Shown: positions 1 through 64,000 of the stretch, piece after piece | Layout: each line of letters opens with the position of its first letter | How positions within the stretch are numbered: the first letter of the stretch is position 1 | Assembly: GCF_001570405.1 (NCBI RefSeq) | Contig: NZ_BBYM01000019.1 | Span: forward strand, 250,323-314,322 | Direction: 5' to 3' | Length of the DNA stretch: 64,000 nucleotides | Origin: Microtetraspora niveoalba | GTDB lineage: Bacteria; Actinomycetota; Actinomycetes; Streptosporangiales; Streptosporangiaceae | Made by a program: the position numbers and the translations under genes | Notes under the pieces: generated by a model | Databases searched by the model: none | What the model was told of the DNA's origin: nothing | The model's input: the letters and a program-made list of their open reading frames with translations, nothing else

Positions 1-354
1 ACGTCGTGAAATCCGGCAGCCCGGAGGGCGGCCGTCATGGCCGGCAAGCCGGTCGAGATCGCTCGTTCTGTCATCCACCGATATGGCAATCCGCACTGCG
101 GAGTAACTCCTCACTGCGGTCGAGATTAAGCGTCAGCGAGGTAACGGGCAAGCAAAGGAGTGGCGTCAAATAGCTTTTTCCGGTCACATCCACAGTGGGA
201 AACGGTCCCCCCTCAGGTGTGCCCCGGGTCGGCACACGGAGTCAACGCCTCACCTGCCCCTCTGGAGCCTCTGGCCAGGATGCAGCATCAGAACCTCGCT
301 TGCCCCTCTGGAGCCCCACTGGGCGTCAGCGCCTCGCGCACACCCTCGCCGTCA
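1..354. other. Region downstream of recX, no gene recognised
   Basis: No frame here looks like a real protein; the open frames that cross it are antisense to recX. It holds a 15-nt direct repeat (TGCCCCTCTGGAGCC at 255-269 and 301-315), a second direct repeat CACTGCGG at 94-101 and 112-119, and a short GGAG/CTCC inverted repeat (100-110) between the two CACTGCGG copies. These could be remnants of a structured 3' region of the recA-recX transcript, but I see no run of T residues typical of an intrinsic terminator. Confidence 0.4.
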
Positions 355-1605
355 TCACCGCACGTCACCGTCGAAGAGATCGTCGACGTCGTCGACGTCG
401 TCGCCCTCGCCCTCCAGTGCCTCGCGCACGACCCGGAAAGCGAGCCCGGCGCCGTACCCCTTGCGGGCGAGCATGCCGACGAGTCGGCGCGTACGCGTCT
501 GAGGATCAAGACCGCGCGTGCCCGGAAGCTTGCGGGCGACCAGCCTCCGCGCCGTCTCCACCTCCTGCTCGGGGTCGAGCTGCTCGACGGCCTCGTTGAC
601 GGTGTCCTCGTCCACGCCCCGGTGGCGCAGCTCCTGCGCGAGCGCCCGCCGCGCGAGGCCGCGCCCGGCGTGCCGGGAGCTCACCCATGCCGCCGCGAAC
701 GCCTCGTCGTCGATGAGGCCCACCTCGGAGAAGCGCTCCAGCACCGCCTGCGCGGCTTCCTCGGGCACCTCCCGCTTGCGCAGCGCTTCGGCGAGCTGGG
801 CCCGCGTCTTCGGAGCCATGGTGAGCAGCCGCAGACAGATCGCTCTGGCCGCCGCCTCCGGATCCTCGGCCGGCCTCCGCGCGGCCCGGGAGTCCGCATC
901 GCCGACGCCCCCGAAAGTTTCCCCAGCATCCGAAGCGTCACCGCTGAACCGGTCACCGCCGCGAGGACCCCGCTGCCGGCCACGTGCCCTCCCCCGGCCG
1001 AGAACGTCCCCGTCCTCGGAAACGGCATCATCGCCGAACGCGTCCCCGCCAGGAGCGCCGCGCCGACGACGCGCCTTCCGCCTGCCGGCGGAGCCCGCGC
1101 CGTCATGCGCTTCCCCGCCGAAGGTGTTTGCCAGGTCGAAGGCGCCCCCGAAGTCGAAAGCATCCGCGCCGCCGGAAAAGACCCCACCGCCGAAACGACC
1201 GGCGCCGCGAGGAGGGACCCCGCCGGAACGACCCGCACCACGAGATGTGGCCCCGCCGTCGAAAGCGTCCGCGCCGCCAGAGGGGGCGCCGCCGCCGGAA
1301 CGACCCGCATCACCAGAAGGGGCCCCGCCGTCGAAAGCGCCCGCGCCGCCGGAAGGGGCGCCACCACCGAACACGCCGTCATCCCCGAACGTGTCCCCAC
1401 GGAAGACATCGGCGCGATCCGCACGACGGCGAGAACGCCGAGGTGGACTGCTCGATGGTGTGCTCTCCGAGGGCTCCCCACGCTCACGGGCGCGGATCGC
1501 CTCTCGCAGCGCCTCCAATGAGGGAACCTCCCGTGGCGACGCCCCCTGGTCTCCGTCGCCCGGCCACGGCTCGTTCACGGGGCCGGGAGACTCGTCACGC
1601 CTCAC
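355..1605 (-). CDS. recX: RecX, regulatory inhibitor of RecA, with long Gly-rich N-terminal extension
   Basis: RecX binds the RecA filament and limits its recombinase activity. The family domain is the C-terminal ~160 residues (from AARAICLRLLTMAPKTR to the end), with the expected three-helix repeats, including the EVGLIDDEAFAAAWV segment. The whole protein is 416 aa, about twice the usual RecX length, because residues ~45-240 are low-complexity Gly/Ala/Ser/Arg-rich sequence with repeated GGGAPSGGADAFDGG-like units. The GTG start lies 8 nt after the recA stop, so recA and recX are almost certainly co-transcribed. Identity is secure. The N-terminal extent is less so, since a start inside the low-complexity part cannot be excluded. 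Confidence 0.9.
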   Translation of the reverse strand: MRRDESPGPVNEPWPGDGDQGASPREVPSLEALREAIRARERGEPSESTPSSSPPRRSRRRADRADVFRGDTFGDDGVFGGGAPSGGAGAFDGGAPSGDAGRSGGGAPSGGADAFDGGATSRGAGRSGGVPPRGAGRFGGGVFSGGADAFDFGGAFDLANTFGGEAHDGAGSAGRRKARRRRGAPGGDAFGDDAVSEDGDVLGRGRARGRQRGPRGGDRFSGDASDAGETFGGVGDADSRAARRPAEDPEAAARAICLRLLTMAPKTRAQLAEALRKREVPEEAAQAVLERFSEVGLIDDEAFAAAWVSSRHAGRGLARRALAQELRHRGVDEDTVNEAVEQLDPEQEVETARRLVARKLPGTRGLDPQTRTRRLVGMLARKGYGAGLAFRVVREALEGEGDDVDDVDDLFDGDVR

Positions 1606-1613
1606 GGCCGCGC

Positions 1614-2711
1614 TCAGACATCACCCGGCTTGGGCGTGGCCGCCTTGGATCCGCGCCCGCCGGAGGGAGCCGCCGCGGCAGGAGCGGGAGCGGGCGCCTC
1701 GGCGGCCGCGTCCAGACGCGGGCCGACCCCGAGCTTCTCCTTGATCTTCTTCTCGATCTCGTTGGCGATGTCGGGGTTGTTCTTCAGGAAGTTGCGGGCG
1801 TTCTCCTTGCCCTGGCCGAGCTGATCGCCCTCGTACGTGTACCAGGCGCCGGCCTTGCGCACGAAGCCGTGCTCCACCCCCATGTCGATGAGGCCGCCCT
1901 CACGGGAGATGCCGATGCCGTACAGGATGTCGAAGTCGGCCTGACGGAAGGGGGGCGCCATCTTGTTCTTGACGACCTTGACTCGGGTGCGGTTGCCGAC
2001 CGGCTCGGTGCCGTCTTTGAGCGTCTCGATCCGCCGGACGTCCAGCCGGACCGAGGCGTAGAACTTCAGCGCCTTACCACCCGTGGTGGTCTCGGGCGAC
2101 CCGAACATGACACCGATCTTCTCGCGGAGCTGGTTGATGAAGATGGCGGTGGTGCGGGTCTGATTCAGCGCGCCGGCGACCTTGCGCAGGGCCTGGGACA
2201 TCAGGCGCGCCTGGAGACCCACGTGGCTGTCGCCCATCTCGCCCTCGATCTCGGCCTTGGGCACAAGGGCGGCCACCGAGTCGATGACGATGATGTCGAC
2301 GGCGCCGGAGCGGATCAGCATGTCGGCGATCTCGAGGGCCTGCTCACCGGTGTCGGGCTGGGAGACGAGCAGCGCGTCGACGTCGACGCCGAGCTTCTTC
2401 GCGTACTCCGGGTCGAGCGCGTGCTCGGCGTCGATGAAGGCGGCAATGCCGCCGGCCCGCTGCGCGTTGGCCACCGCGTGCAGGGCGACCGTGGTCTTAC
2501 CGCTGGACTCCGGCCCGTAGACCTCGACGATGCGACCGCGCGGGAAGCCGCCGATGCCGAGGGCGACGTCGAGGGCGATCGCGCCGGTCGGGATCACCTC
2601 GACCGGGGCGCGCGCGTCGTCGCCGAGGCGCATGACGGAGCCCTTGCCGAACTGCCGCTCGATCTGCGCGAGGGCGGTCTCAAGGGCCTTCTCGCGGTCG
2701 TTGATTGCCAT
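1614..2711 (-). CDS. recA: Recombinase RecA
   Basis: DNA-dependent ATPase that forms the strand-exchange filament and the coprotease that triggers LexA self-cleavage. The start chosen gives [20 protein letters not shown], the canonical actinobacterial N-terminus, at 365 aa; an upstream in-frame ATG would add 54 residues that do not resemble RecA. The Walker A motif GPESSGKT, the Walker B region ([11 protein letters not shown]) and the L2 loop are all present. The C-terminal tail after ~residue 330 is Ala/Pro-rich rather than strongly acidic. A GGGGG tract precedes the ATG. The gene sits in the conserved recA-recX pair and carries an SOS box in its promoter. Confidence 0.98.
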
Positions 2712-2897
2712 TGGGTGCCCCCTGGAGGGTCGTGGTCTGTTGGTCACCGGAAAGCTACGGGGTGCCACCGACATTTTCCGGAGTTCCGGAAGCCGGCACT
2801 CGGAAACCGATGCCGAACACCTCCGGGAGGCCCCGAGGAGGCCCGGAAGGCGGCTGCGCTGCCCACCGGACACGGCACACCCTGCGGCGGCCGTTCA

Positions 2898-2903
2898 AAT
2901 ATA
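2898..2903 (-). promoter_or_regulatory. Candidate recA -10 element
   Basis: On the minus strand the sequence reads TATATT, a good actinobacterial -10, three bases downstream of the LexA box. It is one of the few AT-rich patches in the region. LexA bound next to it would block the promoter. It would give a leader of about 180 nt before the recA ATG. No strong -35 is seen at the expected spacing. Confidence 0.5.
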
Positions 2904-2905
2904 GC

Positions 2906-2919
2906 CGAACGACTGTTCG
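2906..2919. promoter_or_regulatory. LexA (SOS) box of recA
   Basis: CGAACGACTGTTCG is a perfect CGAAC-N4-GTTCG dyad, the core of the actinobacterial/Bacillus-type LexA operator. It lies about 195 nt upstream of the recA ATG and abuts the -10 candidate, which fits LexA repression of recA and recX. Confidence 0.85.
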
Positions 2920-3149
2920 ATCACATCGAACGTGTGGAGACTCACCTCGCGCCCGCACCCGGACGCCCCGCCGCCCGCCCGGGATGTCCAGCGTCCTCCC
3001 CATGCGGGGTCCCGGGAGCCCCGGGCGTCGGCACCGGTCCCCACCCCAACCTCGAAGTCACATTCCCGGGCATTCCGTCACCGCTGTTGCCTGCCCGGTG
3101 ACCTGCGGCGATCCTGAAGGAAAGCCGGTTCTCCCCTCAAGGCGGCCAT

Positions 3150-3425
3150 GTGACGAGCACCAGCACCTACGGACCGCAGCGCCGTACGCACCTGGAGGAA
3201 CTCGCGGGGCGGCTCCCTGAGCGCGGGCTCGTCGGCCGCATGCTGGGCGGGGACGATCCCGTTCTCTGGGTGTGGCACCCGGACACCGGGAACCAGACGA
3301 TCGTCTTCGCCGCGCCGACGACCGACGGCTGGGTGTTCCTGTGGTCTCCCGACGGACAGGAGAGCGCCGAGGCCCCGGAGAAGACGGCCGACGCCGTCAC
3401 GGAACTGCTGTCCGCAGCCGGCTGA
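3150..3425 (+). CDS. Small conserved actinobacterial protein of unknown function
   Basis: 91 aa from a GTG start. The sequence (LEELAGRLPERGLVGRMLGGDDPVLWVWHPDTGNQTIVFAA...) is hydrophilic with a mixed alpha/beta look, no signal peptide and no membrane segment. Small proteins of this general type, found near recA in actinomycetes, have no assigned function. It is divergent from recA and ends exactly where a strong hairpin begins, which supports it as a real transcription unit. I do not recognise a domain. Codon third positions are GC-rich throughout this frame. Confidence 0.65.
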   Translation: MTSTSTYGPQRRTHLEELAGRLPERGLVGRMLGGDDPVLWVWHPDTGNQTIVFAAPTTDGWVFLWSPDGQESAEAPEKTADAVTELLSAAG

Positions 3426-3461
3426 GGCCGCTCCGGCGGGGTCACCCGCAGCGGAGCGGCC
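3426..3461. terminator. Hairpin terminator after the 3150-3425 gene
   Basis: Starts on the base after the stop codon. A 10-bp stem GGCCGCTCCG/CGGAGCGGCC (3426-3435 with 3452-3461) encloses a 5-bp inner stem GCGGG/CCCGC with a GTCA loop and an AG bulge. It lies between convergent genes and probably works for both. There is no long T tract, as is common in actinomycetes. Confidence 0.7.
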
Positions 3462-3487
3462 GGTTCTCGCTCGGTCAGGCGGGCGTC

Positions 3488-3508
3488 CGGACCGCTCCAG
3501 CCGGTCCG
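3488..3508. terminator. Second hairpin between convergent genes, probably for hmp
   Basis: A perfect 7-bp stem CGGACCG/CGGTCCG (3488-3494 with 3502-3508) with a 7-nt loop. It lies about 90 nt beyond the hmp stop on the minus strand. Confidence 0.45.
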
Positions 3509-3600
3509 CCGGCGCCGAGCCGCCCCGGGTTCGGGAGCGCTCCACTTCGGCTCCCGCTCGAACGGAACCGGACGCCCTCGCGTCGGTCGCGGGAAATCGT

Positions 3601-4782
3601 CTAGAGCCCCTGGTCGGGACCGAAGACCTCGTAGTGGATGCGGTCCGCCGGGACGCCCAGGCCGAGCAGCCGCTCCCGCATGGAGCGCATGAACGGCACG
3701 GGCCCGCACAGGTAGGCGCGGGTGCCTTCGAGGACCTCGACTCCGCCCAGGTCGACCAGGCCGGTGCGCTCGGCGGGCCACCCGTCCTCCGGCTCCTCGT
3801 ACCAGACGTGCGCGACGGCCTGTGGGATCTTCTCGGTGAGCAGCTCCAGCTCGCTGCGGAAGGGGTGGCTGAGCGGGGTGCGGTCGCCGTGCACCACGGT
3901 CACCGGCCGCGTGGTCGCCGTGGCGGCGAGGTGGGCCAGCATGCTGATGATCGGGGTCGCGCCGACTCCCGCGGAGGCGAGCAGGAGGGGGGAGTCGCCC
4001 TCGTCGAGGACGACGTCACCGAAGGGGGCGCTCACGCGAAGAATGTCTCCCTCGCGGACGTTGGCGTGCAGCCAGTTCGAGACCTCGCCTTCGGGGTCGC
4101 CCGTCACCCTCTTGACGGAGATCCAGTGGTCGCAGCCACCGGGCGCGCAGGACAGGCTGTACTGCCGGATCTGGCGCGCGCCGTCCGGAAGCTCCACCTG
4201 GACGGAGACGTACTGGCCCGGCCGGAAGGACGGCGTGGGGCCGCGGTCGGCCGGCCTCAGCATGAAGGTGGCGACGTCAGGGGTCTCCTCGACCCGCCCG
4301 ACCACCCGCCAGGGGCGCCACACGTCTCCGTCCGCGACACCCGACTCGGAGTACAGCCGCGCCTCCAGCGCGATCAGCGCGCCCGCCATCAGCCAGTAGA
4401 CCTCGTCCCATGCGGCGGCCACCTCCGGGGTCACCGCGTCCCCGAGCACCTCGGCGATCGCGGCGAACAGGTGACGGTGCACGATGCCGTACTGCTCGGC
4501 CGTGATGCCGAGGGAGGCGTGCTTGTGCGCGATGCGGGCGAGCAGCTGCTCGGGGCGGGTGTCCGGGTTCTCCAGCAGCGCGACCGCGAAGGCGGCGATG
4601 GAGCCGGCGAGCGCGCGCCCCTGCGATCCGTTGGACTGGTTGCCCCTGTTGAAGAGGTCGCGCAGCAGCTCCGGATGAGCGGCGAACATCTTGCGATAGA
4701 AGATCGGGGTGATGTCCCCGATGGCCCCTCCGACGGCGGGCAGCGTGGCGCGGACGACGGCAGCCGACTTCTCTGAGAGCAT
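3601..4782 (-). CDS. hmp: Flavohaemoprotein, nitric oxide dioxygenase
   Basis: Cytosolic enzyme that converts NO and O2 to nitrate using NAD(P)H. The N-terminal globin domain (residues ~1-135) has the proximal-His region HKHASLGITAEQY. It is followed by the FAD domain with RQYSLS and the NAD domain with GVGATPIISML. The C-terminal YEVFGPDQ is typical of the family. The 393-aa length is normal. The start is set by AGGAG 7 nt upstream of the ATG at 4782; a farther upstream in-frame start exists but has no ribosome-binding site. It lies downstream of an NsrR-type gene in the same direction and is probably derepressed by NO. Confidence 0.95.
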   Translation of the reverse strand: MLSEKSAAVVRATLPAVGGAIGDITPIFYRKMFAAHPELLRDLFNRGNQSNGSQGRALAGSIAAFAVALLENPDTRPEQLLARIAHKHASLGITAEQYGIVHRHLFAAIAEVLGDAVTPEVAAAWDEVYWLMAGALIALEARLYSESGVADGDVWRPWRVVGRVEETPDVATFMLRPADRGPTPSFRPGQYVSVQVELPDGARQIRQYSLSCAPGGCDHWISVKRVTGDPEGEVSNWLHANVREGDILRVSAPFGDVVLDEGDSPLLLASAGVGATPIISMLAHLAATATTRPVTVVHGDRTPLSHPFRSELELLTEKIPQAVAHVWYEEPEDGWPAERTGLVDLGGVEVLEGTRAYLCGPVPFMRSMRERLLGLGVPADRIHYEVFGPDQGL

Positions 4783-4794
4783 GGCAAACTCCTG

Positions 4795-4817
4795 AATCTG
4801 CTTTTTATATACCAATT
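4795..4817. promoter_or_regulatory. Candidate NsrR operator upstream of hmp
   Basis: An imperfect 11-1-11 dyad. The better half, ATATACCAATT (4807-4817), matches AGATGCCAGTT upstream of nsrR at 8 of 11 positions. It overlaps the region just before the hmp ribosome-binding site. Assignment to NsrR is inferred from gene context. Confidence 0.45.
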
Positions 4818-4821
4818 TCTG

Positions 4822-4839
4822 GCCGCGTCTTTCCGCGGC
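4822..4839. terminator. Short hairpin between nsrR and hmp
   Basis: A GCCGCG/CGCGGC 6-bp perfect stem with a 6-nt loop in the 77-nt gap between nsrR and hmp. It could attenuate read-through from nsrR, leaving hmp under its own NO-responsive promoter. It is short, so the role is uncertain. Confidence 0.35.
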
Positions 4840-4859
4840 GAAGGTATGAATCGACGAGG

Positions 4860-5306
4860 TCAGGCAGGTGGGGAGGCGAGCAACTGGAGCAGCACCGGCT
4901 TGGAGGAGCCACCGACCAGGTCACGTACGGTCAGCGGGTCGAGCGATGAGTAGAACGCCTCCTGCGCCTCACGCAACGCCAGTCGCAGGCGGCAGCCTCC
5001 CCGCAAGGGGCACGGCGGCTGGTCATCGCATCCGACCACGTCGTCGGTGCCCTCCAGATGACGCACGAGCCAGCCGACGGAGGCGTCTCGGCCGGCGCCG
5101 GTGATCTCCAGACCGCCTCCCCTCCCCCGCCGGGTTTCCAGGACGCCGAGGTGCTGCAGCCGGCTGACCACCTTGGCGACGTGCGTGTACGGCGCGGCCA
5201 CGGACGCGGCCACCTGCTTGGAGGTGGGCAGCTCCTCCGCCCCGTCCATCACCGCCAGGCGCATGGTGACCCGCAGCGCCAAGTCGGTGAACTTCGTCAG
5301 TCGCAC
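4860..5306 (-). CDS. nsrR: NsrR-type Rrf2 regulator with [4Fe-4S] cluster, NO sensor
   Basis: Rrf2-family winged-helix repressor (148 aa). From the GTG at 5306 the three cluster cysteines fall at residues 93, 99 and 105 (CDDQPPCPLRGGC) and an Asp at residue 8. These are the same positions known to ligate the cluster in Streptomyces coelicolor NsrR, which also supports this start over an upstream in-frame ATG. The wing region TRRGRGGGLEIT is typical. NO nitrosylates the cluster in this family and releases the DNA. The gene lies just upstream of hmp in the same direction, the usual regulator-target pairing. Confidence 0.92.
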   Translation of the reverse strand: MRLTKFTDLALRVTMRLAVMDGAEELPTSKQVAASVAAPYTHVAKVVSRLQHLGVLETRRGRGGGLEITGAGRDASVGWLVRHLEGTDDVVGCDDQPPCPLRGGCRLRLALREAQEAFYSSLDPLTVRDLVGGSSKPVLLQLLASPPA

Positions 5307-5322
5307 ACCACAAAAGGTATCA

Positions 5323-5333
5323 AACTGGCATCT
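5323..5333. promoter_or_regulatory. Candidate NsrR half-site upstream of nsrR
   Basis: AACTGGCATCT (reverse complement AGATGCCAGTT), 17 nt upstream of the nsrR GTG, resembles the half-site in front of hmp. Its partner half is poorly conserved. It may mediate autoregulation. Confidence 0.4.
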
Positions 5334-5740
5334 AGGGGTCATATTTGGGGCTCCCGGTTCGCACCCCGATGACCAGGGAGGACGCGGAGCGAGAACGCGG
5401 CCGCCACCAGCGGAGACGCGCGGCTGTCGGCCGCCCAGGGGCAGCGGGCGCGGCGAAGGATCCCGCGAAAGGGCCTACGGCACAGGACGCGCGCTCACCG
5501 GCGACTCACGGGCACGGGCGACCGTGCGGGGACCGCACGAGCGGCGCTCGACCGGCCCGGGCCGGCGAATCAGCCCTGCGCGAAACGGAGACCGGGGTGA
5601 CGCCGGGCATGACGGCATGGCGAGCGGCGAGGCGCGCGATCGACCTCGCGAGTGGCGGCTCCGGCGCCTGTGCGGGCCCGGACGGCGGTACCCGGACAGC
5701 GGACGAGGGACGGGCCCTCAGCGGGGGTGCGGTGTGCGGC
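5334..5740. other. Gene-free stretch between nsrR and the DUF3046 gene
   Basis: About 400 nt with only compositionally biased open frames on both strands (Arg/Pro/Gly/Ala-rich, no recognisable family). I see no repeat, RNA gene or clear terminator in it. Confidence 0.4.
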
Positions 5741-5935
5741 TCAGCGAAGCTTCGGGTCCACGTCGACGACCGTGCAGACGGCCCGCCAGACCCGCTTGGC
5801 GGCCACTCCGTCGGCCAGGGCCTGCTCGACCGTCCTGCCGTCGAGGTCGGCGATGACATAGTCCTTCGCCCACGATTCGGCGTACGCCTCGCCGAAGTGG
5901 CGGTGCATACGACTCCAGAAGTCCGTCAGGCGCAT
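5741..5935 (-). CDS. DUF3046 family small protein
   Basis: 64 aa, beginning MRLTDFWSRMHRHFGEAYAE and continuing SWAKDYVIADLDGRTVEQALADGV...KRVWRAVC. This matches the actinobacteria-specific DUF3046 family, whose members are about this length and often sit beside recA. Function is unknown; there is no membrane segment or signal. Here two NO-response genes (nsrR-hmp) lie between it and recA. The start is the ATG that gives the family's canonical N-terminus. Confidence 0.88.
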   Translation of the reverse strand: MRLTDFWSRMHRHFGEAYAESWAKDYVIADLDGRTVEQALADGVAAKRVWRAVCTVVDVDPKLR

Positions 5936-5963
5936 CCCACAAGTATGGTGCCGCGGAGGGCCC

Positions 5964-6452
5964 TCAAATGACGCGAGAGCCGTACATCTCCCCGAGCGGG
6001 TCGGCGAGCAGTTCGAGACGGGCGCCGTCCGGGTCGCGGAAGTAGATCGACGCCCCGCTCTCGATCTGGTGCGGCACGCCCGCCGCCTCCAGCTTGCCCC
6101 GCAGCCGTTCCCAGGTCGCGGGCTCGACGGAGATCGCGATGTGGTGCACTCCGCCGAGAACCTCCTGGTACGGGCCGAGATCGAGACCGGGCAGATCGAA
6201 GAACGCCAGCAGGTTCCCGTTTCCGATGTCGAAGAAGAAGTGGTTGGACCCCTTGTAATCGCGGTTCTCGAAAATCTCCGTCAGCGGGAACTCCAGGAGG
6301 TCCTGGTAGAACCGGATCGTGCGCTCGGGGTCCGACGACAGCAGTGCGAAGTGGTGGAGCCCTCGGGCACTGCTCGGCGGGCGGTTCTCGCGCAGGTGGC
6401 GTTCCCGGATCAGGGATCGCTTCCGTTCGATGGCCTCGTAGTCGATGTCCAT
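5964..6452 (-). CDS. VOC-superfamily protein (glyoxalase/dioxygenase fold)
   Basis: 162 aa with two beta-alpha-beta-beta-beta modules. The first runs from ~LHHFALLSSDPERTIRFYQDLL to FFFDIGNGNLLAFF. The second runs from ~GVHHIAISVEP to IYFRDPDGARLELLADP. Conserved His (LHH, VHH) and Glu (RLELL) positions fit a metal site. Members act as glyoxalases, extradiol dioxygenases or resistance proteins, and the sequence does not say which. The short N-terminal extension (residues 1-30, charged) is not part of the fold. It is separated from DUF3046 by 28 nt in the same direction. Confidence 0.8.
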   Translation of the reverse strand: MDIDYEAIERKRSLIRERHLRENRPPSSARGLHHFALLSSDPERTIRFYQDLLEFPLTEIFENRDYKGSNHFFFDIGNGNLLAFFDLPGLDLGPYQEVLGGVHHIAISVEPATWERLRGKLEAAGVPHQIESGASIYFRDPDGARLELLADPLGEMYGSRVI

Positions 6453-7543
6453 ATCCGTATGGTTGTCCGCTTTCCCGGATAATCAACGCTTCCAGAGGAC
6501 AGAACACGGCTTTTAAGTGGAACGTCCCCCTTTCAGGGGCAGGGGACGCTCTCCCCTTTCGCCGCCGGAAACCGGCCCCATCCACCAGAACCCCGTCCAG
6601 AGCCGGACACGCATCCCGTCCTCGGCCGGCCCAGCGTCTCGATCATGTCGCCGTGGCGCGCCATGCGACTTTCCGTGCTTTCACGCGTCCCGGCCGTTCG
6701 AGGGGCGCGGACCCCGGCCTCCGCATCGCCGTGGAGAGATCACGTCCGTTTCTGTCGGAGGCGGGATGCATGATGGCGAGCTGACACCCTCGCCCGGCCA
6801 CGAAGGATCCGGCCCGCTCCCAGACCAGAGGAGGACACGTTGAGTGACGTGGTTCGTCGGCGCCCCCGCCGCGCCGTGGCTCCGTACCCCCTCATGTCTG
6901 CCGCGCGAGCACCGGTCCGGAACGCGATGAGCTCCCCGGTGCCACCCGAGCTCGCGCCCGTCCCGACGGGGCGAAGCGGCGCGTCGTGGTCGGCCGGGAC
7001 AGTCGCGTACGTCTCCCTGGAGTCGCCGGCGCTCGCGCCGGCCCCGGACGCGGCGCGCCCCTTCACTCCGACTGCCGTCGCACAGGCGGGGGCCGTGCGA
7101 GATTCCCATGCGGACGATGGCCATAGCCTGGGAGAGGCCATGGAGCACCCACCGCCGAGGGATCACGGAGCGGGTACGCGACCAGGCACACGCCTCCCGT
7201 GTCACGCCGATCCGCGGGAGGCGTCCGGCGAACGCCGGCGCGGGCTCGCGTCCCGGCCCTCGCCGCGTCCGCCGCGCGACCCGGCTGCTCCGCGACCTCA
7301 CGCGTACGCGCGGCTCCGGCGGCGTCCGTTCGTGGGCGGGCCCGCGCCGGCGACGCGACCGGGACACGACCACGGCCGTCGACCACGACACCGAGAGAAG
7401 CCGGAGAACCTGGAGAGACCCGACAACCGGGAGCGCCCCGAGACCCCGGGGAGCCGGGAGAACTTGGAGAACACCATGCGAGACCGTTCCGCGGTCCCAC
7501 TTCGCCCTGAGGGACCGGGCCCCCACGCAGTCGCGGGTGCCCG
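6453..7543. other. Long region before lhr without a confident gene
   Basis: Nearly 1.1 kb. A rightward TTG-initiated frame (6840-7547, 235 aa) would overlap the lhr GTG by the sequence GTGA. Near its end the third codon positions are almost all G or C (REKPENLERPDNRERPETPG). Its sequence resembles no family I know and the rest is Arg/Pro/Ala-rich. A leftward frame (6740-7141) is equally unconvincing. The region also holds the hairpin at 6523-6548. I treat it as intergenic or decayed coding DNA. Confidence 0.4.
6523..6548. repeat. Nested inverted repeat upstream of the VOC gene
   Basis: A 7-bp perfect stem CGTCCCC/GGGGACG (6523-6529 with 6542-6548). Its loop can form an alternative hairpin, since CCCC at 6527-6530 can also pair with GGGG at 6536-6539. 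It lies about 70 nt upstream of the VOC start, so it may be part of a structured leader or an operator. Confidence 0.35.
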
Positions 7544-10500
7544 GTGAGCGTGCTCGACCTCTTCGGCCGGGTGACCAGAGAGTGGTTCACCGGCGCGTTC
7601 GCCGCGCCCACGGCCGCGCAGGAGGGCGCGTGGTCGTCGATCGCGCGCGGTGACAACACTCTGGTCGTCGCTCCGACCGGCTCCGGCAAGACGCTCGCGG
7701 CCTTCCTCTGGTCGCTCGACCGGCTCGCCGCCGAGCACGCCGAGCGCGCCGACGACGAGCGGCCCGAACGGCTGTGCCGGGTGGTGTACGTCTCCCCTCT
7801 CAAGGCCCTGGCTGTGGACGTCGAGCGGAACCTGCGCGCGCCGCTCACCGGGATCAGGCAGACCGCCCGCAGGCTCGGCCTTCCCGTGCCGGAGATCTCC
7901 GTGGCGATCCGCTCGGGTGACACGTCGGCGGAGGACCGGCGCCGGTTCGCGGCCCACCCGTCGGACATCCTGATCACCACGCCGGAGTCGCTGTTCCTCA
8001 TCCTCACCTCCCAGGCGCGCGAGGCGTTGCGAGGAGTGGAGACGGTCATCGTCGACGAGGTGCACGCGGTCGCCGCCACCAAGCGCGGCGCCCATCTCGC
8101 GCTGACCCTGGAGCGGCTCGACGCGCTGCTCCCCCGTCCCGCACAGCGCGTCGGCCTGTCCGCGACCGTACGGCCGGTGTCCGAGGTGGCGACCTTCCTG
8201 GGCGGCGAACGCCCCGCCACGGTGGTGCAGCCGCCCTCGGAGAAGGTCATCGAGGTCGACGTGGTCGTCCCGGTCGAGGACATGACGGAGCTGGCGCCGC
8301 CTCCTCCGGGTATGGACGGCGAGCCGGCCGAGCACCGGCGGAGCATCTGGCCGCACGTGGAGGAGCACCTGCTCGATCTGATCGAGGCACATCGGTCCAC
8401 GATCATCTTCGCCAACTCGCGCCGACTGTCGGAGCGGCTCTGTACCCGCCTCAACGAGCTCGCGGACGAGCGCGCGTTCATCGATCCGGCGGCGGGGCCG
8501 GAATCTCCGCCGTATCCCTCGTCGCGGCAGGCCGAGGCATCGGGCACCGAGCCGCGTTCCGGGACAGCGGGGCCACAGGTCGCGGGCACCCCGGAGTCCG
8601 CCTCGCCATCGCGACCGCCGGAGTGGGAGGAACCGCCCCGGCCCGCAGCGGCTGCCCCGACCGCATCGGCCGCATCGGCCGGAGCGGCCGGAGCCGCCAC
8701 TCCGGCGGCTTCCGGCTCCCGTCCGCGCGCTTCTCTGGGCACCCCGGCCGAGATGATGGCGCAGGCCGGGGCGTCCCGCGGCGCGCCAGCCGAGATCGTG
8801 CGCGCGCACCACGGGTCCGTGTCCAAGGAGGAGCGGTCCCAGATCGAGGAGGCGCTGAAATCGGGCCGGCTGCCCGCCGTCGTCGCCACCTCCAGCCTGG
8901 AGCTGGGCATCGACATGGGCTCGGTCGATCTCGTCGCGTGCGTGGAGTCGCCTCCTAGCGTGGCCAGCGGCCTTCAGCGCATCGGCCGGGCCGGGCACCA
9001 GGTCGGAGCGGTCTCACGAGGAGTGATCTTCCCGAAATACCGCGGCGACCTCGTTCAGACCGCCGTCGTCGCGGAGCGCATGAGGAGCGGCCAGATCGAG
9101 GAGCTGCGCTACCCGCGCAATCCCCTCGACGTACTGGCCCAGCACATCGTCGCGATGACCGCGCTCGACGAGTGGACGGTCGACTCGCTGGAGAGCCTCG
9201 TCAGGAAGGCCGCGCCGTACGCGACGCTGCCGCGCAGCGCGCTGGAGGCGACGCTCGACATGCTCGCCGGGCGATATCCCAGCGAGGAGTTCGCCGAGTT
9301 GCGGCCGCGCATCGTGTGGGACCGGGTGACGGGCACCCTGCGCGGCCGGCCCGGAGCGCAACGGCTCGCCGTCACCAACGGCGGCACGATCCCCGACCGG
9401 GGGCTCTTCGGCGTGTTCCTCGTCGGCGAGCGCGCCTCCCGGGTGGGCGAGCTGGACGAGGAGATGGTCTACGAGTCGCGTGTGGGCGACGTGTTCGTGC
9501 TCGGCGCGACGTCCTGGCGGATCGAGGACATCACCGCCGACCGGGTGCTCGTCTCCCCCGCCCCGGGCCAGCCGGGCAAGCTGCCGTTCTGGCACGGCGA
9601 CGCCCCCGGCCGGCCCGCCGAGCTCGGCCGGGCGATCGGCGCGTTCATCCGGGAGCTGTCCGCCGCGGGCCTCCCGTCCGGTGCCGTGCCCGGGCCCGGT
9701 GAGAAGGACCGGCATACGACGGACGGGAAGGGCCGCCCGGCGGCGCTCGCCTTGGAAGAGGACCGGCCGTCGCGCGGAGAGGGGGCCGCCGCCGCGCGGG
9801 TCAGGCAGGCCGGGCTGGACGACTTCGCCACCGGCAACCTGCTGACCTACCTGGCGGAGCAGCGCGACGCCACCGGGTACGTGCCGGACGACCGCACGCT
9901 GCTCATCGAGCGGTTCCACGACGAGCTGGGCGACTGGCGGGTGGTGATCCACTCGCCGTACGGCGCCCGGGTGCACGCGCCGTGGGCGCTCGCCATCGGG
10001 CGGCGGCTGCGCGAGCGCTACGGCCTCGACGTGCAGGCGATCCATTCCGACGACGGCATCGTGCTGCGCATCCCGGACACGCTCGACGAGCCGCCCTCCG
10101 ATGTGGCGGCGTTCGACGCGGACGAGATCGAGCAGATCGTCACCGAGGAGCTCGGCGGCTCGGCCCTGTTCGCCGCGCGGTTCCGCGAGTGCGCCGGGCG
10201 TTCCCTGCTGCTGCCGCGCCGTACGCCCGGGCGGCGGACCCCGCTCTGGCAGCAACGCCAGCGCGCCGCGCATCTGCTGGGGGTGGCGAGCAAGTACGCG
10301 GGGTTCCCCGTCGTGCTGGAAACCATGCGTGAATGCCTTCAGGACGTCTTCGACGTCCCCGGGCTGGTCCAGCTCATGCGGGACATCGCGTCCCGCCGGG
10401 TCCGGCTGGTCGAGGTCGAGACCGCCCAGGCGTCGCCGTTCGCCGCGTCGCTGCTGTTCAACTATGTCGGCGCGTTCATGTACGAGGGGGACGCGCCGCT

Positions 10501-12580
10501 GGCCGAGCGCCGGGCGCAGGCCCTCGCCCTCGACACCGCGCTGCTCGCCGAGTTGCTCGGGCAGGCGGACCTGCGTGAGCTGCTCGACCCCGACGTGATC
10601 GTCGAGGTCGAGCGGGAGCTGGCCCGGCTGGACCGGCCGCTTCGTGATCCTGAGGACCTGGCCGACCTGCTTCGCACCCACGGTCCACTGCTGGCGCAGG
10701 ACGTGTCGATCCGCGAGGGCGACCCGGCGTGGCTGGCCGAGCTGGAGCGGGCCCGCAGGGCGATCCGGGTGCGCATCGCGGGTGAGGATCAGTGGGCCGC
10801 CGTCGAGGACGCCTGGCGGCTGCGCGACGCCCTCGGCACACCCCTTCCCGTCGGCGTGCCGCAGGAGTTCCTCGACGCCCCGACCACCGGTTCTGCGTCC
10901 GGCTCGGCGCCGGGTTCCCGACCCGGCTCCGCGACGCGGCCGGATCCGCTGGCCGACCTGGTGGCCCGCCACGCCCGTACGCGCGGGCCCTTCCACGCCG
11001 GTACGGCCGCCGCCCGCTTCGGGGTCGGCATAGCGGTGGTCGGCGAGGCGCTGCGCCGCCTCGCGGCTGCCGGCCGGGTCGTGTCTGGCGAGTTCCGCCC
11101 CGGCGGGCGCGGCGAGGAGTGGTGCGACGCCGAGGTGCTGCGGATGTTGCGCCGCAGGTCACTGGCCCGGCTCCGCAAGGAGGTCGAACCGGTCCCGCCC
11201 GAGACGCTCGCGACGTTCCTGCCCGCGTGGCACGGCGTCGCACCCGCGCGGCCGTCCCATGAGCACGGCGTCGGAGGCGGACCTCGCGGCGGCTCCGCTC
11301 GGGCGATGGACGACCTGGTCAACGCGATCGAGCGGCTCCAAGGGGCGGCGGTTCCCGCCTCGGCGCTGGAGACCCTGATCCTGCCGGGTCGGGTGCCGGG
11401 ATACTCCCCCGCGCTGCTCGACGAGCTGACCGCGTCCGGCGACGTCATCTGGGCGGGCCAGGGGTCGCTGCCGGGCGGCGACGGATGGGTGTCGCTCTAC
11501 TTCGCCGACACGGCTCCGCTGCTGCTCCCCGAGCCTGCCGCGATCACGATGACACCGCTGCACGAGGGCGTCCTGACCGCGCTCGGTGGAGGGGGCGCGC
11601 TCTTCTTCCGCGAGTTGTCCAATCGGATGGCCTCCCTGACGATCGGCACGTCCGGTCCCGGCGACGCCGCACCCGACGATCCGGCCCTGGCGGCCGCGCT
11701 GTGGGACCTGGTCTGGTCGGGGCGGGTCACCGGCGACACGCTCGCTCCGCTGCGGTCGACGCTCGGCTCCGGGCGGCCCGCGCACCGGCCTCCGGCGAGC
11801 CGGTCGCTGCGGCGTCGGGCGGTGCTGCCCACACGCAGCGGTCCGCCGACGGTCAGCGGCAGGTGGTGGCTGCTGCCCGCGCCCTCAGACGACGGCACAC
11901 AACGGGCGCACGCCCAGGCCGAGGTCCTGCTCGAACGGCACGGCGTGCTGACGAGGGGCGCGGTCGGCGCGGAACGGCTGCCCGGCGGCTTCTCCGCCGT
12001 CTACCAGGTGCTGCGGGCGTTCGAGGAGAGCGGCCGCTGCCGGCGGGGCTACTTCGTCGAGGGGCTCGGCGGCGCGCAGTTCGCGCTGGCGGGGGCCGTG
12101 GACCGGATGCGGGCCATGTCACCCACCGCCTCAGCGCCGGCGACCGGTTCCGCACCGCTGGAGGACCTGTGGACGACGCCGGCGCCACGCGCACCCCGAC
12201 GTGTGGTGGTGCTGGCCGCGGCCGACCCGGCCAACCCGTACGGCGCGGCTCTGCCGTGGCCCGACCGGCCCGGGGAAGTCACCCACAAACCGGGCCGTAA
12301 GGCGGGTGCCCTCGTGGTCCTGGTCGAGGGGCGGCTCGTGCTCTACGTGGAGCGGGGCGGCAAGACGCTGCTCTCCTTCGGAGCGGACGGCGGAGGCGAC
12401 AACGGCGACGAGCTCCAGGCGGCGGTCGACGCACTGGCCCTGGCGGTGCGGGAAGGGGCACTGGGCAAGCTCACGGTCGAGCGAGCCGACGGCACGGTGA
12501 TCACGGACTCGCCCCTCGCCGCCGCGCTGGAGGCGGCCGGGTTCCATCCGACGCCGAAGGGGCTGCGGATCCGCGCCTGA
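7544..12580 (+). CDS. lhr: Lhr, large superfamily 2 helicase
   Basis: Lhr is a 3'-to-5' ATP-dependent translocase that unwinds DNA and RNA:DNA hybrids, linked to DNA repair. The 1678-aa protein has Walker A (APTGSGKTLAAF, residues ~43-54), DEVH motif II (VDEVHAV), SAT motif III, and HRIGRAGH-type motif VI (LQRIGRAGHQVG). The winged-helix and Lhr-specific C-terminal domains follow. A ~100-residue Ala/Pro/Ser-rich insertion (residues ~310-410) interrupts helicase domain 2 before the RAHHGS motif, so the protein is longer than the ~1500 aa usual for bacterial Lhr. The GTG start has only a weak ribosome-binding site. In many actinomycetes lhr lies beside nei2 near recA; here the two are 26 kb apart. 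Confidence 0.95.
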   Translation: MSVLDLFGRVTREWFTGAFAAPTAAQEGAWSSIARGDNTLVVAPTGSGKTLAAFLWSLDRLAAEHAERADDERPERLCRVVYVSPLKALAVDVERNLRAPLTGIRQTARRLGLPVPEISVAIRSGDTSAEDRRRFAAHPSDILITTPESLFLILTSQAREALRGVETVIVDEVHAVAATKRGAHLALTLERLDALLPRPAQRVGLSATVRPVSEVATFLGGERPATVVQPPSEKVIEVDVVVPVEDMTELAPPPPGMDGEPAEHRRSIWPHVEEHLLDLIEAHRSTIIFANSRRLSERLCTRLNELADERAFIDPAAGPESPPYPSSRQAEASGTEPRSGTAGPQVAGTPESASPSRPPEWEEPPRPAAAAPTASAASAGAAGAATPAASGSRPRASLGTPAEMMAQAGASRGAPAEIVRAHHGSVSKEERSQIEEALKSGRLPAVVATSSLELGIDMGSVDLVACVESPPSVASGLQRIGRAGHQVGAVSRGVIFPKYRGDLVQTAVVAERMRSGQIEELRYPRNPLDVLAQHIVAMTALDEWTVDSLESLVRKAAPYATLPRSALEATLDMLAGRYPSEEFAELRPRIVWDRVTGTLRGRPGAQRLAVTNGGTIPDRGLFGVFLVGERASRVGELDEEMVYESRVGDVFVLGATSWRIEDITADRVLVSPAPGQPGKLPFWHGDAPGRPAELGRAIGAFIRELSAAGLPSGAVPGPGEKDRHTTDGKGRPAALALEEDRPSRGEGAAAARVRQAGLDDFATGNLLTYLAEQRDATGYVPDDRTLLIERFHDELGDWRVVIHSPYGARVHAPWALAIGRRLRERYGLDVQAIHSDDGIVLRIPDTLDEPPSDVAAFDADEIEQIVTEELGGSALFAARFRECAGRSLLLPRRTPGRRTPLWQQRQRAAHLLGVASKYAGFPVVLETMRECLQDVFDVPGLVQLMRDIASRRVRLVEVETAQASPFAASLLFNYVGAFMYEGDAPLAERRAQALALDTALLAELLGQADLRELLDPDVIVEVERELARLDRPLRDPEDLADLLRTHGPLLAQDVSIREGDPAWLAELERARRAIRVRIAGEDQWAAVEDAWRLRDALGTPLPVGVPQEFLDAPTTGSASGSAPGSRPGSATRPDPLADLVARHARTRGPFHAGTAAARFGVGIAVVGEALRRLAAAGRVVSGEFRPGGRGEEWCDAEVLRMLRRRSLARLRKEVEPVPPETLATFLPAWHGVAPARPSHEHGVGGGPRGGSARAMDDLVNAIERLQGAAVPASALETLILPGRVPGYSPALLDELTASGDVIWAGQGSLPGGDGWVSLYFADTAPLLLPEPAAITMTPLHEGVLTALGGGGALFFRELSNRMASLTIGTSGPGDAAPDDPALAAALWDLVWSGRVTGDTLAPLRSTLGSGRPAHRPPASRSLRRRAVLPTRSGPPTVSGRWWLLPAPSDDGTQRAHAQAEVLLERHGVLTRGAVGAERLPGGFSAVYQVLRAFEESGRCRRGYFVEGLGGAQFALAGAVDRMRAMSPTASAPATGSAPLEDLWTTPAPRAPRRVVVLAAADPANPYGAALPWPDRPGEVTHKPGRKAGALVVLVEGRLVLYVERGGKTLLSFGADGGGDNGDELQAAVDALALAVREGALGKLTVERADGTVITDSPLAAALEAAGFHPTPKGLRIRA

Positions 12581-12607
12581 GCGGCCGGACGGATGCCCTT
12601 GGCCCGT

Positions 12608-12634
12608 CCGCCCTCGCCCCCAGGCCGAGGGCGG
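12608..12634. terminator. Bidirectional terminator between lhr and the E2 gene
   Basis: A perfect 9-bp stem CCGCCCTCG/CGAGGGCGG (12608-12616 with 12626-12634) with a 9-nt loop, 28 nt after the lhr stop. It lies between convergent genes. Confidence 0.7.
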
Positions 12635-12694
12635 GGGCGGGGGCGGGGGGCCTGGTAAGCACGCCGGACCTGGTGCGGCATCAAGCCGGAAAGG

Positions 12695-14440
12695 TCAGGA
12701 GACGGCAGCCTTCGGCTCCTCGAGCAGGTGCTTGAGAGCGCGGAGGAACAGTGCGGCGTCCCTGCCGTTGATCAGCCTGTGATCGTAGGCGAGCCCGATG
12801 TCGACGACCGTCCGGCTGACCACCTCACCCGCGTCGAGCCGGAGCTCGGCCTGGGGGGTCGTCACCGCGAGCGCGCACACGTGACCCGGGAAGATCAGCG
12901 GGATCGCGAGCGTGACGTCGCCGTCGTGATGCAAGGTCACGACGATGTTGGCCCCGGCCAGGTCGCTCTCGCGGAAGTTCCCCGTGACCGCCGCCAGGCG
13001 GTACTCCATCAGACGGGTCGCGACTTCCCGAACCGTACGGCGGGCGGCATCGTGGACGACCGGGACGTAGAGCCCCGCGCCGGCGTCCATCGTGACGCCG
13101 ACGTGCGGGGCCTCCGCCGTCCTGGCAGAACCCTCACCGACGAGCGTGGCGTAGAACAGCGGGAACGCCTCGTGAAGCCGGGCCGCCGCGCAGGTCACGA
13201 GTTCGGGCAGGCCGACCGGCCGCCTGATCTCCCGGGTCAGCCGGGCCCCCATCTCCAGCGCCGCCCCGATGTCGATCTTCACGGCCGTGTACGCCGCCGG
13301 GATGGTCTCGTGCGAAGAGCGCACCGCCCGCGCCACCGCCCGTTGCACGCGCGAGAGCTCGTACGGCGCGCCCGTGGCGTCGGCGGCGGGACCGACGGGC
13401 ACGGAGCCTGTGGGTCCCGAGCCTGTGACGGCGAGACCAGTGGCAGCCGGACCCGCGAGGGCGGAACTGGTGGTGGCAGGAGCGGGACCGGTGGCGACAG
13501 GACCGGCGACGGTAGGGCCAGTGGTAGCCGCCCCATCGGGCGCTGGGCCATCGGGCGCTGGGCCATCGGGCGCTGGGCCATCGGGCGCGGGACCGTCGGA
13601 TGCGGGGGCGGCGGGCGCGGGGACGGGTGCGGGGGGCAGCGTACGACCGGCCATGAGCCGTTCGACATCCGCCCGGCGCACGACGGAGACGCCGAGTGCG
13701 CGCACCTCCACCGGGTGGATGCCGAGCTCGTCGATCAGCTCCTGGGCGGGCACGGTGATCAGAGGCTCCTGAGGCATCCCCCCGCCAGGTGCCCGGCCCG
13801 CCCCGAACCCGGCATCGCCCCCGAACGGACCATTCCCTGACGGAGAATTCGCTCCGGGCGCTGAACGCCCGGTGGACGTGTGAGCCGTGTCCGCTGACTC
13901 ATGCCGGACTGGGATCGCCCCGCCACCGAGACCACGGCCGAAAGCGCCATCGGAGCCACCGGAAGCGCCGCCAGGACCACCAGGACCACCACCAAGACCA
14001 CCACCAGGAGCACCGGGAGCACCGGGAGCACCGGCGATATCAAGGGCAACACCACCAGGACCACCGACGGTGCCGCCAAGACCTCCAAGACCTGCAAGAC
14101 CGCCAGGACCACCAGGACCGCCATCACCAGCACCGGGAGCACCGTTGAGATCGGGGGCGGGGGCGGCGTTCCCGGGTGTGCCCGACGGTAGGGGCGCGGG
14201 CCGCTCTCCTTCCGTCGTGAGGCGGGCGATCACGGCACCGGGCGGGCAGTCGGCGTTCACTGGAAGCGTGTGCCAGACGAACCCGTCCTCCTCGGCGACC
14301 AGTTCCTCCGTGGCCTTGGACGTCTCCAGGAGCACGATGGGATCGCCCGCCCCTGCCCGCTGCCCGTCCCCGACGATCCACTCGACGACGACGTACGAGG
14401 TGTCGTTGCTGTTGAACTTCGGCACCCGGATATCAGTCAC
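12695..14440 (-). CDS. E2 acyltransferase of a 2-oxo-acid dehydrogenase complex, atypical catalytic motif
   Basis: 581 aa. An N-terminal lipoyl domain has lipoyl Lys42 in ETSKATEE. A long Gly/Pro/Ala linker follows, with collagen-like GAP repeats. A peripheral-subunit-binding domain spans ~LITVPAQELIDELGIHPVEVRALG...RRADVERLMAG. A second linker contains APDGP repeats. The acyltransferase domain covers the last ~225 residues. In standard E2 the active site is HxxxDG; here it reads H554-R-L-I-N558-G, so the catalytic Asp is Asn. This E2 would carry the acyl group from E1 on its lipoyl arm. Whether it transfers to CoA or to a carrier protein is open. GTG start, overlapping the E1 beta stop by 8 nt; last gene of the leftward operon. 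No E3 gene is present nearby. Confidence 0.88.
   Translation of the reverse strand: MTDIRVPKFNSNDTSYVVVEWIVGDGQRAGAGDPIVLLETSKATEELVAEEDGFVWHTLPVNADCPPGAVIARLTTEGERPAPLPSGTPGNAAPAPDLNGAPGAGDGGPGGPGGLAGLGGLGGTVGGPGGVALDIAGAPGAPGAPGGGLGGGPGGPGGASGGSDGAFGRGLGGGAIPVRHESADTAHTSTGRSAPGANSPSGNGPFGGDAGFGAGRAPGGGMPQEPLITVPAQELIDELGIHPVEVRALGVSVVRRADVERLMAGRTLPPAPVPAPAAPASDGPAPDGPAPDGPAPDGPAPDGAATTGPTVAGPVATGPAPATTSSALAGPAATGLAVTGSGPTGSVPVGPAADATGAPYELSRVQRAVARAVRSSHETIPAAYTAVKIDIGAALEMGARLTREIRRPVGLPELVTCAAARLHEAFPLFYATLVGEGSARTAEAPHVGVTMDAGAGLYVPVVHDAARRTVREVATRLMEYRLAAVTGNFRESDLAGANIVVTLHHDGDVTLAIPLIFPGHVCALAVTTPQAELRLDAGEVVSRTVVDIGLAYDHRLINGRDAALFLRALKHLLEEPKAAVS
13533..13592. repeat. 15-nt tandem repeat, about four copies, in the E2 linker
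   Basis: The unit CCATCGGGCGCTGGG occurs three times exactly (13533-13577) and a fourth time with changes at its end (13578-13592). On the coding strand it gives repeated APDGP pentapeptides in the flexible linker. In-frame unit length means copy number can vary without breaking the gene. Confidence 0.85.
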
Positions 14441-15512
14441 GAAGGGCCTCCAGCACCGCGTCGTAGATGGCGGACTCCTGCACGAGCACGCGGCTCTCCA
14501 GGTGGGTGGCGGCGGGGATCACGCTGTCGGCGGAGCTGATCTGGACCACGGGCCGCCGCAGCTCGCGCCACATCAGCCGATGGATGCGGTGCGCGACCTC
14601 GCTCCCCCAGGTGCCGCCTTCGGTTCCCTCCTCCACCACCAGTACGGCTCTCGCCGCGCGCAGCCCGGCCCGCAGCCGCGCGGCGCCGGAACCCTGCACC
14701 CCGGGCGAAGCCGACAGGCTCGAACCCGGCGACGCGGGCGAGTCGGCGTCGTCGAAGATGTCGAACGGGTACAGCCGCGAGGGCACGTACAGGCAGCAGG
14801 TCACCTCGTGCTCCAGCAGCAGGGCGCGCATGGCCCGGGTCGCCCGCTCCACCATGCCGCCGGGCGCGACGATGACGCAGTCGGCCGCCTCCGGGTCGTC
14901 GAGGAAGACGCGCGCGACGCCGACCCCCGCGTTCCCCGCCGCCACCATGTCGTACCGGAACGGCTCGAGAACGTCGAACATGGTCCGGGTGTAGAGCACC
15001 TTGTCCTCGAAGAACACGGACGGCTCGCCCGAGGCCAGCATGGCGCCGACGACCGCGCGGTTGTCGTGCAGCGGTGACATCTCATAGACGGACAGCCCCG
15101 GCACGCCGATGAAGTGCTTCTGCATGCTCTGGCTGTGGGTCGGCCCGTACCCGCGTCCTCCTCCGGTGGGGCAGCGGACGACCATCCTCATCGGCACGCG
15201 GGACCCGTACATCGAGCCGGACTTGGCGGCGAAGTTGACGATCGGGTCGAAGGCGAGCGCCACGAAGTCGCCGAACATGATCTCGACGATGGCCGCGTCC
15301 CCGCAAAGGGCGAGGCCGGCGGCCAGTCCGGTGATGCCGGCCTCGCTGATGGGCGTGCCGAGCACACGGCCGGGAAACCGGCTGGACAGCCCCTTCGTGA
15401 TCTTGAACGCGCCTCCGTAGGGATCGAGGATGTCCTCGCCGATCACGTAGGTCGTGGGGTGGGCCTCCAGGACACCGTGCAGGGCCGCGTTGAGATTCTC
15501 CGCTACGCGCAT
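14433..15512 (-). CDS. E1 beta subunit of a 2-oxo-acid dehydrogenase
   Basis: Pairs with the E1 alpha gene upstream to form the thiamin-diphosphate-dependent decarboxylating E1 component. 359 aa from the ATG at 15512 (MRVAENLNAALHGVLEAHPT). Transketolase-like pyrimidine-binding domain features are present: VIGEDI, GTPISEAGITGLAAGLAL, EIMFGDF, and PTGGGRGYGPTHSQS. The C-terminal transketolase domain follows, after an 18-residue Ser/Pro-rich stretch that looks like an insertion. The start lies inside the end of E1 alpha (10-nt overlap; a GTG 9 nt farther upstream is possible). Substrate cannot be told from sequence. The setting next to NRPS genes suggests a role in making an acyl starter or extender rather than central metabolism. 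Confidence 0.88.
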   Translation of the reverse strand: MRVAENLNAALHGVLEAHPTTYVIGEDILDPYGGAFKITKGLSSRFPGRVLGTPISEAGITGLAAGLALCGDAAIVEIMFGDFVALAFDPIVNFAAKSGSMYGSRVPMRMVVRCPTGGGRGYGPTHSQSMQKHFIGVPGLSVYEMSPLHDNRAVVGAMLASGEPSVFFEDKVLYTRTMFDVLEPFRYDMVAAGNAGVGVARVFLDDPEAADCVIVAPGGMVERATRAMRALLLEHEVTCCLYVPSRLYPFDIFDDADSPASPGSSLSASPGVQGSGAARLRAGLRAARAVLVVEEGTEGGTWGSEVAHRIHRLMWRELRRPVVQISSADSVIPAATHLESRVLVQESAIYDAVLEALRD

Positions 15513-16429
15513 GGGTCCCACCTCGACTGCGGGCGGGCGCAGACCTCCTCGACGAGCGCCGCCACGCGGGCCCGCTGGGCCTCGTCCGCGCGGGCGAACC
15601 GGCGGGGGTCGGCTTGCGCGAGCCGCCGGTACCAGTCGTGGGCCTCGGCGTCCCGCACCACCTCGCGGGGACGGGTGTCGTCACCCTTGCTGTGCGGACC
15701 GAGCCGCTGGGTGGCGAACTCGACGACCAGCGGCCGGTTCTCCAGCCGCACCTCGGACACGAGCGGGGCGAGCTCCTCCCTGATCAGGGTGACGTCGGAG
15801 GTGTCCACGCGGTAGTGACGCGCTCCGAACGCCTCTGCCCTGCCCCGTACGGTGCCGGCCATCTGCCGGGCGGTCGGGGTGGACTGGGCGATCCCGTTGT
15901 GCTCGACGACCACGAGGAGCGGCAGCCGCCAGAGCGAGGCGATGTTGAGCGCCTCGTAGACGGCGCCCTCGCCCCAGGTGCCGTCGCCGATGTAGACGCA
16001 GGCCAGGGAGCCGGGCGAGGTGTTCTTCAGGTGCAGGGCGACTCCCGTGGCCACCGGGAGGCTCTCCCCCTGCACGCCGGTGGACATGTAGCGGTCACGG
16101 AAGATGTGCTGGCTGCCGCCGACCCCGCGGCAGACCGCTCCCTCCCTGCCCATGATCTCGGCGAGCAGCCCGGCCGGGTCCTCGAAGCGCGCGAGGTAGT
16201 GGCCGTGCCCCCGATGGTTGCTGAAGACGTAATCCGTCTCGCCGAGCAGCGGACGGAGGGAGACGGGCACGTACTCCTGCCCGAGGCAGGTGTGCGTGGT
16301 GCCGTCGATCCGCCCCTGGCCGAACAGGTCGAGCAGAGCCAGCTCGAAGTGCCTGATCAGGAGCAGCAGGTCGAGATCGCCGTCGTCCGGCAACGGCGGG
16401 CGGGCGAGTACGGCGGAGGACTCGGTCAC
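15503..16429 (-). CDS. E1 alpha subunit of a 2-oxo-acid dehydrogenase
   Basis: 308 aa from the GTG at 16429. The ThDP-binding motif GDG...N is intact: GDGTWGEGAVYEALNIASLW followed by RLPLLVVVEHNG. The regions HTCLGQEYVPV and GVGGSQHIF are typical of the alpha subunit. The C-terminal helical region is present. GTGA overlap with the C-T didomain stop couples their translation, so the enzyme is probably made alongside the NRPS components. An upstream ATG-containing frame is just a continuation of the reading frame over the C-T gene. E1 proteins in natural-product loci are known to make acyl-CoAs from keto acids (for example the phenylglyoxylate step of phenylglycine biosynthesis); a similar role is inferred here. 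Confidence 0.9.
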   Translation of the reverse strand: MTESSAVLARPPLPDDGDLDLLLLIRHFELALLDLFGQGRIDGTTHTCLGQEYVPVSLRPLLGETDYVFSNHRGHGHYLARFEDPAGLLAEIMGREGAVCRGVGGSQHIFRDRYMSTGVQGESLPVATGVALHLKNTSPGSLACVYIGDGTWGEGAVYEALNIASLWRLPLLVVVEHNGIAQSTPTARQMAGTVRGRAEAFGARHYRVDTSDVTLIREELAPLVSEVRLENRPLVVEFATQRLGPHSKGDDTRPREVVRDAEAHDWYRRLAQADPRRFARADEAQRARVAALVEEVCARPQSRWDPCA

Positions 16430-18039
16430 CGGCCACCGTCCCCGAAGGCCGGGTCCGGCCCGGCGCCGACCAGGGCCGCTCCGGAACCACTCGCGACCGC
16501 GACGTTCCCGGGCGTGCCGGAACCGGGGGTGCCGGAACCGGACGCACCGGAACCGGGCGTGCCGGAACCGGACGCGCTCCCGGAACGCGCGACGCTCTCC
16601 ACCACCCCCGCGATCGTCGGCGTGTCGAAGAAGACGTCGAGCGACACCTCGATGCCCAGACGCTTCTGCATCCGCGCGATGATCTGCGTGATCGTGAGCG
16701 AGTGGCCGCCGAGGTCGAAGAGGTCCTCGTCGTCGCCGATCTCGTCGATCCCGAGCACCTCCTGCCAGATGGCTCTGATCTCGTCGGCGAGCCCGCTCGG
16801 CTCCGTACGACTGTCGCCGGTCAGGATGTCCCCGAGCATCGAATCCGGATTTTTCATGATCTGTTTGAGGTCCTTCACTATCTGGGTGCCCCCCGAAAGG
16901 GCGCGCGGGCTGTACTGCGTGATCACGTCGAGGCCGTCGGGACCGTCGATCGCCTGGATGTGCAGGACGCTGCGGACGGAGCCGTTGAACACCGCCCAGT
17001 CGACCGTCGTCCGCAGCCCGGCGAACTCGGGCGCGGGCCTGCGCCTGCGGTAGCTCACCGAGACGGGCGCCATCGCCGTACGAGGCCGGAGACCGCGAAC
17101 GGCCCGGGCGAGCGGCACCGGCCGGAACCGGTACAGCTCCCGCAGGTCCGCGCGTAGACGGGCGGCGAGTTCGGCGACGGTCATACTCGGCGTCGGCGTC
17201 GACGCCACCGGTAGTTCGTTGACGTAGAGGCCGATGTGATCGCGGGTCTCGTGTGTCCGCGTCGACATGTCGACGGCGCACACCGGCTCCGCGTTGCCGT
17301 ACGCGAACAGCAGGGCGTGCACGGACGCGAGGAAGAGCTCGAAGCGCGAGACGTCCCGCGCGCCGGACCCGTCCGGCAGCTCGGCGCGGAAGGTGAGGAT
17401 CGCCCCGTCCTCCGCCCCTCGCGACCGCCCCGGCCCGTCCGGCGAGGAGGTCAGGCCGGGCAGGGCCACGTCCCCCGGCTCCCGCCAGCGGGTCCGCCAG
17501 AAGTCGCGGGCGTCGTCGATGAGTTCCGCGACCCGCTCGCGGTCGGCCGCCGCATGGTCGGCGTACGTGCCCTGGAGCGGCGTCACCGGAGATCCGTTGT
17601 AGAGCGCGGCCAGATCGCGGACCAGGACGTCCTTGGACTCGCCGTCGAAGACCAGATGGTGCGCCACGATGATCAGGGCATGCCGGGCGGGGCCGATCCG
17701 GGCGATCCGGAACCGGGCCAGCGGCCCCGTCCGGACGTCGAACGGCCGCCGGATCTCCGCGCGGACCAGGTCGTCGACGTCTCCCGCGAGGGTCACCTCC
17801 ACGCTCGGAGGGGCGGCCGGCACCTCAACCGGGACGCCGTCACGCTCGTCGACGGCGGTCGAGAGGACGGGATGGCGGCCGATCAGCTCTTCGCACGCCC
17901 GGACCAGCCGGGGCACGTCGAGCAGCCCGTCGAAGGTGACCAGCAGCGGCATGCGGTACGCCGAGCCCGCCCGCCCCATGCGCTCCGTGATCCACATCCC
18001 GACCTGGGCGTACGACGCCTGCGGCGCTGTGGTGCTCAT
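16426..18039 (-). CDS. NRPS condensation-thiolation didomain protein
   Basis: 537 aa. An N-terminal condensation domain (residues ~5-415) has an intact HHxxxDG motif, HHLVFDG with His127-His128. A peptidyl carrier domain has LFDLGGHSLT, with phosphopantetheine Ser447. A Ser/Gly/Thr/Pro-repeat tail (GSGTPG units) ends the protein. It has no adenylation domain of its own, so its carrier must be loaded in trans, most simply by the acyl-AMP ligase gene that overlaps it by ATGA at 18036-18039. The ATG at 18039 is preferred because upstream sequence in this frame is antisense-like to the ligase frame. It joins two acyl or aminoacyl thioesters; substrates are unknown. Confidence 0.88.
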   Translation of the reverse strand: MSTTAPQASYAQVGMWITERMGRAGSAYRMPLLVTFDGLLDVPRLVRACEELIGRHPVLSTAVDERDGVPVEVPAAPPSVEVTLAGDVDDLVRAEIRRPFDVRTGPLARFRIARIGPARHALIIVAHHLVFDGESKDVLVRDLAALYNGSPVTPLQGTYADHAAADRERVAELIDDARDFWRTRWREPGDVALPGLTSSPDGPGRSRGAEDGAILTFRAELPDGSGARDVSRFELFLASVHALLFAYGNAEPVCAVDMSTRTHETRDHIGLYVNELPVASTPTPSMTVAELAARLRADLRELYRFRPVPLARAVRGLRPRTAMAPVSVSYRRRRPAPEFAGLRTTVDWAVFNGSVRSVLHIQAIDGPDGLDVITQYSPRALSGGTQIVKDLKQIMKNPDSMLGDILTGDSRTEPSGLADEIRAIWQEVLGIDEIGDDEDLFDLGGHSLTITQIIARMQKRLGIEVSLDVFFDTPTIAGVVESVARSGSASGSGTPGSGASGSGTPGSGTPGNVAVASGSGAALVGAGPDPAFGDGGR

Positions 18040-19514
18040 GCCCGGGCCCGCAATGCCCGCTTGTCCACCTTGCCGCCGTTGTTCCTGGGCAGCGCGTCCA
18101 TGGTCACGATCTCGGAGGGGATCTCGTGCCGGGCCAGCCGTTCGCCGAGGAAGGCCCGCAGCGTGGGCGCGGACACCGGGGCGGCCTCGCCAGGGCGCTG
18201 CCCGCCCGCCCCGGCCGGCCGTTCCCCGGGGGCGCGCAGCACGACGGCCGCCGCGACCGCCGCACCGAGGACGGGGTGGGGCACGCCGTACGCGGCCGCC
18301 TCCACCACGGCGGGGTGCGCGTGGAGCGCCTCCTCGACCTTGAGCGTGGAGACCTTGAACGCGCCCGACTTGATCACGTCGCTCTCCCTGTCGACCAGGT
18401 AGAGGTAGCCGTCCTCGTCGAGCCGGCCGAGATCGCCCATCCGGATCCATCCGTCCCTGAAGACGGAGGCGGTCGAGGGGTCGTTGTAGTACGAGCGTGG
18501 CGCGGCGGGCGAGCGCATCCACACCTCGCCGGTCTCCCCCGGAGGCAGCACGTCACCGTCGGGCGAGACGACGCGCACCGCGCCGCCCACGGCTGCTCTG
18601 CCGACCGAACCCGGCCGCTCCGGGTCGACGATCATGATGGTCTGGGCGGGGGCCGCCTCGGTCGAGGTGTAGTAGTTCGTGATCGTCGCATTGGGGAACA
18701 TCCCGGCCAGGCCGGTCGCGACGGCCGCCGGCAACGGCGCGGCGGCGGAGCCGAGCAGCAGCACGCTGGACAGGTCGTGGCGCTCCCCCCGGCCGAGCAG
18801 CTCGATGGCCATCGCGGGGACCAGGAACACCGTCCCGGCACGATGCTCCGCGATGAGCCGCGCGAAGCGATCCGGAGTGAAGACCGGCAGGGTCACCACG
18901 GCCGGGTGCGCGTTGAGCGCGTTGACCAGCATCATCTGGCCCGCGTTCGTGCCGATCGGGAAGGCGTGGACCAGGTGCCGCGAGTGCGCGAACGGCCGCA
19001 TGGCCGGACGGCGCGGCCGCAGCAGCGCGCCGAAGGCCAGGTTGGCGTGCGTGGCGGCGACGCCCTTGGCCGTTCCCGTGGTGCCCGACGTGTAGAGGAT
19101 CTGCGCGATGCCGTGCGGGTCGTTCGGCCTACCGGACGGCTCGGCGGAGCCCAGGGGCAGCTCGCCCAGATCCCTGATGACCATGGACGCCGAGCAGTGC
19201 GCGGCGATCCGTCCGACCTCCGCGGCCGGGGCCCGGTCCGACAGGGGTACGGCCACCGCCCCCGCCTTGAGCACTCCGATGAATGCGATCGCGTAGTCGA
19301 TCCAGCGCGCGCCCGGAAAGATCAGTCCGATCCGTTCGCCGCCGCCCAGCCCCATGGAGAGCAGCGCGCCGGCGACGGCGTTCGACCGCTCCTCCCACTC
19401 CGCGAAGGTCAACTCACCGGCCCCGTGGACGATCATCGCCGTCCTGTCGGGCTCCGCCGCCGCCCTGGCCGCGAGCAAGGCGGGCAACGTCGGGGTTTCG
19501 ACTGCACTTCTCAC
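18036..19514 (-). CDS. Stand-alone acyl/aryl-AMP ligase (ANL superfamily)
   Basis: Activates a carboxylic acid as the adenylate. Motifs seen: P-loop YTSGTTGTAKG, NYYTSTEA (A5), WIRMGDLG (A7), the hinge region after DRESDVIKSGAFKVS, and the catalytic Lys in GGKVDKRAL. Length of 492 aa is normal for acyl-CoA or aryl-acid ligases. The pocket looks acyl-type rather than amino-acid-type because the FDxS core with an Asp for the amino group is absent. First gene of the leftward five-gene operon. GTG at 19514 with GGAG 8 nt upstream; a TTG three bases earlier is possible. It could load the C-T didomain or the free ACP of the rightward operon. Confidence 0.85.
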   Translation of the reverse strand: MRSAVETPTLPALLAARAAAEPDRTAMIVHGAGELTFAEWEERSNAVAGALLSMGLGGGERIGLIFPGARWIDYAIAFIGVLKAGAVAVPLSDRAPAAEVGRIAAHCSASMVIRDLGELPLGSAEPSGRPNDPHGIAQILYTSGTTGTAKGVAATHANLAFGALLRPRRPAMRPFAHSRHLVHAFPIGTNAGQMMLVNALNAHPAVVTLPVFTPDRFARLIAEHRAGTVFLVPAMAIELLGRGERHDLSSVLLLGSAAAPLPAAVATGLAGMFPNATITNYYTSTEAAPAQTIMIVDPERPGSVGRAAVGGAVRVVSPDGDVLPPGETGEVWMRSPAAPRSYYNDPSTASVFRDGWIRMGDLGRLDEDGYLYLVDRESDVIKSGAFKVSTLKVEEALHAHPAVVEAAAYGVPHPVLGAAVAAAVVLRAPGERPAGAGGQRPGEAAPVSAPTLRAFLGERLARHEIPSEIVTMDALPRNNGGKVDKRALRARA

Positions 19515-19824
19515 CAAAACAACTCCGAAAGATCGGATGAAAGCCCCTCCTTACGGAATCGAGGAGGCTTATTGGAAGGATTGTTTCCAGTTGTTCAAGG
19601 GCCGAGTCTGACACGGCGCGACGGCGCGCGACAAGAGGGGGCGTCGATCCCCGCCCTTTCGTGCCGGGCCTTCCCGTTCACTCATAAGGGTTGTGGCCCC
19701 GGCCGTCGCGTGTCAGACTTGACCCTCCAGATAACCGAAAAGAAACTTTCCTATTAGTGCGCCGGCACTCTCCGTCGGCCATTTAGGGCTGCAATCATCC
19801 GATCTGTTGGAGGCGTACGCCTGG
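19515..19824. promoter_or_regulatory. Divergent promoter region of the biosynthetic locus
   Basis: 310 nt between the two operons. It holds an 11-bp inverted repeat AGTCTGACACG (19605-19615) / CGTGTCAGACT (19709-19719). Toward the NRPS side is an AT-rich patch (about 19730-19760) containing TATTAG. The ribosome-binding site GGAGG (19809-19813) precedes the NRPS ATG. Confidence 0.55.
19605..19719. repeat. Widely spaced inverted repeat in the divergent promoter
   Basis: The arms AGTCTGACACG and CGTGTCAGACT are perfect reverse complements. Their centres lie 104 bp apart, close to ten helical turns. Each arm is followed by a similar G/C tract (GCGCGAC, or CGAC on the opposite strand). Candidate paired operator for one regulator controlling both operons. 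Confidence 0.5.
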
Positions 19825-22800
19825 ATGCTTGCCATCTCTGACATCCCGCTCTCCCTCGGCCAGGAACGGCTGTGGTTCCTGCACGAGCTGAACCCGAACG
19901 ACGCCTCTTACAACATCTGCGTCACCGAGCGGCTGCGCGGACCACTCGACGCCGTGGCACTGGAACACGCCCTCGGCGCGGTCGTACGGCGGCACGAGGT
20001 GCTGCGGACCCGCTACCCCGCCGTGGACGGCAGCCCCGTCCAGGTGATCGACAACGCCGTTCCCGTGCTCGAACGCGTCGCCGCGCCCAGCGAGGAGCGG
20101 GCCGCCGAACTCGTCGCCGAGCTGACCAACCGGCCGTTCGACCTCGCCGAGGGCCCGGTGATCCGTACCCGTCTGATCACGCTCACCGGTCCCGGCGACA
20201 GCGCGGCGAGCACCGGCGGCGAGACGGGCATGGAGCACATCCTGGTCGTCGTCCTGCACCACATCGCGGGCGACGGCTGGTCGCTCGGCGTGCTGTTCCG
20301 CGAGCTGGCGGCCCATTACCGGGCCTTCCTCGACGGCACGCCGCCCCGCGTCCCCGACCTGCCCATGCGGTACGCCGACCACGCGATCCGCCAGCGGGCC
20401 CGGGACCGCGCCGAGGAGCACGACTCTTCACTGGCCCACTGGAAGGAACGGCTGGCCGGGGTGCCCGTCCTGGCGCTGCCCACCGACCGGCAGCGGCCCC
20501 GGACGAGGAGCTCGCGGGGCGGCTGCGTCGCCCACGAACTGCCCGCGGCCCTGACCGAGCGGCTCACGCGACTGGCACGGGCCGAGCGGGTCACGCTGTT
20601 CATGCTGCTGCTCGCGGGCTTCCAGACCGAGTTGTCCCGCTATTCGGGGCAGACGGACTTCTGCGTGGGATCCCCGGTGGCCGCCCGGGACGACGAGGAG
20701 ACCGAGCACCTGATCGGCTTCTTCCTCAACACCCTCGCCATCAGGGCCGACCTCTCCGGCGATCCCGCCTTCCGCGACCTGCTCCGCCGTACCCGCTCGA
20801 CCGTGGTGGAGGCGCTGGTCCACAAGGGCACCCCGTTCGACCGCCTGGTCACCGAGCTCGGCGTCGAGCGCGACCTGAGCCGGACCCCGGTCTTCCAGAC
20901 GCAGTTCAGCCTGCGCAGCGAGACGAACGACGGCCTCGACCTCGCCGGGGTCACCGCCGAGCGGTACGACCCGGGTTTCCAGCAGGCGAAGTTCGACCTG
21001 TCGCTGGAGATCCTCCCGGCGGGGGACGTTCTCAAGGCGTTCTTCGTCTACAGCGCCGACCTCTTCCACAGGGAGACCGTCGAACGGTTCGCGGCGAACT
21101 TCGAGACCCTCCTGTGGTCCGTCGTCGCCGCGCCGGAGACGCCGATCTCGGAACTGGAGCTGGTCGCGCCCGCGGAGCGGGAAATCATCGCGGAGTGGAG
21201 CGCGTGCCCGGCCGTGCCCGAGCCGCCCGCGCCGACGCTTCCCGAGATGGTCGCCACCACGGCTCGCCGCTTCCCCGGAACTGTGGCCGTGCGGTACGGC
21301 GACGACGCGCTGACCTACGCCGAACTGGACGCGCGGGCCGGAACGCTGGCGGCGCGGCTCAGGGCGCTCGGCGTCGGCCGCGACGTCCCCGTGGGCATCC
21401 GCCTGGAGCAGTCGCTCGACCAGGCCGTGGCCATCCTCGGCGTGCTGAAGGCGGGCGGCGCGTACGTGCCGCTGGATCCGGAACAACCCGCGGAACGGCT
21501 GCGGCACATGCTGCAAGGCGCGGCCGTGCTGATCGCGGCGGCCGAGGGTGCCGGCACGCCGGGCGCTCAGGATGCTCAGGGCGGCCGGGTCGCCGCCGGC
21601 GGGGCGGCCCTCCCGCCGGAACCGGACTTCGCGGGGCCGGTGGTCGACCCGGGCGGGGCGCTCATCCGGAAGGCCGCCCCCGGCGCCCCGGGCACGGGCG
21701 ACGCCGATGCCGGTGACGGCCTGACGTGGCCGCCTCCCTCGCCCGACGACCTCGCCTACGTCATCTACACGTCCGGATCGACCGGGCGGCCGAAGGGCGT
21801 GGCCGTACAGCACCGGCAGGTCATGAACTACCTGGCCGACGTACACCACAGGTTCGGCGTGACCGAGGGCGGGAACTTCGCCCTGCTCCAGTCGCTCACG
21901 TTCGACTTCGGCATGACCGTGTTCTACCTGTCGCTGATGACCGGGGGCACGCTCCACATGTTGCCGTCGCGCGTCTCCGCCCCCGAGCTCGCCGCGTCCA
22001 TGCCCGGGATCGACTACCTCAAGATGACGCCGTCGCACCTCGCCGCGCTCGCGGCGGACGTGGACGCGCGGGCGCTCCTCCCGAGGCGACTGCTGATCCT
22101 GGGCGGCGAGGGGTCGGGCTGGGAGTGGGCGCGCGAGCTGGCCGCGCTCGGCGCCTGCCGGGTGGTCAATCACTACGGCCCGACCGAGGCGACGATCGGC
22201 GTCACCACCTACGAGGTCGGAGCGGACACCGAGCCCGCCGGGCCGATCACGCCGATCGGGCGGCCGCTCGGCCACGCGAGGATCCACGTCCTCGACGCGC
22301 GCCTGCGGCCGGTGCCGGTCGGCGTGCCGGGTGAGCTGTGCGTCGGCGGCGACCGGCTGGCCCGCGGCTACCTCGGCCGGCCCGACCTCACCGCCGCCGC
22401 CTTCGTCGACTCGGAACGGCACGGCCGGATCTACCGCACCGGCGACCTGGCGCGGTGGTTGCCGGACGGCACGCTGGAGTTCCTCGGCCGCCACGACCTC
22501 CAGGTCAAGATCCGCGGATACCGCGTCGAGCTCGGCGAGGTGGACGAGGCGCTGCGGCTGTGCCCGGGCGTCGCCCATGCGGTGACCGACGCCCGAGGGG
22601 GCGAGCTGGTCGCGTACCTGGTGGCCGGCGACGCGACCGACCGGGCGGACCGGCCCGGCGTCGCGGAGCTGCGACGGGACCTCGGCACGCGGCTTCCCGA
22701 CTACATGGTGCCGACCCGCTACGTCTGGCTCGACGAGCTGCCGCTGAAGGGGCACGGCAAGGTCAACCGGGCCGCGCTGCCCGATCCGGAGGACGACCGC

Positions 22801-25185
22801 CCGGACCAGGAGGTTCCCTTCGAACCGCCCGCCGACGAGATCGAGGAGATCATCGCGGCGGCCTGGTGCGATGTGCTCGGCATCCGGCGGGTGGGCGTGC
22901 TGGACGACTTCTTCGATCTCGGCGGTCACTCGCTGCTCGCCACCCGCGTGGTGGCCCGCCTGCGCCGTGAGCTGCCGCCCGGCGGCCATCCGGTCGGCCT
23001 CATGGACCTCTTCCAGCGGACCACCGTCAGGGAGCTGGCCGAGCTGGCGAGGAGCGGCGCGGGCCCGCGCGGCCTGCTGTACGAGCTGACCGCGCCGCGC
23101 CGCGGAACGGTCACGTCGACCCTTGTCTGCGTGCCGTACGGCGGGGGAAGCGCGGTGGTCTACCAGCCGCTCGCGGACGCGCTGTCGGAGACGTGGCGCC
23201 TGTTCTCGGTCGCCGTCCCGGGACACGATCTCGGGCTGGCCGAGGAACCGCGGCCGCTGGAGGAGGTCGCGCAACAGTGCGTCGAGGAGATCACGGAGAA
23301 GGTGACCGGCCCGCTGGTGCTGTACGGCCACTGCGGGGTCGGAGGCGCGCTGACCGCCGAGATCGCCCGCCGGCTGGAGGCCGCGGGAAGGGAGGTGGAG
23401 GCCGTCTACATGGGCGGCGTCTTCCCCTTCGCCCGCCCGGTGAAGGGGCTGATGGGCCGCTGGGCCAGGCTCACCCGGTTGGAGCGGCTGCGCAGCGACC
23501 GGGCGGACCTCAACTGGCTGACCGCGCTCGGGGCGGACCTGTCGGATCTGGACGACGAGCAGAAGGCGTTCGTCGTCCGCAACATGCGGCACGACGCCCG
23601 GGAGGCCGAGGATTACTTCACCCGGCTGATCGAGACGGGCGCCGACCGGTTGTCCGCGCCGATCATCTCGATCGTCGGCGAGTACGACCCGGCCACCGAC
23701 TACTACGAGGAGCGCTACCGCGAGTGGGAGTTCCTCACTGACACGACCGCCCTGGTCGTCCTGGACGAAGGCGGCCACTATTTCCTGAAATATCGGGCGG
23801 AGGAGCTGGCGGCAGCGGTCACCGCCACCCACCGGGACCTCCCGGCCGCCGAAACGCCCGAGCCCGCCCCGCCCGCCGCGCTCTCCACGGACGGGCGCCG
23901 GACGGGTCCGGCCCGGACGGCGGGGCCCGACCCGACGGTGCGCCGGTTCCTGACGGTCGCCCTGGGCCAGATGGCCTGCCTGATCGGCTCCACGCTGACC
24001 GAGTTCGCGATCCCGGTGTGGATGTACCTCAGGACCGGGTCCATGACGCAGTACGCGGTGCTCCAGATCCTCGCCGTGATCCCGGGCATCCTGGCGGCAC
24101 CGCTCGCCGGCGCGATCGTGGACCGGTCGAGCCGCCGCACGGTGATGGTCGTGGGCAACTCGGCCGCGCTCGCGATCCAGTCGGCCGCCGCGCTGCTCCT
24201 GTGGGCCGGCCACCTCGGCACCTGGCCCCTGTACGTCCTGCTGACCGCGCTCTCCGTCGCGCTGACCTTCCAGCGGCTGGCGTTCACCTCGGCCGTGCCG
24301 CAGCTCGTGCCGAAGCGTTATCTCGGGCACGCGAACGGCGTCGCGCAGACGACGCTGGGCGTCGCGCAGTTCATCGCGCCGCTGGCCGCCGTCGGCCTCC
24401 TGTCGGCGGCGGGGCTGCAGGGCATCCTCGTGCTCGACGTGGTGGGCCATGTGTTCACCCTGGTCGTCCTGGCGCTCGTGGCCTTCCCCGCGACGATGGC
24501 GCACCGCCGCAGGGAGACCGTCGGCCGCGAGATCGCGGAGGGGTTCCGGCTGTCGATGGGCAACCGGAGCTTCCGCGCCATGGTGATCTTCTTCGCCCTG
24601 CTCTCGCTCGGACTGTCGCCGGTGTTCATGATGTACTCGCCGCTCGTGCTGTCATTCGGCACGCTGACGGACGCGGGCGCGATCGCGCTCGTCGCGGGAG
24701 CGGGGGCGGTTTCCGGCGGCCTGACGATGGCCGTGTGGGGCGGTCCCGCGCGCGGGCGGATGCGCGCGATGCTGCTCACCACGTCGCTCATCGCCGCGTC
24801 CTGCCTGGTCGTGGGCCTCGACACCTCCCTGGTCCTGATCGGCGTCGGCGCCTTCGGCGTGTCGTACGGCCTCGCCCTGGTCAACGGCATCTACGCGACG
24901 ATCATCCAGGTGAAGGTGCCGCAGCGGTTCCACGGCCGGGTGTTCGCGCTCAACCAGATGGTCGCCTGGTCGACGATCCCGCTCGGGGTCGGCGTGATCG
25001 CCCCGCTGGGCACCCGGCTGCTCGGCGACATCGGGACGATGTACCTGGTCTTCGCGGGATTCATCGCGGCCGTCACCTTCGGCGCGCTCCGCACCCGCGT
25101 CCTGGCCCGCTTCGACGACGAGGTCCCGGACGCCACCCCCGACGATCTCGTCGGGCTCGAACGGCGAGCTCGGAAGACGGCATGA
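19825..25185 (+). CDS. NRPS module C-A-T-TE fused to an MFS transporter
   Basis: 1786 aa from the ATG at 19825 (GGAGG upstream; a TTG at 19807 is also in frame). Domains: condensation ~5-430 with HHIAGDG (His145-His146); adenylation ~470-965 with YTSGSTGRPKG at 648-658 and NHYGPTEATIG; carrier ~1005-1070 with GGHS, Ser1036; thioesterase ~1092-1340; then ~1371-1770 a complete MFS transporter with about 12 hydrophobic segments. The TE nucleophile motif is GHCGVG: Cys1170 stands where Ser is usual. The Asp (GEYDPATD) and His (EGGHYFL) are present. Aligned by eye, the A-domain pocket reads D-F-T-K-L-L-H-I-G-K, near the known aspartate code. A C-A-T-TE module and its exporter in one chain would put product release at the membrane. 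Confidence 0.92.
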   Translation: MLAISDIPLSLGQERLWFLHELNPNDASYNICVTERLRGPLDAVALEHALGAVVRRHEVLRTRYPAVDGSPVQVIDNAVPVLERVAAPSEERAAELVAELTNRPFDLAEGPVIRTRLITLTGPGDSAASTGGETGMEHILVVVLHHIAGDGWSLGVLFRELAAHYRAFLDGTPPRVPDLPMRYADHAIRQRARDRAEEHDSSLAHWKERLAGVPVLALPTDRQRPRTRSSRGGCVAHELPAALTERLTRLARAERVTLFMLLLAGFQTELSRYSGQTDFCVGSPVAARDDEETEHLIGFFLNTLAIRADLSGDPAFRDLLRRTRSTVVEALVHKGTPFDRLVTELGVERDLSRTPVFQTQFSLRSETNDGLDLAGVTAERYDPGFQQAKFDLSLEILPAGDVLKAFFVYSADLFHRETVERFAANFETLLWSVVAAPETPISELELVAPAEREIIAEWSACPAVPEPPAPTLPEMVATTARRFPGTVAVRYGDDALTYAELDARAGTLAARLRALGVGRDVPVGIRLEQSLDQAVAILGVLKAGGAYVPLDPEQPAERLRHMLQGAAVLIAAAEGAGTPGAQDAQGGRVAAGGAALPPEPDFAGPVVDPGGALIRKAAPGAPGTGDADAGDGLTWPPPSPDDLAYVIYTSGSTGRPKGVAVQHRQVMNYLADVHHRFGVTEGGNFALLQSLTFDFGMTVFYLSLMTGGTLHMLPSRVSAPELAASMPGIDYLKMTPSHLAALAADVDARALLPRRLLILGGEGSGWEWARELAALGACRVVNHYGPTEATIGVTTYEVGADTEPAGPITPIGRPLGHARIHVLDARLRPVPVGVPGELCVGGDRLARGYLGRPDLTAAAFVDSERHGRIYRTGDLARWLPDGTLEFLGRHDLQVKIRGYRVELGEVDEALRLCPGVAHAVTDARGGELVAYLVAGDATDRADRPGVAELRRDLGTRLPDYMVPTRYVWLDELPLKGHGKVNRAALPDPEDDRPDQEVPFEPPADEIEEIIAAAWCDVLGIRRVGVLDDFFDLGGHSLLATRVVARLRRELPPGGHPVGLMDLFQRTTVRELAELARSGAGPRGLLYELTAPRRGTVTSTLVCVPYGGGSAVVYQPLADALSETWRLFSVAVPGHDLGLAEEPRPLEEVAQQCVEEITEKVTGPLVLYGHCGVGGALTAEIARRLEAAGREVEAVYMGGVFPFARPVKGLMGRWARLTRLERLRSDRADLNWLTALGADLSDLDDEQKAFVVRNMRHDAREAEDYFTRLIETGADRLSAPIISIVGEYDPATDYYEERYREWEFLTDTTALVVLDEGGHYFLKYRAEELAAAVTATHRDLPAAETPEPAPPAALSTDGRRTGPARTAGPDPTVRRFLTVALGQMACLIGSTLTEFAIPVWMYLRTGSMTQYAVLQILAVIPGILAAPLAGAIVDRSSRRTVMVVGNSAALAIQSAAALLLWAGHLGTWPLYVLLTALSVALTFQRLAFTSAVPQLVPKRYLGHANGVAQTTLGVAQFIAPLAAVGLLSAAGLQGILVLDVVGHVFTLVVLALVAFPATMAHRRRETVGREIAEGFRLSMGNRSFRAMVIFFALLSLGLSPVFMMYSPLVLSFGTLTDAGAIALVAGAGAVSGGLTMAVWGGPARGRMRAMLLTTSLIAASCLVVGLDTSLVLIGVGAFGVSYGLALVNGIYATIIQVKVPQRFHGRVFALNQMVAWSTIPLGVGVIAPLGTRLLGDIGTMYLVFAGFIAAVTFGALRTRVLARFDDEVPDATPDDLVGLERRARKTA

Positions 25186-25219
25186 GAAGCACCGGAACCC
25201 CGGCACGGAAAGGGACGAC

Positions 25220-25456
25220 ATGCTGAGAGAACGACTGGCGGAGCTGGTGTCGCAATCGTGCGACGGCGAGATCTCCGCCGCCGAGGCCCTGGAGGCGACC
25301 GTGCCGCTGTCCTATCTCGGCCTCACCTCGCTGGCCCAGATGCGCCTGATCGACACGCTCGAACGGGAGTACGGCGTGGAGGTCGACCTCGGCGGCGACA
25401 TCGCGTTCCTCGACAGCGTCGACGGGCTGGCCGCGTGGGTGTCGGCGGCGCGGTGA
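25220..25456 (+). CDS. Free-standing acyl carrier protein
   Basis: 78 aa. The phosphopantetheine site is Ser37 in LGLTSLAQM, with Thr where Asp is usual in the DSL motif, a variant common in NRPS/PKS-associated carriers. A helix-rich acidic profile fits. AAAGGGA lies just upstream of the ATG, 34 nt after the NRPS stop. It is a likely partner of the stand-alone acyl-AMP ligase or of the free C domain encoded next, whose GTG overlaps this stop codon (GTGA). Confidence 0.9.
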   Translation: MLRERLAELVSQSCDGEISAAEALEATVPLSYLGLTSLAQMRLIDTLEREYGVEVDLGGDIAFLDSVDGLAAWVSAAR

Positions 25457-26757
25457 TCTCGTTCTCGGGCACACGCTCCGGCAGGGCGCCGCTCACCTGG
25501 GGCCAGCGCGCGATCTGGGACGCCATCCGCCGGACGGCGCCCGACGACCACTACTTCAACTTCGGCCGGGTGCTGGAGGTGCCGCGGGGCGCGCGGCCGG
25601 CCTCGGCGGCGCACGTGTCGCGCGGCATCGGGCTGCTGGTCGAGCGGCACGAGGCGCTCCGCACGCTGGTCGGCCCCGGGCCGTGCCAGATCCTCCACGA
25701 CCGGGGCGCGCTGCCGGTCCGCGTCGCGGCGGGCGCCGACCCGGCCGCCGTCCTCGCGGAGCTGTCCGCGACCGCCTTCGACTACGAGCACGAGTGGCCG
25801 CTGCGGGTCGCGCTCGTGACCGGCGGCGGCCTCCTCTCCGAGGACGAGGTCACCCACGTGGTGCTCGTCTTCTGCCACATGGCCGCGGACGGGCTCGGCG
25901 CGGAGCAGGTCGTGCGCGACCTGCGGCTGTTCCTCCTGCGCGGCGCGCTGCCCGGCGGCGCGCCGCCGCAGCCGCTCGACCTGGCCCGATGGCAGGAGTC
26001 CCCGGGCGGCAGGAGGCAGGCGGCGGGCGCGGCGGCCCTTTGGGAGCGCGAGTACCGCAGGATCCCGGCCACGATGTTCGGCCTGCCGTCCGCAGCAGAG
26101 GAGCGGCCGCCCATCCGGCGCGCCGCGCTCACCTCCCCGGCGATCGACCTGGCCGCCCAGCGCCTCGCCGTACGGCACGGCACGAGCACCTCGACCGTTC
26201 TGCTCGCGGCGGTGAGCGCGCTCGTCGCCGAGGTGACCGGCCACGGGACCGTCGCCGTCCTGCCGATCGTGAGCAACCGGTTCGGCCGGGACACCCGGAC
26301 CGCGGTGACCACCCTGTCGCAGGAGGGGCTGTTCGTCCTCGGGACCGGCTCCGGCACGGCGCGCGGGACCGCGTTCGCCGACCTGCTCGCCGCGGCCCGC
26401 CCGGCGGTGCTGCGGGCCTACCGGAGCGGCTACCACGACCCGGGCGACAGGGAGCGGATCGCCGCCGAGACGAGCCGCGAGCGGGGCGTCCCGATCCACC
26501 CGTACTGCTGTTTCAACGACATGCGGTTCACCGAGCGGGCGACCGACCACGACGACGAGCGCATCCGGCGGGCGCGGTCGGAGACGTCGCTGACCTGGCC
26601 GCTCAGCCAGGACGAGCTCAACTGCCGGTTCTGCGTCCACGTGACCGACGCGGCGCGGATCTCGGTCACGGCCGACACCCGGTGGCTCGGGACGGCGGAC
26701 ATCGAACGCTACCTGCTCGGCCTGGAGCGGCTGCTCGTCGAGGCGGCCCTGCGATGA
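25453..26757 (+). CDS. Stand-alone condensation-domain protein with altered motif
   Basis: 434 aa, a single condensation-type fold (WGQRAIWDAI near the N-terminus, ERHEALRT at ~50). The HHxxxDG motif reads CHMAADG: Cys141 replaces the first His, while the second His142 and the DG are kept. Since the second His is the catalytically important one in this family, activity may persist. It overlaps the ACP gene before it (GTGA) and the gene after it (ATGA). It may condense the ACP-bound acyl group with an amine, or act as an acyltransferase on a free product. Confidence 0.85.
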   Translation: MISFSGTRSGRAPLTWGQRAIWDAIRRTAPDDHYFNFGRVLEVPRGARPASAAHVSRGIGLLVERHEALRTLVGPGPCQILHDRGALPVRVAAGADPAAVLAELSATAFDYEHEWPLRVALVTGGGLLSEDEVTHVVLVFCHMAADGLGAEQVVRDLRLFLLRGALPGGAPPQPLDLARWQESPGGRRQAAGAAALWEREYRRIPATMFGLPSAAEERPPIRRAALTSPAIDLAAQRLAVRHGTSTSTVLLAAVSALVAEVTGHGTVAVLPIVSNRFGRDTRTAVTTLSQEGLFVLGTGSGTARGTAFADLLAAARPAVLRAYRSGYHDPGDRERIAAETSRERGVPIHPYCCFNDMRFTERATDHDDERIRRARSETSLTWPLSQDELNCRFCVHVTDAARISVTADTRWLGTADIERYLLGLERLLVEAALR

Positions 26758-28688
26758 CCGGGCCGGGGATCTCCGGGCCCGGATCGGTGCGCGCCTACGC
26801 CACCGCCACCTCGTGCGCGCAGGGCGAGTCGCTGGAGTTCCGCCTGGACGGCCCGGACGAGCCGGGCGCGACCGCCGAGCTGGGCGTGACCGTCCATGAC
26901 GCGACGTGCGACCGGCTCATGCTGGCGGCCTCCGTACGCGGGCCGTCCTGGCGGCTGGAGGTACCGCCGGACTGGCCGAGCTCGCTCTACCGCGCCCGTT
27001 TCGTCTCCGGCCCGCCCGAGCCCGACGTGCCCGTGCCCCGCGCCACGGGCGACCTCCCAGGTTCGGGGGCCTCACCGGACGACGAGGTCTACTTCGTCGT
27101 ACGGCAGGCCGTGCCGGGAACCACGTCGCCGATCCTCGTGTCGATCCCGTTCGCGACGTGGCAGGCGTACAACCGGGCGGGCGTGCCCGGGGAGAGCATC
27201 TACTGGACCGAGCAGCCGGACCGCGCCGCGCGCGTGTCGTTCGACCGGCCCGGCGGAGGGCCGCCGCCCGAGCGCTGGGAGGACGGCATGCTGCGCTGGT
27301 TCGCCCCGGCCGGATACACGGTCGAGTACTGCTCGGGCCTGGACCTCGACCCGGATCTGCTGTCCGGCTACCGGCTGCTCGTGGTCAACGGGCACGACGA
27401 GTACTGGACGGCCGGGATGCGCGACGCGTGCGAGGAGTTCGCCCGGCGCGGCGGGAACATCGCCTTCTTCTCCGGTAACACCTGCTGGTGGCAGATCCGG
27501 ATGGAGGGCCGGACCATGGTCTGCCACCGCGACCCGGTGACCGACCCCGTGGAGGACCCCGGCCTCACCACGGTCGAGTGGTCGAGCGCGCCGGTCTCCC
27601 GCCCGGAGAACACGCTGACCGGCGTGAGCTTCCGCAACGGCGCCGGCGCCTGGGGGCCGTACATGCCACTGATGAGGGAGGAGTCGTACACCGCCAGGTT
27701 CGCCGCGCACTGGGCGTTCGAGGGCACCGGCCTGACCGACGGCGACAAGTTCGCCCAGGGAGCGATCGGCTACGAGACCGACGCGGCCGAGTTCACCGAG
27801 ATCATGGGCGTGCCCCGGGCCACCTGCCGGGACGGCACACCGCCGTCGTTCGTCGTGCTCGCGACGGCCGACCTGCGGCACTGGAGCGCCTGCGGACAGG
27901 GCGGCTGGGCCACCATGGGCGTCTTCTCCCTCGGCCGCGGCACGGTCTTCAACGCCGCGACCATCAACTGGGGCAACACGCTGCACGACCCGGTCGTCGA
28001 CCGGATCACGCGGAACGTCCTCGACCGGTTGTCCCGGCCGTCCCCGCCCGGCTGGGAGGTGATCGGCCCGTCCGGCGACATCCGCGCGCTCGCCGCCTGG
28101 CGCTCCACGTTGTACGCCGTGGACACCGGCGGCACCCTCCTGACCCGCGAGCTGTGCGGGCAGAACCTGCGCTGGCAGCCGATCGGCTCGGCGGGCGGGG
28201 TGCGCTGCCTCGACTCCCCCCGGGAGGCCGCCGCCGGACTGGGCACCGGCCTGTACGGCGTCACCGCCGGAGGCGTGCTGCGCTACCGCGAGGCGACCTC
28301 GGATCCGGCGGACTGGACCGACGTGGGACCGGCCCCGGAGGACACGATCGCGCTCGCGGTCGGCGACGGCGCGTTCTTCGCGGCCACGTCGGCCGGGCGG
28401 TTGTGGACGGCGTCGTTCGCCGATGTCGCGTCGGGATCACCGGTCTGGCGGGACGCGGGCGACTCGGGCGGCGCGATCTGCCTGAGCGGGAGCAACGGCC
28501 GCCTCTACGCCCTCGGGGCGGACCACCGCGTCCGCACCCGGCTGCCGGTGACCGGCCCGGCGCCCTGGGCCGACCTCGTCGAGGCGCCGGGCGCCGCGGC
28601 GTTCACCGCCCACGCGGGCCTGCTCGTGTCGGCGGGCAACGGCCAGGAGCTGAGGTGGCGGACCGCTCAGAAGCCGACCGGGCCGTAG
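26754..28688 (+). CDS. N,N-dimethylformamidase large-subunit-like protein with C-terminal propeller repeats
   Basis: 644 aa. Residues ~100-430 resemble the C-terminal domain of the N,N-dimethylformamidase beta subunit, a class-I glutamine-amidotransferase-like fold (SIPFATWQAYNRAGVPGESIYW, LVVNGHDEYWTAGMRDACEEF, NIAFFSGNTCWWQIR, GVFSLGRGTVFNAATINW). The Cys in SGNTCWW and the HDEYW segment are candidate active-site features. Residues ~440-644 are repeated WEVIG...ALAAWRSTLYAV-type units, likely a tectonin-like beta-propeller. No signal peptide is seen. It is translationally coupled to the C-domain gene (ATGA), so it probably acts on the pathway product, for example by cleaving or forming an amide. 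Function is inferred; the family has few characterised members. Confidence 0.75.
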   Translation: MTGPGISGPGSVRAYATATSCAQGESLEFRLDGPDEPGATAELGVTVHDATCDRLMLAASVRGPSWRLEVPPDWPSSLYRARFVSGPPEPDVPVPRATGDLPGSGASPDDEVYFVVRQAVPGTTSPILVSIPFATWQAYNRAGVPGESIYWTEQPDRAARVSFDRPGGGPPPERWEDGMLRWFAPAGYTVEYCSGLDLDPDLLSGYRLLVVNGHDEYWTAGMRDACEEFARRGGNIAFFSGNTCWWQIRMEGRTMVCHRDPVTDPVEDPGLTTVEWSSAPVSRPENTLTGVSFRNGAGAWGPYMPLMREESYTARFAAHWAFEGTGLTDGDKFAQGAIGYETDAAEFTEIMGVPRATCRDGTPPSFVVLATADLRHWSACGQGGWATMGVFSLGRGTVFNAATINWGNTLHDPVVDRITRNVLDRLSRPSPPGWEVIGPSGDIRALAAWRSTLYAVDTGGTLLTRELCGQNLRWQPIGSAGGVRCLDSPREAAAGLGTGLYGVTAGGVLRYREATSDPADWTDVGPAPEDTIALAVGDGAFFAATSAGRLWTASFADVASGSPVWRDAGDSGGAICLSGSNGRLYALGADHRVRTRLPVTGPAPWADLVEAPGAAAFTAHAGLLVSAGNGQELRWRTAQKPTGP

Positions 28689-29311
28689 ACGGCGGCCGCC
28701 GCGCCGGTCGTCATGGCCCAGTAGCGGTCGCCGTAGGACCAGTGCCACCACTCGGTCGGATAGTTGACCAGCCCGGCCTCCTCCAGCGCGGCCGCGAGGA
28801 TCTTGCGGTTCTGCCGGGCGTCGGCGCCGATGCCGGGCGCGTCCGTGTAGCACGCCCCGCCGCTCTGCTCGGGGTTGTCGTTCACGGCGGTGCCCATGTC
28901 GAGCTCGACGCCGTCGTCGTCGCACAGCGTGAGGTCGACCGCCGCCCCGGCGGTGTGCGGCGCTACCTCGATCGGCGAGACGTACCGGCTGGCCGCGCTG
29001 TGCAGTTCCTCGGGCGGCATCCCGGGGAACGCCGTGCGGAGCTCGTCCTTGTAGTCCTCGAAGTACTTCCGCTGGAGCGCCGGCGGGCGGTACCCCTCGA
29101 CGACCACGATGTGGCATCCGGCGGGCAGCAGCGCCTGCGCGGCCTCCAGCCGGGTGAGCACCCCTTCCCGCAGGTGCGCGTACGCGCCGGCGTCGTCGGC
29201 GAGGCGCCCGTCCACGCGGAGCCGGCCGCGGACGTCGCGGAGCGGCTCGCCGCACTCCTCGACGGGCAGGGAGGTCACACGGGGATCGGAGATGAGGACG
29301 ATTTCCGGCAT
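28667..29311 (-). CDS. VanX-like D-Ala-D-Ala dipeptidase (peptidase M15D)
   Basis: 214 aa zinc D,D-dipeptidase family protein. The residues expected for zinc and catalysis are present: PHTAGAAVDLTL (His and Asp ligands), EWWHWSYGDRYWA (catalytic Glu and His ligand), and the substrate Arg in VVEGYRPP. VanX usually has SxHxxGxAxD; here the first Ser position is Ala-Pro. The ATG at 29311 is preferred over a TTG two codons upstream. Its 3' end overlaps that of the formamidase-like gene by 22 nt in convergent orientation. It could be peptidoglycan housekeeping or a detoxifying or maturing peptidase for a dipeptide product of the locus. No vanH or vanA homologue is nearby, so vancomycin resistance is unlikely. 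Confidence 0.85.
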   Translation of the reverse strand: MPEIVLISDPRVTSLPVEECGEPLRDVRGRLRVDGRLADDAGAYAHLREGVLTRLEAAQALLPAGCHIVVVEGYRPPALQRKYFEDYKDELRTAFPGMPPEELHSAASRYVSPIEVAPHTAGAAVDLTLCDDDGVELDMGTAVNDNPEQSGGACYTDAPGIGADARQNRKILAAALEEAGLVNYPTEWWHWSYGDRYWAMTTGAAAAVYGPVGF

Positions 29312-29403
29312 GGTCAAGAACCTACCCGCTCCCCGCGGCGCTCGGGCCGGACCGGGCGGAGCCCCCGCTCCCGCCCGGTCCCCCGATCACCGGCCCGTCC
29401 TGA

Positions 29404-30564
29404 TCAGACCGTGGACGAGAAGACCCGCTCCCGCGCCTGGTCCAGCGCGGCGACCAGGGCGCCGCGCAGGATCGGGTTGCCCTCGACCTGGGTGACCGCG
29501 ACCTTGGGACGGCTCGGGCAGATGCGGGCCACGGCCTCCTCCACCCGGCGGGCGAGCTCCCAGCCCCCGGCCCGCCCGATGTCGCCGCTGAGGACGACCA
29601 GCCCGGGGTCGAGCACCACGGCGACCGCCGCCACGCCGACCGCCAGCCGTCCGGCCAGGTCCTCCAGGAAACCGGAGTTGCCGGTGGCGACCGCCGTACG
29701 GACGAGGTCGGCGGCGGGCGCGGCGGCGAGGCCGTGCCCGGCGGCGACCGCGGCCAGCGCCTCGCTCCCGACCAGACGCTGGAACGAGCCCGACTGGGGA
29801 GCGGTGACGTCCGTGGGCAGCGGCTCGCCGGGCACGGGAAGCCACCCGAGCTCCCCCGCGCCGCCCGAGATGCCCCGGTGCAGCCGTCCGCCGAGCATCA
29901 CGCCGAGTCCCTGGCCGACGCCGGTCCACAGGATGACGAAGTCGTCCACTCCCTTGGCGACGCCGTAGGCCTGCTCGGCGAGGGCGACGAGGTTGACGTC
30001 GTTCTCGATGAGCACGGACTCGCCGAGACCGGCCCGCAGGCCCGCGAGGACGCCGACGTGCCAGGCGGGCAGGTCGAACGAGTAGCGCACGTCGCCGGTC
30101 CCCGGATCGACCACGCCGCGGGTTCCTATCACGAACGACCGCAGCCGCCCCATGTCGACGCTGGCCGTCGCGCAGGCCCGGATCACGGCGTTGCGGACGA
30201 TGCCCACCGGGTCGGCCGCCTCGGTGGGGTCGACGGTCACCTCGGCGACGACGGTGCCGGCGATGTCCGCGACGGCGGCGGTGACGCTGTCCGGCAGCAC
30301 CTCCAGAGCCGCCACGTACGCGCTGGTGGGGTCGACGGCGTACAGCGCCGCGTTGGGGCCGCGCCCGCCCGGCCGCTCGCCCGCCGTGGTCACCAGGCCC
30401 CGCTCCTCCAGCCGCGCCAGGAGCTGGCCCGAGGTGACCCTGGAGAGCCCGGTCAGCTCCCCCAGCTCGCCCCTGGTCAGCGGGCCGTGCGCGACGAGCA
30501 GTTCCAGCGCGGCCCGGTCGTTCATCTGGCGCAGCAGCCGGGGTGTTCCCGGTCGTAGTGACAC
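29404..30564 (-). CDS. ROK-family transcriptional regulator (copy 1)
   Basis: 386 aa from a GTG start. An N-terminal MarR-like winged helix (LVAHGPLTRGELGELTGLSRVTSGQLLARLEERGLV) precedes a ROK sugar-kinase-like domain. Typical features are IENDVNLVALAEQ and GVGQGLGVMLGGRLHRG. The Cys zinc motif (CxCGxxGC) of ROK kinases is missing, as is common in actinobacterial repressors. It is divergent from the sugar ABC operon and paralogous to the gene at 35570-36763 along its full length. Likely represses the operon until a sugar ligand binds. Confidence 0.9.
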   Translation of the reverse strand: MSLRPGTPRLLRQMNDRAALELLVAHGPLTRGELGELTGLSRVTSGQLLARLEERGLVTTAGERPGGRGPNAALYAVDPTSAYVAALEVLPDSVTAAVADIAGTVVAEVTVDPTEAADPVGIVRNAVIRACATASVDMGRLRSFVIGTRGVVDPGTGDVRYSFDLPAWHVGVLAGLRAGLGESVLIENDVNLVALAEQAYGVAKGVDDFVILWTGVGQGLGVMLGGRLHRGISGGAGELGWLPVPGEPLPTDVTAPQSGSFQRLVGSEALAAVAAGHGLAAAPAADLVRTAVATGNSGFLEDLAGRLAVGVAAVAVVLDPGLVVLSGDIGRAGGWELARRVEEAVARICPSRPKVAVTQVEGNPILRGALVAALDQARERVFSSTV

Positions 30565-30610
30565 CGGCCGCGTCTCCTCTCGTCACGATCCGCTAACGGC
30601 GTGTTTCTTT

Positions 30611-30625
30611 TAATAAAGTTTATTG
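30611..30625. promoter_or_regulatory. Candidate ROK operator between regulator and ABC operon
   Basis: TAATAAA-G-TTTATTG, a 7-1-7 dyad with one mismatch and an AAAGTTT core. The 14 bases to its right match the right flank of the operator upstream of the second ROK gene at 9 positions, ending in TTAGC in both. Very AT-rich against its surroundings. Confidence 0.65.
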
Positions 30626-30724
30626 TTAGTTTAGCCCCAGCCGCCCCGGAGGCAAGCGATCAGGCCACGGGACGCGCCGACCGAGCGCCACCCCGACGTG
30701 AAGCCGGGAAGGGAGAAACCCAAC

Positions 30725-32059
30725 GTGAAGTTCGTGAAGATCGCGGCCGCCACCACCGCGACCGCCGCTTTGGCCCTGGGTCTCGCCGCTTGCGGGAGCA
30801 GCGAGGAGAAGCCCGCGACTCAGGCGTCCACCGCCGGAGCCGCGGCTTCCGGGCCCAAGTTCGCCGGGCAGACCCTGACGGTGTGGCGCCTCGGCGCCCC
30901 CACCGAGGTCTTCGAGAAGTACATGAACGACCTGGGCGCCAAGTTCAAGGAGGCGACGGGCGCCGAGGCCAAGGTCCAGTGGATCCCCTGGCCGGAGGCC
31001 CAGAAGAAGTGGACCGCCGCGCTCGCCGGCGGCGAGGGCCCGGACGTCACGGAGTTCGGCAACGACCAGGTCGCCGCGTGGGTGCAGCAGGAGGCGCTCG
31101 CCGACATCACCGACCTGACCAAGAGCGACCCGGACCTGCAGCAGATCCCGCAGAACCTGTGGAGCTACGAGACGATCGACGGCAAGATCTACGCGGCTCC
31201 CTGGGGCGGCGGCACCCGCGCCGTGCTGTACCGCAAGGACTGGTTCGAGAAGCTCGGCATCTCCGTGCCGACGACCTGGGACGAGCTGGTCGCGGCGGCC
31301 AAGAAGATCGTCGAGAAGCAGGGCAAGGACGTGGACGGCTTCGCCTTCAACGGCGGGTCGGACGCCAACATGTCGCTCTCGCCGTTCGTCTGGTCGGCCG
31401 GCGGCGACTTCGCCGCGTTCGAGGGCGGCAAGTGGGTCGGCAAGCTGACCGACCCCGCCTTCAAGGAGGGCTTCCAGTTCTACACGGACCTGGTCACCAA
31501 GAACGGCGTCTCCGGCAAGGGCCGCCTGACCCAGAACTCCGTCGACATCGCCCAGCGCTTCGCCGCCGGCAAGGTCGGCATGTACGTCACCGGTGGCTGG
31601 GACATCGCCCAGATCAAGGAGCAGAGCAAGGGCAAGGTCGACGAGTCGAAGATGGCCTTCTTCTCGCTCCCGGCCAAGGACGGCAGCGGCCCGGCCCCGG
31701 CCTTCCAGGGCGGCAACGACATCGCCATCTGGAAGGACGCCAAGAACCCCGAGCTGGCCGCCGAGTACCTGAAGCTCGCCGCGGGCAAGGAGTTCGGCGT
31801 CCGGTACGCCAAGGAGGGCGGCCTGCTCCCGCTCTATCCCGAGGCCCTCGCCGAGCTGGGCGCCGACCCGGCGCAGAAGCCGTTCACCGACACCTTCAAG
31901 GTCGCGAAGGGCTTCCCCGCGAGCCCCAACTGGGCTGAGGCCAACGACACCAAGGCGGTCCTGCAGAACGCCGCCCGCGCGGTGATCGACGGCAAGAAGA
32001 GCGTCGACCAGGCGCTGGCCGACGCCAACACCGAGCTCGAGACGATCCTCAACCAGTAA
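30725..32059 (+). CDS. Sugar ABC transporter substrate-binding lipoprotein
   Basis: 444 aa, family 1 extracellular solute-binding protein. The signal peptide ends in the lipobox LGLAACGS, so Cys is lipidated and the protein is anchored outside the membrane. Mature-domain features include LTVWRLGAPTEVFEKY near the N-terminus and YAAPWGGGTRAVLYRKDWF, typical of sugar-binding members. The GTG at 30725 is chosen because GGGAG lies 9 nt upstream and it gives a normal signal peptide; an upstream ATG adds nine unrelated residues. First gene of an operon with two permeases and a GH3 enzyme, which suggests an oligosaccharide or amino-sugar substrate. Confidence 0.93.
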   Translation: MKFVKIAAATTATAALALGLAACGSSEEKPATQASTAGAAASGPKFAGQTLTVWRLGAPTEVFEKYMNDLGAKFKEATGAEAKVQWIPWPEAQKKWTAALAGGEGPDVTEFGNDQVAAWVQQEALADITDLTKSDPDLQQIPQNLWSYETIDGKIYAAPWGGGTRAVLYRKDWFEKLGISVPTTWDELVAAAKKIVEKQGKDVDGFAFNGGSDANMSLSPFVWSAGGDFAAFEGGKWVGKLTDPAFKEGFQFYTDLVTKNGVSGKGRLTQNSVDIAQRFAAGKVGMYVTGGWDIAQIKEQSKGKVDESKMAFFSLPAKDGSGPAPAFQGGNDIAIWKDAKNPELAAEYLKLAAGKEFGVRYAKEGGLLPLYPEALAELGADPAQKPFTDTFKVAKGFPASPNWAEANDTKAVLQNAARAVIDGKKSVDQALADANTELETILNQ

Positions 32060-32063
32060 CGCC

Positions 32064-33083
32064 ATGACGACTCACACGTCGACGGCGACCCGGGGCGGGG
32101 AGAACTTCCCCGCCCCGGGTGGGCGCCCCCGACAGCCACCACGCCGATCCAGCCGGCTCCCGGACTGGATCGTTCCGTACGTCCTGCTCCTGCCCGGGCT
32201 CCTGGTCATCGGAGGGCTGCTGCTCTATCCGCTGTACCGGGTGGTCGAGATGTCCTTCCACAAGGTCGGACTGGCCCAGCTCAAGGCGAACAACCCGCGC
32301 CCCGCGGAGTTCGTGGGGCTGGACAACTACACGCACATCTTCGAGTCCGACCTCTTCTGGCCGTCGCTGCGCAACACGATCGTGTTCGCCGCACTCACCG
32401 TCGCCCTGACGCTGACGGTCGGAACGCTCGTCGGCCTGCTGCTCCACAAGCTCGGCAGGAAGATGTCGATGCTCGTCATCGTCGGCATCATGGCCGCGTG
32501 GGCGACCCCGCCGGCCGCCCAGGCCATCATCTGGAAGTGGCTGTTCGACTCGGACTCGGGCGTCGTCAACTGGACGCTGAACCTGCTGCCCGACTGGTTC
32601 TCCAACCTGGTCTTCGGCCGCTCCGACTGGAGCGGTGAACCCTGGTTCAACGACACGATCACGCTCTATCTCGTGCTCATCATCGCGGTGGTCTGGGCGT
32701 CGTTCCCGTTCATCGCGGTGTCGGTCCTCGCCGGACTGAAGAGCATCCCCTCGGAGCTGTACGAGGCCGCGCAGATGGACGGTTCCCGGCCGATCACCAC
32801 GTTCCGGAAGATCACCTTCCCGCTGCTCAAGCCGGTGTTCTCGGTCCTGGTCGTGCTGTCGATCATCTGGGACTTCAAGGTCTTCACCCAGCTCTACCTG
32901 CTCAACGGCGGCACGGTGAACCGGGACGCGTTCAACCTCTCCCTCTGGAGCTACGCCGAGGCGTTCAGCAACCCGCCGAAGATGGGGCTCGGCGCCGCCA
33001 TCGCGGTCGTGCTGACCGGCATCCTGATGGTGATCACCTTCGTGTACGTCCGGCAGATCGTGAAAACGGAGGACGTGCGATGA
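32064..33083 (+). CDS. Sugar ABC transporter permease (MalF/UgpA type)
   Basis: 339 aa with about six membrane helices, starting at residues ~32-55 (WIVPYVLLLPGLLVIGGLLLYPLY). The EAA loop for contacting the ATPase is present (YEAAQMDGSRPITTFRKITF). Only 4 nt separate it from the binding-protein gene, and its stop overlaps the next permease by ATGA. No ATPase gene is in the operon; actinomycete sugar transporters of this type commonly share one ATPase encoded elsewhere (MsiK). Confidence 0.93.
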   Translation: MTTHTSTATRGGENFPAPGGRPRQPPRRSSRLPDWIVPYVLLLPGLLVIGGLLLYPLYRVVEMSFHKVGLAQLKANNPRPAEFVGLDNYTHIFESDLFWPSLRNTIVFAALTVALTLTVGTLVGLLLHKLGRKMSMLVIVGIMAAWATPPAAQAIIWKWLFDSDSGVVNWTLNLLPDWFSNLVFGRSDWSGEPWFNDTITLYLVLIIAVVWASFPFIAVSVLAGLKSIPSELYEAAQMDGSRPITTFRKITFPLLKPVFSVLVVLSIIWDFKVFTQLYLLNGGTVNRDAFNLSLWSYAEAFSNPPKMGLGAAIAVVLTGILMVITFVYVRQIVKTEDVR

Positions 33084-33934
33084 ACGACGGCCTGACCCGC
33101 AAGAAGTTCGGACGCGTCGCGCTCAACGGCGCCGGGATCGTCGTGTTCCTGTTCGCGATCTTCCCCGTCTACTGGATGGTCGCGACCGCGTTCAAGCCGA
33201 ACGACCAGATCTTCACCACCCGCTTCATCCCGTTCCCCAGCCCGCCGTCGCTCGAGCACATCTCCCGGGTGTTCACCAAGGGCGTGGCCGGGCACTCGAT
33301 CTGGCAGTACCTGCTGAACAGCGCCATCGTCGCGGTCAGCGCCGTCGTGATCGGCGCGCTCTTCGCGCTGTTCGCGGCGACGGCCGTGGCCAGGTTCAGG
33401 TTCAGGTTCCGCACCTCGTTCCTGATCCTGCTGCTGATCGTGCAGATGGTGCCCACCGAGGCGCTGCTGATCTCGCTGTTCACCATGGTCAAGCGGTTCG
33501 GCATGTACGACCAGCTCATCGGCCTCGTGGTGATCAACGTCGGGCTGACCCTGCCGTTCTCCGTCTGGATGCTGCGCACGTTCGTCGCCGCGGTGCCCAA
33601 GGAGGTGGAGGAGGCGGCCTGGATCGACGGCGCCGGCCGGTTCGCGACCTTCTGGCGGGTGCTCTTCCCGCTGGTGGCCCCGGGCCTGGTCGCGACCAGC
33701 ATCTTCTCGTTCATCACCACCTGGAACGAGTTCATCTACGCGTTGACGCTGATCAACACGCAGGGCAAGTACACGATGCCGGTCGCCCTGCAGTTCTTCG
33801 TCGGCCAGCGGTCGACGGACTGGGGCGGCATCATGGCCGCCTCGACGTTGATGACCATCCCGGTCCTCATCTTCTTCCTCCTGGTGCAGCGGCGGATGGT
33901 CTCCGGACTCGTCGCCGGCGCCGTCAAGGGCTGA
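33080..33934 (+). CDS. Sugar ABC transporter permease (MalG/UgpE type)
   Basis: 284 aa with six membrane helices. Residues ~12-35 form the first (VALNGAGIVVFLFAIFPVYWM). The EAA motif reads EEAAWIDGAGRFATFWRVLFPL. It pairs with the preceding permease to form the membrane channel. ATGA overlap with the upstream gene couples their translation. Confidence 0.93.
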   Translation: MNDGLTRKKFGRVALNGAGIVVFLFAIFPVYWMVATAFKPNDQIFTTRFIPFPSPPSLEHISRVFTKGVAGHSIWQYLLNSAIVAVSAVVIGALFALFAATAVARFRFRFRTSFLILLLIVQMVPTEALLISLFTMVKRFGMYDQLIGLVVINVGLTLPFSVWMLRTFVAAVPKEVEEAAWIDGAGRFATFWRVLFPLVAPGLVATSIFSFITTWNEFIYALTLINTQGKYTMPVALQFFVGQRSTDWGGIMAASTLMTIPVLIFFLLVQRRMVSGLVAGAVKG

Positions 33935-34046
33935 CCCGCCCTTCACCACCAGTGCGCCGAACCACCGGCGCCATCCACATCACCTCGTACGGCTCCGGCA
34001 CATCGCGGGAGCCGTACCACGACGAATCTTGGAGCCGAAGACAGCC

Positions 34047-35501
34047 ATGTCCGACTTCTCCGCGAGCATCGGCGACCGGGGGCTACACCGTCTCGCGGCC
34101 GGTACGTTGCTCGTCGCCTTCCCCGGCACCACCGCCCCGGACTGGGTCCTCCACGAACTGGAGAACGGTCTCGGCGGTGTCACCCTCTTCGGATTCAACG
34201 TCGCGAGCCCCGAGCAGCTCGCCGGGCTCACCCGGCAGCTCGGCGGCGCCGCCCACCCGGTGATCTCGCTCGACGAGGAGGGCGGCGACGTCACCCGCAT
34301 CGCGTACCACACCGGCAGCCCGTACCCGGGCAACGCGGCGCTGGGCGCGGTCGACGACGTCGAGCTGACCGAGCGGGTCTACCGCTCGATCGCGGCCGAC
34401 CTGGCCGGGTGCGGCGTCAACCTCGACATGGGCCCGGTCGCCGACGTGAACAGCGCGGACGACAACCCGGTGATCGGCACCCGGTCCTTCGGCGCGTCCA
34501 CCGAGCTGGTCGCCCGGCACACCGTGGCCGCCGTACGCGGGCTGCAGGCACTCGGGATCGCCGCCTGCGTCAAGCACTTCCCCGGGCACGGCGCCACGCG
34601 GCAGGACTCCCACCTGGAGATCCCCCGGGTGGACGTCCCGCGCGACCTGCTGTGGGAGCGCGAGCTCGCGCCCTTCCGGGCGGCCATCGAGGCCGGCACC
34701 AAGTCGATCATGACCGCGCACGTCGCGGTCCCCCACCTCACCGGTACGGCTCCCGCCACGCTCTCCCCCGCCGCGCTCACCACGCTGCTGCGCGAGGAGA
34801 TGGGCTACGACGGCGTCGTGATCTCCGACGCCCTCGACATGCACGCGATCACCAAGAGCGTCGGCCTCGGGGGCGGCGCCGTACTGTCCCTCGCGGCCGG
34901 CTCCGACCTGCTCTGCCTCGGCCCGCTGCCGACGCAGCAGGAGATCCGCGGCATCCTGGACGAGATCATCCAGGCGGTGGAGGACGGCCGCCTGCCGCTC
35001 GCGCGCCTCGAAGAGGCCGCCGACCGCGTCGCGCGGCTGCGCGACTGGCTCGCGGTGGCGCGTGACGAGGCGGCCGAGAGCGACGTCATCGGCCTGGACG
35101 CCGCCCGCCGTGCCGTCACCCTCTCCGGATCACCGGCACCCCTGGTGGATCCGTTCGTGATCGAGGTGGACACCCCGCCGACGATCGCGGTCGGCGACGT
35201 CCCGTGGGGCGTCGCCCCCTGGCTGCCCGAGGCCGAGATCGTCCGGATCAAGCCGGACGAGGCCCGGCCCGACGCGCTGCTCAGCAGGGCCGAGGGCCGC
35301 TCACTGGTCATCGTGGTCAAGGACGCGCACCGGTACCCCCGCAGCCGCGACCTGGTCTCCGCCCTCCTCGCCGATCGCCCCGACGGGGTGGTGGTCGAGA
35401 TGGGACTGCCCGTCTGGCGACCCCAGGCGGCGGCGTACATCGCGACCTACGGAGCCGCGCGGGCCAACACCCAGGCGGCCGTGGAGCTGCTGACCGTGTG
35501 A
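34047..35501 (+). CDS. Glycoside hydrolase family 3 protein, beta-N-acetylhexosaminidase type
   Basis: 484 aa. The GH3 catalytic barrel carries KHFPGHG (substrate-binding Lys-His) and VVISDALDM with the nucleophile Asp. NagZ-like features include the DEEGG motif (ISLDEEGGDVTRI) and the HGATRQDSHLEIP loop. The C-terminal ~150 residues resemble the second GH3 domain of hexosaminidases. No signal peptide, so it acts in the cytoplasm on imported sugars. It follows the ABC permeases with a 112-nt gap. The ATG at 34047 is preferred over a TTG at 34029. Likely releases terminal GlcNAc from muropeptide or chitin fragments. Confidence 0.88.
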   Translation: MSDFSASIGDRGLHRLAAGTLLVAFPGTTAPDWVLHELENGLGGVTLFGFNVASPEQLAGLTRQLGGAAHPVISLDEEGGDVTRIAYHTGSPYPGNAALGAVDDVELTERVYRSIAADLAGCGVNLDMGPVADVNSADDNPVIGTRSFGASTELVARHTVAAVRGLQALGIAACVKHFPGHGATRQDSHLEIPRVDVPRDLLWERELAPFRAAIEAGTKSIMTAHVAVPHLTGTAPATLSPAALTTLLREEMGYDGVVISDALDMHAITKSVGLGGGAVLSLAAGSDLLCLGPLPTQQEIRGILDEIIQAVEDGRLPLARLEEAADRVARLRDWLAVARDEAAESDVIGLDAARRAVTLSGSPAPLVDPFVIEVDTPPTIAVGDVPWGVAPWLPEAEIVRIKPDEARPDALLSRAEGRSLVIVVKDAHRYPRSRDLVSALLADRPDGVVVEMGLPVWRPQAAAYIATYGAARANTQAAVELLTV

Positions 35502-35527
35502 CCTCCCGGTCAGGACGTCGCGACCGG

Positions 35528-35560
35528 ACGCCCGGTCCCGCTCATCGCGGGGCCGGGCGT
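35528..35560. terminator. Strong terminator between GH3 and ROK copy 2
   Basis: A stem of 14 bp with one T-G wobble (ACGCCCGGTCCCGC at 35528-35541 with GCGGGGCCGGGCGT at 35547-35560) and a 5-nt loop, between convergent genes. Confidence 0.8.
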
Positions 35561-35569
35561 TCACGTGTC

Positions 35570-36763
35570 CTAGGACGCGAAGATCTCCTCGCGGGCCTGC
35601 TCGAGCGCGGCCAGGACGGCGCCGCGCAGCACGGGGTTGCCCTCCACCTCGGTGGTGACCACCTCCGGGCGGATCAGGCACATCCGCGCGACGGCCTCCT
35701 CCACCCGCGCGGTCAGTCCGGTCCCCCCGGCCCGGCCGACCTCCCCGGCGAGGACCACGAGCCCCGGGTCGAGCACCACGCACACGGAGGCGACGCCCAG
35801 GGCCAGGCGGAAGGCGATCTCGTCCAGCAGCGGCGCGCCGCGGTCCCCCGCCGCCGCCGCCTCCGTGACGAGATCGGCCGCGCTCCCGCCGACGAACCCG
35901 AACTCGCGGGCCAGCTCGGTGACCGCCTCGGCGCTGACCAGGGACTGCAGGCCGCCGGCGAGCGAGGGCAGCCGCCCGGGGGTCGCCTTCACGGTCTCGG
36001 CCAGGGGCACTCCGGGCACGGGGAGGTAGCCGATCTCGCCCGCGCTCCCCGTCCTGCCCCGGTGCAGCCGACCGCCCAGGACGACGGCCAGGCCGATGCC
36101 GCGGCCCACCCAGACGAGCACGAAGTCCTCGACATCCCGGGCCGCCCCGTTGGCACGTTCCGCGACCGCCACGAGGTTGACGTCGTTCTCGATCGTGACC
36201 TCGCGGCGCAGGTCCCGGGCCAGCGCCTCGTGGATGCCCTCGTGCCAGTGCGGCAGGTCGAAGGAGAACCGCACGTCGCCGGTGCGCGGATCGACCACGC
36301 CGGGGGTGCCGATCACGACGCCGCGCAGCCGCGACAGCGCCACCTTGGCCGACCTGCACGCCTTGACGACGGCGTTGTGGACGGCGGACACCGGGTCCTC
36401 GTGCGCGGCGGGCTCGGCGGTCACCTGGGCGACCACCTTGCCGTTGATGTCGGCGATCGCCGCGGTGACCAGGTCGGGGCCCACGTCCAGGCCCGCGACG
36501 TACCCGCACGAGGGCACCACGCCGTACAGCGCGGCGTTGGGGCCGCGGTTGCCCGCCTGCTCGCCGACGACCTCGACGAGGCCGCGCTCCTCGAGCCGGG
36601 CGAGGGTCTGCGAGGCGGTCACCTTGGACAGCCCCGTCAGCTCGCCGATCTGGCCCCGGGTGAGCGGTCCCGAGGCGAGCAGCAGCTCGAGCGCGGCCCG
36701 GTCGTTGATCTCCCGAAGCAGCCTCGGGACGCCGGGACGTCGCTCCGCCGTCCTACTTTCCAT
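35570..36763 (-). CDS. ROK-family transcriptional regulator (copy 2)
   Basis: 397 aa, ATG start with a GGGGG tract upstream. The winged helix (LLASGPLTRGQIGELTGLSKVTASQTLARLEERGLVEV) and ROK domain (IENDVNLVAVAERANG, GRGIGLAVVLGGRLHRG) align along the full length with the ROK gene at 29404-30564. A local duplication is the simplest explanation. Convergent with the GH3 gene and separated from it by a strong hairpin. The two regulators bracket the transporter operon. Confidence 0.9.
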   Translation of the reverse strand: MESRTAERRPGVPRLLREINDRAALELLLASGPLTRGQIGELTGLSKVTASQTLARLEERGLVEVVGEQAGNRGPNAALYGVVPSCGYVAGLDVGPDLVTAAIADINGKVVAQVTAEPAAHEDPVSAVHNAVVKACRSAKVALSRLRGVVIGTPGVVDPRTGDVRFSFDLPHWHEGIHEALARDLRREVTIENDVNLVAVAERANGAARDVEDFVLVWVGRGIGLAVVLGGRLHRGRTGSAGEIGYLPVPGVPLAETVKATPGRLPSLAGGLQSLVSAEAVTELAREFGFVGGSAADLVTEAAAAGDRGAPLLDEIAFRLALGVASVCVVLDPGLVVLAGEVGRAGGTGLTARVEEAVARMCLIRPEVVTTEVEGNPVLRGAVLAALEQAREEIFAS

Positions 36764-36803
36764 GATCGCCCCCGAAGATCTGTTAGGTGCGCCCGCGACC
36801 GGT

Positions 36804-36818
36804 CAGCAAAGTTTCCTG
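36804..36818. promoter_or_regulatory. Candidate ROK operator upstream of ROK copy 2
   Basis: CAGCAAA-G-TTTCCTG, a 7-1-7 dyad with one mismatch and the same AAAGTTT core and right flank (ending TTAGC) as the operator at 30611-30625. It lies about 40 nt upstream of the ATG, consistent with autoregulation or cross-regulation. Confidence 0.6.
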
Positions 36819-36932
36819 CCAGCTTAGCGATCGGGCAATCCCCCCGCATCGGACGGAAACCCCGAGGCATCGCTATTGCCCTCCCAGGCAAGAAGTACGA
36901 GGATCACTCATGTCTTCGGCAGAGGAGAGCGC

Positions 36933-38819
36933 ATGGCCGGTCAGGTCACCGAGAACCGCGACACCCCCGTCACGCGGCGGATCACTCCCCGGTCCGCGAC
37001 CCCGGTCGCCCTCGCCCTGGGCGTGCTCCTGCTCACCGACGCGCTGCGGGTCTTCCTGCCCTCCCTCATCACCCTGTACGGCAGGGCCGGCGAGACCCCG
37101 CCGGAGCAGATGGGCGTCTTCGCCGCGCTGTGGTTCGTCCTGCCCTTCGCCGCCGTACCGGTCGCGCGCCTCGCCGGCGCCCGCCCGGTCCTGGTCTTCG
37201 GCGCGATCGCCCTGGTCGCGGGCCGGCTCGTCCTGCAGGCGGCCGGCGGCGGCGACGCGCAGCTCTACGTCTCCGCCACCGCCGTGTGCGCCGGCCTGGT
37301 CTTCCTGTACGGCGCCGCCCGGACCGCCGCGCGCGACACGGTCCCCGTGGGCCTCGCGGCCGGCCTGGCGGTCTCCACGGTCGTCCACCTGCTGCTCGAC
37401 CGGATGGACCTGGTCTGGCGTGGCGGCCCGCTCCCCTGGGTCGCCGTCCTCGTCGCCTGCGCCGCCTTCCTCGCCGCGGCCCTCGCGTCCGTACGGCTCT
37501 CGCCTCCGTCGGACGGCCTCGCCCCCGCCGCCGTGTGGTTCCTCGCCGGCCCCGCCCTGCTGCTCACCGGAATGTTCTCCGGAGGCCCCGGGTTCCTGGA
37601 GCTCGGCCAGGACTGGGCGGCGCTCGTGTCCTTCGACGTGGCGCTGCGCGTGGTGCTGCTCTTCTGGGGCGTCGCGTGCGCCCGGTCCGCCCCGTGGAGC
37701 GGCTGGGCCGGACTCATCCTGATCATCGCCGTGTCCGCCCAGGCCGCCGACGTGGCGAGCGGTCTCGTCATCGTCACGCCGGTCGTCCTCGGCGCCTGCC
37801 TCGGTCAGGCGGCTCGCGGCGGCCTCCCCGCCGCTCGTCCTCCCAGGAACGGCGCGGCGGTCCTCGGCGGCATGGTCGTGTTCCTCGTCGGCACGTTCCT
37901 CTACTACGCGGCCTACGACGCGGACCTCGGCTTCCCCAACGTCGTGATCCCGATCGCCGTGGCGGTCCTGGTCGCGGCCACGAGCGCGAAGATCTCCCGG
38001 GGCCGTCCCGTCGCGTCCGCCGCGTGGCCGGCCAGGAGGTGGCTCGCGTTCGCCCTGCCGCTGGGCCTGGTCGCGGGCCTGCTCGCGTGGCGGCCCGCCC
38101 CCGGCGAACGTGCGGTGGACCGGCCGGAGTTCACGCTGATCACGTACAACATCCGGATGGGGTTCGGCCTCGAGGGGCGGCTCGACCTGGACCGGATCGC
38201 CGACTGGGCCCGCGCGCAGCATCCCGACGTGGTGCTGCTCAGCGAGGTGGACCGGGGCTGGATGCTGAACGGCGGGCACGACGACCTGGCCCGGATCGCC
38301 GAGGGCCTCGGCATGCGCTACTACTTCGCCCCGGCCGCCGATCGGCTCTGGGGCGAAGCACTGCTGACCAACCTTCCGGTCCGGCAGGTCGTCTCGCATC
38401 CGCTGGGACGGCACGACTACCCCACCGGCGCCCAGGCGCAGGCCATCGTGCTGACCGTCGGTGGCAAGGAGGTCGGCATCGTGAACACCCACCTGCAGGC
38501 GCCGCCGGGACAGGCGCCCGAGGCGGCGGCGATCGTCCGGGCCCTGTCCGGAGCGGACGGCGGGGCCTCCCGGCCGGTGCTCCTCGCCGGCGACCTCAAC
38601 ACCACGCCCGACGAACCCGCGATGCGGGCCCTGGAGTCCGCCGGGCTGTCCGACCCGCTGCTCACGCTCGGGAACCCGCCGACGTCGCCCGCCGACGCGC
38701 CGTCGAAGCGCATCGACCACGTGCTGCTCTCCCCGGGGTTGCGGGCGATCGAGGCCCGGGTGCCCCGCGTCCCGTTCTCCGACCATCTCCCCGTCGTCGT
38801 ACGGCTCCGCCTCGACTGA
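36933..38819 (+). CDS. Membrane-anchored endonuclease/exonuclease/phosphatase family protein
   Basis: 628 aa from the ATG at 36933, set by GAGGAG just upstream. The N-terminal ~390 residues hold about ten hydrophobic membrane segments. The C-terminal ~235 residues are an EEP (DNase I-like) domain with ITYNIRMG, VVLLSEVD (metal-binding Glu), IVNTHLQ, LAGDLNTTPDE, RIDHVLLS and FSDHLPVVV, the full active-site set. The catalytic domain probably faces outward. Substrate is unknown: nucleic acid, phosphoinositide or sphingolipid-type phosphodiesters are all cut by relatives. Confidence 0.85.
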   Translation: MAGQVTENRDTPVTRRITPRSATPVALALGVLLLTDALRVFLPSLITLYGRAGETPPEQMGVFAALWFVLPFAAVPVARLAGARPVLVFGAIALVAGRLVLQAAGGGDAQLYVSATAVCAGLVFLYGAARTAARDTVPVGLAAGLAVSTVVHLLLDRMDLVWRGGPLPWVAVLVACAAFLAAALASVRLSPPSDGLAPAAVWFLAGPALLLTGMFSGGPGFLELGQDWAALVSFDVALRVVLLFWGVACARSAPWSGWAGLILIIAVSAQAADVASGLVIVTPVVLGACLGQAARGGLPAARPPRNGAAVLGGMVVFLVGTFLYYAAYDADLGFPNVVIPIAVAVLVAATSAKISRGRPVASAAWPARRWLAFALPLGLVAGLLAWRPAPGERAVDRPEFTLITYNIRMGFGLEGRLDLDRIADWARAQHPDVVLLSEVDRGWMLNGGHDDLARIAEGLGMRYYFAPAADRLWGEALLTNLPVRQVVSHPLGRHDYPTGAQAQAIVLTVGGKEVGIVNTHLQAPPGQAPEAAAIVRALSGADGGASRPVLLAGDLNTTPDEPAMRALESAGLSDPLLTLGNPPTSPADAPSKRIDHVLLSPGLRAIEARVPRVPFSDHLPVVVRLRLD

Positions 38820-38876
38820 CGGCGAGGACGTGAGGCGGCGTCGAACCAGTGCCAACCAGGCGGGATAATCGACTAC

Positions 38877-39341
38877 ATGCGACTTTCTGCCCGTGTCGAC
38901 TACGCCCTCCGTGCCGCCGCCGAGCTCGCCGCCGCGGGCGAGGGACCCACAACCGTGGGCGAGCTCGCCAAGGGTCAGGAGATGCCGCCGAAATACCTGG
39001 AGAACATCCTGCTCCAGATGCGCCGCGCGGGACTGGTCCGCGGTCAGCGCGGTCCGGAAGGCGGCTACGTCCTGGCCCGGCCGGCCGACCAGATCTCCCT
39101 CGCCGACGTGATCAGGGCGGTGGACGGCCCGCTGGCCAACGTCCGGGGCGAGCGCCCCGAGCACGTGGGCTACACGGGCGCGGCCGAGGCGTTGCAGCGG
39201 GTGTGGATCGCGCTGCGGGCCAGCGAGCGCGCCATCCTGGAGGAGGTCACGCTGGAGCAGATCGCCAAGGGCGAGCTGCCCGAGAGGGTCACCGAACTCG
39301 CCTCCGACCCGTCCGCGTGGAACTCGCACACGCCGGTCTGA
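38877..39341 (+). CDS. Rrf2-family transcriptional regulator without cysteines
   Basis: 154 aa. N-terminal winged helix (MRLSARVDYALRAAAELAAA, TVGELAKGQEMPPKYLENILLQMRRAGLVRGQRGPEGGYVLARP) with the family's GPEGGY wing. It contains no Cys at all, so it cannot bind an Fe-S cluster as NsrR or IscR do and must sense something else or act as a cofactor-free repressor. The next gene, nei2, starts one base after its stop, so the two are one transcription unit. Confidence 0.88.
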   Translation: MRLSARVDYALRAAAELAAAGEGPTTVGELAKGQEMPPKYLENILLQMRRAGLVRGQRGPEGGYVLARPADQISLADVIRAVDGPLANVRGERPEHVGYTGAAEALQRVWIALRASERAILEEVTLEQIAKGELPERVTELASDPSAWNSHTPV

Positions 39342-39342
39342 G

Positions 39343-40128
39343 ATGCCCGAGGGCGACGCGGTCTACCGCACCGCGAAGCGGCTGCGCGAGGCGCTCGACG
39401 GCCGGACGCTCACCCGGTCGGACTTCCGGGTGCCCCGGCACGCCACAGCCGACCTGCGCGGCCGCGCCGTCCTCGAAACCGTCTCCCGGGGCAAGCATCT
39501 GCTCACCCGGCTGGAGGGCGGCCTCACGATCCACACGCACCTGCGGATGGAGGGCGCCTGGCGGGTCTCCCCCGCCGGCCGTCCCGCGCCGCCCGGCGAC
39601 GTCGTACGGCTGATCCTCGCGAACGCGGAATGGCAGGCGGTCGGCACCAGGCTGGGCGCGGTCGATCTGCTGCCCACTGAGAAAGAGGATCGGTTCGTCG
39701 GTCATCTCGGACCCGACCTGCTCGGGCCCGGCTGGGACGCGGCCGCGGCCGTACGGAACCTGCTCCGGGCGCCGGAGACCGCCATCGGGGAGGCGCTGCT
39801 CGACCAGCGGAACCTGGCGGGGATCGGCACGATCTGGCGGGCCGAGACGCTGTTTCTCGCGCGCCTGTCGCCATGGCGGACCGTCGGGTCGATGTCGGCG
39901 GACGAACTCGAGAGCGTCGTGACGCTCGCCCATCGGATCATGGACGCGAGCAAGGACGCTCCGGCCCCGGTCACCACCGGCGACTCACGGCCAGGACGGG
40001 CGTTCTACGTATACGGCAGGGCACGCCGCCCCTGCCGACGCTGCGGAGCCCCGGTCAGCAGCGGGGAACTCGGGCCGCGGTCCTACGAACGGTTGATCTT
40101 CTGGTGTCGCGCCTGTCAGGGAGACTAG
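39343..40128 (+). CDS. nei2: Fpg/Nei-family DNA glycosylase (Nei2 type)
   Basis: Base-excision repair glycosylase/AP lyase for oxidised bases. 261 aa with the catalytic N-terminus MPEGD (Pro2, Glu3) exposed after Met removal, SRGKHLL with the conserved Lys, the helix-two-turn-helix around [17 protein letters not shown], and a C-terminal zinc finger (CRRC...CRAC). The PEGD rather than PELP start favours Nei over Fpg. It starts one base after the Rrf2 stop. Convergent with the clgR-like gene, with stops overlapping by 4 nt. The gene symbol is by family resemblance. Confidence 0.85.
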
Positions 40129-40490
40129 GCGGCGACCATGTCCTTGACCTCGGTGAAGCCTTCGAACTCGGAGCCGGGAAGGCCACCGGGAACGGTCTCC
40201 GGAATCGGCAGCCGCTCGTGCTCGGGCATGTCGGCCAGGACCGGCGCATGCTGGAGCTCGGCCAGCGCGAACTGGTCGGAAACCTCACGAAGCACCTGGG
40301 ACAACGGAACACCGAGGGCGCCGCAGATCGAGGCGAGCAACTCCGAGGACGCCTCCTTCTGCCCGCGCTCCACCTCGGACAGATAACCGAGTGAGACGCG
40401 TGCCAGGGTGGACACCTCGCGCAGGGTGCGGTTCTGCCGCACCCGCAGCCGCCGCAGCACATCACCGAGCAGCTGACGCAGCAGGACCAT
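40125..40490 (-). CDS. clgR: ClgR-like XRE-family regulator
   Basis: 121 aa. The N-terminal helix-turn-helix ([20 protein letters not shown], followed by [38 protein letters not shown]) matches ClgR/PopR, which activates clp protease genes in actinobacteria. The C-terminus ends in Val-Ala-Ala, which fits the known ClpP-dependent turnover signal of this family (inferred). The ATG at 40490 is chosen because GGGAGGGAG lies 7 nt upstream; an upstream in-frame start would add 76 unrelated residues. Downstream of cinA in the same direction with a 253-nt gap containing GTTCGC-type sequences that could be an autoregulatory site. Confidence 0.88.
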
Positions 40491-40743
40491 CTGTCGCTCC
40501 CTCCCGAGCGCAGGCGTCTTCACGGCGCTCCGCGCGGTCGGCTCGTATCGCCCGTTCTTCGAACGCCCTTCGTACATAGTCCTCGCCGTCATCATTGGTT
40601 CGTTCGGCCCTTTCCCCGGCCGCTTTCCGGACTTGCTCCTCGCCGATGGCTCACGGACCTCACTCACAGCTCCACCGTACCCGTATCGAGCGACACCGCG
40701 GCAGACCGTGGCGAGCATGTTCGCTGGTGACGTAACGCGGTAA

Positions 40744-41241
40744 TCATCCCGATTGTTCCCCCAAATTTGCTTCTAGCACACCTCTCAGCAGCTCCAAGGC
40801 CTCCTGGGCGGTGGCCGCCCGAATGCTCTCCCGTGAGCCGCTCAACATCATGTTCCGGTGCCAGACGCGCCCGTCCGGACCGCACAGCGCGGCGTAGACG
40901 GTGCCGACCTCCTTGCCGTCCTGCGTGTCCGGGCCGGCCACCCCCGTCACGGCCAGCCCGTAGTCGGCCTCGGCGACCTCGCGGACCCCGCTGGCCATCG
41001 CCGCCGCGACCTCCGGATGCACGGCCCCTTCCCGCTCCAGCAGGTCGGCCGGCACTCCCAGCAGCTTCGTCTTCAGTTCTGTCGCATACGCGATCACGCC
41101 GCCGCGGAAGGCGGCGGAAGCGCCCATGGGGTCGGTCAGCCCGGCCCCGAGCAGGCCGCCCGTCAACGACTCGGCCACCGCGACGGTGGCCCCCTGCCGG
41201 ACCAGCAGCGACAGGATCTGCGCTGCGGCTGAACCCCTCAC
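40744..41241 (-). CDS. CinA-family nicotinamide-nucleotide amidohydrolase
   Basis: 165 aa, the stand-alone C-terminal CinA domain (PncC type), which deamidates nicotinamide mononucleotide to nicotinate mononucleotide. Typical motifs: [18 protein letters not shown] near residues 20-37, [17 protein letters not shown], and [23 protein letters not shown]. The GTG at 41241 overlaps the pgsA stop by GTGA; the upstream extension in this frame is antisense-like to pgsA. It is part of the rimO-pgsA-cinA operon. Confidence 0.93.
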
Positions 41242-41894
41242 TCGGCGCGCGACCTCCTCGCCACCTGACGCAGCCGGACCGCCCGGACCACGTAGTCCAC
41301 GCCCGTGCCGACGGTGACGGCCAGCGCGAGCCCCATGAGCAGCCACCGGACCAGGCCGGGCGCCTGCGGGAGGATGTAGAGCGCGATCGCCACGATCTGC
41401 AGGACGGTCTTCACCTTCCCGCCGTAACTGGCCGGAATCACGCCGTGCCTGATGACCATGAACCGGAGCAGGGTCACCCCGGCCTCCCTGGCGATGATCA
41501 CGATGGTCACCCACCAGGGGATCTCGGCGAGGAGCGACAGGCTCACCAGCGCGGCGCCGATCAGCGCCTTGTCGGCGATCGGATCCGCGATCTTCCCGAA
41601 GTCGGTGATCAGGCCGTACCTGCGGGCCAGCCACCCGTCGAGCTGGTCGGTGAGCGAGGCGACCAGGAAGACCGCGAGGGCGCCGTACCGCCAACCCTGC
41701 CCGTCCATGAAGAGGAACACCGTGAAGATCGGAACGATCATCAGGCGCACGATGGTCAGCGCGTTCGCGATGTTCCAGGTGCTGACCAGGCGAACGGGAG
41801 CCTCCGCCGGCTCGGCGATCCGGGCCGCCGGCGGCTCCGGGAGGATCTCCGGCGCACTCGCCGCGGTCACCGGAGGCTCGCTGCGCTCAGTCAT
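41238..41894 (-). CDS. pgsA: CDP-diacylglycerol-glycerol-3-phosphate phosphatidyltransferase
   Basis: 218-aa membrane enzyme of phosphatidylglycerol synthesis. The CDP-alcohol phosphatidyltransferase motif is intact: [20 protein letters not shown] followed by ADPIADK. About four to five membrane helices. A 35-residue Pro/Ala/Glu-rich N-terminal extension precedes the first helix. ATGA overlap with the rimO stop and GTGA overlap with cinA. Confidence 0.92.
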
Positions 41895-43300
41895 GGACCG
41901 GCCTTGATCCGGGCGATCAGGTCAACCCCCTCCGAGTCGACGGCGACGGCCGGGACGATCTGCCCCGGCACCAGGCCGATGCCCTGGACCGTGACGGAAC
42001 CGTCCACCTCGGGCCCCTGGTGGGCCGCCCGCCCCTCGTAGCCGCCGTCGCCCAGGTCCTCCTCGATGAGGACCTCCAGGTCGGTGCCGATGCGCTCCTC
42101 CGCCCGCTGGGCGACGAGCTCCTCGGCCAGCTCGGACAGCATGGCCACGCGCTCGTCCACGGTTTCCTGGTCGAGCTTGCCGTCGAAGGACGCCGCCTCC
42201 GTGCCCTCCTCGTCCGAGTAGCCGAAGACGCCGATCACGTCGAGCCTGGCCTCCTGGAGGAAGGCCATCAGCTCGTCGAAGTACTCCTCGGTCTCGCCCG
42301 GGAAGCCCACGATGAAGTTGGAGCGCACGCCCGCCTCGGGGGCGCGCTCGCGGATCTGCTCCAGCAGGTCGAGGAAGCGCCGGGGGTCGCCGAAGCGCCG
42401 CATCCGCCGCAGCACCGGACCGCTCGCGTGCTGGAACGAGAGGTCGAAGTACGGCACCACGCCCTCGGTGGAGGCGATCACGTCGAGCAGGCCGGGCCGC
42501 AGCTCGGCCGGCTGCAGATAACTGACTCGGACCCGCTCGATGCCGTCGGTCGCGGCCAGCTTCGGCAGCAGCGTCTCCAGCGCCCGCAGGTCGCCCAGGT
42601 CCTTGCCGTACGACGTCGAGTTCTCGCTGACCAGCACGAGCTCCTTGACGCCCTGCTCGGCCAGCCAGCTCGCCTCCGCGAGCAGCTCCTCGGGGCTCCT
42701 GGAGACGTACGCGCCGCGGAAGGCGGGGATCGCGCAGAAGCTGCACCGCCGGTCGCAGCCGGAGGCGAGCTTCAGCGAGGCCACGGGGCCTCCGCTCAGC
42801 CGCCTGCGCAGCGGCCGCGGGCCGCTCGCCGGGGCGAGGCCCTCGGGCAGGTCGCCGCCGTGCCCGGGGATCTGGGCTCGCGCCGCCCGCCGCTCGACCG
42901 GGGTGATCGGCAGCAGCAGGCGCCGGTCGCGCGGCGTGTGCGGCTTGAGCGCCCGGCCGGCCACCACGTCGTCGAGTCGCTCCCCGATCGAGGCGTAGTC
43001 GTCGAAGGAGATCACCGCGGCGGCCTCGGGAAGCGCCTCGGCGAGCTCCTCGCCGTACCGCTCCGCCATGCACCCGGCAGCCACGACCCTGGCGCCCGAG
43101 TCCGCCGCCGCCAGCAGCGTGTCGATCGAGTCCTTCTTCGCCGAATCGATGAAGCCACAGGTGTTCACGACGATGACATCGGGCGCGTCGTCGCCCATCT
43201 CCCAGCCCGCGGCTTCGAGGCGCGCGGCCAGCTCTTCCGAGTCCACCTCGTTGCGCGCGCAACCCAAGGTGACCAGCGATACGGTTCGGCGAGAAGACAT
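41891..43300 (-). CDS. rimO: Ribosomal protein S12 methylthiotransferase
   Basis: Radical SAM enzyme that adds a methylthio group to an Asp of ribosomal protein S12. 469 aa: N-terminal MTTase domain ([34 protein letters not shown]) with three Cys for the auxiliary cluster, radical SAM CxxxCxxC (CDRRCSFC), and a C-terminal TRAM domain. The GFID and NEVDSE signatures fit RimO rather than MiaB. Confidence 0.95.
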
Positions 43301-43329
43301 GATGAAACTACGGTATCGGGAGTCGGGCC

Positions 43330-44046
43330 CTAGCGGGGACCCGGGACTCCCGGCCCGTAGGTGCGCCGCAGCATCTCCCCTCCCTTGCCCGGGGTGCCGA
43401 GGTCCTTCCCGTTGACCTCAAGGCGGAAGGCGCCGGCGTCGCCGAAGACGACTTTGACCTGGTCACGGGCCTTCCACGTGGAGGTCTTGCCCTTCTTGAC
43501 GGTGCCCTGGAAGAGCTGGCGGCCCGCGCCGTCCCTGACGTTGAGCCAGGACGACCTCTTCGCGGTGACCTTGAGCACGACCATTTCGCCGGTCACCTTG
43601 GCCGGGTCGTGCCGGGCCTCCGGGGCCTTCCTGCTCTGCGCCGCCGTCTCGTGGACCGTGTCGCCGGAGCCGCCGAGCAGCCGGACGGCGCCGAAGATCA
43701 CGGCGATGACCGCGGCGATCGCGAGCGCCATCGTCCAGCCGGACGCCCTCCGCGCGCGTGCGCCCAGGGACCGGCCGGCCTTGAACACGCTCGCGGCGCG
43801 TATCTGCATGATCGAGCCGTCGCGCAGCGCGTCGTACTGCCTGACCGTCTCGTCGGGGTCGAGCCCCACCGCCCTTGAGATCGCACGCAGGTGCCCCCGC
43901 GCGTAGAAGTCGCCTCCGCAGAGCGAGAAGTCGTCCCGCTCGATGCCCTCGATCACGGTCTCGCGTATGCGCGTGCGCTTGCTGAGCTGACCCACGGTCA
44001 AGCCCATGCGCTGCCGCGCCTCCGCCAGAGCTTCGCCAATGCTCAT
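43330..44046 (-). CDS. RodZ-like helix-turn-helix membrane protein
   Basis: 238 aa. N-terminal XRE-type helix-turn-helix (residues ~1-70; [34 protein letters not shown]), a single membrane helix at ~103-124 ([19 protein letters not shown]), and a C-terminal DUF4115 beta domain ([42 protein letters not shown]). This is the RodZ layout: cytoplasmic HTH, one crossing, external beta domain. Role in cell shape is inferred from the family. It sits 29 nt upstream of rimO in the same direction. Confidence 0.85.
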
Positions 44047-44175
44047 AGCTTCCGCCCCCCGAAACGGCTACGCCCGGAACCGTCACCCGTCATCGACGGT
44101 GCGTAGTTGGTCCCATTCAACCAGTAGTCGATCCGGAGGAATGCGCGGGGGGTGCTCCGTGTCGTGAGAACAGCG

Positions 44176-46752
44176 CTACTCTCCGCGCAGGTCGGCGAGG
44201 AGCGCGGGCAGGTCGTCCGGCTTGACGAGGACCTCTCGGGCCTTGGAACCCTCGCTCGGCCCCACCACGTTGCGGCTCTCCAGCAGGTCCATCAGCCGGC
44301 CCGCCTTGGCGAAGCCGACCCGCAGCTTGCGCTGCAGCATCGACGTGGAGCCGAACTGCGTCGAGACGATCAGCTCCGCGGCCTGGATCAGCAGGTCGAG
44401 GTCGTCGCCGATCTCCTCGTCGATCTCGCGCTTCGCCGACGCCGGCGCGGCCACGTCTTCGCGGTACTCGACCTGCATCTGGGCCTTGCAGTGCGCGACG
44501 ACCTCGGCGATCTCCTTCTCCGAGACGAACGCGTTCTGCAGGCGCATCGGCTTGCTCGCGCCCATCGGCAGGAACAGCGAGTCGCCCTGCCCGACGAGCT
44601 TCTCCGCGCCCGGCTGGTCGAGGATGACCCGGGAGTCCGCGAGCGAGGAGGTCGCGAACGCCAGCCGGGACGGCACGTTCGCCTTGATCAGACCGGTGAC
44701 CACGTCCACGGACGGCCGCTGCGTGGCGATGACCAGGTGGATGCCGGCGGCCCGCGCGAGCTGGGTGATGCGGACGATGGAGTCCTCCACGTCGCGGGGC
44801 GCGACCATCATCAGGTCGGCCAGCTCGTCGACGATCACCAGGAGGTAGGGGTAGGGCTGGTAGACGCGCTCGCTGCCGGGCGGCGGCGTCAGCTTCCCCG
44901 CGCGTACGGCCTTGTTGAAGTCGTCCACGTGCCGGAAGCCGCTGGCCGCGAGGTCGTCGTAGCGCCGGTCCATCTCGCCGACGACCCATTCGAGGGCCTC
45001 GGCGGCCTTCTTCGGGTTCGTGATGATCGGCGTGATGAGATGCGGGATGCCCTCGTAGGCGGAGAGTTCCACCCGCTTGGGGTCGACGAGCACCATCCGG
45101 ACCTCGTCCGGCGTGGACCGCATCAGGATCGAGGTGATGAGGCCGTTGATGCAGGTCGACTTGCCCGCGCCGGTGGCGCCCGCGATGAGGATGTGCGGCA
45201 TCTTGGCGAGGTTCGCCACGATCGTACGGCCCTCGACGTCCTTGCCCAGGCCCACGATCATCGGGTGGTGGTCCGCCTGGGCCACCTGGGAGCGGAGCAC
45301 GTCGCCGAGCGAGACCAGGTCCTTGTCCGTGTTGGGGATCTCCACCCCGATCGCCGACTTGCCGGGAATCGGGGACAGGATCCTGACATCAGCGGATTTG
45401 ACGGCGTAGGCGATGTTCTTGGTGAGCGCCGTGACCTTCTCGACCTTGACCGCCGGGCCCAGCTCGATCTCGTAGCGGGTCACCGTCGGCCCGCGGGTGA
45501 AACCGATCACCTGGGCGTCGATGGCGAACTGCTCCAGCACGCTGCTCAGCGCGTTGACCACCACCGTGTTGGCCTTCGTCTGCGGCTTGGGCGCCGACCC
45601 CGTCCGCAGCATCTGCGTGTCCGGCAGCGTGTACGGCCCGGCCTGCGGCGACAACACGAGCTGCTCGACCTTGCGCGGCGCGGGGGTGGGCTGCGGGGGC
45701 GCCGACGGCGCCTTGGCCGGGGCGGCCGCGGCCTCCTCCTCGTCGTCGACCAGGCCCGGGACGATCTCCGGCGCGTGGTCCGGACGCCGCCCGTTCTCCT
45801 CCGACAGCACCGGAGTGTCGTAGGGCTTGACGTTGTCGCCGATCTCGGACTCGCCGTCCGGTGTGCCGGGCTTCTTCCGGCTGCGCTTCGGGCGTGACTG
45901 CGACGTGGTCCGGTCCCCGGACGAGCCCCGGCCCGACGACTCCGGACGCTGGAAGAGCATGTGCCGGATCTCGGCGAGGCGCTCGGGAACCCGGTGGACC
46001 GGGGTGGCGGTGATGACCAGGACGCCGAAGCCCGACAACATCAGCAGCAACGGGATCGTGATGAACGCCGGCAGGATGCTCGACGGCGGCGCCGAGACGA
46101 GGAAGCCCACCATGCCCCCCGCCTCCGAGATCTTGTCCATGCCGTCGTTCGCGCCCCCCGAGGGGTACGGCGTGCCGTGCGCGACGTGGACGATCCCGAG
46201 GATGCCCGCCAGGAAGGCCGTCCAGCCGATGCCCATCCGGCCGGTCTCCGCGTTCTGGTCGGGGTGGCGCAGGAAACGCCAGGCGAGCAACCCGAGCAGG
46301 AACGGCACCGACCAGGTGAGCGCGCCGACGGTGCCGTGGACGGCCGCGTCGACCACCTCGGCGACCCCGGTCTTCGTGTCCCGCCAGGTCATCGCGGCGA
46401 GCACGATCGCGCCCGCGAGCACGGCGAGGCCGAGCCCGTCGCGGCGATGGGCCGGGTCGAGGTCGCGGGCGCCCTTCCCCAGGGCGCGTACGGCGCTGCC
46501 CATGCCTTGGGCGATCAGCGACCAGAGGCCGATGACCAGCCTGCCGATCACGAGGAAGACCCAGCTGACCGGATCCTGGCCGGTCGCGACCTGACGGCCC
46601 CGGGTCGTGCGGGAACCGGAGCCGGACGGGCGGGCCCCCGATCCGGACCGGCCGCGGGACCCCGCCGGAGCCCGTTTGGCGGGAGCCGGGCGGGACCCGG
46701 TCCGCGGCGTGGGACGTTTCCCTGAACCCTTGCCGGACGTACGGGTGGCCAT
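44176..46752 (-). CDS. ftsK: DNA translocase FtsK/SpoIIIE
   Basis: 858 aa. Four membrane helices fall within residues ~60-250, a Pro/Ser-rich linker covers ~250-370, and the motor domains follow. Walker A is GATGAGKST, Walker B is YLLVIVDELADLMM, and the C-terminal winged-helix gamma domain spans the region of STSMLQRKLRVGFAKAGRLMDLLE. Pumps chromosomal DNA through the closing septum. The N-terminal ~55 residues are Arg/Pro/Ser/Gly-rich. It heads the leftward rodZ-rimO-pgsA-cinA block, with a 129-nt gap. Confidence 0.95.
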   Translation of the reverse strand: MATRTSGKGSGKRPTPRTGSRPAPAKRAPAGSRGRSGSGARPSGSGSRTTRGRQVATGQDPVSWVFLVIGRLVIGLWSLIAQGMGSAVRALGKGARDLDPAHRRDGLGLAVLAGAIVLAAMTWRDTKTGVAEVVDAAVHGTVGALTWSVPFLLGLLAWRFLRHPDQNAETGRMGIGWTAFLAGILGIVHVAHGTPYPSGGANDGMDKISEAGGMVGFLVSAPPSSILPAFITIPLLLMLSGFGVLVITATPVHRVPERLAEIRHMLFQRPESSGRGSSGDRTTSQSRPKRSRKKPGTPDGESEIGDNVKPYDTPVLSEENGRRPDHAPEIVPGLVDDEEEAAAAPAKAPSAPPQPTPAPRKVEQLVLSPQAGPYTLPDTQMLRTGSAPKPQTKANTVVVNALSSVLEQFAIDAQVIGFTRGPTVTRYEIELGPAVKVEKVTALTKNIAYAVKSADVRILSPIPGKSAIGVEIPNTDKDLVSLGDVLRSQVAQADHHPMIVGLGKDVEGRTIVANLAKMPHILIAGATGAGKSTCINGLITSILMRSTPDEVRMVLVDPKRVELSAYEGIPHLITPIITNPKKAAEALEWVVGEMDRRYDDLAASGFRHVDDFNKAVRAGKLTPPPGSERVYQPYPYLLVIVDELADLMMVAPRDVEDSIVRITQLARAAGIHLVIATQRPSVDVVTGLIKANVPSRLAFATSSLADSRVILDQPGAEKLVGQGDSLFLPMGASKPMRLQNAFVSEKEIAEVVAHCKAQMQVEYREDVAAPASAKREIDEEIGDDLDLLIQAAELIVSTQFGSTSMLQRKLRVGFAKAGRLMDLLESRNVVGPSEGSKAREVLVKPDDLPALLADLRGE

Positions 46753-46818
46753 GATGCCGAAGGTACTAGTGAGACCGGCCGAGATCCCGGAGGCACGCCG
46801 AAAGGAGCTCCAGGCCCG

Positions 46819-47580
46819 TCAGCTCTCCACGGTGCGGCCCCCGAGCCAGGCGTGATCGGGGTCGGCGGGGTCGAGCCCGGCGAACTCGGCGGCGTAGACC
46901 TCGGCGTCGTCCTGCGGATGGTAGCCGAGCGCCCGCCCCGGCTCCAGGTCCAGCCAGCCCCGCGTGTTGGCCGAGACGCCCCAGACCAGGGCGTAGGTCA
47001 GCTCGGGGGCCGTCAGGCAGGCGTGGGCCAGCCGGACCATGTCCCCCGGGCTGAGCCAGGTGGAGAGGGCGCGGGCGTCGGGCGGCCGGGGCTCGAAGGA
47101 GCCGATGCGCAGGCAGGCGACGCGTATGCCGTACCGGTCGGCGTAGTACCGGCCCAGGGCCTCGCCGTACACCTTGGAGACGCCGTAGAGCGAGTCGGGA
47201 CGGGCGGGAGTGTCGGCGGGCGCGGACTCCTGGCGTGGGGTGAACCCGGCGGCGTGGTTGCTGCTGGCGAAGACGACCCGTTCCACGCCCGCCGACCGCG
47301 CCGCCTCGAAGACGCGGTAGGTCCCCTCGATGTTGGCGGCCAGCACACTCTCGAACGAGGCGCTCGTCGAGGGGTCGCCGGCCAGGTGGACGACGGCGTG
47401 TACCCCCTCCATGGCGGCCGCCAGCGTGGCGGGGTCGGTGATGTCGCCGACGATCTGGTCGACGCCGTGTTCCTCGATCGGGATCCGGTCCGTGAGGCGC
47501 AGCCGGTGCCCGAGCTCGGGCAGTCCCCGGCGCAGGCACGCGCCGATGCGGCCGGCGGCTCCGGTGATGAGTGTCGCCAT
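46819..47580 (-). CDS. NAD-dependent SDR, uronate dehydrogenase-like
   Basis: 253 aa extended-SDR fold: GAAGRIG nucleotide-binding motif at residues 7-13, HLAGDPS, and catalytic YGVSKVYGE with the Ser at SSNHAAGF. The length and HLAGDPS/SSNHA signatures resemble bacterial uronate dehydrogenases, which oxidise glucuronate or galacturonate to the aldarolactone. It is divergent from an aldehyde dehydrogenase that resembles the alpha-ketoglutarate semialdehyde step of the same oxidative route. The pairing supports the assignment but does not prove it, since neither the dehydratases nor a transporter is nearby. Confidence 0.75.
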   Translation of the reverse strand: MATLITGAAGRIGACLRRGLPELGHRLRLTDRIPIEEHGVDQIVGDITDPATLAAAMEGVHAVVHLAGDPSTSASFESVLAANIEGTYRVFEAARSAGVERVVFASSNHAAGFTPRQESAPADTPARPDSLYGVSKVYGEALGRYYADRYGIRVACLRIGSFEPRPPDARALSTWLSPGDMVRLAHACLTAPELTYALVWGVSANTRGWLDLEPGRALGYHPQDDAEVYAAEFAGLDPADPDHAWLGGRTVES

Positions 47581-47994
47581 GGTCCGACCCTAAGTCTCGG
47601 CGGATCACGCCCTCCCGCGCGCGGCTCGGATGGCGCTCGCCGCGTTCCCGTATGTGACTCCTGGCGCGGCGGAGGCCGCGCGACGCCCAGGAAGGGGCGA
47701 AGGCTCGGCGCCGCCCCGGCCTGCGCGGCGTCCGCCGATGCGGGGAGCGGCGTGGGAGGGCGTGGAACGGGCCCGCCGGTGTTCACGTAGAGCGCCGCAT
47801 GTCCTGACCGGTCTCGAACTCCCCGATCGATCAGACCAGGGTTCGTCGTCGGCGCACCAGGGAGGTTATCCACAGGCCGGTCGCCGGTCGCCTCGCCGTG
47901 ACCGGGCTGGTGCAGGATGGGTGCAGCCGTCGGCGGCCGAGCCCCTCGCCCGGTCGCGGCGGACCGCGCGAGATCGTGATTGGAGACACCACCG
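47581..47994. other. Divergent intergenic region, no gene seen
   Basis: 414 nt between the SDR and the aldehyde dehydrogenase, with no convincing coding frame. It holds one perfect TTATCCACA (47866-47874), the consensus DnaA-box sequence, but as a single copy. The sequence GGAG before the ALDH ATG is the only clear signal. Confidence 0.4.
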
Positions 47995-49518
47995 ATGACC
48001 GTCTGGAGCGTCGACGCCCGCACCGGCGACCGCCGCGGCGAGTTCGCCGAGTCATCCGTCGATCAGGTCGATCTGGCCTGCCGCAGCGCCCAGGCGACCC
48101 GGCGTGCGCTGGACGAGGCGGGCCCGCGCGGCCGCGCGGAGTTGCTTGAGGCGATCGCCGCCGAGCTGGAGGCCACCCGCGAGGCGCTCGTCGCCGCCGC
48201 CGATGCCGAGACCGCGCTCGGCGTGCCCCGGCTGACCGGCGAGGTGGGCCGCGCCGCCGGGCAGTTCCGGATGTTCGCCGCGGCGTTGCGCGAGGGGTCC
48301 TGGCTCGACGTGCGGATCGACCGGGCCGACCCCGCGGCGACGCCTCCGCGGCCCGACCTGCGCCGGATGAACGTTCCCGTGGGCGTGGTGGCCGTCTTCT
48401 CCGCCAGCAACTTCCCGCTCGCCTTCAGCGTCAGCGGGGGCGACACCGCGAGCGCGCTCGCCGCCGGCTGCCCGGTCGTGGTCAAGGCCCACCCGCTGCA
48501 CCCCGAGACCTCGGAGATCGCCCTGGCCGCGCTGCGCGCCGGCGCACGTACGGCGGGCCTGCCCGAGGACGTCGTCCAGCTCGTCCACGGCCAGGACGCC
48601 GGCCTCGCCCTGGTCCGGCATCCGCTCGTGAAGGCCGTCGGCTTCACCGGCTCGGTCCCCGGAGGCCGTCACCTGCACGACGTGGCGAAATCGCGGCCCG
48701 AGCCGATCCCCTTCTACGGCGAGCTGGGCAGCCTCAACCCGCTGGTGATCACGCCGGGGGCGGCCGACGCTCGCACCGCCGAGATCGCCTCCGGTCTGGC
48801 CGCGTCCGCGACGCTCGGGTCGGGGCAGTTCTGCACCAAGCCGGGCCTCGTCCTCGCCCCCGCCACGCCGGCGGGTCGCGCGCTGATCGAGTCGCTGGCC
48901 GCGCGTTTCACCGAGACCGGCCCGCAGGTGCTGCTCGGCGACGGCATCCGCCACGGGTTCGTTTCGGGAGCGGACGCCCGCTCCTCGCTGCCCGGCGTGA
49001 CCGTCGCCGCCACGGGCAAGCCTGGCGATGACCGGCAGGTGGCCGCGCGGCTGCTGACCGCCCCCGCCGCACTGCTCTCCGACGGGAGCACCGCCGAGTT
49101 GCTCCTCGACGAGTGCTTCGGCCCGCTGACCGTCGTGCTGACGTACGGGAACGAGGACGAGCTGGTGGCGGCGTTGTCGGCCGCGCCCGGCAACCTGACC
49201 GCCACCCTGCACAGCGAGCCCGGTGAGGAGGAGCTGGCGGCGCGGCTGCTGTCCGTCCTGCGCGACCGGGCCGGTCGGCTGATCTTCAACGGATATCCCA
49301 CGGGCGTGGCGGTGACCTGGGCTCAGCAGCACGGCGGGCCGTACCCGTCGTCCACGGAGCCGGCGACCACCTCGGTCGGCACGGCGGCGATCTTCCGCTT
49401 CCTCCGGCCGGTGGCCTACCAGGACACGCCCGCCGCCCTGCTTCCCGAGGCGCTGCGTGACGACAACCCCCTCGGGTTGCCGCGCCACGTGGACGGCGTT
49501 CTGGAGCTGCCGCACTGA
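47995..49518 (+). CDS. Aldehyde dehydrogenase, 2,5-dioxovalerate dehydrogenase-like
   Basis: 507 aa. Catalytic Cys in GSGQFCTKPG, general base Glu in YGELGSLNP, cofactor motif FTGSVPGG. The FCTKPG context and the short ARS-type start (SQATRRALDEAGPRGRAELLEAIAAELE) are typical of the NADP-dependent alpha-ketoglutarate semialdehyde (2,5-dioxovalerate) dehydrogenase branch. The ATG at 47995 follows GGAG by about 9 nt. It is divergent from the uronate dehydrogenase-like gene. Confidence 0.85.
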   Translation: MTVWSVDARTGDRRGEFAESSVDQVDLACRSAQATRRALDEAGPRGRAELLEAIAAELEATREALVAAADAETALGVPRLTGEVGRAAGQFRMFAAALREGSWLDVRIDRADPAATPPRPDLRRMNVPVGVVAVFSASNFPLAFSVSGGDTASALAAGCPVVVKAHPLHPETSEIALAALRAGARTAGLPEDVVQLVHGQDAGLALVRHPLVKAVGFTGSVPGGRHLHDVAKSRPEPIPFYGELGSLNPLVITPGAADARTAEIASGLAASATLGSGQFCTKPGLVLAPATPAGRALIESLAARFTETGPQVLLGDGIRHGFVSGADARSSLPGVTVAATGKPGDDRQVAARLLTAPAALLSDGSTAELLLDECFGPLTVVLTYGNEDELVAALSAAPGNLTATLHSEPGEEELAARLLSVLRDRAGRLIFNGYPTGVAVTWAQQHGGPYPSSTEPATTSVGTAAIFRFLRPVAYQDTPAALLPEALRDDNPLGLPRHVDGVLELPH

Positions 49519-49836
49519 CCCGACGCCCGGCGCCGTCCCCACGCCCTCCGCGCGCACGCCGTCGCGGACGCCCGGTATCCCGGGGGCCCATGGCCCAGCC
49601 CCACAGCCATGTCCCCCGCCACCCGGCAGACGCCATGGGCGGCCCCCGGATCGCCGAACCACAACAGGTCACTCCGGCGCAGCGTTCCGCGGGCCCCACA
49701 TGGGCGGACGCCATGCGCTGCCCTCAGCTCGCCTCACCGTGGCATGTTTCTGGGGGCACAGCGTTCCGGGGCCGCGTCCGGCGGCCGCGGAAGGCGCGGC
49801 CCGCAGAAAGCATGGCCGTGGGCGAGAATCAATGTC
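49519..49836. other. Gap between aldehyde dehydrogenase and the AfsR-like regulator
   Basis: About 320 nt. It contains loosely repeated words (GACGCCATG and CAGCGTTCCG each twice) but no gene, RNA or clear terminator. An upstream extension of the regulator's frame runs through it but lacks protein-like composition. Confidence 0.35.
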
Positions 49837-52800
49837 ATGCGGTTCGGCATCCTGGGGCCCACTGATGTGCGGCGGGACGACGGGAGCGTGGTCGCCGTAG
49901 GCGGGCCGCGGCTCCGCGCCCTCCTCGCGATGTTGCTCCTGGACGCCGGCCGGGTCGTGACCGTCGAGCGGCTGATCGACGGCCTCTACGGCACCGAGCC
50001 GCCCGCGGCGGCGGGAAACGCCCTCCAGGCCCAGGTCTCCCGGCTCCGCGCCCTGCTCTCCAGCCCGCCGCCGCACGGCACGGCCGGAGCGCATGGCACG
50101 ACGAGACCGAGCAGCGGCGGCGCTTCCCCATTCGGCAGGACGGGCCCAGGCGCGGTCGGCTCGGCAGAAGCGGCCGGCACGACAGGACCGGGCGACAAGA
50201 CGGCGGGAACGCCGGACCGGCCGACAGCCCTGCGAAACGCTGTGGCGAACGCTGACGCAACCGTGAACCGTGCCGTGGTGGTGCGGCATCCAGCGGGCTA
50301 CATGCTGGCCGTCGACCCCGCGGACGTGGACGCACACCGGTTCGACCGGCTGGTCGCCGGAGGGCGGGAGGCGCTGGCGTCGGGCGTCCCTGCCCGCGCC
50401 GCCACGACGCTCCGCGCGGCGCTCGACCTGTGGCGGGGACCCGCGTTCGCCGACGTCGGCGACGCCCCGTTCGCGGCCGCGCAGGCGGCCCGTCTGGACG
50501 AGCTGCGCCTCACCGCCGCCGAGGACCACGCACAGGCCACGCTGGCGCTCGGCGGCCACCGTGAGCTCGTCGCCCCGCTCCAGGGCCTGGTCGCCGCCCA
50601 TCCTCTGCGTGAGCGGCTGCACGGCCTCCTCATGCGGGCGTTGTACGCGTCGGGGCGGCAGGCAGAAGCTCTCGCGCGCTACGAGGAACTGCGGCGACGG
50701 CTCGCCGACGAGCTGGGCGCCGACCCGTCAGCCGAGCTGGCCGCCGTCCACATCGCCATGCTCCGGGGCGACCCCGCCCTCGCCCCCGTGTCGATCAATT
50801 CACCATCCCCCGCCGCTGGGGTCTCCCCCGGATCGAGCACACCGGCGTTCACGCCGTCCTCCATCTCTCCACCCGCCACCGAGTCGACCGCACCGACCTC
50901 CCCGACCTCTTGGGCCTCCGCCACCTCGATCGACTCGGCGTCCGCGGTCTCTCCCGCCCGTCCGGCCTCCAGCACACCCAAACCGCGGTCTCCCACCCAG
51001 GTCACGGCGGCCTCTCCGGCCTCCGGCACCTCGATCGACTCGGCGTCGTCCGCGGCCTCGATCGCCTCTCCCGATTCCTCCAGATCGGCCGCATCGCTGC
51101 CCGGATCCTCACCTGACCCCACCGGATCGACCACATCGCTCTTCGGCACGTCGCCGCGCTCCTCCGAATCGAGCACCTCCGTCGCCACCTCACCCGACCC
51201 CACCGGATCGAACGCGTCGGTGCCCGGAGCCCCACCGAACTCCACTGGGTCGCCCACATCGGTGCCCGGGGTCGATTCCGCGTCTTCCACCCCGGTGCAC
51301 CAGGGTTTGGCCGCCCAGATCACCTCCCTGATCGGCCGTACCGCCGAGCTGAACCAGGTGGACACGCTGCTCTCCGAGTCCCGGCTGGTCACGCTGACCG
51401 GCCCGGGCGGCACCGGCAAGACCCGGCTCGCGCTGGAGGCGGCGTCGCGGCAGGACGGCGACGTCTGCTTCGTGGAGCTGGCCCAGCTCGCCGACGGCGC
51501 GGAGGTGCCTCAGGCCGTGCTCTCTGCGCTCGGGCTGCGGCAGGCGGGACCGATCACGTTCGCGCCCGGCGCGCAGGCGCCCGACCCCTCGTCCCGGCTG
51601 GCCTCCGCGCTCGCGAGCCGGCCCCTGCTGCTCGTGCTGGACAACTGCGAGCACGTCGTGGACGCAGCCGCCCGGCTCACCGCGCGGCTGCTCGCCTCCT
51701 GCCCGGACCTGCGCGTCCTCGCCACCAGCCGCGAGGCGCTCGGCATCACCGGCGAGCGCCTCTGCCCGGTGCCGCCGCTCGCCCTGCCCCCAGCGGGAAC
51801 GCCTGCCTCCGACCTGCCCGCGTACGCCGCGGTGCGCCTGTTCGCCGAGCGGGCCATCGCCGTACGACCGGATTTCCGGCTGGAGGAGGACGAGGCGGAG
51901 GCCGCGGTGTCGATCTGCCGTGCCCTGGACGGGCTGCCGCTGGCGATCGAGCTGGCCGCCGCCAGGCTGCGCTCCCTGACCGCTTCCGAGGTCGCCGTCC
52001 GCCTCGGCGCGGCCGGGGACGGGACGAGCCGGGCCAGATTCGAGCTGCTGTCCCGCGGCAGCCGTACGGCACAGCCCCGGCATCGCACGTTGCGCAAGGT
52101 GGTGGAGTGGAGCTGGGATCTGCTCGACAAGAGCGAGCAGACGCTCGCCAGGCGGCTGACCGTGTTCGCGGGCGGGGCCGCATTGGAGGCGGCGGAGCGG
52201 GTCTGCGACCTTCCGGACACCGACGGCGTGCTGGCGTCACTGGTGGACAAGTCGCTGGTCGAGGTTGTCGGCGGCCGCTATCGGATGCTGGAGACGATCC
52301 GTGCCTTCTGCGCGGAGCGGCTGGCCGAGGCGGGCGAGGAGGAGCGGCTGCGCCGGGCGCACACCGCCTACTTCACGGAGCTGGCCGAGACCGCCGACCC
52401 CTATCTGCGCCGCACCGAGCAACTGGAGTGGCTGCGGCGGCTGGACGTGGAACACGACAACCTCCACGCCGCCCTTCACCGGTCGACGGAGGCCGGCGAC
52501 ATCGGCGCCGCCCTGCGGCTCCTGTCCGCTCTGGCCGGGTACTGGTTCCTGCGCGGGCTGCGCGCCGAGGGGGCGGCGCTGGCCACGGCCCTTCTCCGGA
52601 GGATGGGGCCGCGCCCTCCCGACGGTCTCGACGAGGAGCACGCCTTGTGCGTGCTGACCGCGGCCGCCACCGGCGCCTGCCCTCCCGAGGTAGAGGCGTC
52701 GCTGGAGGGCGCGATCCGGCTCGTCGACGCCTGGGACACCGCACCGCGCCAGTTGTGGACCTCCGTGCTCCGTGCCGTCGTCGTGGGGCCGCCATCTGAC

Positions 52801-53757
52801 TGGGACAGGAGCGTCGAGATGCAGTACCGGCTGGAGCTGATCTCCGACGATCCGTGGATGCACGCCCTCGGCCGGTTCAGCCGGGGATACCTCCACCACT
52901 TCCGCGGCCGTCCGGCGGAGGCGGAGCGGGAACTGGAGCTCGCGCTGGCCGACTTCCGCTCGCTCGGAGAACGCTGGGGCATGGTGACGGCCCTGTCGGG
53001 GCTGGCCGATCTGGCCGCCTGGCGCGGTGAGTGGGCACGGTCGGCGGCGCTGACCGACGAGGCGCTCGATCTCGCCGAACGGCTGGACGCCACCGTCGAC
53101 GTGGCCGAGATGTTGTGCCGGCGTGCCGAGAGCCGGAGCCGCGACGGCGACGACACCGGGGCCCTGACCGACTACGAACGCGCCATCGAGCTGGCCCGGC
53201 GTGCCGGCGCTCCCGAAATGGTCGCGACCGCTCATCTCGGGCTCGGCGAGCTGGCCCGGCTGCGCGGCGACCTGGCCGAGGCGACCAGGAACTGCCGGCT
53301 CGCGCTGGAGACCTGTACGAGGGACACGTTCAGCGCGGAGGAGGCACGGGCGCGGACGTGCGTCGCGCTGGGGTGGATCTCCGAGGCGGAGGGCGACGCC
53401 GACGCCGCGCTGGCCTGGCATCGGCGCGCGCTCGCGGTCGCGCACGAGCGCCGCGACCTGCCGCTGACGGCCCTGATCGCCGAGGGCATCGCCGGGGCGA
53501 CGTTGCTGGCCGGCGACCCGGAACAGGCCGCGCTGCTGCTCGGCCTGGGCGGCGCGCTGCGCGGCTGCGTGTGGATCGGCCACCCCGACCTCGTGCGCGT
53601 CGCCGGACGCGCCCGCAGGTTGCTCGGGAGCAGCGCGTACGAGTCGGCGCGCGCCAGAGGAGAGGCCATGGGCCGCGCCGCGCGGGTATCCATGGGGAGC
53701 ACCCCCGACCCCATGCCGTCGATCATGCGGGAGCATCTGGCGGCGCTCGGCCGCTGA
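49837..53757 (+). CDS. AfsR-like large regulator: SARP/BTAD, NB-ARC ATPase, TPR
   Basis: 1306 aa. An OmpR-type winged helix (MRFGILGPTDVRRDDGSVVA, RLRALLAMLLLDAGRVVTVERLIDGLYG) is interrupted by a Gly/Pro/Ala insertion at ~80-135. Then comes a BTAD domain (VDAHRFDRLVAGGREAL to AELAAVHIAMLRGD, ~160-310). A Ser/Thr/Pro-rich linker of about 175 residues follows (~315-488). The STAND/NB-ARC ATPase has Walker A GPGGTGKT at ~521 and Walker B LLVLDNCEH. C-terminal TPR-like helices run from ~820 on. Such proteins activate antibiotic or secondary-metabolite genes. The ATG at 49837 gives the canonical FGILGP N-terminus. Target genes cannot be read from the sequence; the efflux gene just downstream is a candidate. 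Confidence 0.9.
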   Translation: MRFGILGPTDVRRDDGSVVAVGGPRLRALLAMLLLDAGRVVTVERLIDGLYGTEPPAAAGNALQAQVSRLRALLSSPPPHGTAGAHGTTRPSSGGASPFGRTGPGAVGSAEAAGTTGPGDKTAGTPDRPTALRNAVANADATVNRAVVVRHPAGYMLAVDPADVDAHRFDRLVAGGREALASGVPARAATTLRAALDLWRGPAFADVGDAPFAAAQAARLDELRLTAAEDHAQATLALGGHRELVAPLQGLVAAHPLRERLHGLLMRALYASGRQAEALARYEELRRRLADELGADPSAELAAVHIAMLRGDPALAPVSINSPSPAAGVSPGSSTPAFTPSSISPPATESTAPTSPTSWASATSIDSASAVSPARPASSTPKPRSPTQVTAASPASGTSIDSASSAASIASPDSSRSAASLPGSSPDPTGSTTSLFGTSPRSSESSTSVATSPDPTGSNASVPGAPPNSTGSPTSVPGVDSASSTPVHQGLAAQITSLIGRTAELNQVDTLLSESRLVTLTGPGGTGKTRLALEAASRQDGDVCFVELAQLADGAEVPQAVLSALGLRQAGPITFAPGAQAPDPSSRLASALASRPLLLVLDNCEHVVDAAARLTARLLASCPDLRVLATSREALGITGERLCPVPPLALPPAGTPASDLPAYAAVRLFAERAIAVRPDFRLEEDEAEAAVSICRALDGLPLAIELAAARLRSLTASEVAVRLGAAGDGTSRARFELLSRGSRTAQPRHRTLRKVVEWSWDLLDKSEQTLARRLTVFAGGAALEAAERVCDLPDTDGVLASLVDKSLVEVVGGRYRMLETIRAFCAERLAEAGEEERLRRAHTAYFTELAETADPYLRRTEQLEWLRRLDVEHDNLHAALHRSTEAGDIGAALRLLSALAGYWFLRGLRAEGAALATALLRRMGPRPPDGLDEEHALCVLTAAATGACPPEVEASLEGAIRLVDAWDTAPRQLWTSVLRAVVVGPPSDWDRSVEMQYRLELISDDPWMHALGRFSRGYLHHFRGRPAEAERELELALADFRSLGERWGMVTALSGLADLAAWRGEWARSAALTDEALDLAERLDATVDVAEMLCRRAESRSRDGDDTGALTDYERAIELARRAGAPEMVATAHLGLGELARLRGDLAEATRNCRLALETCTRDTFSAEEARARTCVALGWISEAEGDADAALAWHRRALAVAHERRDLPLTALIAEGIAGATLLAGDPEQAALLLGLGGALRGCVWIGHPDLVRVAGRARRLLGSSAYESARARGEAMGRAARVSMGSTPDPMPSIMREHLAALGR

Positions 53758-53824
53758 CGGCCCGCCCGGCCACGGTCAGCGTCTCGTCGGCGTCCTGTCA
53801 GCGTGCCCGCCGAAGCTCACTTCC

Positions 53825-55387
53825 ATGGAAACCACCCCCGAAGGCGCCTCCGCACGCCGCTGGGGCACGCTGGTGATCGCGTGCCTCGCCGTGTTGCTGC
53901 TCTCCGTCGATCTCACCGTGCTCCACCTCGCCGTGCCCAAGCTGGCCGCCGACATGAGCCCCTCGGCCACCGAACTGCTGTGGATCACCGACATCTACGG
54001 CTTCGCGCTGGCCGGACTGCTCGTCGCCATGGGCAACCTCGGCGACCGGATCGGCCGCAAGCGGCTGCTGCTCGTCGGCACCCTGATGTTCGGCGCGGCC
54101 TCCCTGCTCACCGCGTACGCCCCGAACCCTGAATCGCTCATCGCCGCCCGCGCCGTGCTGGGCGTCGCCGGCGCGACGATCATGCCGTCCACGCTGTCGC
54201 TCATCCGCAACGTGTTCACCGACCCGAAGGAGCGGACCTCCGCCATCGGCATCTGGAGCAGCGTCTCCGCCGTCGGCTTCGCGCTCGGGCCGGTCGTCGG
54301 CGGGGCACTGCTCGACAGGTTCTGGTGGGGGTCGGTCTTCCTGATCAACCTGCCCGTGGTGGCGGTGATCTTCGCCGCCGGGATCGTCGTGTTGCCGGAG
54401 TCGCGCAACCCCCGCCCGGGACGGCTCGACGTGATCAGCGTCCCGCTCTCGATCGTCAGCGTGCTCGCGCTCGTCTACGCGCTGAAGGAGGCCGCGCACG
54501 GAGGACTCGTCCGCGTCCCCGTCGTCGTCGCGGCCCTGGTCGGAACCGTCGCTCTCGTCGTCTTCGTCCGGCGGCAGACGCGGCTCGCCGAACCGCTCAT
54601 CGACGTACGGCTGTTCCGGCGGCGGGCCTTCTCCGCCTCGGTGTGCGCCGAGCTCGTCACGATGTTCGCCATGCTGGCCCTGTCCCTGGTCTTCGCACAG
54701 TACTTCCAGCTCGTGGCGGGCCTGTCGCCGCTGGCCGCCGCGCTCGCGAGCCTGCCGGGCGGCCTGGCGGGGGGCGCGGGCGGCGCGCTCGCCGGGCCCC
54801 TCGTGCAGCGCTGGGGCCGGGCGCGGGTCGTCGCCACGGGCCTGGCGATGATCGCGGCCGGGGTCGCGATGTTCTCCGGCATCGGGACCGAACTCCACTA
54901 TCCCTACATCCTGGCCGCGATGGTCGTCCAGGGCATCGGGACGGGACTCGCCTTCGCCGTCACCAACGACACGCTCCTCGCCTCCGCGCCGAAGGAGCGT
55001 GCGGGCGCGGCCGGCGCGATCTCCGAGACCGCACACGAGATGGGCGGCGCCCTCGGCATCGCCGTACTGGGCAGCGTGCTGAACGGCGTCTACGGCGGTG
55101 GGCTGCGGCTCCCTGCGGGCCTTCCCTCCGGAGCGGAGGAGCGGATCCGCGAGACGCTCGCCGGCGCGTACGAGGTGGCGGCCACGCTGCCCGCCGACAT
55201 GGCGGCGGCTGTCAGGGCGGCGGCAGGACGAGCCTTCGTCGACGGCCTCCACATGACCGTGCTGACCGGCGCGGGCATCCTGCTCGCCCTCGCGCTGCTC
55301 TCGCTGTACGCGCTGCGCGGCATCCCGAAGGTCATCGCCGAGCCCGCGGGCTCGGCGGCCGACCCCGTACGCGAGGGGATCAGCTGA
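53825..55387 (+). CDS. MFS drug-efflux transporter, DHA2 family
   Basis: 520 aa with about 14 hydrophobic segments. DHA2 signatures: LDLTVLHLAVP-like (LLSVDLTVLHLAVPKL) in helix 1, motif A GNLGDRIGRKRLLLVG, and motif C in GFALGPVVGGALL. Resembles QacA/EmrB-type proton-coupled multidrug exporters. Its start is 67 nt after the AfsR-like regulator, which may control it. The last 8 nt overlap the convergent DUF402 gene. Confidence 0.92.
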   Translation: METTPEGASARRWGTLVIACLAVLLLSVDLTVLHLAVPKLAADMSPSATELLWITDIYGFALAGLLVAMGNLGDRIGRKRLLLVGTLMFGAASLLTAYAPNPESLIAARAVLGVAGATIMPSTLSLIRNVFTDPKERTSAIGIWSSVSAVGFALGPVVGGALLDRFWWGSVFLINLPVVAVIFAAGIVVLPESRNPRPGRLDVISVPLSIVSVLALVYALKEAAHGGLVRVPVVVAALVGTVALVVFVRRQTRLAEPLIDVRLFRRRAFSASVCAELVTMFAMLALSLVFAQYFQLVAGLSPLAAALASLPGGLAGGAGGALAGPLVQRWGRARVVATGLAMIAAGVAMFSGIGTELHYPYILAAMVVQGIGTGLAFAVTNDTLLASAPKERAGAAGAISETAHEMGGALGIAVLGSVLNGVYGGGLRLPAGLPSGAEERIRETLAGAYEVAATLPADMAAAVRAAAGRAFVDGLHMTVLTGAGILLALALLSLYALRGIPKVIAEPAGSAADPVREGIS

Positions 55388-55889
55388 CCAGGGAGAGCCA
55401 GCGGTGGTGGGCCCCGCCGAAGGGGCCGTCCCCGCTGCGCACCGCGTCCATCAGCCAGGCCGCCGTCCGCTCCGCCTCGCTGACGATGTCGGCCGGATAG
55501 CCGTACAGCACCTGGTGCTCGGCGAACTCGTCCTCGTCGTCCAGATGTATGCGGCCGTCCCGGAGCCGCAGCACGTCGAGATCCAGGTCGACCATGGTGA
55601 CCTCGCCGTCGCGCCACTCGGGCACGGTGGTGATGTCGCAGTAGACGGCCGTCTTGTGGTCGTCGGGATTGAACGTGGCCGTCCACCACGCCTGGCGGGG
55701 AAACAGGATGACGAACGGCAACTCCCACACGACCGGCGGCTCCTCGCCCCTGCGGCCGCGGGTCCCCGCCGGACATCCCACCCAGACGCCGAACTCGTCG
55801 TCTCCGAGCAGGCGCGCCGGATGGTTCCAGTGCAGCGACCCGCCGTATTTGCGGTAGACGACCCTGACCTGATCCGCCTCGGTCGTCAC
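55380..55889 (-). CDS. DUF402 family protein
   Basis: 169 aa from the GTG at 55889. Sequence VRVVYRKYGGSLHWNHPARLLGDDEFGVWVGCPAG and VDLDLDVLRLRDGRIHLDDEDEF match the DUF402 (FomD/YgaC-like) fold. This includes DxDxD-type acidic metal-binding residues (MVDLDLDVL, HLDDEDEFAEH). Relatives hydrolyse nucleotide phosphates or phosphodiesters; the substrate here is unknown. An upstream extension of the frame overlaps RNase J and is not coding. Confidence 0.82.
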   Translation of the reverse strand: MTTEADQVRVVYRKYGGSLHWNHPARLLGDDEFGVWVGCPAGTRGRRGEEPPVVWELPFVILFPRQAWWTATFNPDDHKTAVYCDITTVPEWRDGEVTMVDLDLDVLRLRDGRIHLDDEDEFAEHQVLYGYPADIVSEAERTAAWLMDAVRSGDGPFGGAHHRWLSLVS

Positions 55890-55962
55890 ACGGCCCCTTC
55901 CTCCCGAACGTCGACGATCAGGCCGAACGTACGCGTTGCCGGGCCGGTCGCACAAGGCGGGA

Positions 55963-55992
55963 AGCACCGGGGAACGCGCGTTCCCCGGTGCT
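55963..55992. terminator. Perfect palindromic terminator of the RNase J gene
   Basis: A 30-bp perfect palindrome (AGCACCGGGGAACGC joined to its reverse complement), seven bases beyond the RNase J stop on the minus strand. It would fold as a ~13-bp stem with a tight CGCG tip. Confidence 0.8.
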
Positions 55993-55999
55993 CCCTCCG

Positions 56000-57685
56000 C
56001 TATACCTCGACCACCACGGGGATGATCATCGGGCGGCGGCGGTAGGTGTCGCTCACCCACCGGCCGACCGTACGGCGTACCGCGCGGCGGATCTGCTGCA
56101 CGTCCGCGACCCCGTCGGACGCGGCCTCCTGGAGGGCGGCCTCGATCTGCGGGATGACCCCGTCGAACGCGTCCGGGTCGATGCCGGAACCGCGTGCGGT
56201 GATCTCGGGGCCGCCGGTCAGCTTGCCGGTCGTCGAGTCGACCACCACGACGACGGAGATGAACCCCTCGTCGCCGAGGATGCGCCGGTCCTTGAGCGCG
56301 ATGTCCGTGATGTCGCCGACAGAGGTGCCGTCGACGAATACGTAGCCGCAGGAGACGGCACCCGTGATCTTGGCCTGCCCGTCGACGAGATCGACCACCA
56401 CGCCGTCCTCGGCGATGACGATGTTCTCGTCGGGAACACCGGTCAGCCGTGCGAGCTGGGCGTGCGCCCGCAGGTGCCGCCACTCCCCGTGTACGGGCAT
56501 GAAGTTCGACGGCTTGGTGAGGTTGAGCACGTACAGCAGCTCGCCCGCGGCCGCGTGGCCGGAGACGTGGACGCGCGCGTTGCCCTTGTGCACGACGCGG
56601 GCGCCCCACCGGCTCAGGCCGTTGATGACCTTGTTGACCGCCGTCTCGTTGCCCGGGACCAGGGACGACGCCAGCAGCACCGTGTCGCCGGCCGCGATCC
56701 GGATGGGATGGTCGCGGTTGGCCATCCGCGACAGCGCGGCCATCGGCTCACCCTGGGACCCGGTGCAGATCAGCACCACGTCCTCCGGCGGCCGCTCCTC
56801 GATCTCGCGGGAGTCGACCAGCAGCCCGGCCGGCACCCGGAGGTAGCCGAGCTCGCGGGCCACACCCATGTTGCGGACCATGGACCGGCCGATCAGCGCC
56901 ACCTTGCGCCCGTGTTTCTCCGCCGCGTCCATGATCTGCTGTACACGGTGGATGTGCGAGGCGAAGCTCGCCACGATGATGCGCTTCTCCGCGGTGCGGA
57001 AGACGTCGTCGATGACCGGGGCGATGTCCCGCTCACTGGTGACGAACCCGGGCACCTCGGCGTTCGTCGAGTCCGACATCAGCAGGTCGACGCCCTCGGC
57101 GCCGAGCCGCGCGAACCCGCCGAGGTCGGTCAGCCGCCCGTCCATCGGGAGCTGGTCCATCTTGAAGTCGCCGGTGTGCAGCACGATGCCGGCCGGCGTC
57201 CTGATGGCGACCGCGAGCGCGTCCGGGATCGAGTGGTTGACCGCGAAGAACTCGCACTCGAACGGCCCGAACCGGCGCCGCTCCCCCTCGACGACCTCGA
57301 CCTTGACCGGCTGCATCCGGTGTTCGGTGAGCTTGCTCTCGATCAGGCCCAGGGTCAGCCGCGACCCGACCAACGGCAGGTCCCGCCGCTCCCGGAGGAG
57401 GTACGGGACCGCGCCGATGTGGTCCTCGTGGGCGTGGGTCAGCACGACGGCCTCGATGTCGTCCAGGCGGTCGCGGATGTAGTCGAAGTCGGGCAGGATC
57501 AGATCGACGCCCGGCTGCTCGGGATCGGGGAAGAGCACCCCGCAGTCGACCACGAGCAGGCGTCCGTCGAACTCGAAGACCGCCATGTTGCGGCCGATCT
57601 CGCCGAGGCCGCCGAGCGCGACGATGCGCAGGCCGCCAGCGGGCAGCGGCGGCGGAGGCCCGAGTTCGGGATGCGGATGGCTCAT
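56000..57685 (-). CDS. rnj: Ribonuclease J
   Basis: 561-aa metallo-beta-lactamase/beta-CASP RNase with endo- and 5'-exonuclease activity in mRNA decay. Motifs: LGGLGEIGRNM at the N-terminus, metal-binding HAHEDHIG, the beta-CASP segment (IICTGSQGEPMAAL-like: VLICTGSQGEPM), and the C-terminal HVSGHAAAGELL and PVHGEWRHL. Downstream of dapA in the same direction with a 136-nt gap, a conserved actinobacterial arrangement. Confidence 0.95.
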   Translation of the reverse strand: MSHPHPELGPPPPLPAGGLRIVALGGLGEIGRNMAVFEFDGRLLVVDCGVLFPDPEQPGVDLILPDFDYIRDRLDDIEAVVLTHAHEDHIGAVPYLLRERRDLPLVGSRLTLGLIESKLTEHRMQPVKVEVVEGERRRFGPFECEFFAVNHSIPDALAVAIRTPAGIVLHTGDFKMDQLPMDGRLTDLGGFARLGAEGVDLLMSDSTNAEVPGFVTSERDIAPVIDDVFRTAEKRIIVASFASHIHRVQQIMDAAEKHGRKVALIGRSMVRNMGVARELGYLRVPAGLLVDSREIEERPPEDVVLICTGSQGEPMAALSRMANRDHPIRIAAGDTVLLASSLVPGNETAVNKVINGLSRWGARVVHKGNARVHVSGHAAAGELLYVLNLTKPSNFMPVHGEWRHLRAHAQLARLTGVPDENIVIAEDGVVVDLVDGQAKITGAVSCGYVFVDGTSVGDITDIALKDRRILGDEGFISVVVVVDSTTGKLTGGPEITARGSGIDPDAFDGVIPQIEAALQEAASDGVADVQQIRRAVRRTVGRWVSDTYRRRPMIIPVVVEV

Positions 57686-57821
57686 GAGAACACCTCGATC
57701 CGCTCGCCGCGGGCCCCGATCATTGCCCCGCTCACCGGACCTCCCCGTCGGTCGGCTGCGTCCCCCGGGAATCGCGACCGTTATGTCTGGTGATGCACTC
57801 GCTCATTCGTCTCCATAGTTA

Positions 57822-58739
57822 CTAGCTATCTGCAAGCTTCAGGCCGCCCGCGACGAGGTCGACGCGCAGCATCGAGGTCTGCTCCTCGGTCGCGTCGACG
57901 AGCGGCAGCCGTACGTGGCCGGCGTCCTGGCCGATCAGGCGCAGCGCGGCCTTGGACGCGATCGCCCCCTGGGTCCGCGTCATGATGCCCGCGACCACGG
58001 GGAGCAGCCGGCGGTGCACCTCCAGTGCGCCGGCGACGTCGCCCGACCTGTGGCGCTCGATCATCGACGCGAGGTCCGCGCCGGCCACGTGACCCACCAC
58101 GCTGACGAAACCGGCGGCGCCCACGGACAGCCACGCCAGGTTCACCAGGTCGTCCCCCGAGTAGAACACCAAATCGGTGGCCGCCATGACCTGCGAGCCC
58201 GCGAACAGGTCGCCCTTGGCGTCCTTGACCGCGACGATCCGGGGATGCTGGGCGAGCCGGATGAGCGTCACAGTCTCGATGGGCACCCCCGTCCGGCCGG
58301 GAATGTCATAAAGCATCACGGGAAGGCCGGTAGCGTCAGCCACAGCGGTGAAATGACGATAAAGGCCTTCTTGCGGCGGTTTATTGTAATAGGGAGTCAC
58401 CACCAACAGACCATGCGCTCCGGCGCGCTCCGCGGCCCGGGCCAGTTCCACGCTGTGATGCGTGTCATTGCTGCCGGCTCCGGCCACGACCGTGGCCCGG
58501 TCGCCCACCGCCTCGATCACCGCGCGGAGGATGCGATCCTTCTCGTCGTCGGTCGTGGTGGGGGACTCTCCGGTCGTGCCGCTCACGACCAGTCCGTCGT
58601 TGCGCTGCTCGTCGACCAGATAGGCGGCGAGACGCTGGACACCCTCGTAATCGACCGCTCCGTCCTTGGTGAACGGGGTGACCATGGCGGTCAGCATGCG
58701 GCCGAAGGGGGCGTCGGAGGTTCCAGTTGGCGATGCCAT
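57822..58739 (-). CDS. dapA: 4-hydroxy-tetrahydrodipicolinate synthase
   Basis: 305-aa TIM-barrel aldolase condensing pyruvate with aspartate semialdehyde for lysine and diaminopimelate synthesis. SGTTGESPT phosphate/substrate loop, catalytic Tyr in LYDIPGRTG, and Schiff-base Lys in IVAVKDAKGD. The ATG at 58739 (MASPTGTSDAPFGRML) has no Shine-Dalgarno close by (GGAGG lies 21 nt upstream), so the start is a little uncertain. Confidence 0.95.
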   Translation of the reverse strand: MASPTGTSDAPFGRMLTAMVTPFTKDGAVDYEGVQRLAAYLVDEQRNDGLVVSGTTGESPTTTDDEKDRILRAVIEAVGDRATVVAGAGSNDTHHSVELARAAERAGAHGLLVVTPYYNKPPQEGLYRHFTAVADATGLPVMLYDIPGRTGVPIETVTLIRLAQHPRIVAVKDAKGDLFAGSQVMAATDLVFYSGDDLVNLAWLSVGAAGFVSVVGHVAGADLASMIERHRSGDVAGALEVHRRLLPVVAGIMTRTQGAIASKAALRLIGQDAGHVRLPLVDATEEQTSMLRVDLVAGGLKLADS

Positions 58740-58833
58740 AGACCGAACGCTACCCGGATCCTCCGAAACGGTGGACCTCGCCACCCCGTTACCCGGACGG
58801 CACCGCCCGGACCGGGTCAGGTCGGGATGGAAA

Positions 58834-58877
58834 GAGGCCGCTGATATGTGCTCGGGGGTACACAGATCAGCGGCCTC
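58834..58877 (-). terminator. Long near-perfect hairpin, terminator of the 58991-59308 gene
   Basis: A 12-bp stem GAGGCCGCTGAT/ATCAGCGGCCTC, an A-G mismatch, then a 4-bp stem TGTG/CACA and a 10-nt loop. On the minus strand it is followed by TTT. It lies beyond the stop of the small leftward gene and about 95 nt before dapA, so it separates the two transcripts. Confidence 0.75.
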
Positions 58878-58990
58878 TACTCCTGGAATCGCCGCGCCTT
58901 ACGCACGCGTTACACGCAGCCGACGAGAATTTTCCGAATCTCCGGCCGGAGGGCGTTCTCCCAGGTCACGGCCAGGGGTCGGCGAGGGGC

Positions 58991-59308
58991 TCAGCGGGCC
59001 TCACCGAGGAGCAGCCTGAGCCAGAGGACCTCCATCCTGGCCGTCACGAGGCGATCGCTTTCATGGACGTGCGCGCCGTCCGGCCCGCGTACCGTCCGGC
59101 GGATGAACATCAGGCCGCCCGAGTGGCACAGCTCATAGATCGTCGCCTTGCATTCGCAGGTGTGTCTGCGGACGCGAACCCGGTCGCTTCGCTGGGCCGG
59201 GGGGAGCCAGCGGATCTTCTCGTGCCCCTTTTGCAAGGGGGCCACGTGAACACCGTGATACGGCCCCGGAATCAGGCTCTCCACAACCGGCTTTTCGGGC
59301 GTATCCAT
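58991..59308 (-). CDS. Small Cys-containing protein of unknown function
   Basis: 105 aa from the ATG at 59308 (MDTPEKPVVESLIPGPYHGV; AAAGGTG upstream). The centre reads RRHTCECKATIYELCHSGGLMFIRRT, with a CxC and a third Cys that could bind metal or form a disulfide. It is divergent from a GntR/UTRA regulator with 127 nt between starts and is followed by a strong terminator. I do not recognise the family. Gene pairs like this, a small protein beside a GntR or XRE regulator, are common in Streptosporangiales. Confidence 0.6.
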   Translation of the reverse strand: MDTPEKPVVESLIPGPYHGVHVAPLQKGHEKIRWLPPAQRSDRVRVRRHTCECKATIYELCHSGGLMFIRRTVRGPDGAHVHESDRLVTARMEVLWLRLLLGEAR

Positions 59309-59435
59309 CGCCGACACACCTTTCACCATCTGATCCGTAAAGTTGGAATCACAGACACGAGCCATTACTCTGGGTTGTCCATCGGATACGCCAAGATTGG
59401 GCGACCGCATCAAAGCCCACCCCCAGGGATGGATG

Positions 59436-60173
59436 ATGGCCAATTCCGATCCGGTCTACCTGCGCGTTGTCGAGGACATCCGACGTCAGATCGTCGATGG
59501 CACTCTGCCGCCGGGCGCACCGATCCCCTCACGCCACCAGATCACGCGGAAGTACGGCGTCGGCGAGACCGCTGCCAGGCACGCCCTGCGTGTGCTCGCG
59601 CACGAAGGTCTCATCGTCGGCCGTGTCGGCTCCGGCCACCGCGTCCGAGAAAAACCGATATTGCTGCCGCTCTACCGCAGCCGCCTGCCGGACACCCTGG
59701 CCACCCTGCCATCCGACGTCCAGGGCGGGGGCTATCGCCCCACCTGGAGCTGGCGCAGCGAGCTTTCGGAGCCTCCTCCGGAGATCGCCCAGCGCCTGCG
59801 GCTCGGTCAGGGCAGCCGGGTCACCAAGGTCTTCCATGTGATACGCGGCGACGGACGGCCCATCCAACTGGCCACCTCCTACGAACTGCTGGAGTTCAGC
59901 CAGGGGCAGGCCCCCGACGAGGGCACCACAGAGCGCAGGAGCGTCCTGGAACGCATGGCGGTCTCCGGCACGAAGGTCACCGAGATCAGCGAGAGCGTGC
60001 ACGTCAGGGTGCCCCAGCCGACCGAGAGCGATCTGCTCGAGCTCCCGGCCGGGGTCCAGGTGATGCACATCGAGCGCACCCACTGGACCGGAGACCGTCC
60101 GGTGGAGACCAGCGACATCGTGATCCCGGGCGACAGGTTCCGCCTGGTCTACGGGATCCCGGTCCAGCTCTGA
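59436..60173 (+). CDS. GntR-family regulator with UTRA domain
   Basis: 245 aa from the second of two adjacent ATGs (59433 or 59436; AGGGA is 6 nt before the latter). N-terminal GntR winged helix (PVYLRVVEDIRRQIVDGTLPPGAPIPSRHQ, GVGETAARHALRVLAHEGLIVGRVGSGHRV) and a C-terminal UTRA ligand-binding domain (RVTKVFHVIRGDGRPIQLATSYELLEF, TESDLLELPAGVQVMHIERTHW). HutC-type regulators sense small metabolites through UTRA. The likely target is the divergent small gene or its own transcript. Confidence 0.88.
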   Translation: MANSDPVYLRVVEDIRRQIVDGTLPPGAPIPSRHQITRKYGVGETAARHALRVLAHEGLIVGRVGSGHRVREKPILLPLYRSRLPDTLATLPSDVQGGGYRPTWSWRSELSEPPPEIAQRLRLGQGSRVTKVFHVIRGDGRPIQLATSYELLEFSQGQAPDEGTTERRSVLERMAVSGTKVTEISESVHVRVPQPTESDLLELPAGVQVMHIERTHWTGDRPVETSDIVIPGDRFRLVYGIPVQL

Positions 60174-60225
60174 CTGTCGGTGGCCGCTGGTAGAACCGAT
60201 CCGGATTCCCCGTCCGGAGGTGGCG

Positions 60226-60906
60226 ATGCGCGTCAAGGATCTGCCCGTGACCGACCAGCCCCGAGAGCGCCTGCTCGCCTCGGGCCCGGGCGCGCTCGCC
60301 GACCGTGAGCTGCTCGCGCTGCTGCTCGGCTCGGGCAGCAGGGGCACCAACGCCGTCGAGCTGGCCTCACGGCTGATCGCCCACTGCGGCGACCTCGGAG
60401 AGCTGGGCCGGGCCGAGCCCCACCGCCTGCTGGCGGTCCCCGGCGTGGGGCCCGCCAAGGCCGCCCGCGTCGCCGCCGCCTTCCAGCTCGTACGGCGCGC
60501 CCAGGCCGAGCCGGAGCGCACCCGCATCACCTGCTCGGGAGACCTGGCCGCGGCCGCGGCGCCGCTCCTGCACGGCCAGGCGAAGGAACGCCTGGTCGTG
60601 CTGGTCTGCGACGCCAGGGGCAACGTGCTGAGGCGGGCCCTGGCCAGCGAGGGGGGCAGCGACCACACCCCCGCACCTGTTCGCGACATCATCACCACCG
60701 TCCTCGTCTGCGGCGGGGCCGCCTTCGGCCTCGCCCACAACCACCCCTGCGGCTCACTGGAGCCCAGCCAGGCCGATCTCGAGGTCACCGCCCGCCTGCA
60801 CGAGGCGGCCGAGACCGTCGGCCTGCGCTTCCTCGACCACGTGATCGTCACCGACACACGCTGGCGCCGCATCCCGCTCCCCTCCGAAGTCGCACCCGTC
60901 AAATGA
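60226..60906 (+). CDS. radC: RadC-family JAB1/MPN protein
   Basis: 226 aa from the ATG at 60226 (GGAGG 5 nt upstream). N-terminal helix-hairpin-helix region (LLALLLGSGSRGTNAVELASRLI, LLAVPGVGPAKAARVAAAF) and a C-terminal JAB1/MPN metalloprotease-like domain with AHNHPCGSLEPSQADLEVT (HxH...D zinc site). RadC's DNA-repair role is historical and not well supported, so molecular function is open. The last base of its reading frame runs into the operator-like dyad of the next gene. Confidence 0.9.
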   Translation: MRVKDLPVTDQPRERLLASGPGALADRELLALLLGSGSRGTNAVELASRLIAHCGDLGELGRAEPHRLLAVPGVGPAKAARVAAAFQLVRRAQAEPERTRITCSGDLAAAAAPLLHGQAKERLVVLVCDARGNVLRRALASEGGSDHTPAPVRDIITTVLVCGGAAFGLAHNHPCGSLEPSQADLEVTARLHEAAETVGLRFLDHVIVTDTRWRRIPLPSEVAPVK

Positions 60907-60936
60907 TACGTCTGGTTGTATCCTTCCGTCTAATAC
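60905..60936. promoter_or_regulatory. Candidate operator of the first double-GntR gene
   Basis: A dyad GATAC-N8-GTATC (60905-60922), overlapping the radC stop, contains TACGTCTGGT. A second related word, TCCGTCTAAT, follows at about 60925-60934. A third copy, TACGTCTAGT, occurs upstream of the second double-GntR gene. Candidate binding site of these regulators. Confidence 0.5.
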
Positions 60937-61006
60937 ACGGGAATGCTTCGCCTGTACGGACATAGCCCGACGGGGCCCCTCGATACTGGTCGCCTATGGT
61001 GCGCAC

Positions 61007-61489
61007 GTGCTCGATCATGATGGCGACACCCACCTCTACGTGCAGATCGCCGGGATCATCCGGCAGCAGATCCTGCGCGGCGACCTGGCTCCGGGGAACG
61101 CGGTCCCGAGCGAGGCGGCGATCCAGAGCCAGTTCGGCGTGGCGCGGACGACGGCCAGGCGGGCCTTCCACATGCTGCGGGAAGAGGGGCTCATCTACAC
61201 CGTCCAGGGCGAGGGCACGTTCGTCGGATCCCCGGGCCAGGCTCCTCGCGAGGCGCGTCGGACGCCGCTCTACCGGCAGATCGCGAACGACGTCATCGAG
61301 CGCATCCGCCGAGGCGAGCTGCGGCCACGCCGCCCCATCCCGAGCGAGACCTCGCTGCTGCAGCAGTACGACGTGGCGCGCGAGACCGTGCGCAGGGCCA
61401 TCGCGGTGCTGCGAGAGGAAAAGTGGATCTACACGGTCCCACAGCGCGGCAGCTTCGTCTCACCCGAGGAGAACTGGCCCAAGGATTAG
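61007..61489 (+). CDS. Tandem double GntR winged-helix protein (copy 1)
   Basis: 160 aa from a GTG with no clear ribosome-binding site. Two complete GntR winged helices in one chain: residues ~8-75 (HLYVQIAGIIRQQILRGDLA, VARTTARRAFHMLREEGLIYTVQGEGTFVG) and ~87-152 (PLYRQIANDVIERIRRGELR, VARETVRRAIAVLREEKWIYTVPQRGSFVS). There is no effector domain of any kind. Each half ends in the typical GTFVG or GSFVS wing. The protein is shorter than a normal single GntR regulator yet holds two DNA-binding heads, so one molecule could bind a dyad or two direct half-sites as a monomer. Forms a tandem pair with the next gene. Confidence 0.88.
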   Translation: MLDHDGDTHLYVQIAGIIRQQILRGDLAPGNAVPSEAAIQSQFGVARTTARRAFHMLREEGLIYTVQGEGTFVGSPGQAPREARRTPLYRQIANDVIERIRRGELRPRRPIPSETSLLQQYDVARETVRRAIAVLREEKWIYTVPQRGSFVSPEENWPKD

Positions 61490-61515
61490 CCGAACCACTC
61501 AACTGCTTGTATCGG

Positions 61516-61525
61516 TACGTCTAGT
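61516..61525. promoter_or_regulatory. Candidate operator of the second double-GntR gene
   Basis: TACGTCTAGT, 9 nt before the GTG start and preceded by TTGTATC as in the first gene's region. Its position suggests autorepression. Confidence 0.45.
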
Positions 61526-61533
61526 CTTGACGC

Positions 61534-62031
61534 GTGCTTGACCGACAGGGACCGATACCGGTCTACAAGCAGATCGCCGAGATCATCCGGCGGCGGATCG
61601 ACAATGGCGAGCTGAAGCCCGGCGACGTGGTCCCCAGCGAGGCCGAACTGGAGGCCGAGTACGGCGTCGCGCGGATGACGGCTCGACGGGTGGCCCGGGA
61701 GCTCAGGGAACTCGGCCTCGTCCACACGGTCCAGGGCGAGGGAACCTTCGTCGGCGACCACGCGGCACGTCGCAACCACCGCCGGCCTCTGCTGTACCGG
61801 CAGATCGCCGACGAGATCGCCGAGCGCATCAGGCGCGAGGAGTTCGAACCCAACCGGCCCATCCCCAGTGAGAAGTCGCTCATGCGGCAGCACGACGTCG
61901 CCAAGGCCACGGTCCGGCAGGCGGTCGCGCTCCTCCGTGAACAGAAGTGGGTCTTCACCGTCCGCTATCGCGGCACATACGTCTCCCCCCGGGGGGACTG
62001 GCCGGACCCGGACTCGTCTCACCTGCATTGA
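61534..62031 (+). CDS. Tandem double GntR winged-helix protein (copy 2)
   Basis: 165 aa from a GTG, 44 nt after copy 1. Same layout: head 1 (PVYKQIAEIIRRRIDNGELK, VARMTARRVARELRELGLVHTVQGEGTFVG) and head 2 (LLYRQIADEIAERIRREEFE, VAKATVRQAVALLREQKWVFTVRYRGTYVS), and no ligand-binding domain. Both halves are about equally similar to the matching halves of copy 1, so the two-head form predates the gene duplication. The short charged tails differ. No neighbour is an obvious target. Confidence 0.88.
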   Translation: MLDRQGPIPVYKQIAEIIRRRIDNGELKPGDVVPSEAELEAEYGVARMTARRVARELRELGLVHTVQGEGTFVGDHAARRNHRRPLLYRQIADEIAERIRREEFEPNRPIPSEKSLMRQHDVAKATVRQAVALLREQKWVFTVRYRGTYVSPRGDWPDPDSSHLH

Positions 62032-62167
62032 TCGATGCCAGTGCCCGATATATCAGCTTCGTGTTGATCTGGGACGTTTTTCTGCGGTTTAGCGGGTAGT
62101 GACCGGATGCGGGCGGCCTGCCCGGCCGTGCCGTGATCGTCCCGACAAGAGGTCCGGGGGGGATCTC

Positions 62168-62779
62168 ATGGTGAGACGGATTGTCCTTCTGCTGGCCATC
62201 GTGATGAGCGCGCTGGTGGCGGGAGCCGCCGGCGCCTTCGCGCAACCCAGTCCAAGTCCTACCGGCGCCCACACCGGCACGCACAGTCCGAGTCCTACCG
62301 CCAGTGCCAGTGAGCAGGACCGGAAGTTCCTGATCAAGGCCCACCAGGGCAACCTGGCGGAGATCCGGGCCGGGAGGCTGGCGCAGGAGAAGGCGCACTC
62401 GTCACAGGTGCGTGAACTGGGGGCGAGGCTGATCAAGGATCACACCAAGCTCGACACGAAGGTCCGGCAGGTGGCCAAGGAGGTCGGCGTCCAGCTGCCC
62501 AGGGAGCCGAGCAAGCATCAGCAGTCCCAGCTCAAGGAAGTGAGCAAGCTCAGCGGTCCCAACTTCGACCACGCCTGGGTGCAGACGCAGTTGGCCGCCC
62601 ACCGTCAGACCCTGACCCTCATCAACAAGGAGCTGTCGAGCAGCAAGTCCGAGCCGGTCAAGAAGGTGGCCCAGGAGGCCAAGCCCGTCATCCAGGAGCA
62701 CCTGACGCTTCTCAGGAAGGCCGCGGCCGCCACGTCTCCGCAGATGTCGCCGACCGCGCACCCCACGCACACCCGCTGA
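62168..62779 (+). CDS. Secreted DUF4142 protein
   Basis: 203 aa. Signal peptide (MVRRIVLLLAIVMSALVAGA, then AGAFA) followed by a Pro/Ser/Thr linker with PSPSPTGAHTGTHSPSPT repeats. Then comes a four-helix DUF4142 domain (QDRKFLIKAHQGNLAEIRAGRLAQEKAHSSQVRELGARLIKDHTKL...). DUF4142 proteins are ferritin-like in fold but usually lack metal ligands; function is unknown. The ATG at 62168 has a strong GGGGGG upstream and gives a clean signal peptide. Confidence 0.85.
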   Translation: MVRRIVLLLAIVMSALVAGAAGAFAQPSPSPTGAHTGTHSPSPTASASEQDRKFLIKAHQGNLAEIRAGRLAQEKAHSSQVRELGARLIKDHTKLDTKVRQVAKEVGVQLPREPSKHQQSQLKEVSKLSGPNFDHAWVQTQLAAHRQTLTLINKELSSSKSEPVKKVAQEAKPVIQEHLTLLRKAAAATSPQMSPTAHPTHTR

Positions 62780-62836
62780 GCGCCTCGACCAGGCACTTCG
62801 GCGAACGCCGGAACGGCACGGCCGGCTCCGGCAGCC

Positions 62837-62893
62837 CGTCTCCGAGGTCGATCCCCCGGGAGTCCGCTCCCGGCGCGGACGGCCTCGGAGACG
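62837..62893. terminator. Two-tier hairpin between convergent genes
   Basis: An outer 11-bp perfect stem CGTCTCCGAGG/CCTCGGAGACG (62837-62847 with 62883-62893) encloses an inner 7-bp stem CCGGGAG/CTCCCGG (62856-62862 with 62867-62873). Lies between the DUF4142 and EamA genes and probably stops transcription in both directions. Confidence 0.65.
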
Positions 62894-62945
62894 CGTGCAG
62901 GGGGGGCGATGAGCGACGACGACCCCGCCGACGCCGGACGGGCGT

Positions 62946-63890
62946 TCACGTCCGGCCCGGACGCCTCGCTCCGGCTCCGCGGCTCATCTGGGTGACCGCC
63001 ACGCACACCAGAACGGCGAGGGCCGCCGCGACCGTCGTCCAGCCGAACCGCTCGTCCAGCAGGAGCCAGGCCCACAGCAGCGTCAGGAGCGGCTGCGCGA
63101 GCTGGACCTGCCCGGCCCGGGCGATCCCGCCCATCGCCAGCCCGGCGTACCAGGGGACGAACCCGAGGAACATCGAGATCAGGCCCACATAGGCCAGCCC
63201 GCCCAGCGAGACGGCGTCCGGCCGCGAGTCGCCGGTGAACGCGAGCACGACGGTGACGGGCACGGTGATCGGAGCGGCCACCACCAGTGAGTACGAGATG
63301 ACCTGCCAGCCCGGCGTCCGCCGGGCCAGCCGGCCTCCCTCGGTGTACCCCGCAGCGGCTCCCACCAGCGCGAGCACGAGGAGCAGGTCCGCCACCGCGA
63401 ACCGTCCGCTTCCCCGGGTGAGGACGAAGGCCGTGATGGAGAGGGCGCCCGCCGCGCAGGCGGCCCAGAACAGCGGCCGCGGCCGCTCCCCCGCCCGCAA
63501 CACGGCGCCCACGGCCGTCGCGGCGGGCAGCAGGCCGGTCACGACCGCGGCGTGCGCCGTGCTCGCCCCGCCGTTCAGGGCCAGGGCGCTGAACAGCGGG
63601 AAGCCGAAGACCACCCCCACGGCGATCACAAGGTACGACCGCAGGTGTTCCCGGGGCGGCAGGAGAGGCGCGCCCGCCGCGGCCAGGCAGGCGACGGCCG
63701 CCAGGGTGGCGAGACCGGCGCGCGCGAACGTCAGGAGGTACGGGTCGAACCCTCGCATCGCGAAAACGGTGCCGGGGAACGAGCCGGAGAAGGAGACGAC
63801 CCCCAGGACGGCGAGCGCCGTCCCCAGCCAGGTGCTCCGCCGCACGCCCCGGTCCCGGGAGCGCGCGCCGCCCTCCGCTACTGCCCCCAT
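62946..63890 (-). CDS. EamA/DMT-family transporter
   Basis: 314 aa (323 aa if the ATG at 63917 is used). About ten hydrophobic helices in two repeats of five, typical of the EamA family of metabolite exporters. Recognisable parts are GVVSFSGSFPGTVFAMRGFD at the start and GIARAGQVQLAQPLLTLLWAWLLLDE in the second half. Arranged head to head with a GntR/MocR gene. I prefer the ATG at 63890 because the longer version would place an operator-like palindrome inside the gene. Substrate unknown. Confidence 0.85.
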   Translation of the reverse strand: MGAVAEGGARSRDRGVRRSTWLGTALAVLGVVSFSGSFPGTVFAMRGFDPYLLTFARAGLATLAAVACLAAAGAPLLPPREHLRSYLVIAVGVVFGFPLFSALALNGGASTAHAAVVTGLLPAATAVGAVLRAGERPRPLFWAACAAGALSITAFVLTRGSGRFAVADLLLVLALVGAAAGYTEGGRLARRTPGWQVISYSLVVAAPITVPVTVVLAFTGDSRPDAVSLGGLAYVGLISMFLGFVPWYAGLAMGGIARAGQVQLAQPLLTLLWAWLLLDERFGWTTVAAALAVLVCVAVTQMSRGAGARRPGRT

Positions 63891-63892
63891 TC

Positions 63893-63937
63893 CGATAGCG
63901 CTATCGTTGCTTTTCATGAATGACGATAGCAGTATCG
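63893..63937. promoter_or_regulatory. Paired palindromes between EamA and MocR-like genes
   Basis: CGATAGCGCTATCG (63893-63906, perfect palindrome) and CGATAGCAGTATCG (63924-63937, one mismatch). Centres are 31 bp apart, three helical turns, so both face the same side. Probably bound by the MocR/GntR regulator encoded to the right. Confidence 0.7.
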
Positions 63938-64000
63938 CTCGTCTGGCGGCGATCCTCCGCGACGAGGCGGAGCGCTCGCGACCGGGCGATCGGCTGCCGT
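63916..64000 (+). CDS. MocR/GntR-type regulator, N-terminal fragment cut by the window end
   Basis: Starts at the ATG at 63916 and runs off the right edge. The visible 28 residues (MNDDSSIARLAAILRDEAER, SRPGDRLP) match the first helix and PGDRLPS stretch of a GntR winged helix, as in MocR-type aminotransferase-fold or simpler GntR regulators of EamA exporters. The ATG sits between the two operator-like palindromes, with no ribosome-binding site, so the mRNA may be leaderless. Confidence 0.6.
   Translation, partial: MNDDSSIARLAAILRDEAERSRPGDRLP

Follow-up and report, generated by a model that had tools for sequence, protein, structure and literature searches.

The gene cluster described here, which lies within a 64-kb window (the whole stretch of DNA that was analysed), is predicted with moderate confidence to make a short acyl-(glycolyl)-peptide, in which an acid X would be followed by a glycolyl unit and an Asp-like residue, with release by a Cys-thioesterase and export by an MFS transporter. 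This prediction was built on features read from the sequence, namely domain content, operon structure, conservation, the grouping of E1 alpha (E1a), the mutual exclusion of an A domain and E1/E2, and the Cys of the thioesterase (TE).

Organization of the gene cluster

Pfam searches and gene calls placed two divergent operons at 12695-28688, with the genes coupled within each (Table 1). The left operon is transcribed in the order ligase, C-T, E1a, E1 beta (E1b) and E2, with overlaps of 4, 4, 10 and 8 nt. In the right operon, C-A-T-TE-MFS is followed after a 34-nt gap by the ACP gene, and C3 and the DMFase-like gene then follow, each with a 4-nt overlap. A sequence-only reading of the same DNA had named these parts in two divergent operons, and Pfam and the gene calls confirmed each of them; its domain count, three C domains but a single NRPS A domain and a single acyl-AMP ligase, was likewise correct. 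It had extended the locus to 29311, however, thereby including a convergent dipeptidase-like gene beyond the operons. That gene was assigned to the chromosomal flank because its ROK, sugar-ABC and GH3 neighbours recur beside it in a genome of the same genus without a C3 match (G082). A role in self-resistance of the cluster was dismissed, as the gene stays with ROK/ABC/GH3 in both G082 and G162, the latter also without a C3 match.

Table 1. Features of the two operons and their flank, in window positions
Feature	Position	Strand	Remarks
E2	12695..14440	-	Lipoyl domain at the N-terminus (ETSKA), long linker of low complexity, acyltransferase domain at the C-terminus (DHRLING); Pfam PF00364, PF00198
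E1 beta (E1b)	14433..15512	-	Transketolase pyrimidine-binding and C-terminal domains
E1 alpha (E1a)	15503..16429	-	308 aa, thiamine-diphosphate-dependent type; placed by tree
C-T	16426..18039	-	Condensation domain (HHLVFDG) and carrier (GGHSLT), A domain absent between them; proposed glycolyl-accepting module
LIG, acyl-AMP/CoA-ligase-like	18036..19517	-	Start TTG 19517 or GTG 19514; motifs FPIGTNAGQ, NYYTSTEA
Leader motif CATCCGATCT	19530..19539	-	Just 5' of ligase start
Leader motif CATCCGATCT, second copy	19796..19805	+	5' of NRPS start
NRPS C-A-T-TE-MFS	19825..25185	+	Single protein; ATG start, in-frame TTG at 19807
NRPS domains (approximate)	C 19840-21183, A 21256-22761, T 22849-23046, TE 23119-23817, MFS 23959-24969	+	
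Stand-alone ACP	25220..25456	+	Carrier motif GLTSLA
C3, stand-alone divergent condensation domain	25453..26757	+	CHMAADG: first His replaced, second His retained
DMFase-like amidase	26754..28688	+	Amidase domain at about residues 64-411, then C-terminal beta-propeller
D-Ala-D-Ala dipeptidase-like gene	28667-29311	convergent	Flank, outside cluster

Distribution and conservation

The cluster family is real and conserved among soil actinomycetes. A search of 344 other genomes from the order with C3 as the query found a homologue above 370 bits in 61, and the loci of 49 of these were fetched. Gene calling relied on codon usage, through a simple script that had been trained on the window, and loci L028-L038 were excluded from the counts, being partial or the same places as later loci. 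All eight core genes lay within one 20-kb stretch in 44 of the 49 loci, and in 46 of 47 the ligase and ACP genes ran in opposite directions, which argues that the arrangement is not due to chance. The earlier proposal was right in treating the locus as one biosynthetic unit, in which E1/E2 supplies an acyl group, a ligase activates an acid and a single A domain adds one residue. Separate occurrence of the operons, which had been named as evidence against that proposal, was found only for the NRPS gene, the variable part of the loci, which lies elsewhere in some genomes; the eight core genes mostly stay together. Literature searches of open-licence papers returned neither a match to the whole gene set nor a product of the family; the earlier claim that no described pathway has this set thus holds for the whole set in those papers, but the E1/E2 cassette and glycolyl-peptides had already been described.

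The fetched stretch contained no NRPS A domain in 12 of 49 loci (two of which, L047 and L066, reach contig ends). Three genomes (G212, G144 and G150) carry an A-T-TE-MFS protein with 69-85% identity elsewhere in the genome, and another (G203) has NRPSs at a different site with an extra T that is 73% identical to the T of C-T. These observations favour a reading in which the output of the eight core genes is limited to an acyl-glycolyl starter, handed on to various NRPSs, the C-A-T-TE-MFS protein of the window being one exchangeable partner. This is compatible with the acyl-(glycolyl)-peptide explanation and is a real possibility, though short of an even chance: an NRPS is adjacent in other loci, sometimes beyond E2 (L136, L137), and transfer in trans is only putative.

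The C-T module and the E1/E2 cassette

The acyl-(glycolyl)-peptide explanation draws on the C-T protein and the genes beside it. Aligned with its C-A-T relatives, C-T showed a gap of 573 columns after residue 411. Four relatives carried an A domain inside C-T, and no E1a was found on their stretches; their A-domain codes were DILQLGVIWK or DIVQIGVVWK, which we take to be Gly-like. For the Embleya and S. clavuligerus cases, the absence of E1/E2 refers to the fetched stretches, and the genome of L087 has other E1 genes, namely a set of 42-44% upstream on the same contig and an E1a of 66-67% elsewhere. Among 54 C-T genes without an A domain, 51 shared their stretch with both ligase and E1a, two (L095, L132) had E1a on the next stretch, and one (L092) was without both ligase and E1a. 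Hence, E1a accompanied all 53 ligase-linked genes on the same or next stretch. This pattern, together with the lack of E1/E2 beside the C-A-T relatives, indicated that the cassette probably replaces glycine activation. As the C-A-T rows grouped together (81/84), the exclusion may reflect one evolutionary event.

In 42 of 44 loci, the gene immediately upstream of E1a was C-T or the T split off from it; in 11 of the 42, the T was a separate protein beside E1a. The script broke C-T in L048 and L052, and both are absent from this count and from the 54 genes above. E2 retained the lipoyl Lys in all 75 aligned rows and the acyltransferase motif DHRxxNG in 79 of 80 (one gap).

In a tree of 59 of 90 E1a rows, which did not include NapB, QncN or SclQ2, the window E1a and 53 other rows formed a 54-row group (support 98/97). 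Outside it lay two Rhizobium E1a adjoining genes for enoyl-CoA hydratase, as well as two keto-acid-type E1a from the same genome as the window; its nearest outside row was RenH of renieramycin, with very long outgroup branches. It included L159, where E1a occurs with an ACP, an E1b/E2 fusion, a protein judged by eye to be UvrA-like, and an NRPS of three C, three T and one A domain, a layout we take to be that of tetrahydroisoquinoline clusters. Judged by the L159 layout and not by QncN, NapB or SclQ2 sequences, the group looks like the glycolyl cassette of quinocarcin and scleric acid.

The sequence-only reading had instead derived the acyl thioester from a keto acid, with a pathway-specific dehydrogenase turning a 2-oxo acid into a branched or aromatic acyl thioester. 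All E1/E2 parts do have keto-acid dehydrogenase folds, and the PDH-like E1 of pepteridine was proposed to use keto acids (PMC5384830). However, E1a did not group with the Rhizobium or own-genome E1a, and its best NCBIfam PDH E1a match reached 185 of the 394 bits set as cut-off, so that an assignment as a housekeeping 2-oxo-acid dehydrogenase failed as well. With the L159 layout pointing to a glycolyl cassette, the keto-acid origin is probably wrong, and we regard it as improbable.

Carriers and the ligase

In the carrier tree (93/83, 83 columns), the window ACP, and not the T of C-T, grouped with ACPs adjoining E1a elsewhere. This favours the ACP as the glycolyl carrier and weakens the position of T next to E1a as proof that T has that role. 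Under such an arrangement, the ligase would serve as an in-trans A domain for C-T, with which it shares a 4-nt overlap in one operon, and a glycolyl starter would be extended by X (an amino or hydroxy acid) and then by the A-domain residue. We consider this unlikely. Both ACP and ligase were kept in three of the four C-A-T loci (L087, L220, L227), whose modules themselves contain an A domain and whose stretches carry no E1/E2, so the ACP is not tied to E1/E2. In S. clavuligerus, ligase, carrier and C domain form one fusion protein; this and the separate T proteins beside E1a also speak against such an arrangement. The ligase motifs FPIGTNAGQ and NYYTSTEA were present in 53 and 57 of 59 aligned rows, respectively; the closest solved ligases were of fatty-acyl, malonyl and feruloyl types, which was not decisive for acid X.

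The terminal module, C3 and the amidase

The A-domain code of the window NRPS was DFTKIGHIGK, read as Asp-like, and the corresponding code was read as Ser-like in 8 of 43 relatives. The TE nucleophile is Cys (GHCGVG), with GHC present in all 43 TE-MFS relatives. The best PDB match was ObiF1, a beta-lactone TE, with which the Cys nucleophile and an Asp after a late strand aligned; a simple late-Asp pattern matched 35 of the 43 TEs. As Asp offers no beta-nucleophile, closure of a strained ring is not evident in this case. The likeness to EntF might suggest a siderophore, but the scanned cluster proteins included none for DHB or hydroxamate.

The DMFase-like protein contained a DMFA2_C domain (240 bits, cut-off 27). 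Its invariant H214 and E216 aligned with H519 and E521 of DMFase, and the two Tyr of the 2-Tyr-1-Glu iron site lay outside the aligned stretch. The C3 motif was compiled for 64 of 68 rows. C3 and the amidase would act before or after assembly.

Proposed pathway and its significance

In the proposed acyl-(glycolyl)-peptide pathway, a ketose phosphate would supply E1a/E1b with a two-carbon unit, which E2 would pass on as glycolyl thioester; the receiving carrier would most likely be the T of C-T, in the place of a glycine module. Acid X would be activated by the ligase and loaded on the ACP, and the C domain of C-T would link X to the glycolyl hydroxyl, forming an ester. The NRPS C domain would then couple X-glycolyl to the presumably Asp-like residue, after which the Cys-thioesterase may free the product, possibly via strained-ring closure, for export by the fused MFS. 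The scheme leaves one C domain surplus. More tentatively, and with less than even confidence, the sequences would fit a module swap. The A domain of a Gly module would have been lost, and E1/E2, fed by a ketose, would now charge that module's carrier with glycolate, so that an ester-linked glycolate replaces an amide-linked Gly; an ObiF-like Cys-TE, joined in one protein to its own exporter, would release the product (possibly as a four-membered ring).

If true, sugar-derived glycolate in place of the glycine of sister clusters would be an unusual natural amide-to-ester swap, and sister clusters with and without the cassette would form a natural experiment in how an assembly line exchanges an amino acid building block for a hydroxy acid. 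The swap could be tested with few purified proteins and would be of use in depsipeptide engineering. The TE-MFS fusion would offer a simple model of coupled release and export. Although many genomes of the order searched carry the family, the searches of open-licence papers returned no product for it.

Comparison with known systems

One close likeness in gene content was to the scleric acid (scl) cluster of Streptomyces sclerotialus. Both have ACP, E1a, E1b and E2, one C-A-PCP module, a TE and an MFS exporter in two divergent gene sets, and the scl product is an acyl-oxyacetyl-amino acid, like that proposed here (PMC6335953, PMC13307308). SclQ1-4, the ACP-E1a-E1b-E2 set, were tied to the glycolic acid unit by deletion and feeding, and the quinocarcin/scleric acid cassette takes its glycolyl unit from a ketose phosphate (PMC6335953); xylulose-5-phosphate is given as the origin of the glycol unit for naphthyridinomycin/quinocarcin-type cassettes (PMC9268379). 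However, scl has an ATP-grasp enzyme and benzoate genes, whereas the window combines a ligase, C-T and C3 with a DMFase-like amidase and an MFS-fused Cys-TE; no ATP-grasp, anthranilate-synthase-like, DAHP synthase or isochorismatase genes were found among the scanned window cluster proteins.

In the NapB-D and QncL-N glycolyl-ACP cassettes, a carrier adjoins E1a as in the window (for Qnc, PMC6335953), and this layout recurs in L159, which shares the E1a group of the window. E1b and E2 are fused in Nap/Qnc but separate in the window, where no such peptide scaffold genes were seen. Similarly, in pepteridine biosynthesis in Photorhabdus, E1/E2 feeds a carrier and a C domain; unlike the window, however, T and C are fused to E2, and a proposed keto-acid acyl group is placed on a pterin (PMC5384830). 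The TEs of ObiF1 (obafluorin) and SulM (sulfazecin) share the Cys nucleophile and late Asp with the window TE (PMC11298585), which differs from them in its fusion to an MFS transporter and in the Asp-like terminal A code. The DMFA2_C domain is common to the window amidase, the large subunit of Paracoccus dimethylformamidase and N-acetyl-(R)-beta-phenylalanine acylase, from which the window amidase differs by its C-terminal beta-propeller, with 15-19% identity and a TM of about 0.3 in the fold search.

Cluster Architecture and Conservation

Gene calls and Pfam bore out the two divergent operons and the domains that the sequence-only reading had listed. In the left operon, the genes for the acyl-AMP ligase, a condensation-carrier protein without an A domain (C-T), E1a, E1b and E2 overlapped successively by 4, 4, 10 and 8 nt. 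The right operon comprised C-A-T-TE-MFS (one protein of 1786 aa) and, after a 34-nt gap, ACP, a stand-alone divergent condensation domain (C3) and a DMFase-like gene, with 4-nt overlaps at the ACP/C3 and C3/DMFase-like junctions. That reading had also extended the locus through a dipeptidase-like gene, which we now assign to the flank, as the same neighbours (Lhr helicase, dipeptidase, ROK, sugar-ABC and GH3 genes) were in place in G082, a congeneric genome that has no C3 match, where different genes sat between the Lhr helicase and the dipeptidase. The window genome (8.47 Mb, 98 contigs) shares its genus with G080 and G081.

Features of the cluster, its flank and related loci (window positions unless a genome and contig are named)
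Feature	Position	Strand	Remark
Cluster	12695-28688
E2 linker	13400-14200		unusually long, Gly/Ala/Pro-rich; joins lipoyl and catalytic domains
CATCCGATCT	19530-19539	-	just upstream of left operon
CATCCGATCT	19796-19805	+	just upstream of right operon
C-A-T-TE-MFS	19825-25185	+
D-Ala-D-Ala dipeptidase-like gene	28667-29311		flank
ROK regulator, sugar ABC transporter, GH3	29404-35501		with the dipeptidase, also in G082 and G162 without the cluster; looks like cell-wall recycling
L096, second, diverged cluster copy in the window's genome	G000:C6:187261-207161		extra NRPS modules, no DMFase-like gene
E1a homologue in a core locus	G176:C1:296530-297387		one in-frame TAG in search alignment; possibly decayed

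Of the order's 345 genomes, which include the window's own, 150 gave a C3 match at E <= 1e-15; among the other 344, 61 had a match exceeding 370 bits. From these 61 loci, 49 were fetched for gene-content counts. The eight core genes are the five of the left operon plus ACP, C3 and the DMFase-like gene; 44 loci held all of them within the fetched stretch. Among the five incomplete loci, L047 and L059 stopped at contig ends, L069 and L071 had E1/E2 just beyond the stretch, and L087 was of a C-A-T type. Ligase and ACP lay on opposite strands in 46/47 loci, and ACP adjoined C3 in 48/49. The cluster is a genuine conserved family.

Glycine-Like Module and Proposed Glycolyl Cassette

A full C-A-T was the homologue of C-T in four loci, from a genome of the window's family (L087), two Embleya plasmids (L220, L227) and a Streptomyces clavuligerus plasmid (L221). 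Their C and T domains were 40-44% and 53-67% identical to those of the window C-T, and their A codes (DILQLGVIWK and DIVQIGVVWK, two each) are, we assume, close to the glycine code. None of the four had E1a on its stretch. A-less C-T genes numbered 54 in 54 loci. In 51, the stretch itself also carried the ligase and an E1a (58% or more); L095 and L132 had the ligase on the stretch and E1a in the next (L225 and L133, respectively), and L092 had neither. A six-protein alignment placed the relatives' A domain opposite a 573-column gap that follows residue 411 of the window C-T. Judged from sequence, replacement of a glycine A domain by the E1/E2 cassette is probable. As the C-A-T rows formed one group (81/84) beside the A-less rows, the mutual exclusion may reflect one event, in either direction. 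Other E1 genes in the L087 genome were a 42-44% set upstream on the same contig and a 66-67% E1a on another contig. On pCLA1, L221 is a three-protein relative with no E1/E2 on the stretch: ligase-carrier-C as one protein, then C-A(Gly-like)-T, then C-A(Asp-like)-T-TE-MFS.

In the E1a tree, built without NapB, QncN and SclQ2, the window E1a and 53 other rows formed one group (98/97), most rows adjoining NRPS, PKS, ketosynthase or carrier genes. Rows outside it, some on very long branches, were RenH of renieramycin, which was nearest (99/92), two E1a from Rhizobium that adjoin enoyl-CoA hydratase genes, and another two from the window's genome. Inside it, L159 combined E1a, ACP and a fused E1b/E2 with a neighbouring UvrA-like protein (recognised by eye) and an NRPS of three C domains, three T domains and a single A domain, presumably the layout of tetrahydroisoquinoline clusters. 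The glycol unit of those clusters is described in PMC9268379. For scleric acid, PMC6335953 describes SclQ1-4 (ACP, E1a, E1b, E2) as homologues of QncM, N and L; residual product remained after sclQ1-4 deletion, and glycolic acid feeding restored it. The lipoyl Lys and E2 active-site motif were conserved in the cluster. The cluster proteins scanned included no E3, as in the pepteridine cluster, for which the host's E3 was thought likely to serve (PMC5384830). In another genus, L157 and L184-L187 carried the same kind of cassette between ACP and ketosynthase genes (the latter by eye), and their stretches gave no NRPS hit.

It is rather likely that the T of C-T, not ACP, carries the proposed glycolyl unit, since the A domain and E1/E2 exclude each other, E1a lay directly downstream of C-T or a split T in 42/44 genes (T being a separate protein in 11 of those loci), and ACP was retained in three clusters whose stretches lacked E1/E2. 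Against this, the carrier tree (83 columns) grouped the window ACP, not that T, with ACPs beside E1a elsewhere (93/83).

Variable NRPS Partner and Release

A, TE and MFS of the window type occurred together in 15/49 stretches; other loci had a one- or two-module NRPS at that place, with Gly-like and DTED-type A codes. Where the search was extended (L136, L137, L138, L139), C-A-T-TE-MFS lay beyond E2. An NRPS A domain was absent from the fetched stretch in 12/49 loci, and three of these genomes (G212, G144, G150) encoded A-T-TE-MFS, 69-85% identical, elsewhere. At L127, L128 and L129, from three genomes, the C-A-T-TE-MFS gene was separated from the core. In G212 it was 85% identical to the window's versus about 46-72% for core proteins, which suggests separate transfer.

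We take the window A code, DFTKIGHIGK, to resemble Asp codes. In the relatives' 43 TE-MFS proteins, 32 codes were of DFTK-G-H-GK type, 8 Ser-like and 3 others; all 43 had GHC in place of the usual Ser, and 35 showed a simple late-Asp pattern. The best solved match of the window TE was ObiF1 (E 2.5e-29), with which its Cys and late Asp aligned, followed by stand-alone thioesterases, RifR among them, and by 8w2c, an NRPS TE that is presumably SulM. SulM and ObiF have the same triad and both make four-membered rings, according to PMC11298585. As Asp offers no beta nucleophile, such a ring is no more than a possibility for the window TE.

DMFase-Like Protein and C3

A profile of 18 DMFase-like orthologues recovered DMFase at E 8e-11 and N-acetyl-(R)-beta-phenylalanine acylase at E 1e-9. 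For the AlphaFold model, whose mean pLDDT was 76.7 with poor stretches at 284-310 and 359-386, a lectin-like propeller came first, and the two amidases followed with a low TM of about 0.3 and an rmsd above 10 A. H214 and E216, invariant in 31 sequences, aligned with DMFase H519 and E521; PMC7686228 gives E521A as inactive. The protein is probably an iron amidase. Its gene was absent from the stretches of L087, L096, L161 and L221. In each of the 64 rows listed, out of 68, C3 kept the C motif's second His, with Cys or Ser replacing the first. It was left without a step because the scheme needs one C domain fewer.

Shared Leader Motif

CATCCGATCT, noticed by eye before both operons, recurred with at most one mismatch upstream of the ligase gene in 26/47 loci versus 0/47 shuffled stretches (one shuffle each), the loci being related, not independent. 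Upstream of NRPS genes, counts were 3/52 versus 2/52 shuffled, and 15/52 versus 9/52 at up to two mismatches, 14 of these 15 beginning no more than 30 nt from the start codon. No site in L066-L078 came closer than two mismatches. The motif is possibly a regulator site, and on that reading both operons would form one regulon.

Proposed Product and Comparison with Known Pathways

The building blocks are partly identifiable: the acid activated by the ligase, glycolyl and an Asp-like residue. We lean slightly toward a short acyl-(glycolyl)-peptide as the product. More tentatively, and with appreciable doubt, we propose the complete scheme, in which a glycine module gave way to glycolate on the same carrier, turning amide to ester, with release by the ObiF-like Cys-TE (possibly as a four-membered ring) and an exporter in the same protein. 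Glycolyl-NRPS pathways are known; new here are the probable A-domain replacement and the Cys-TE fused to an exporter.
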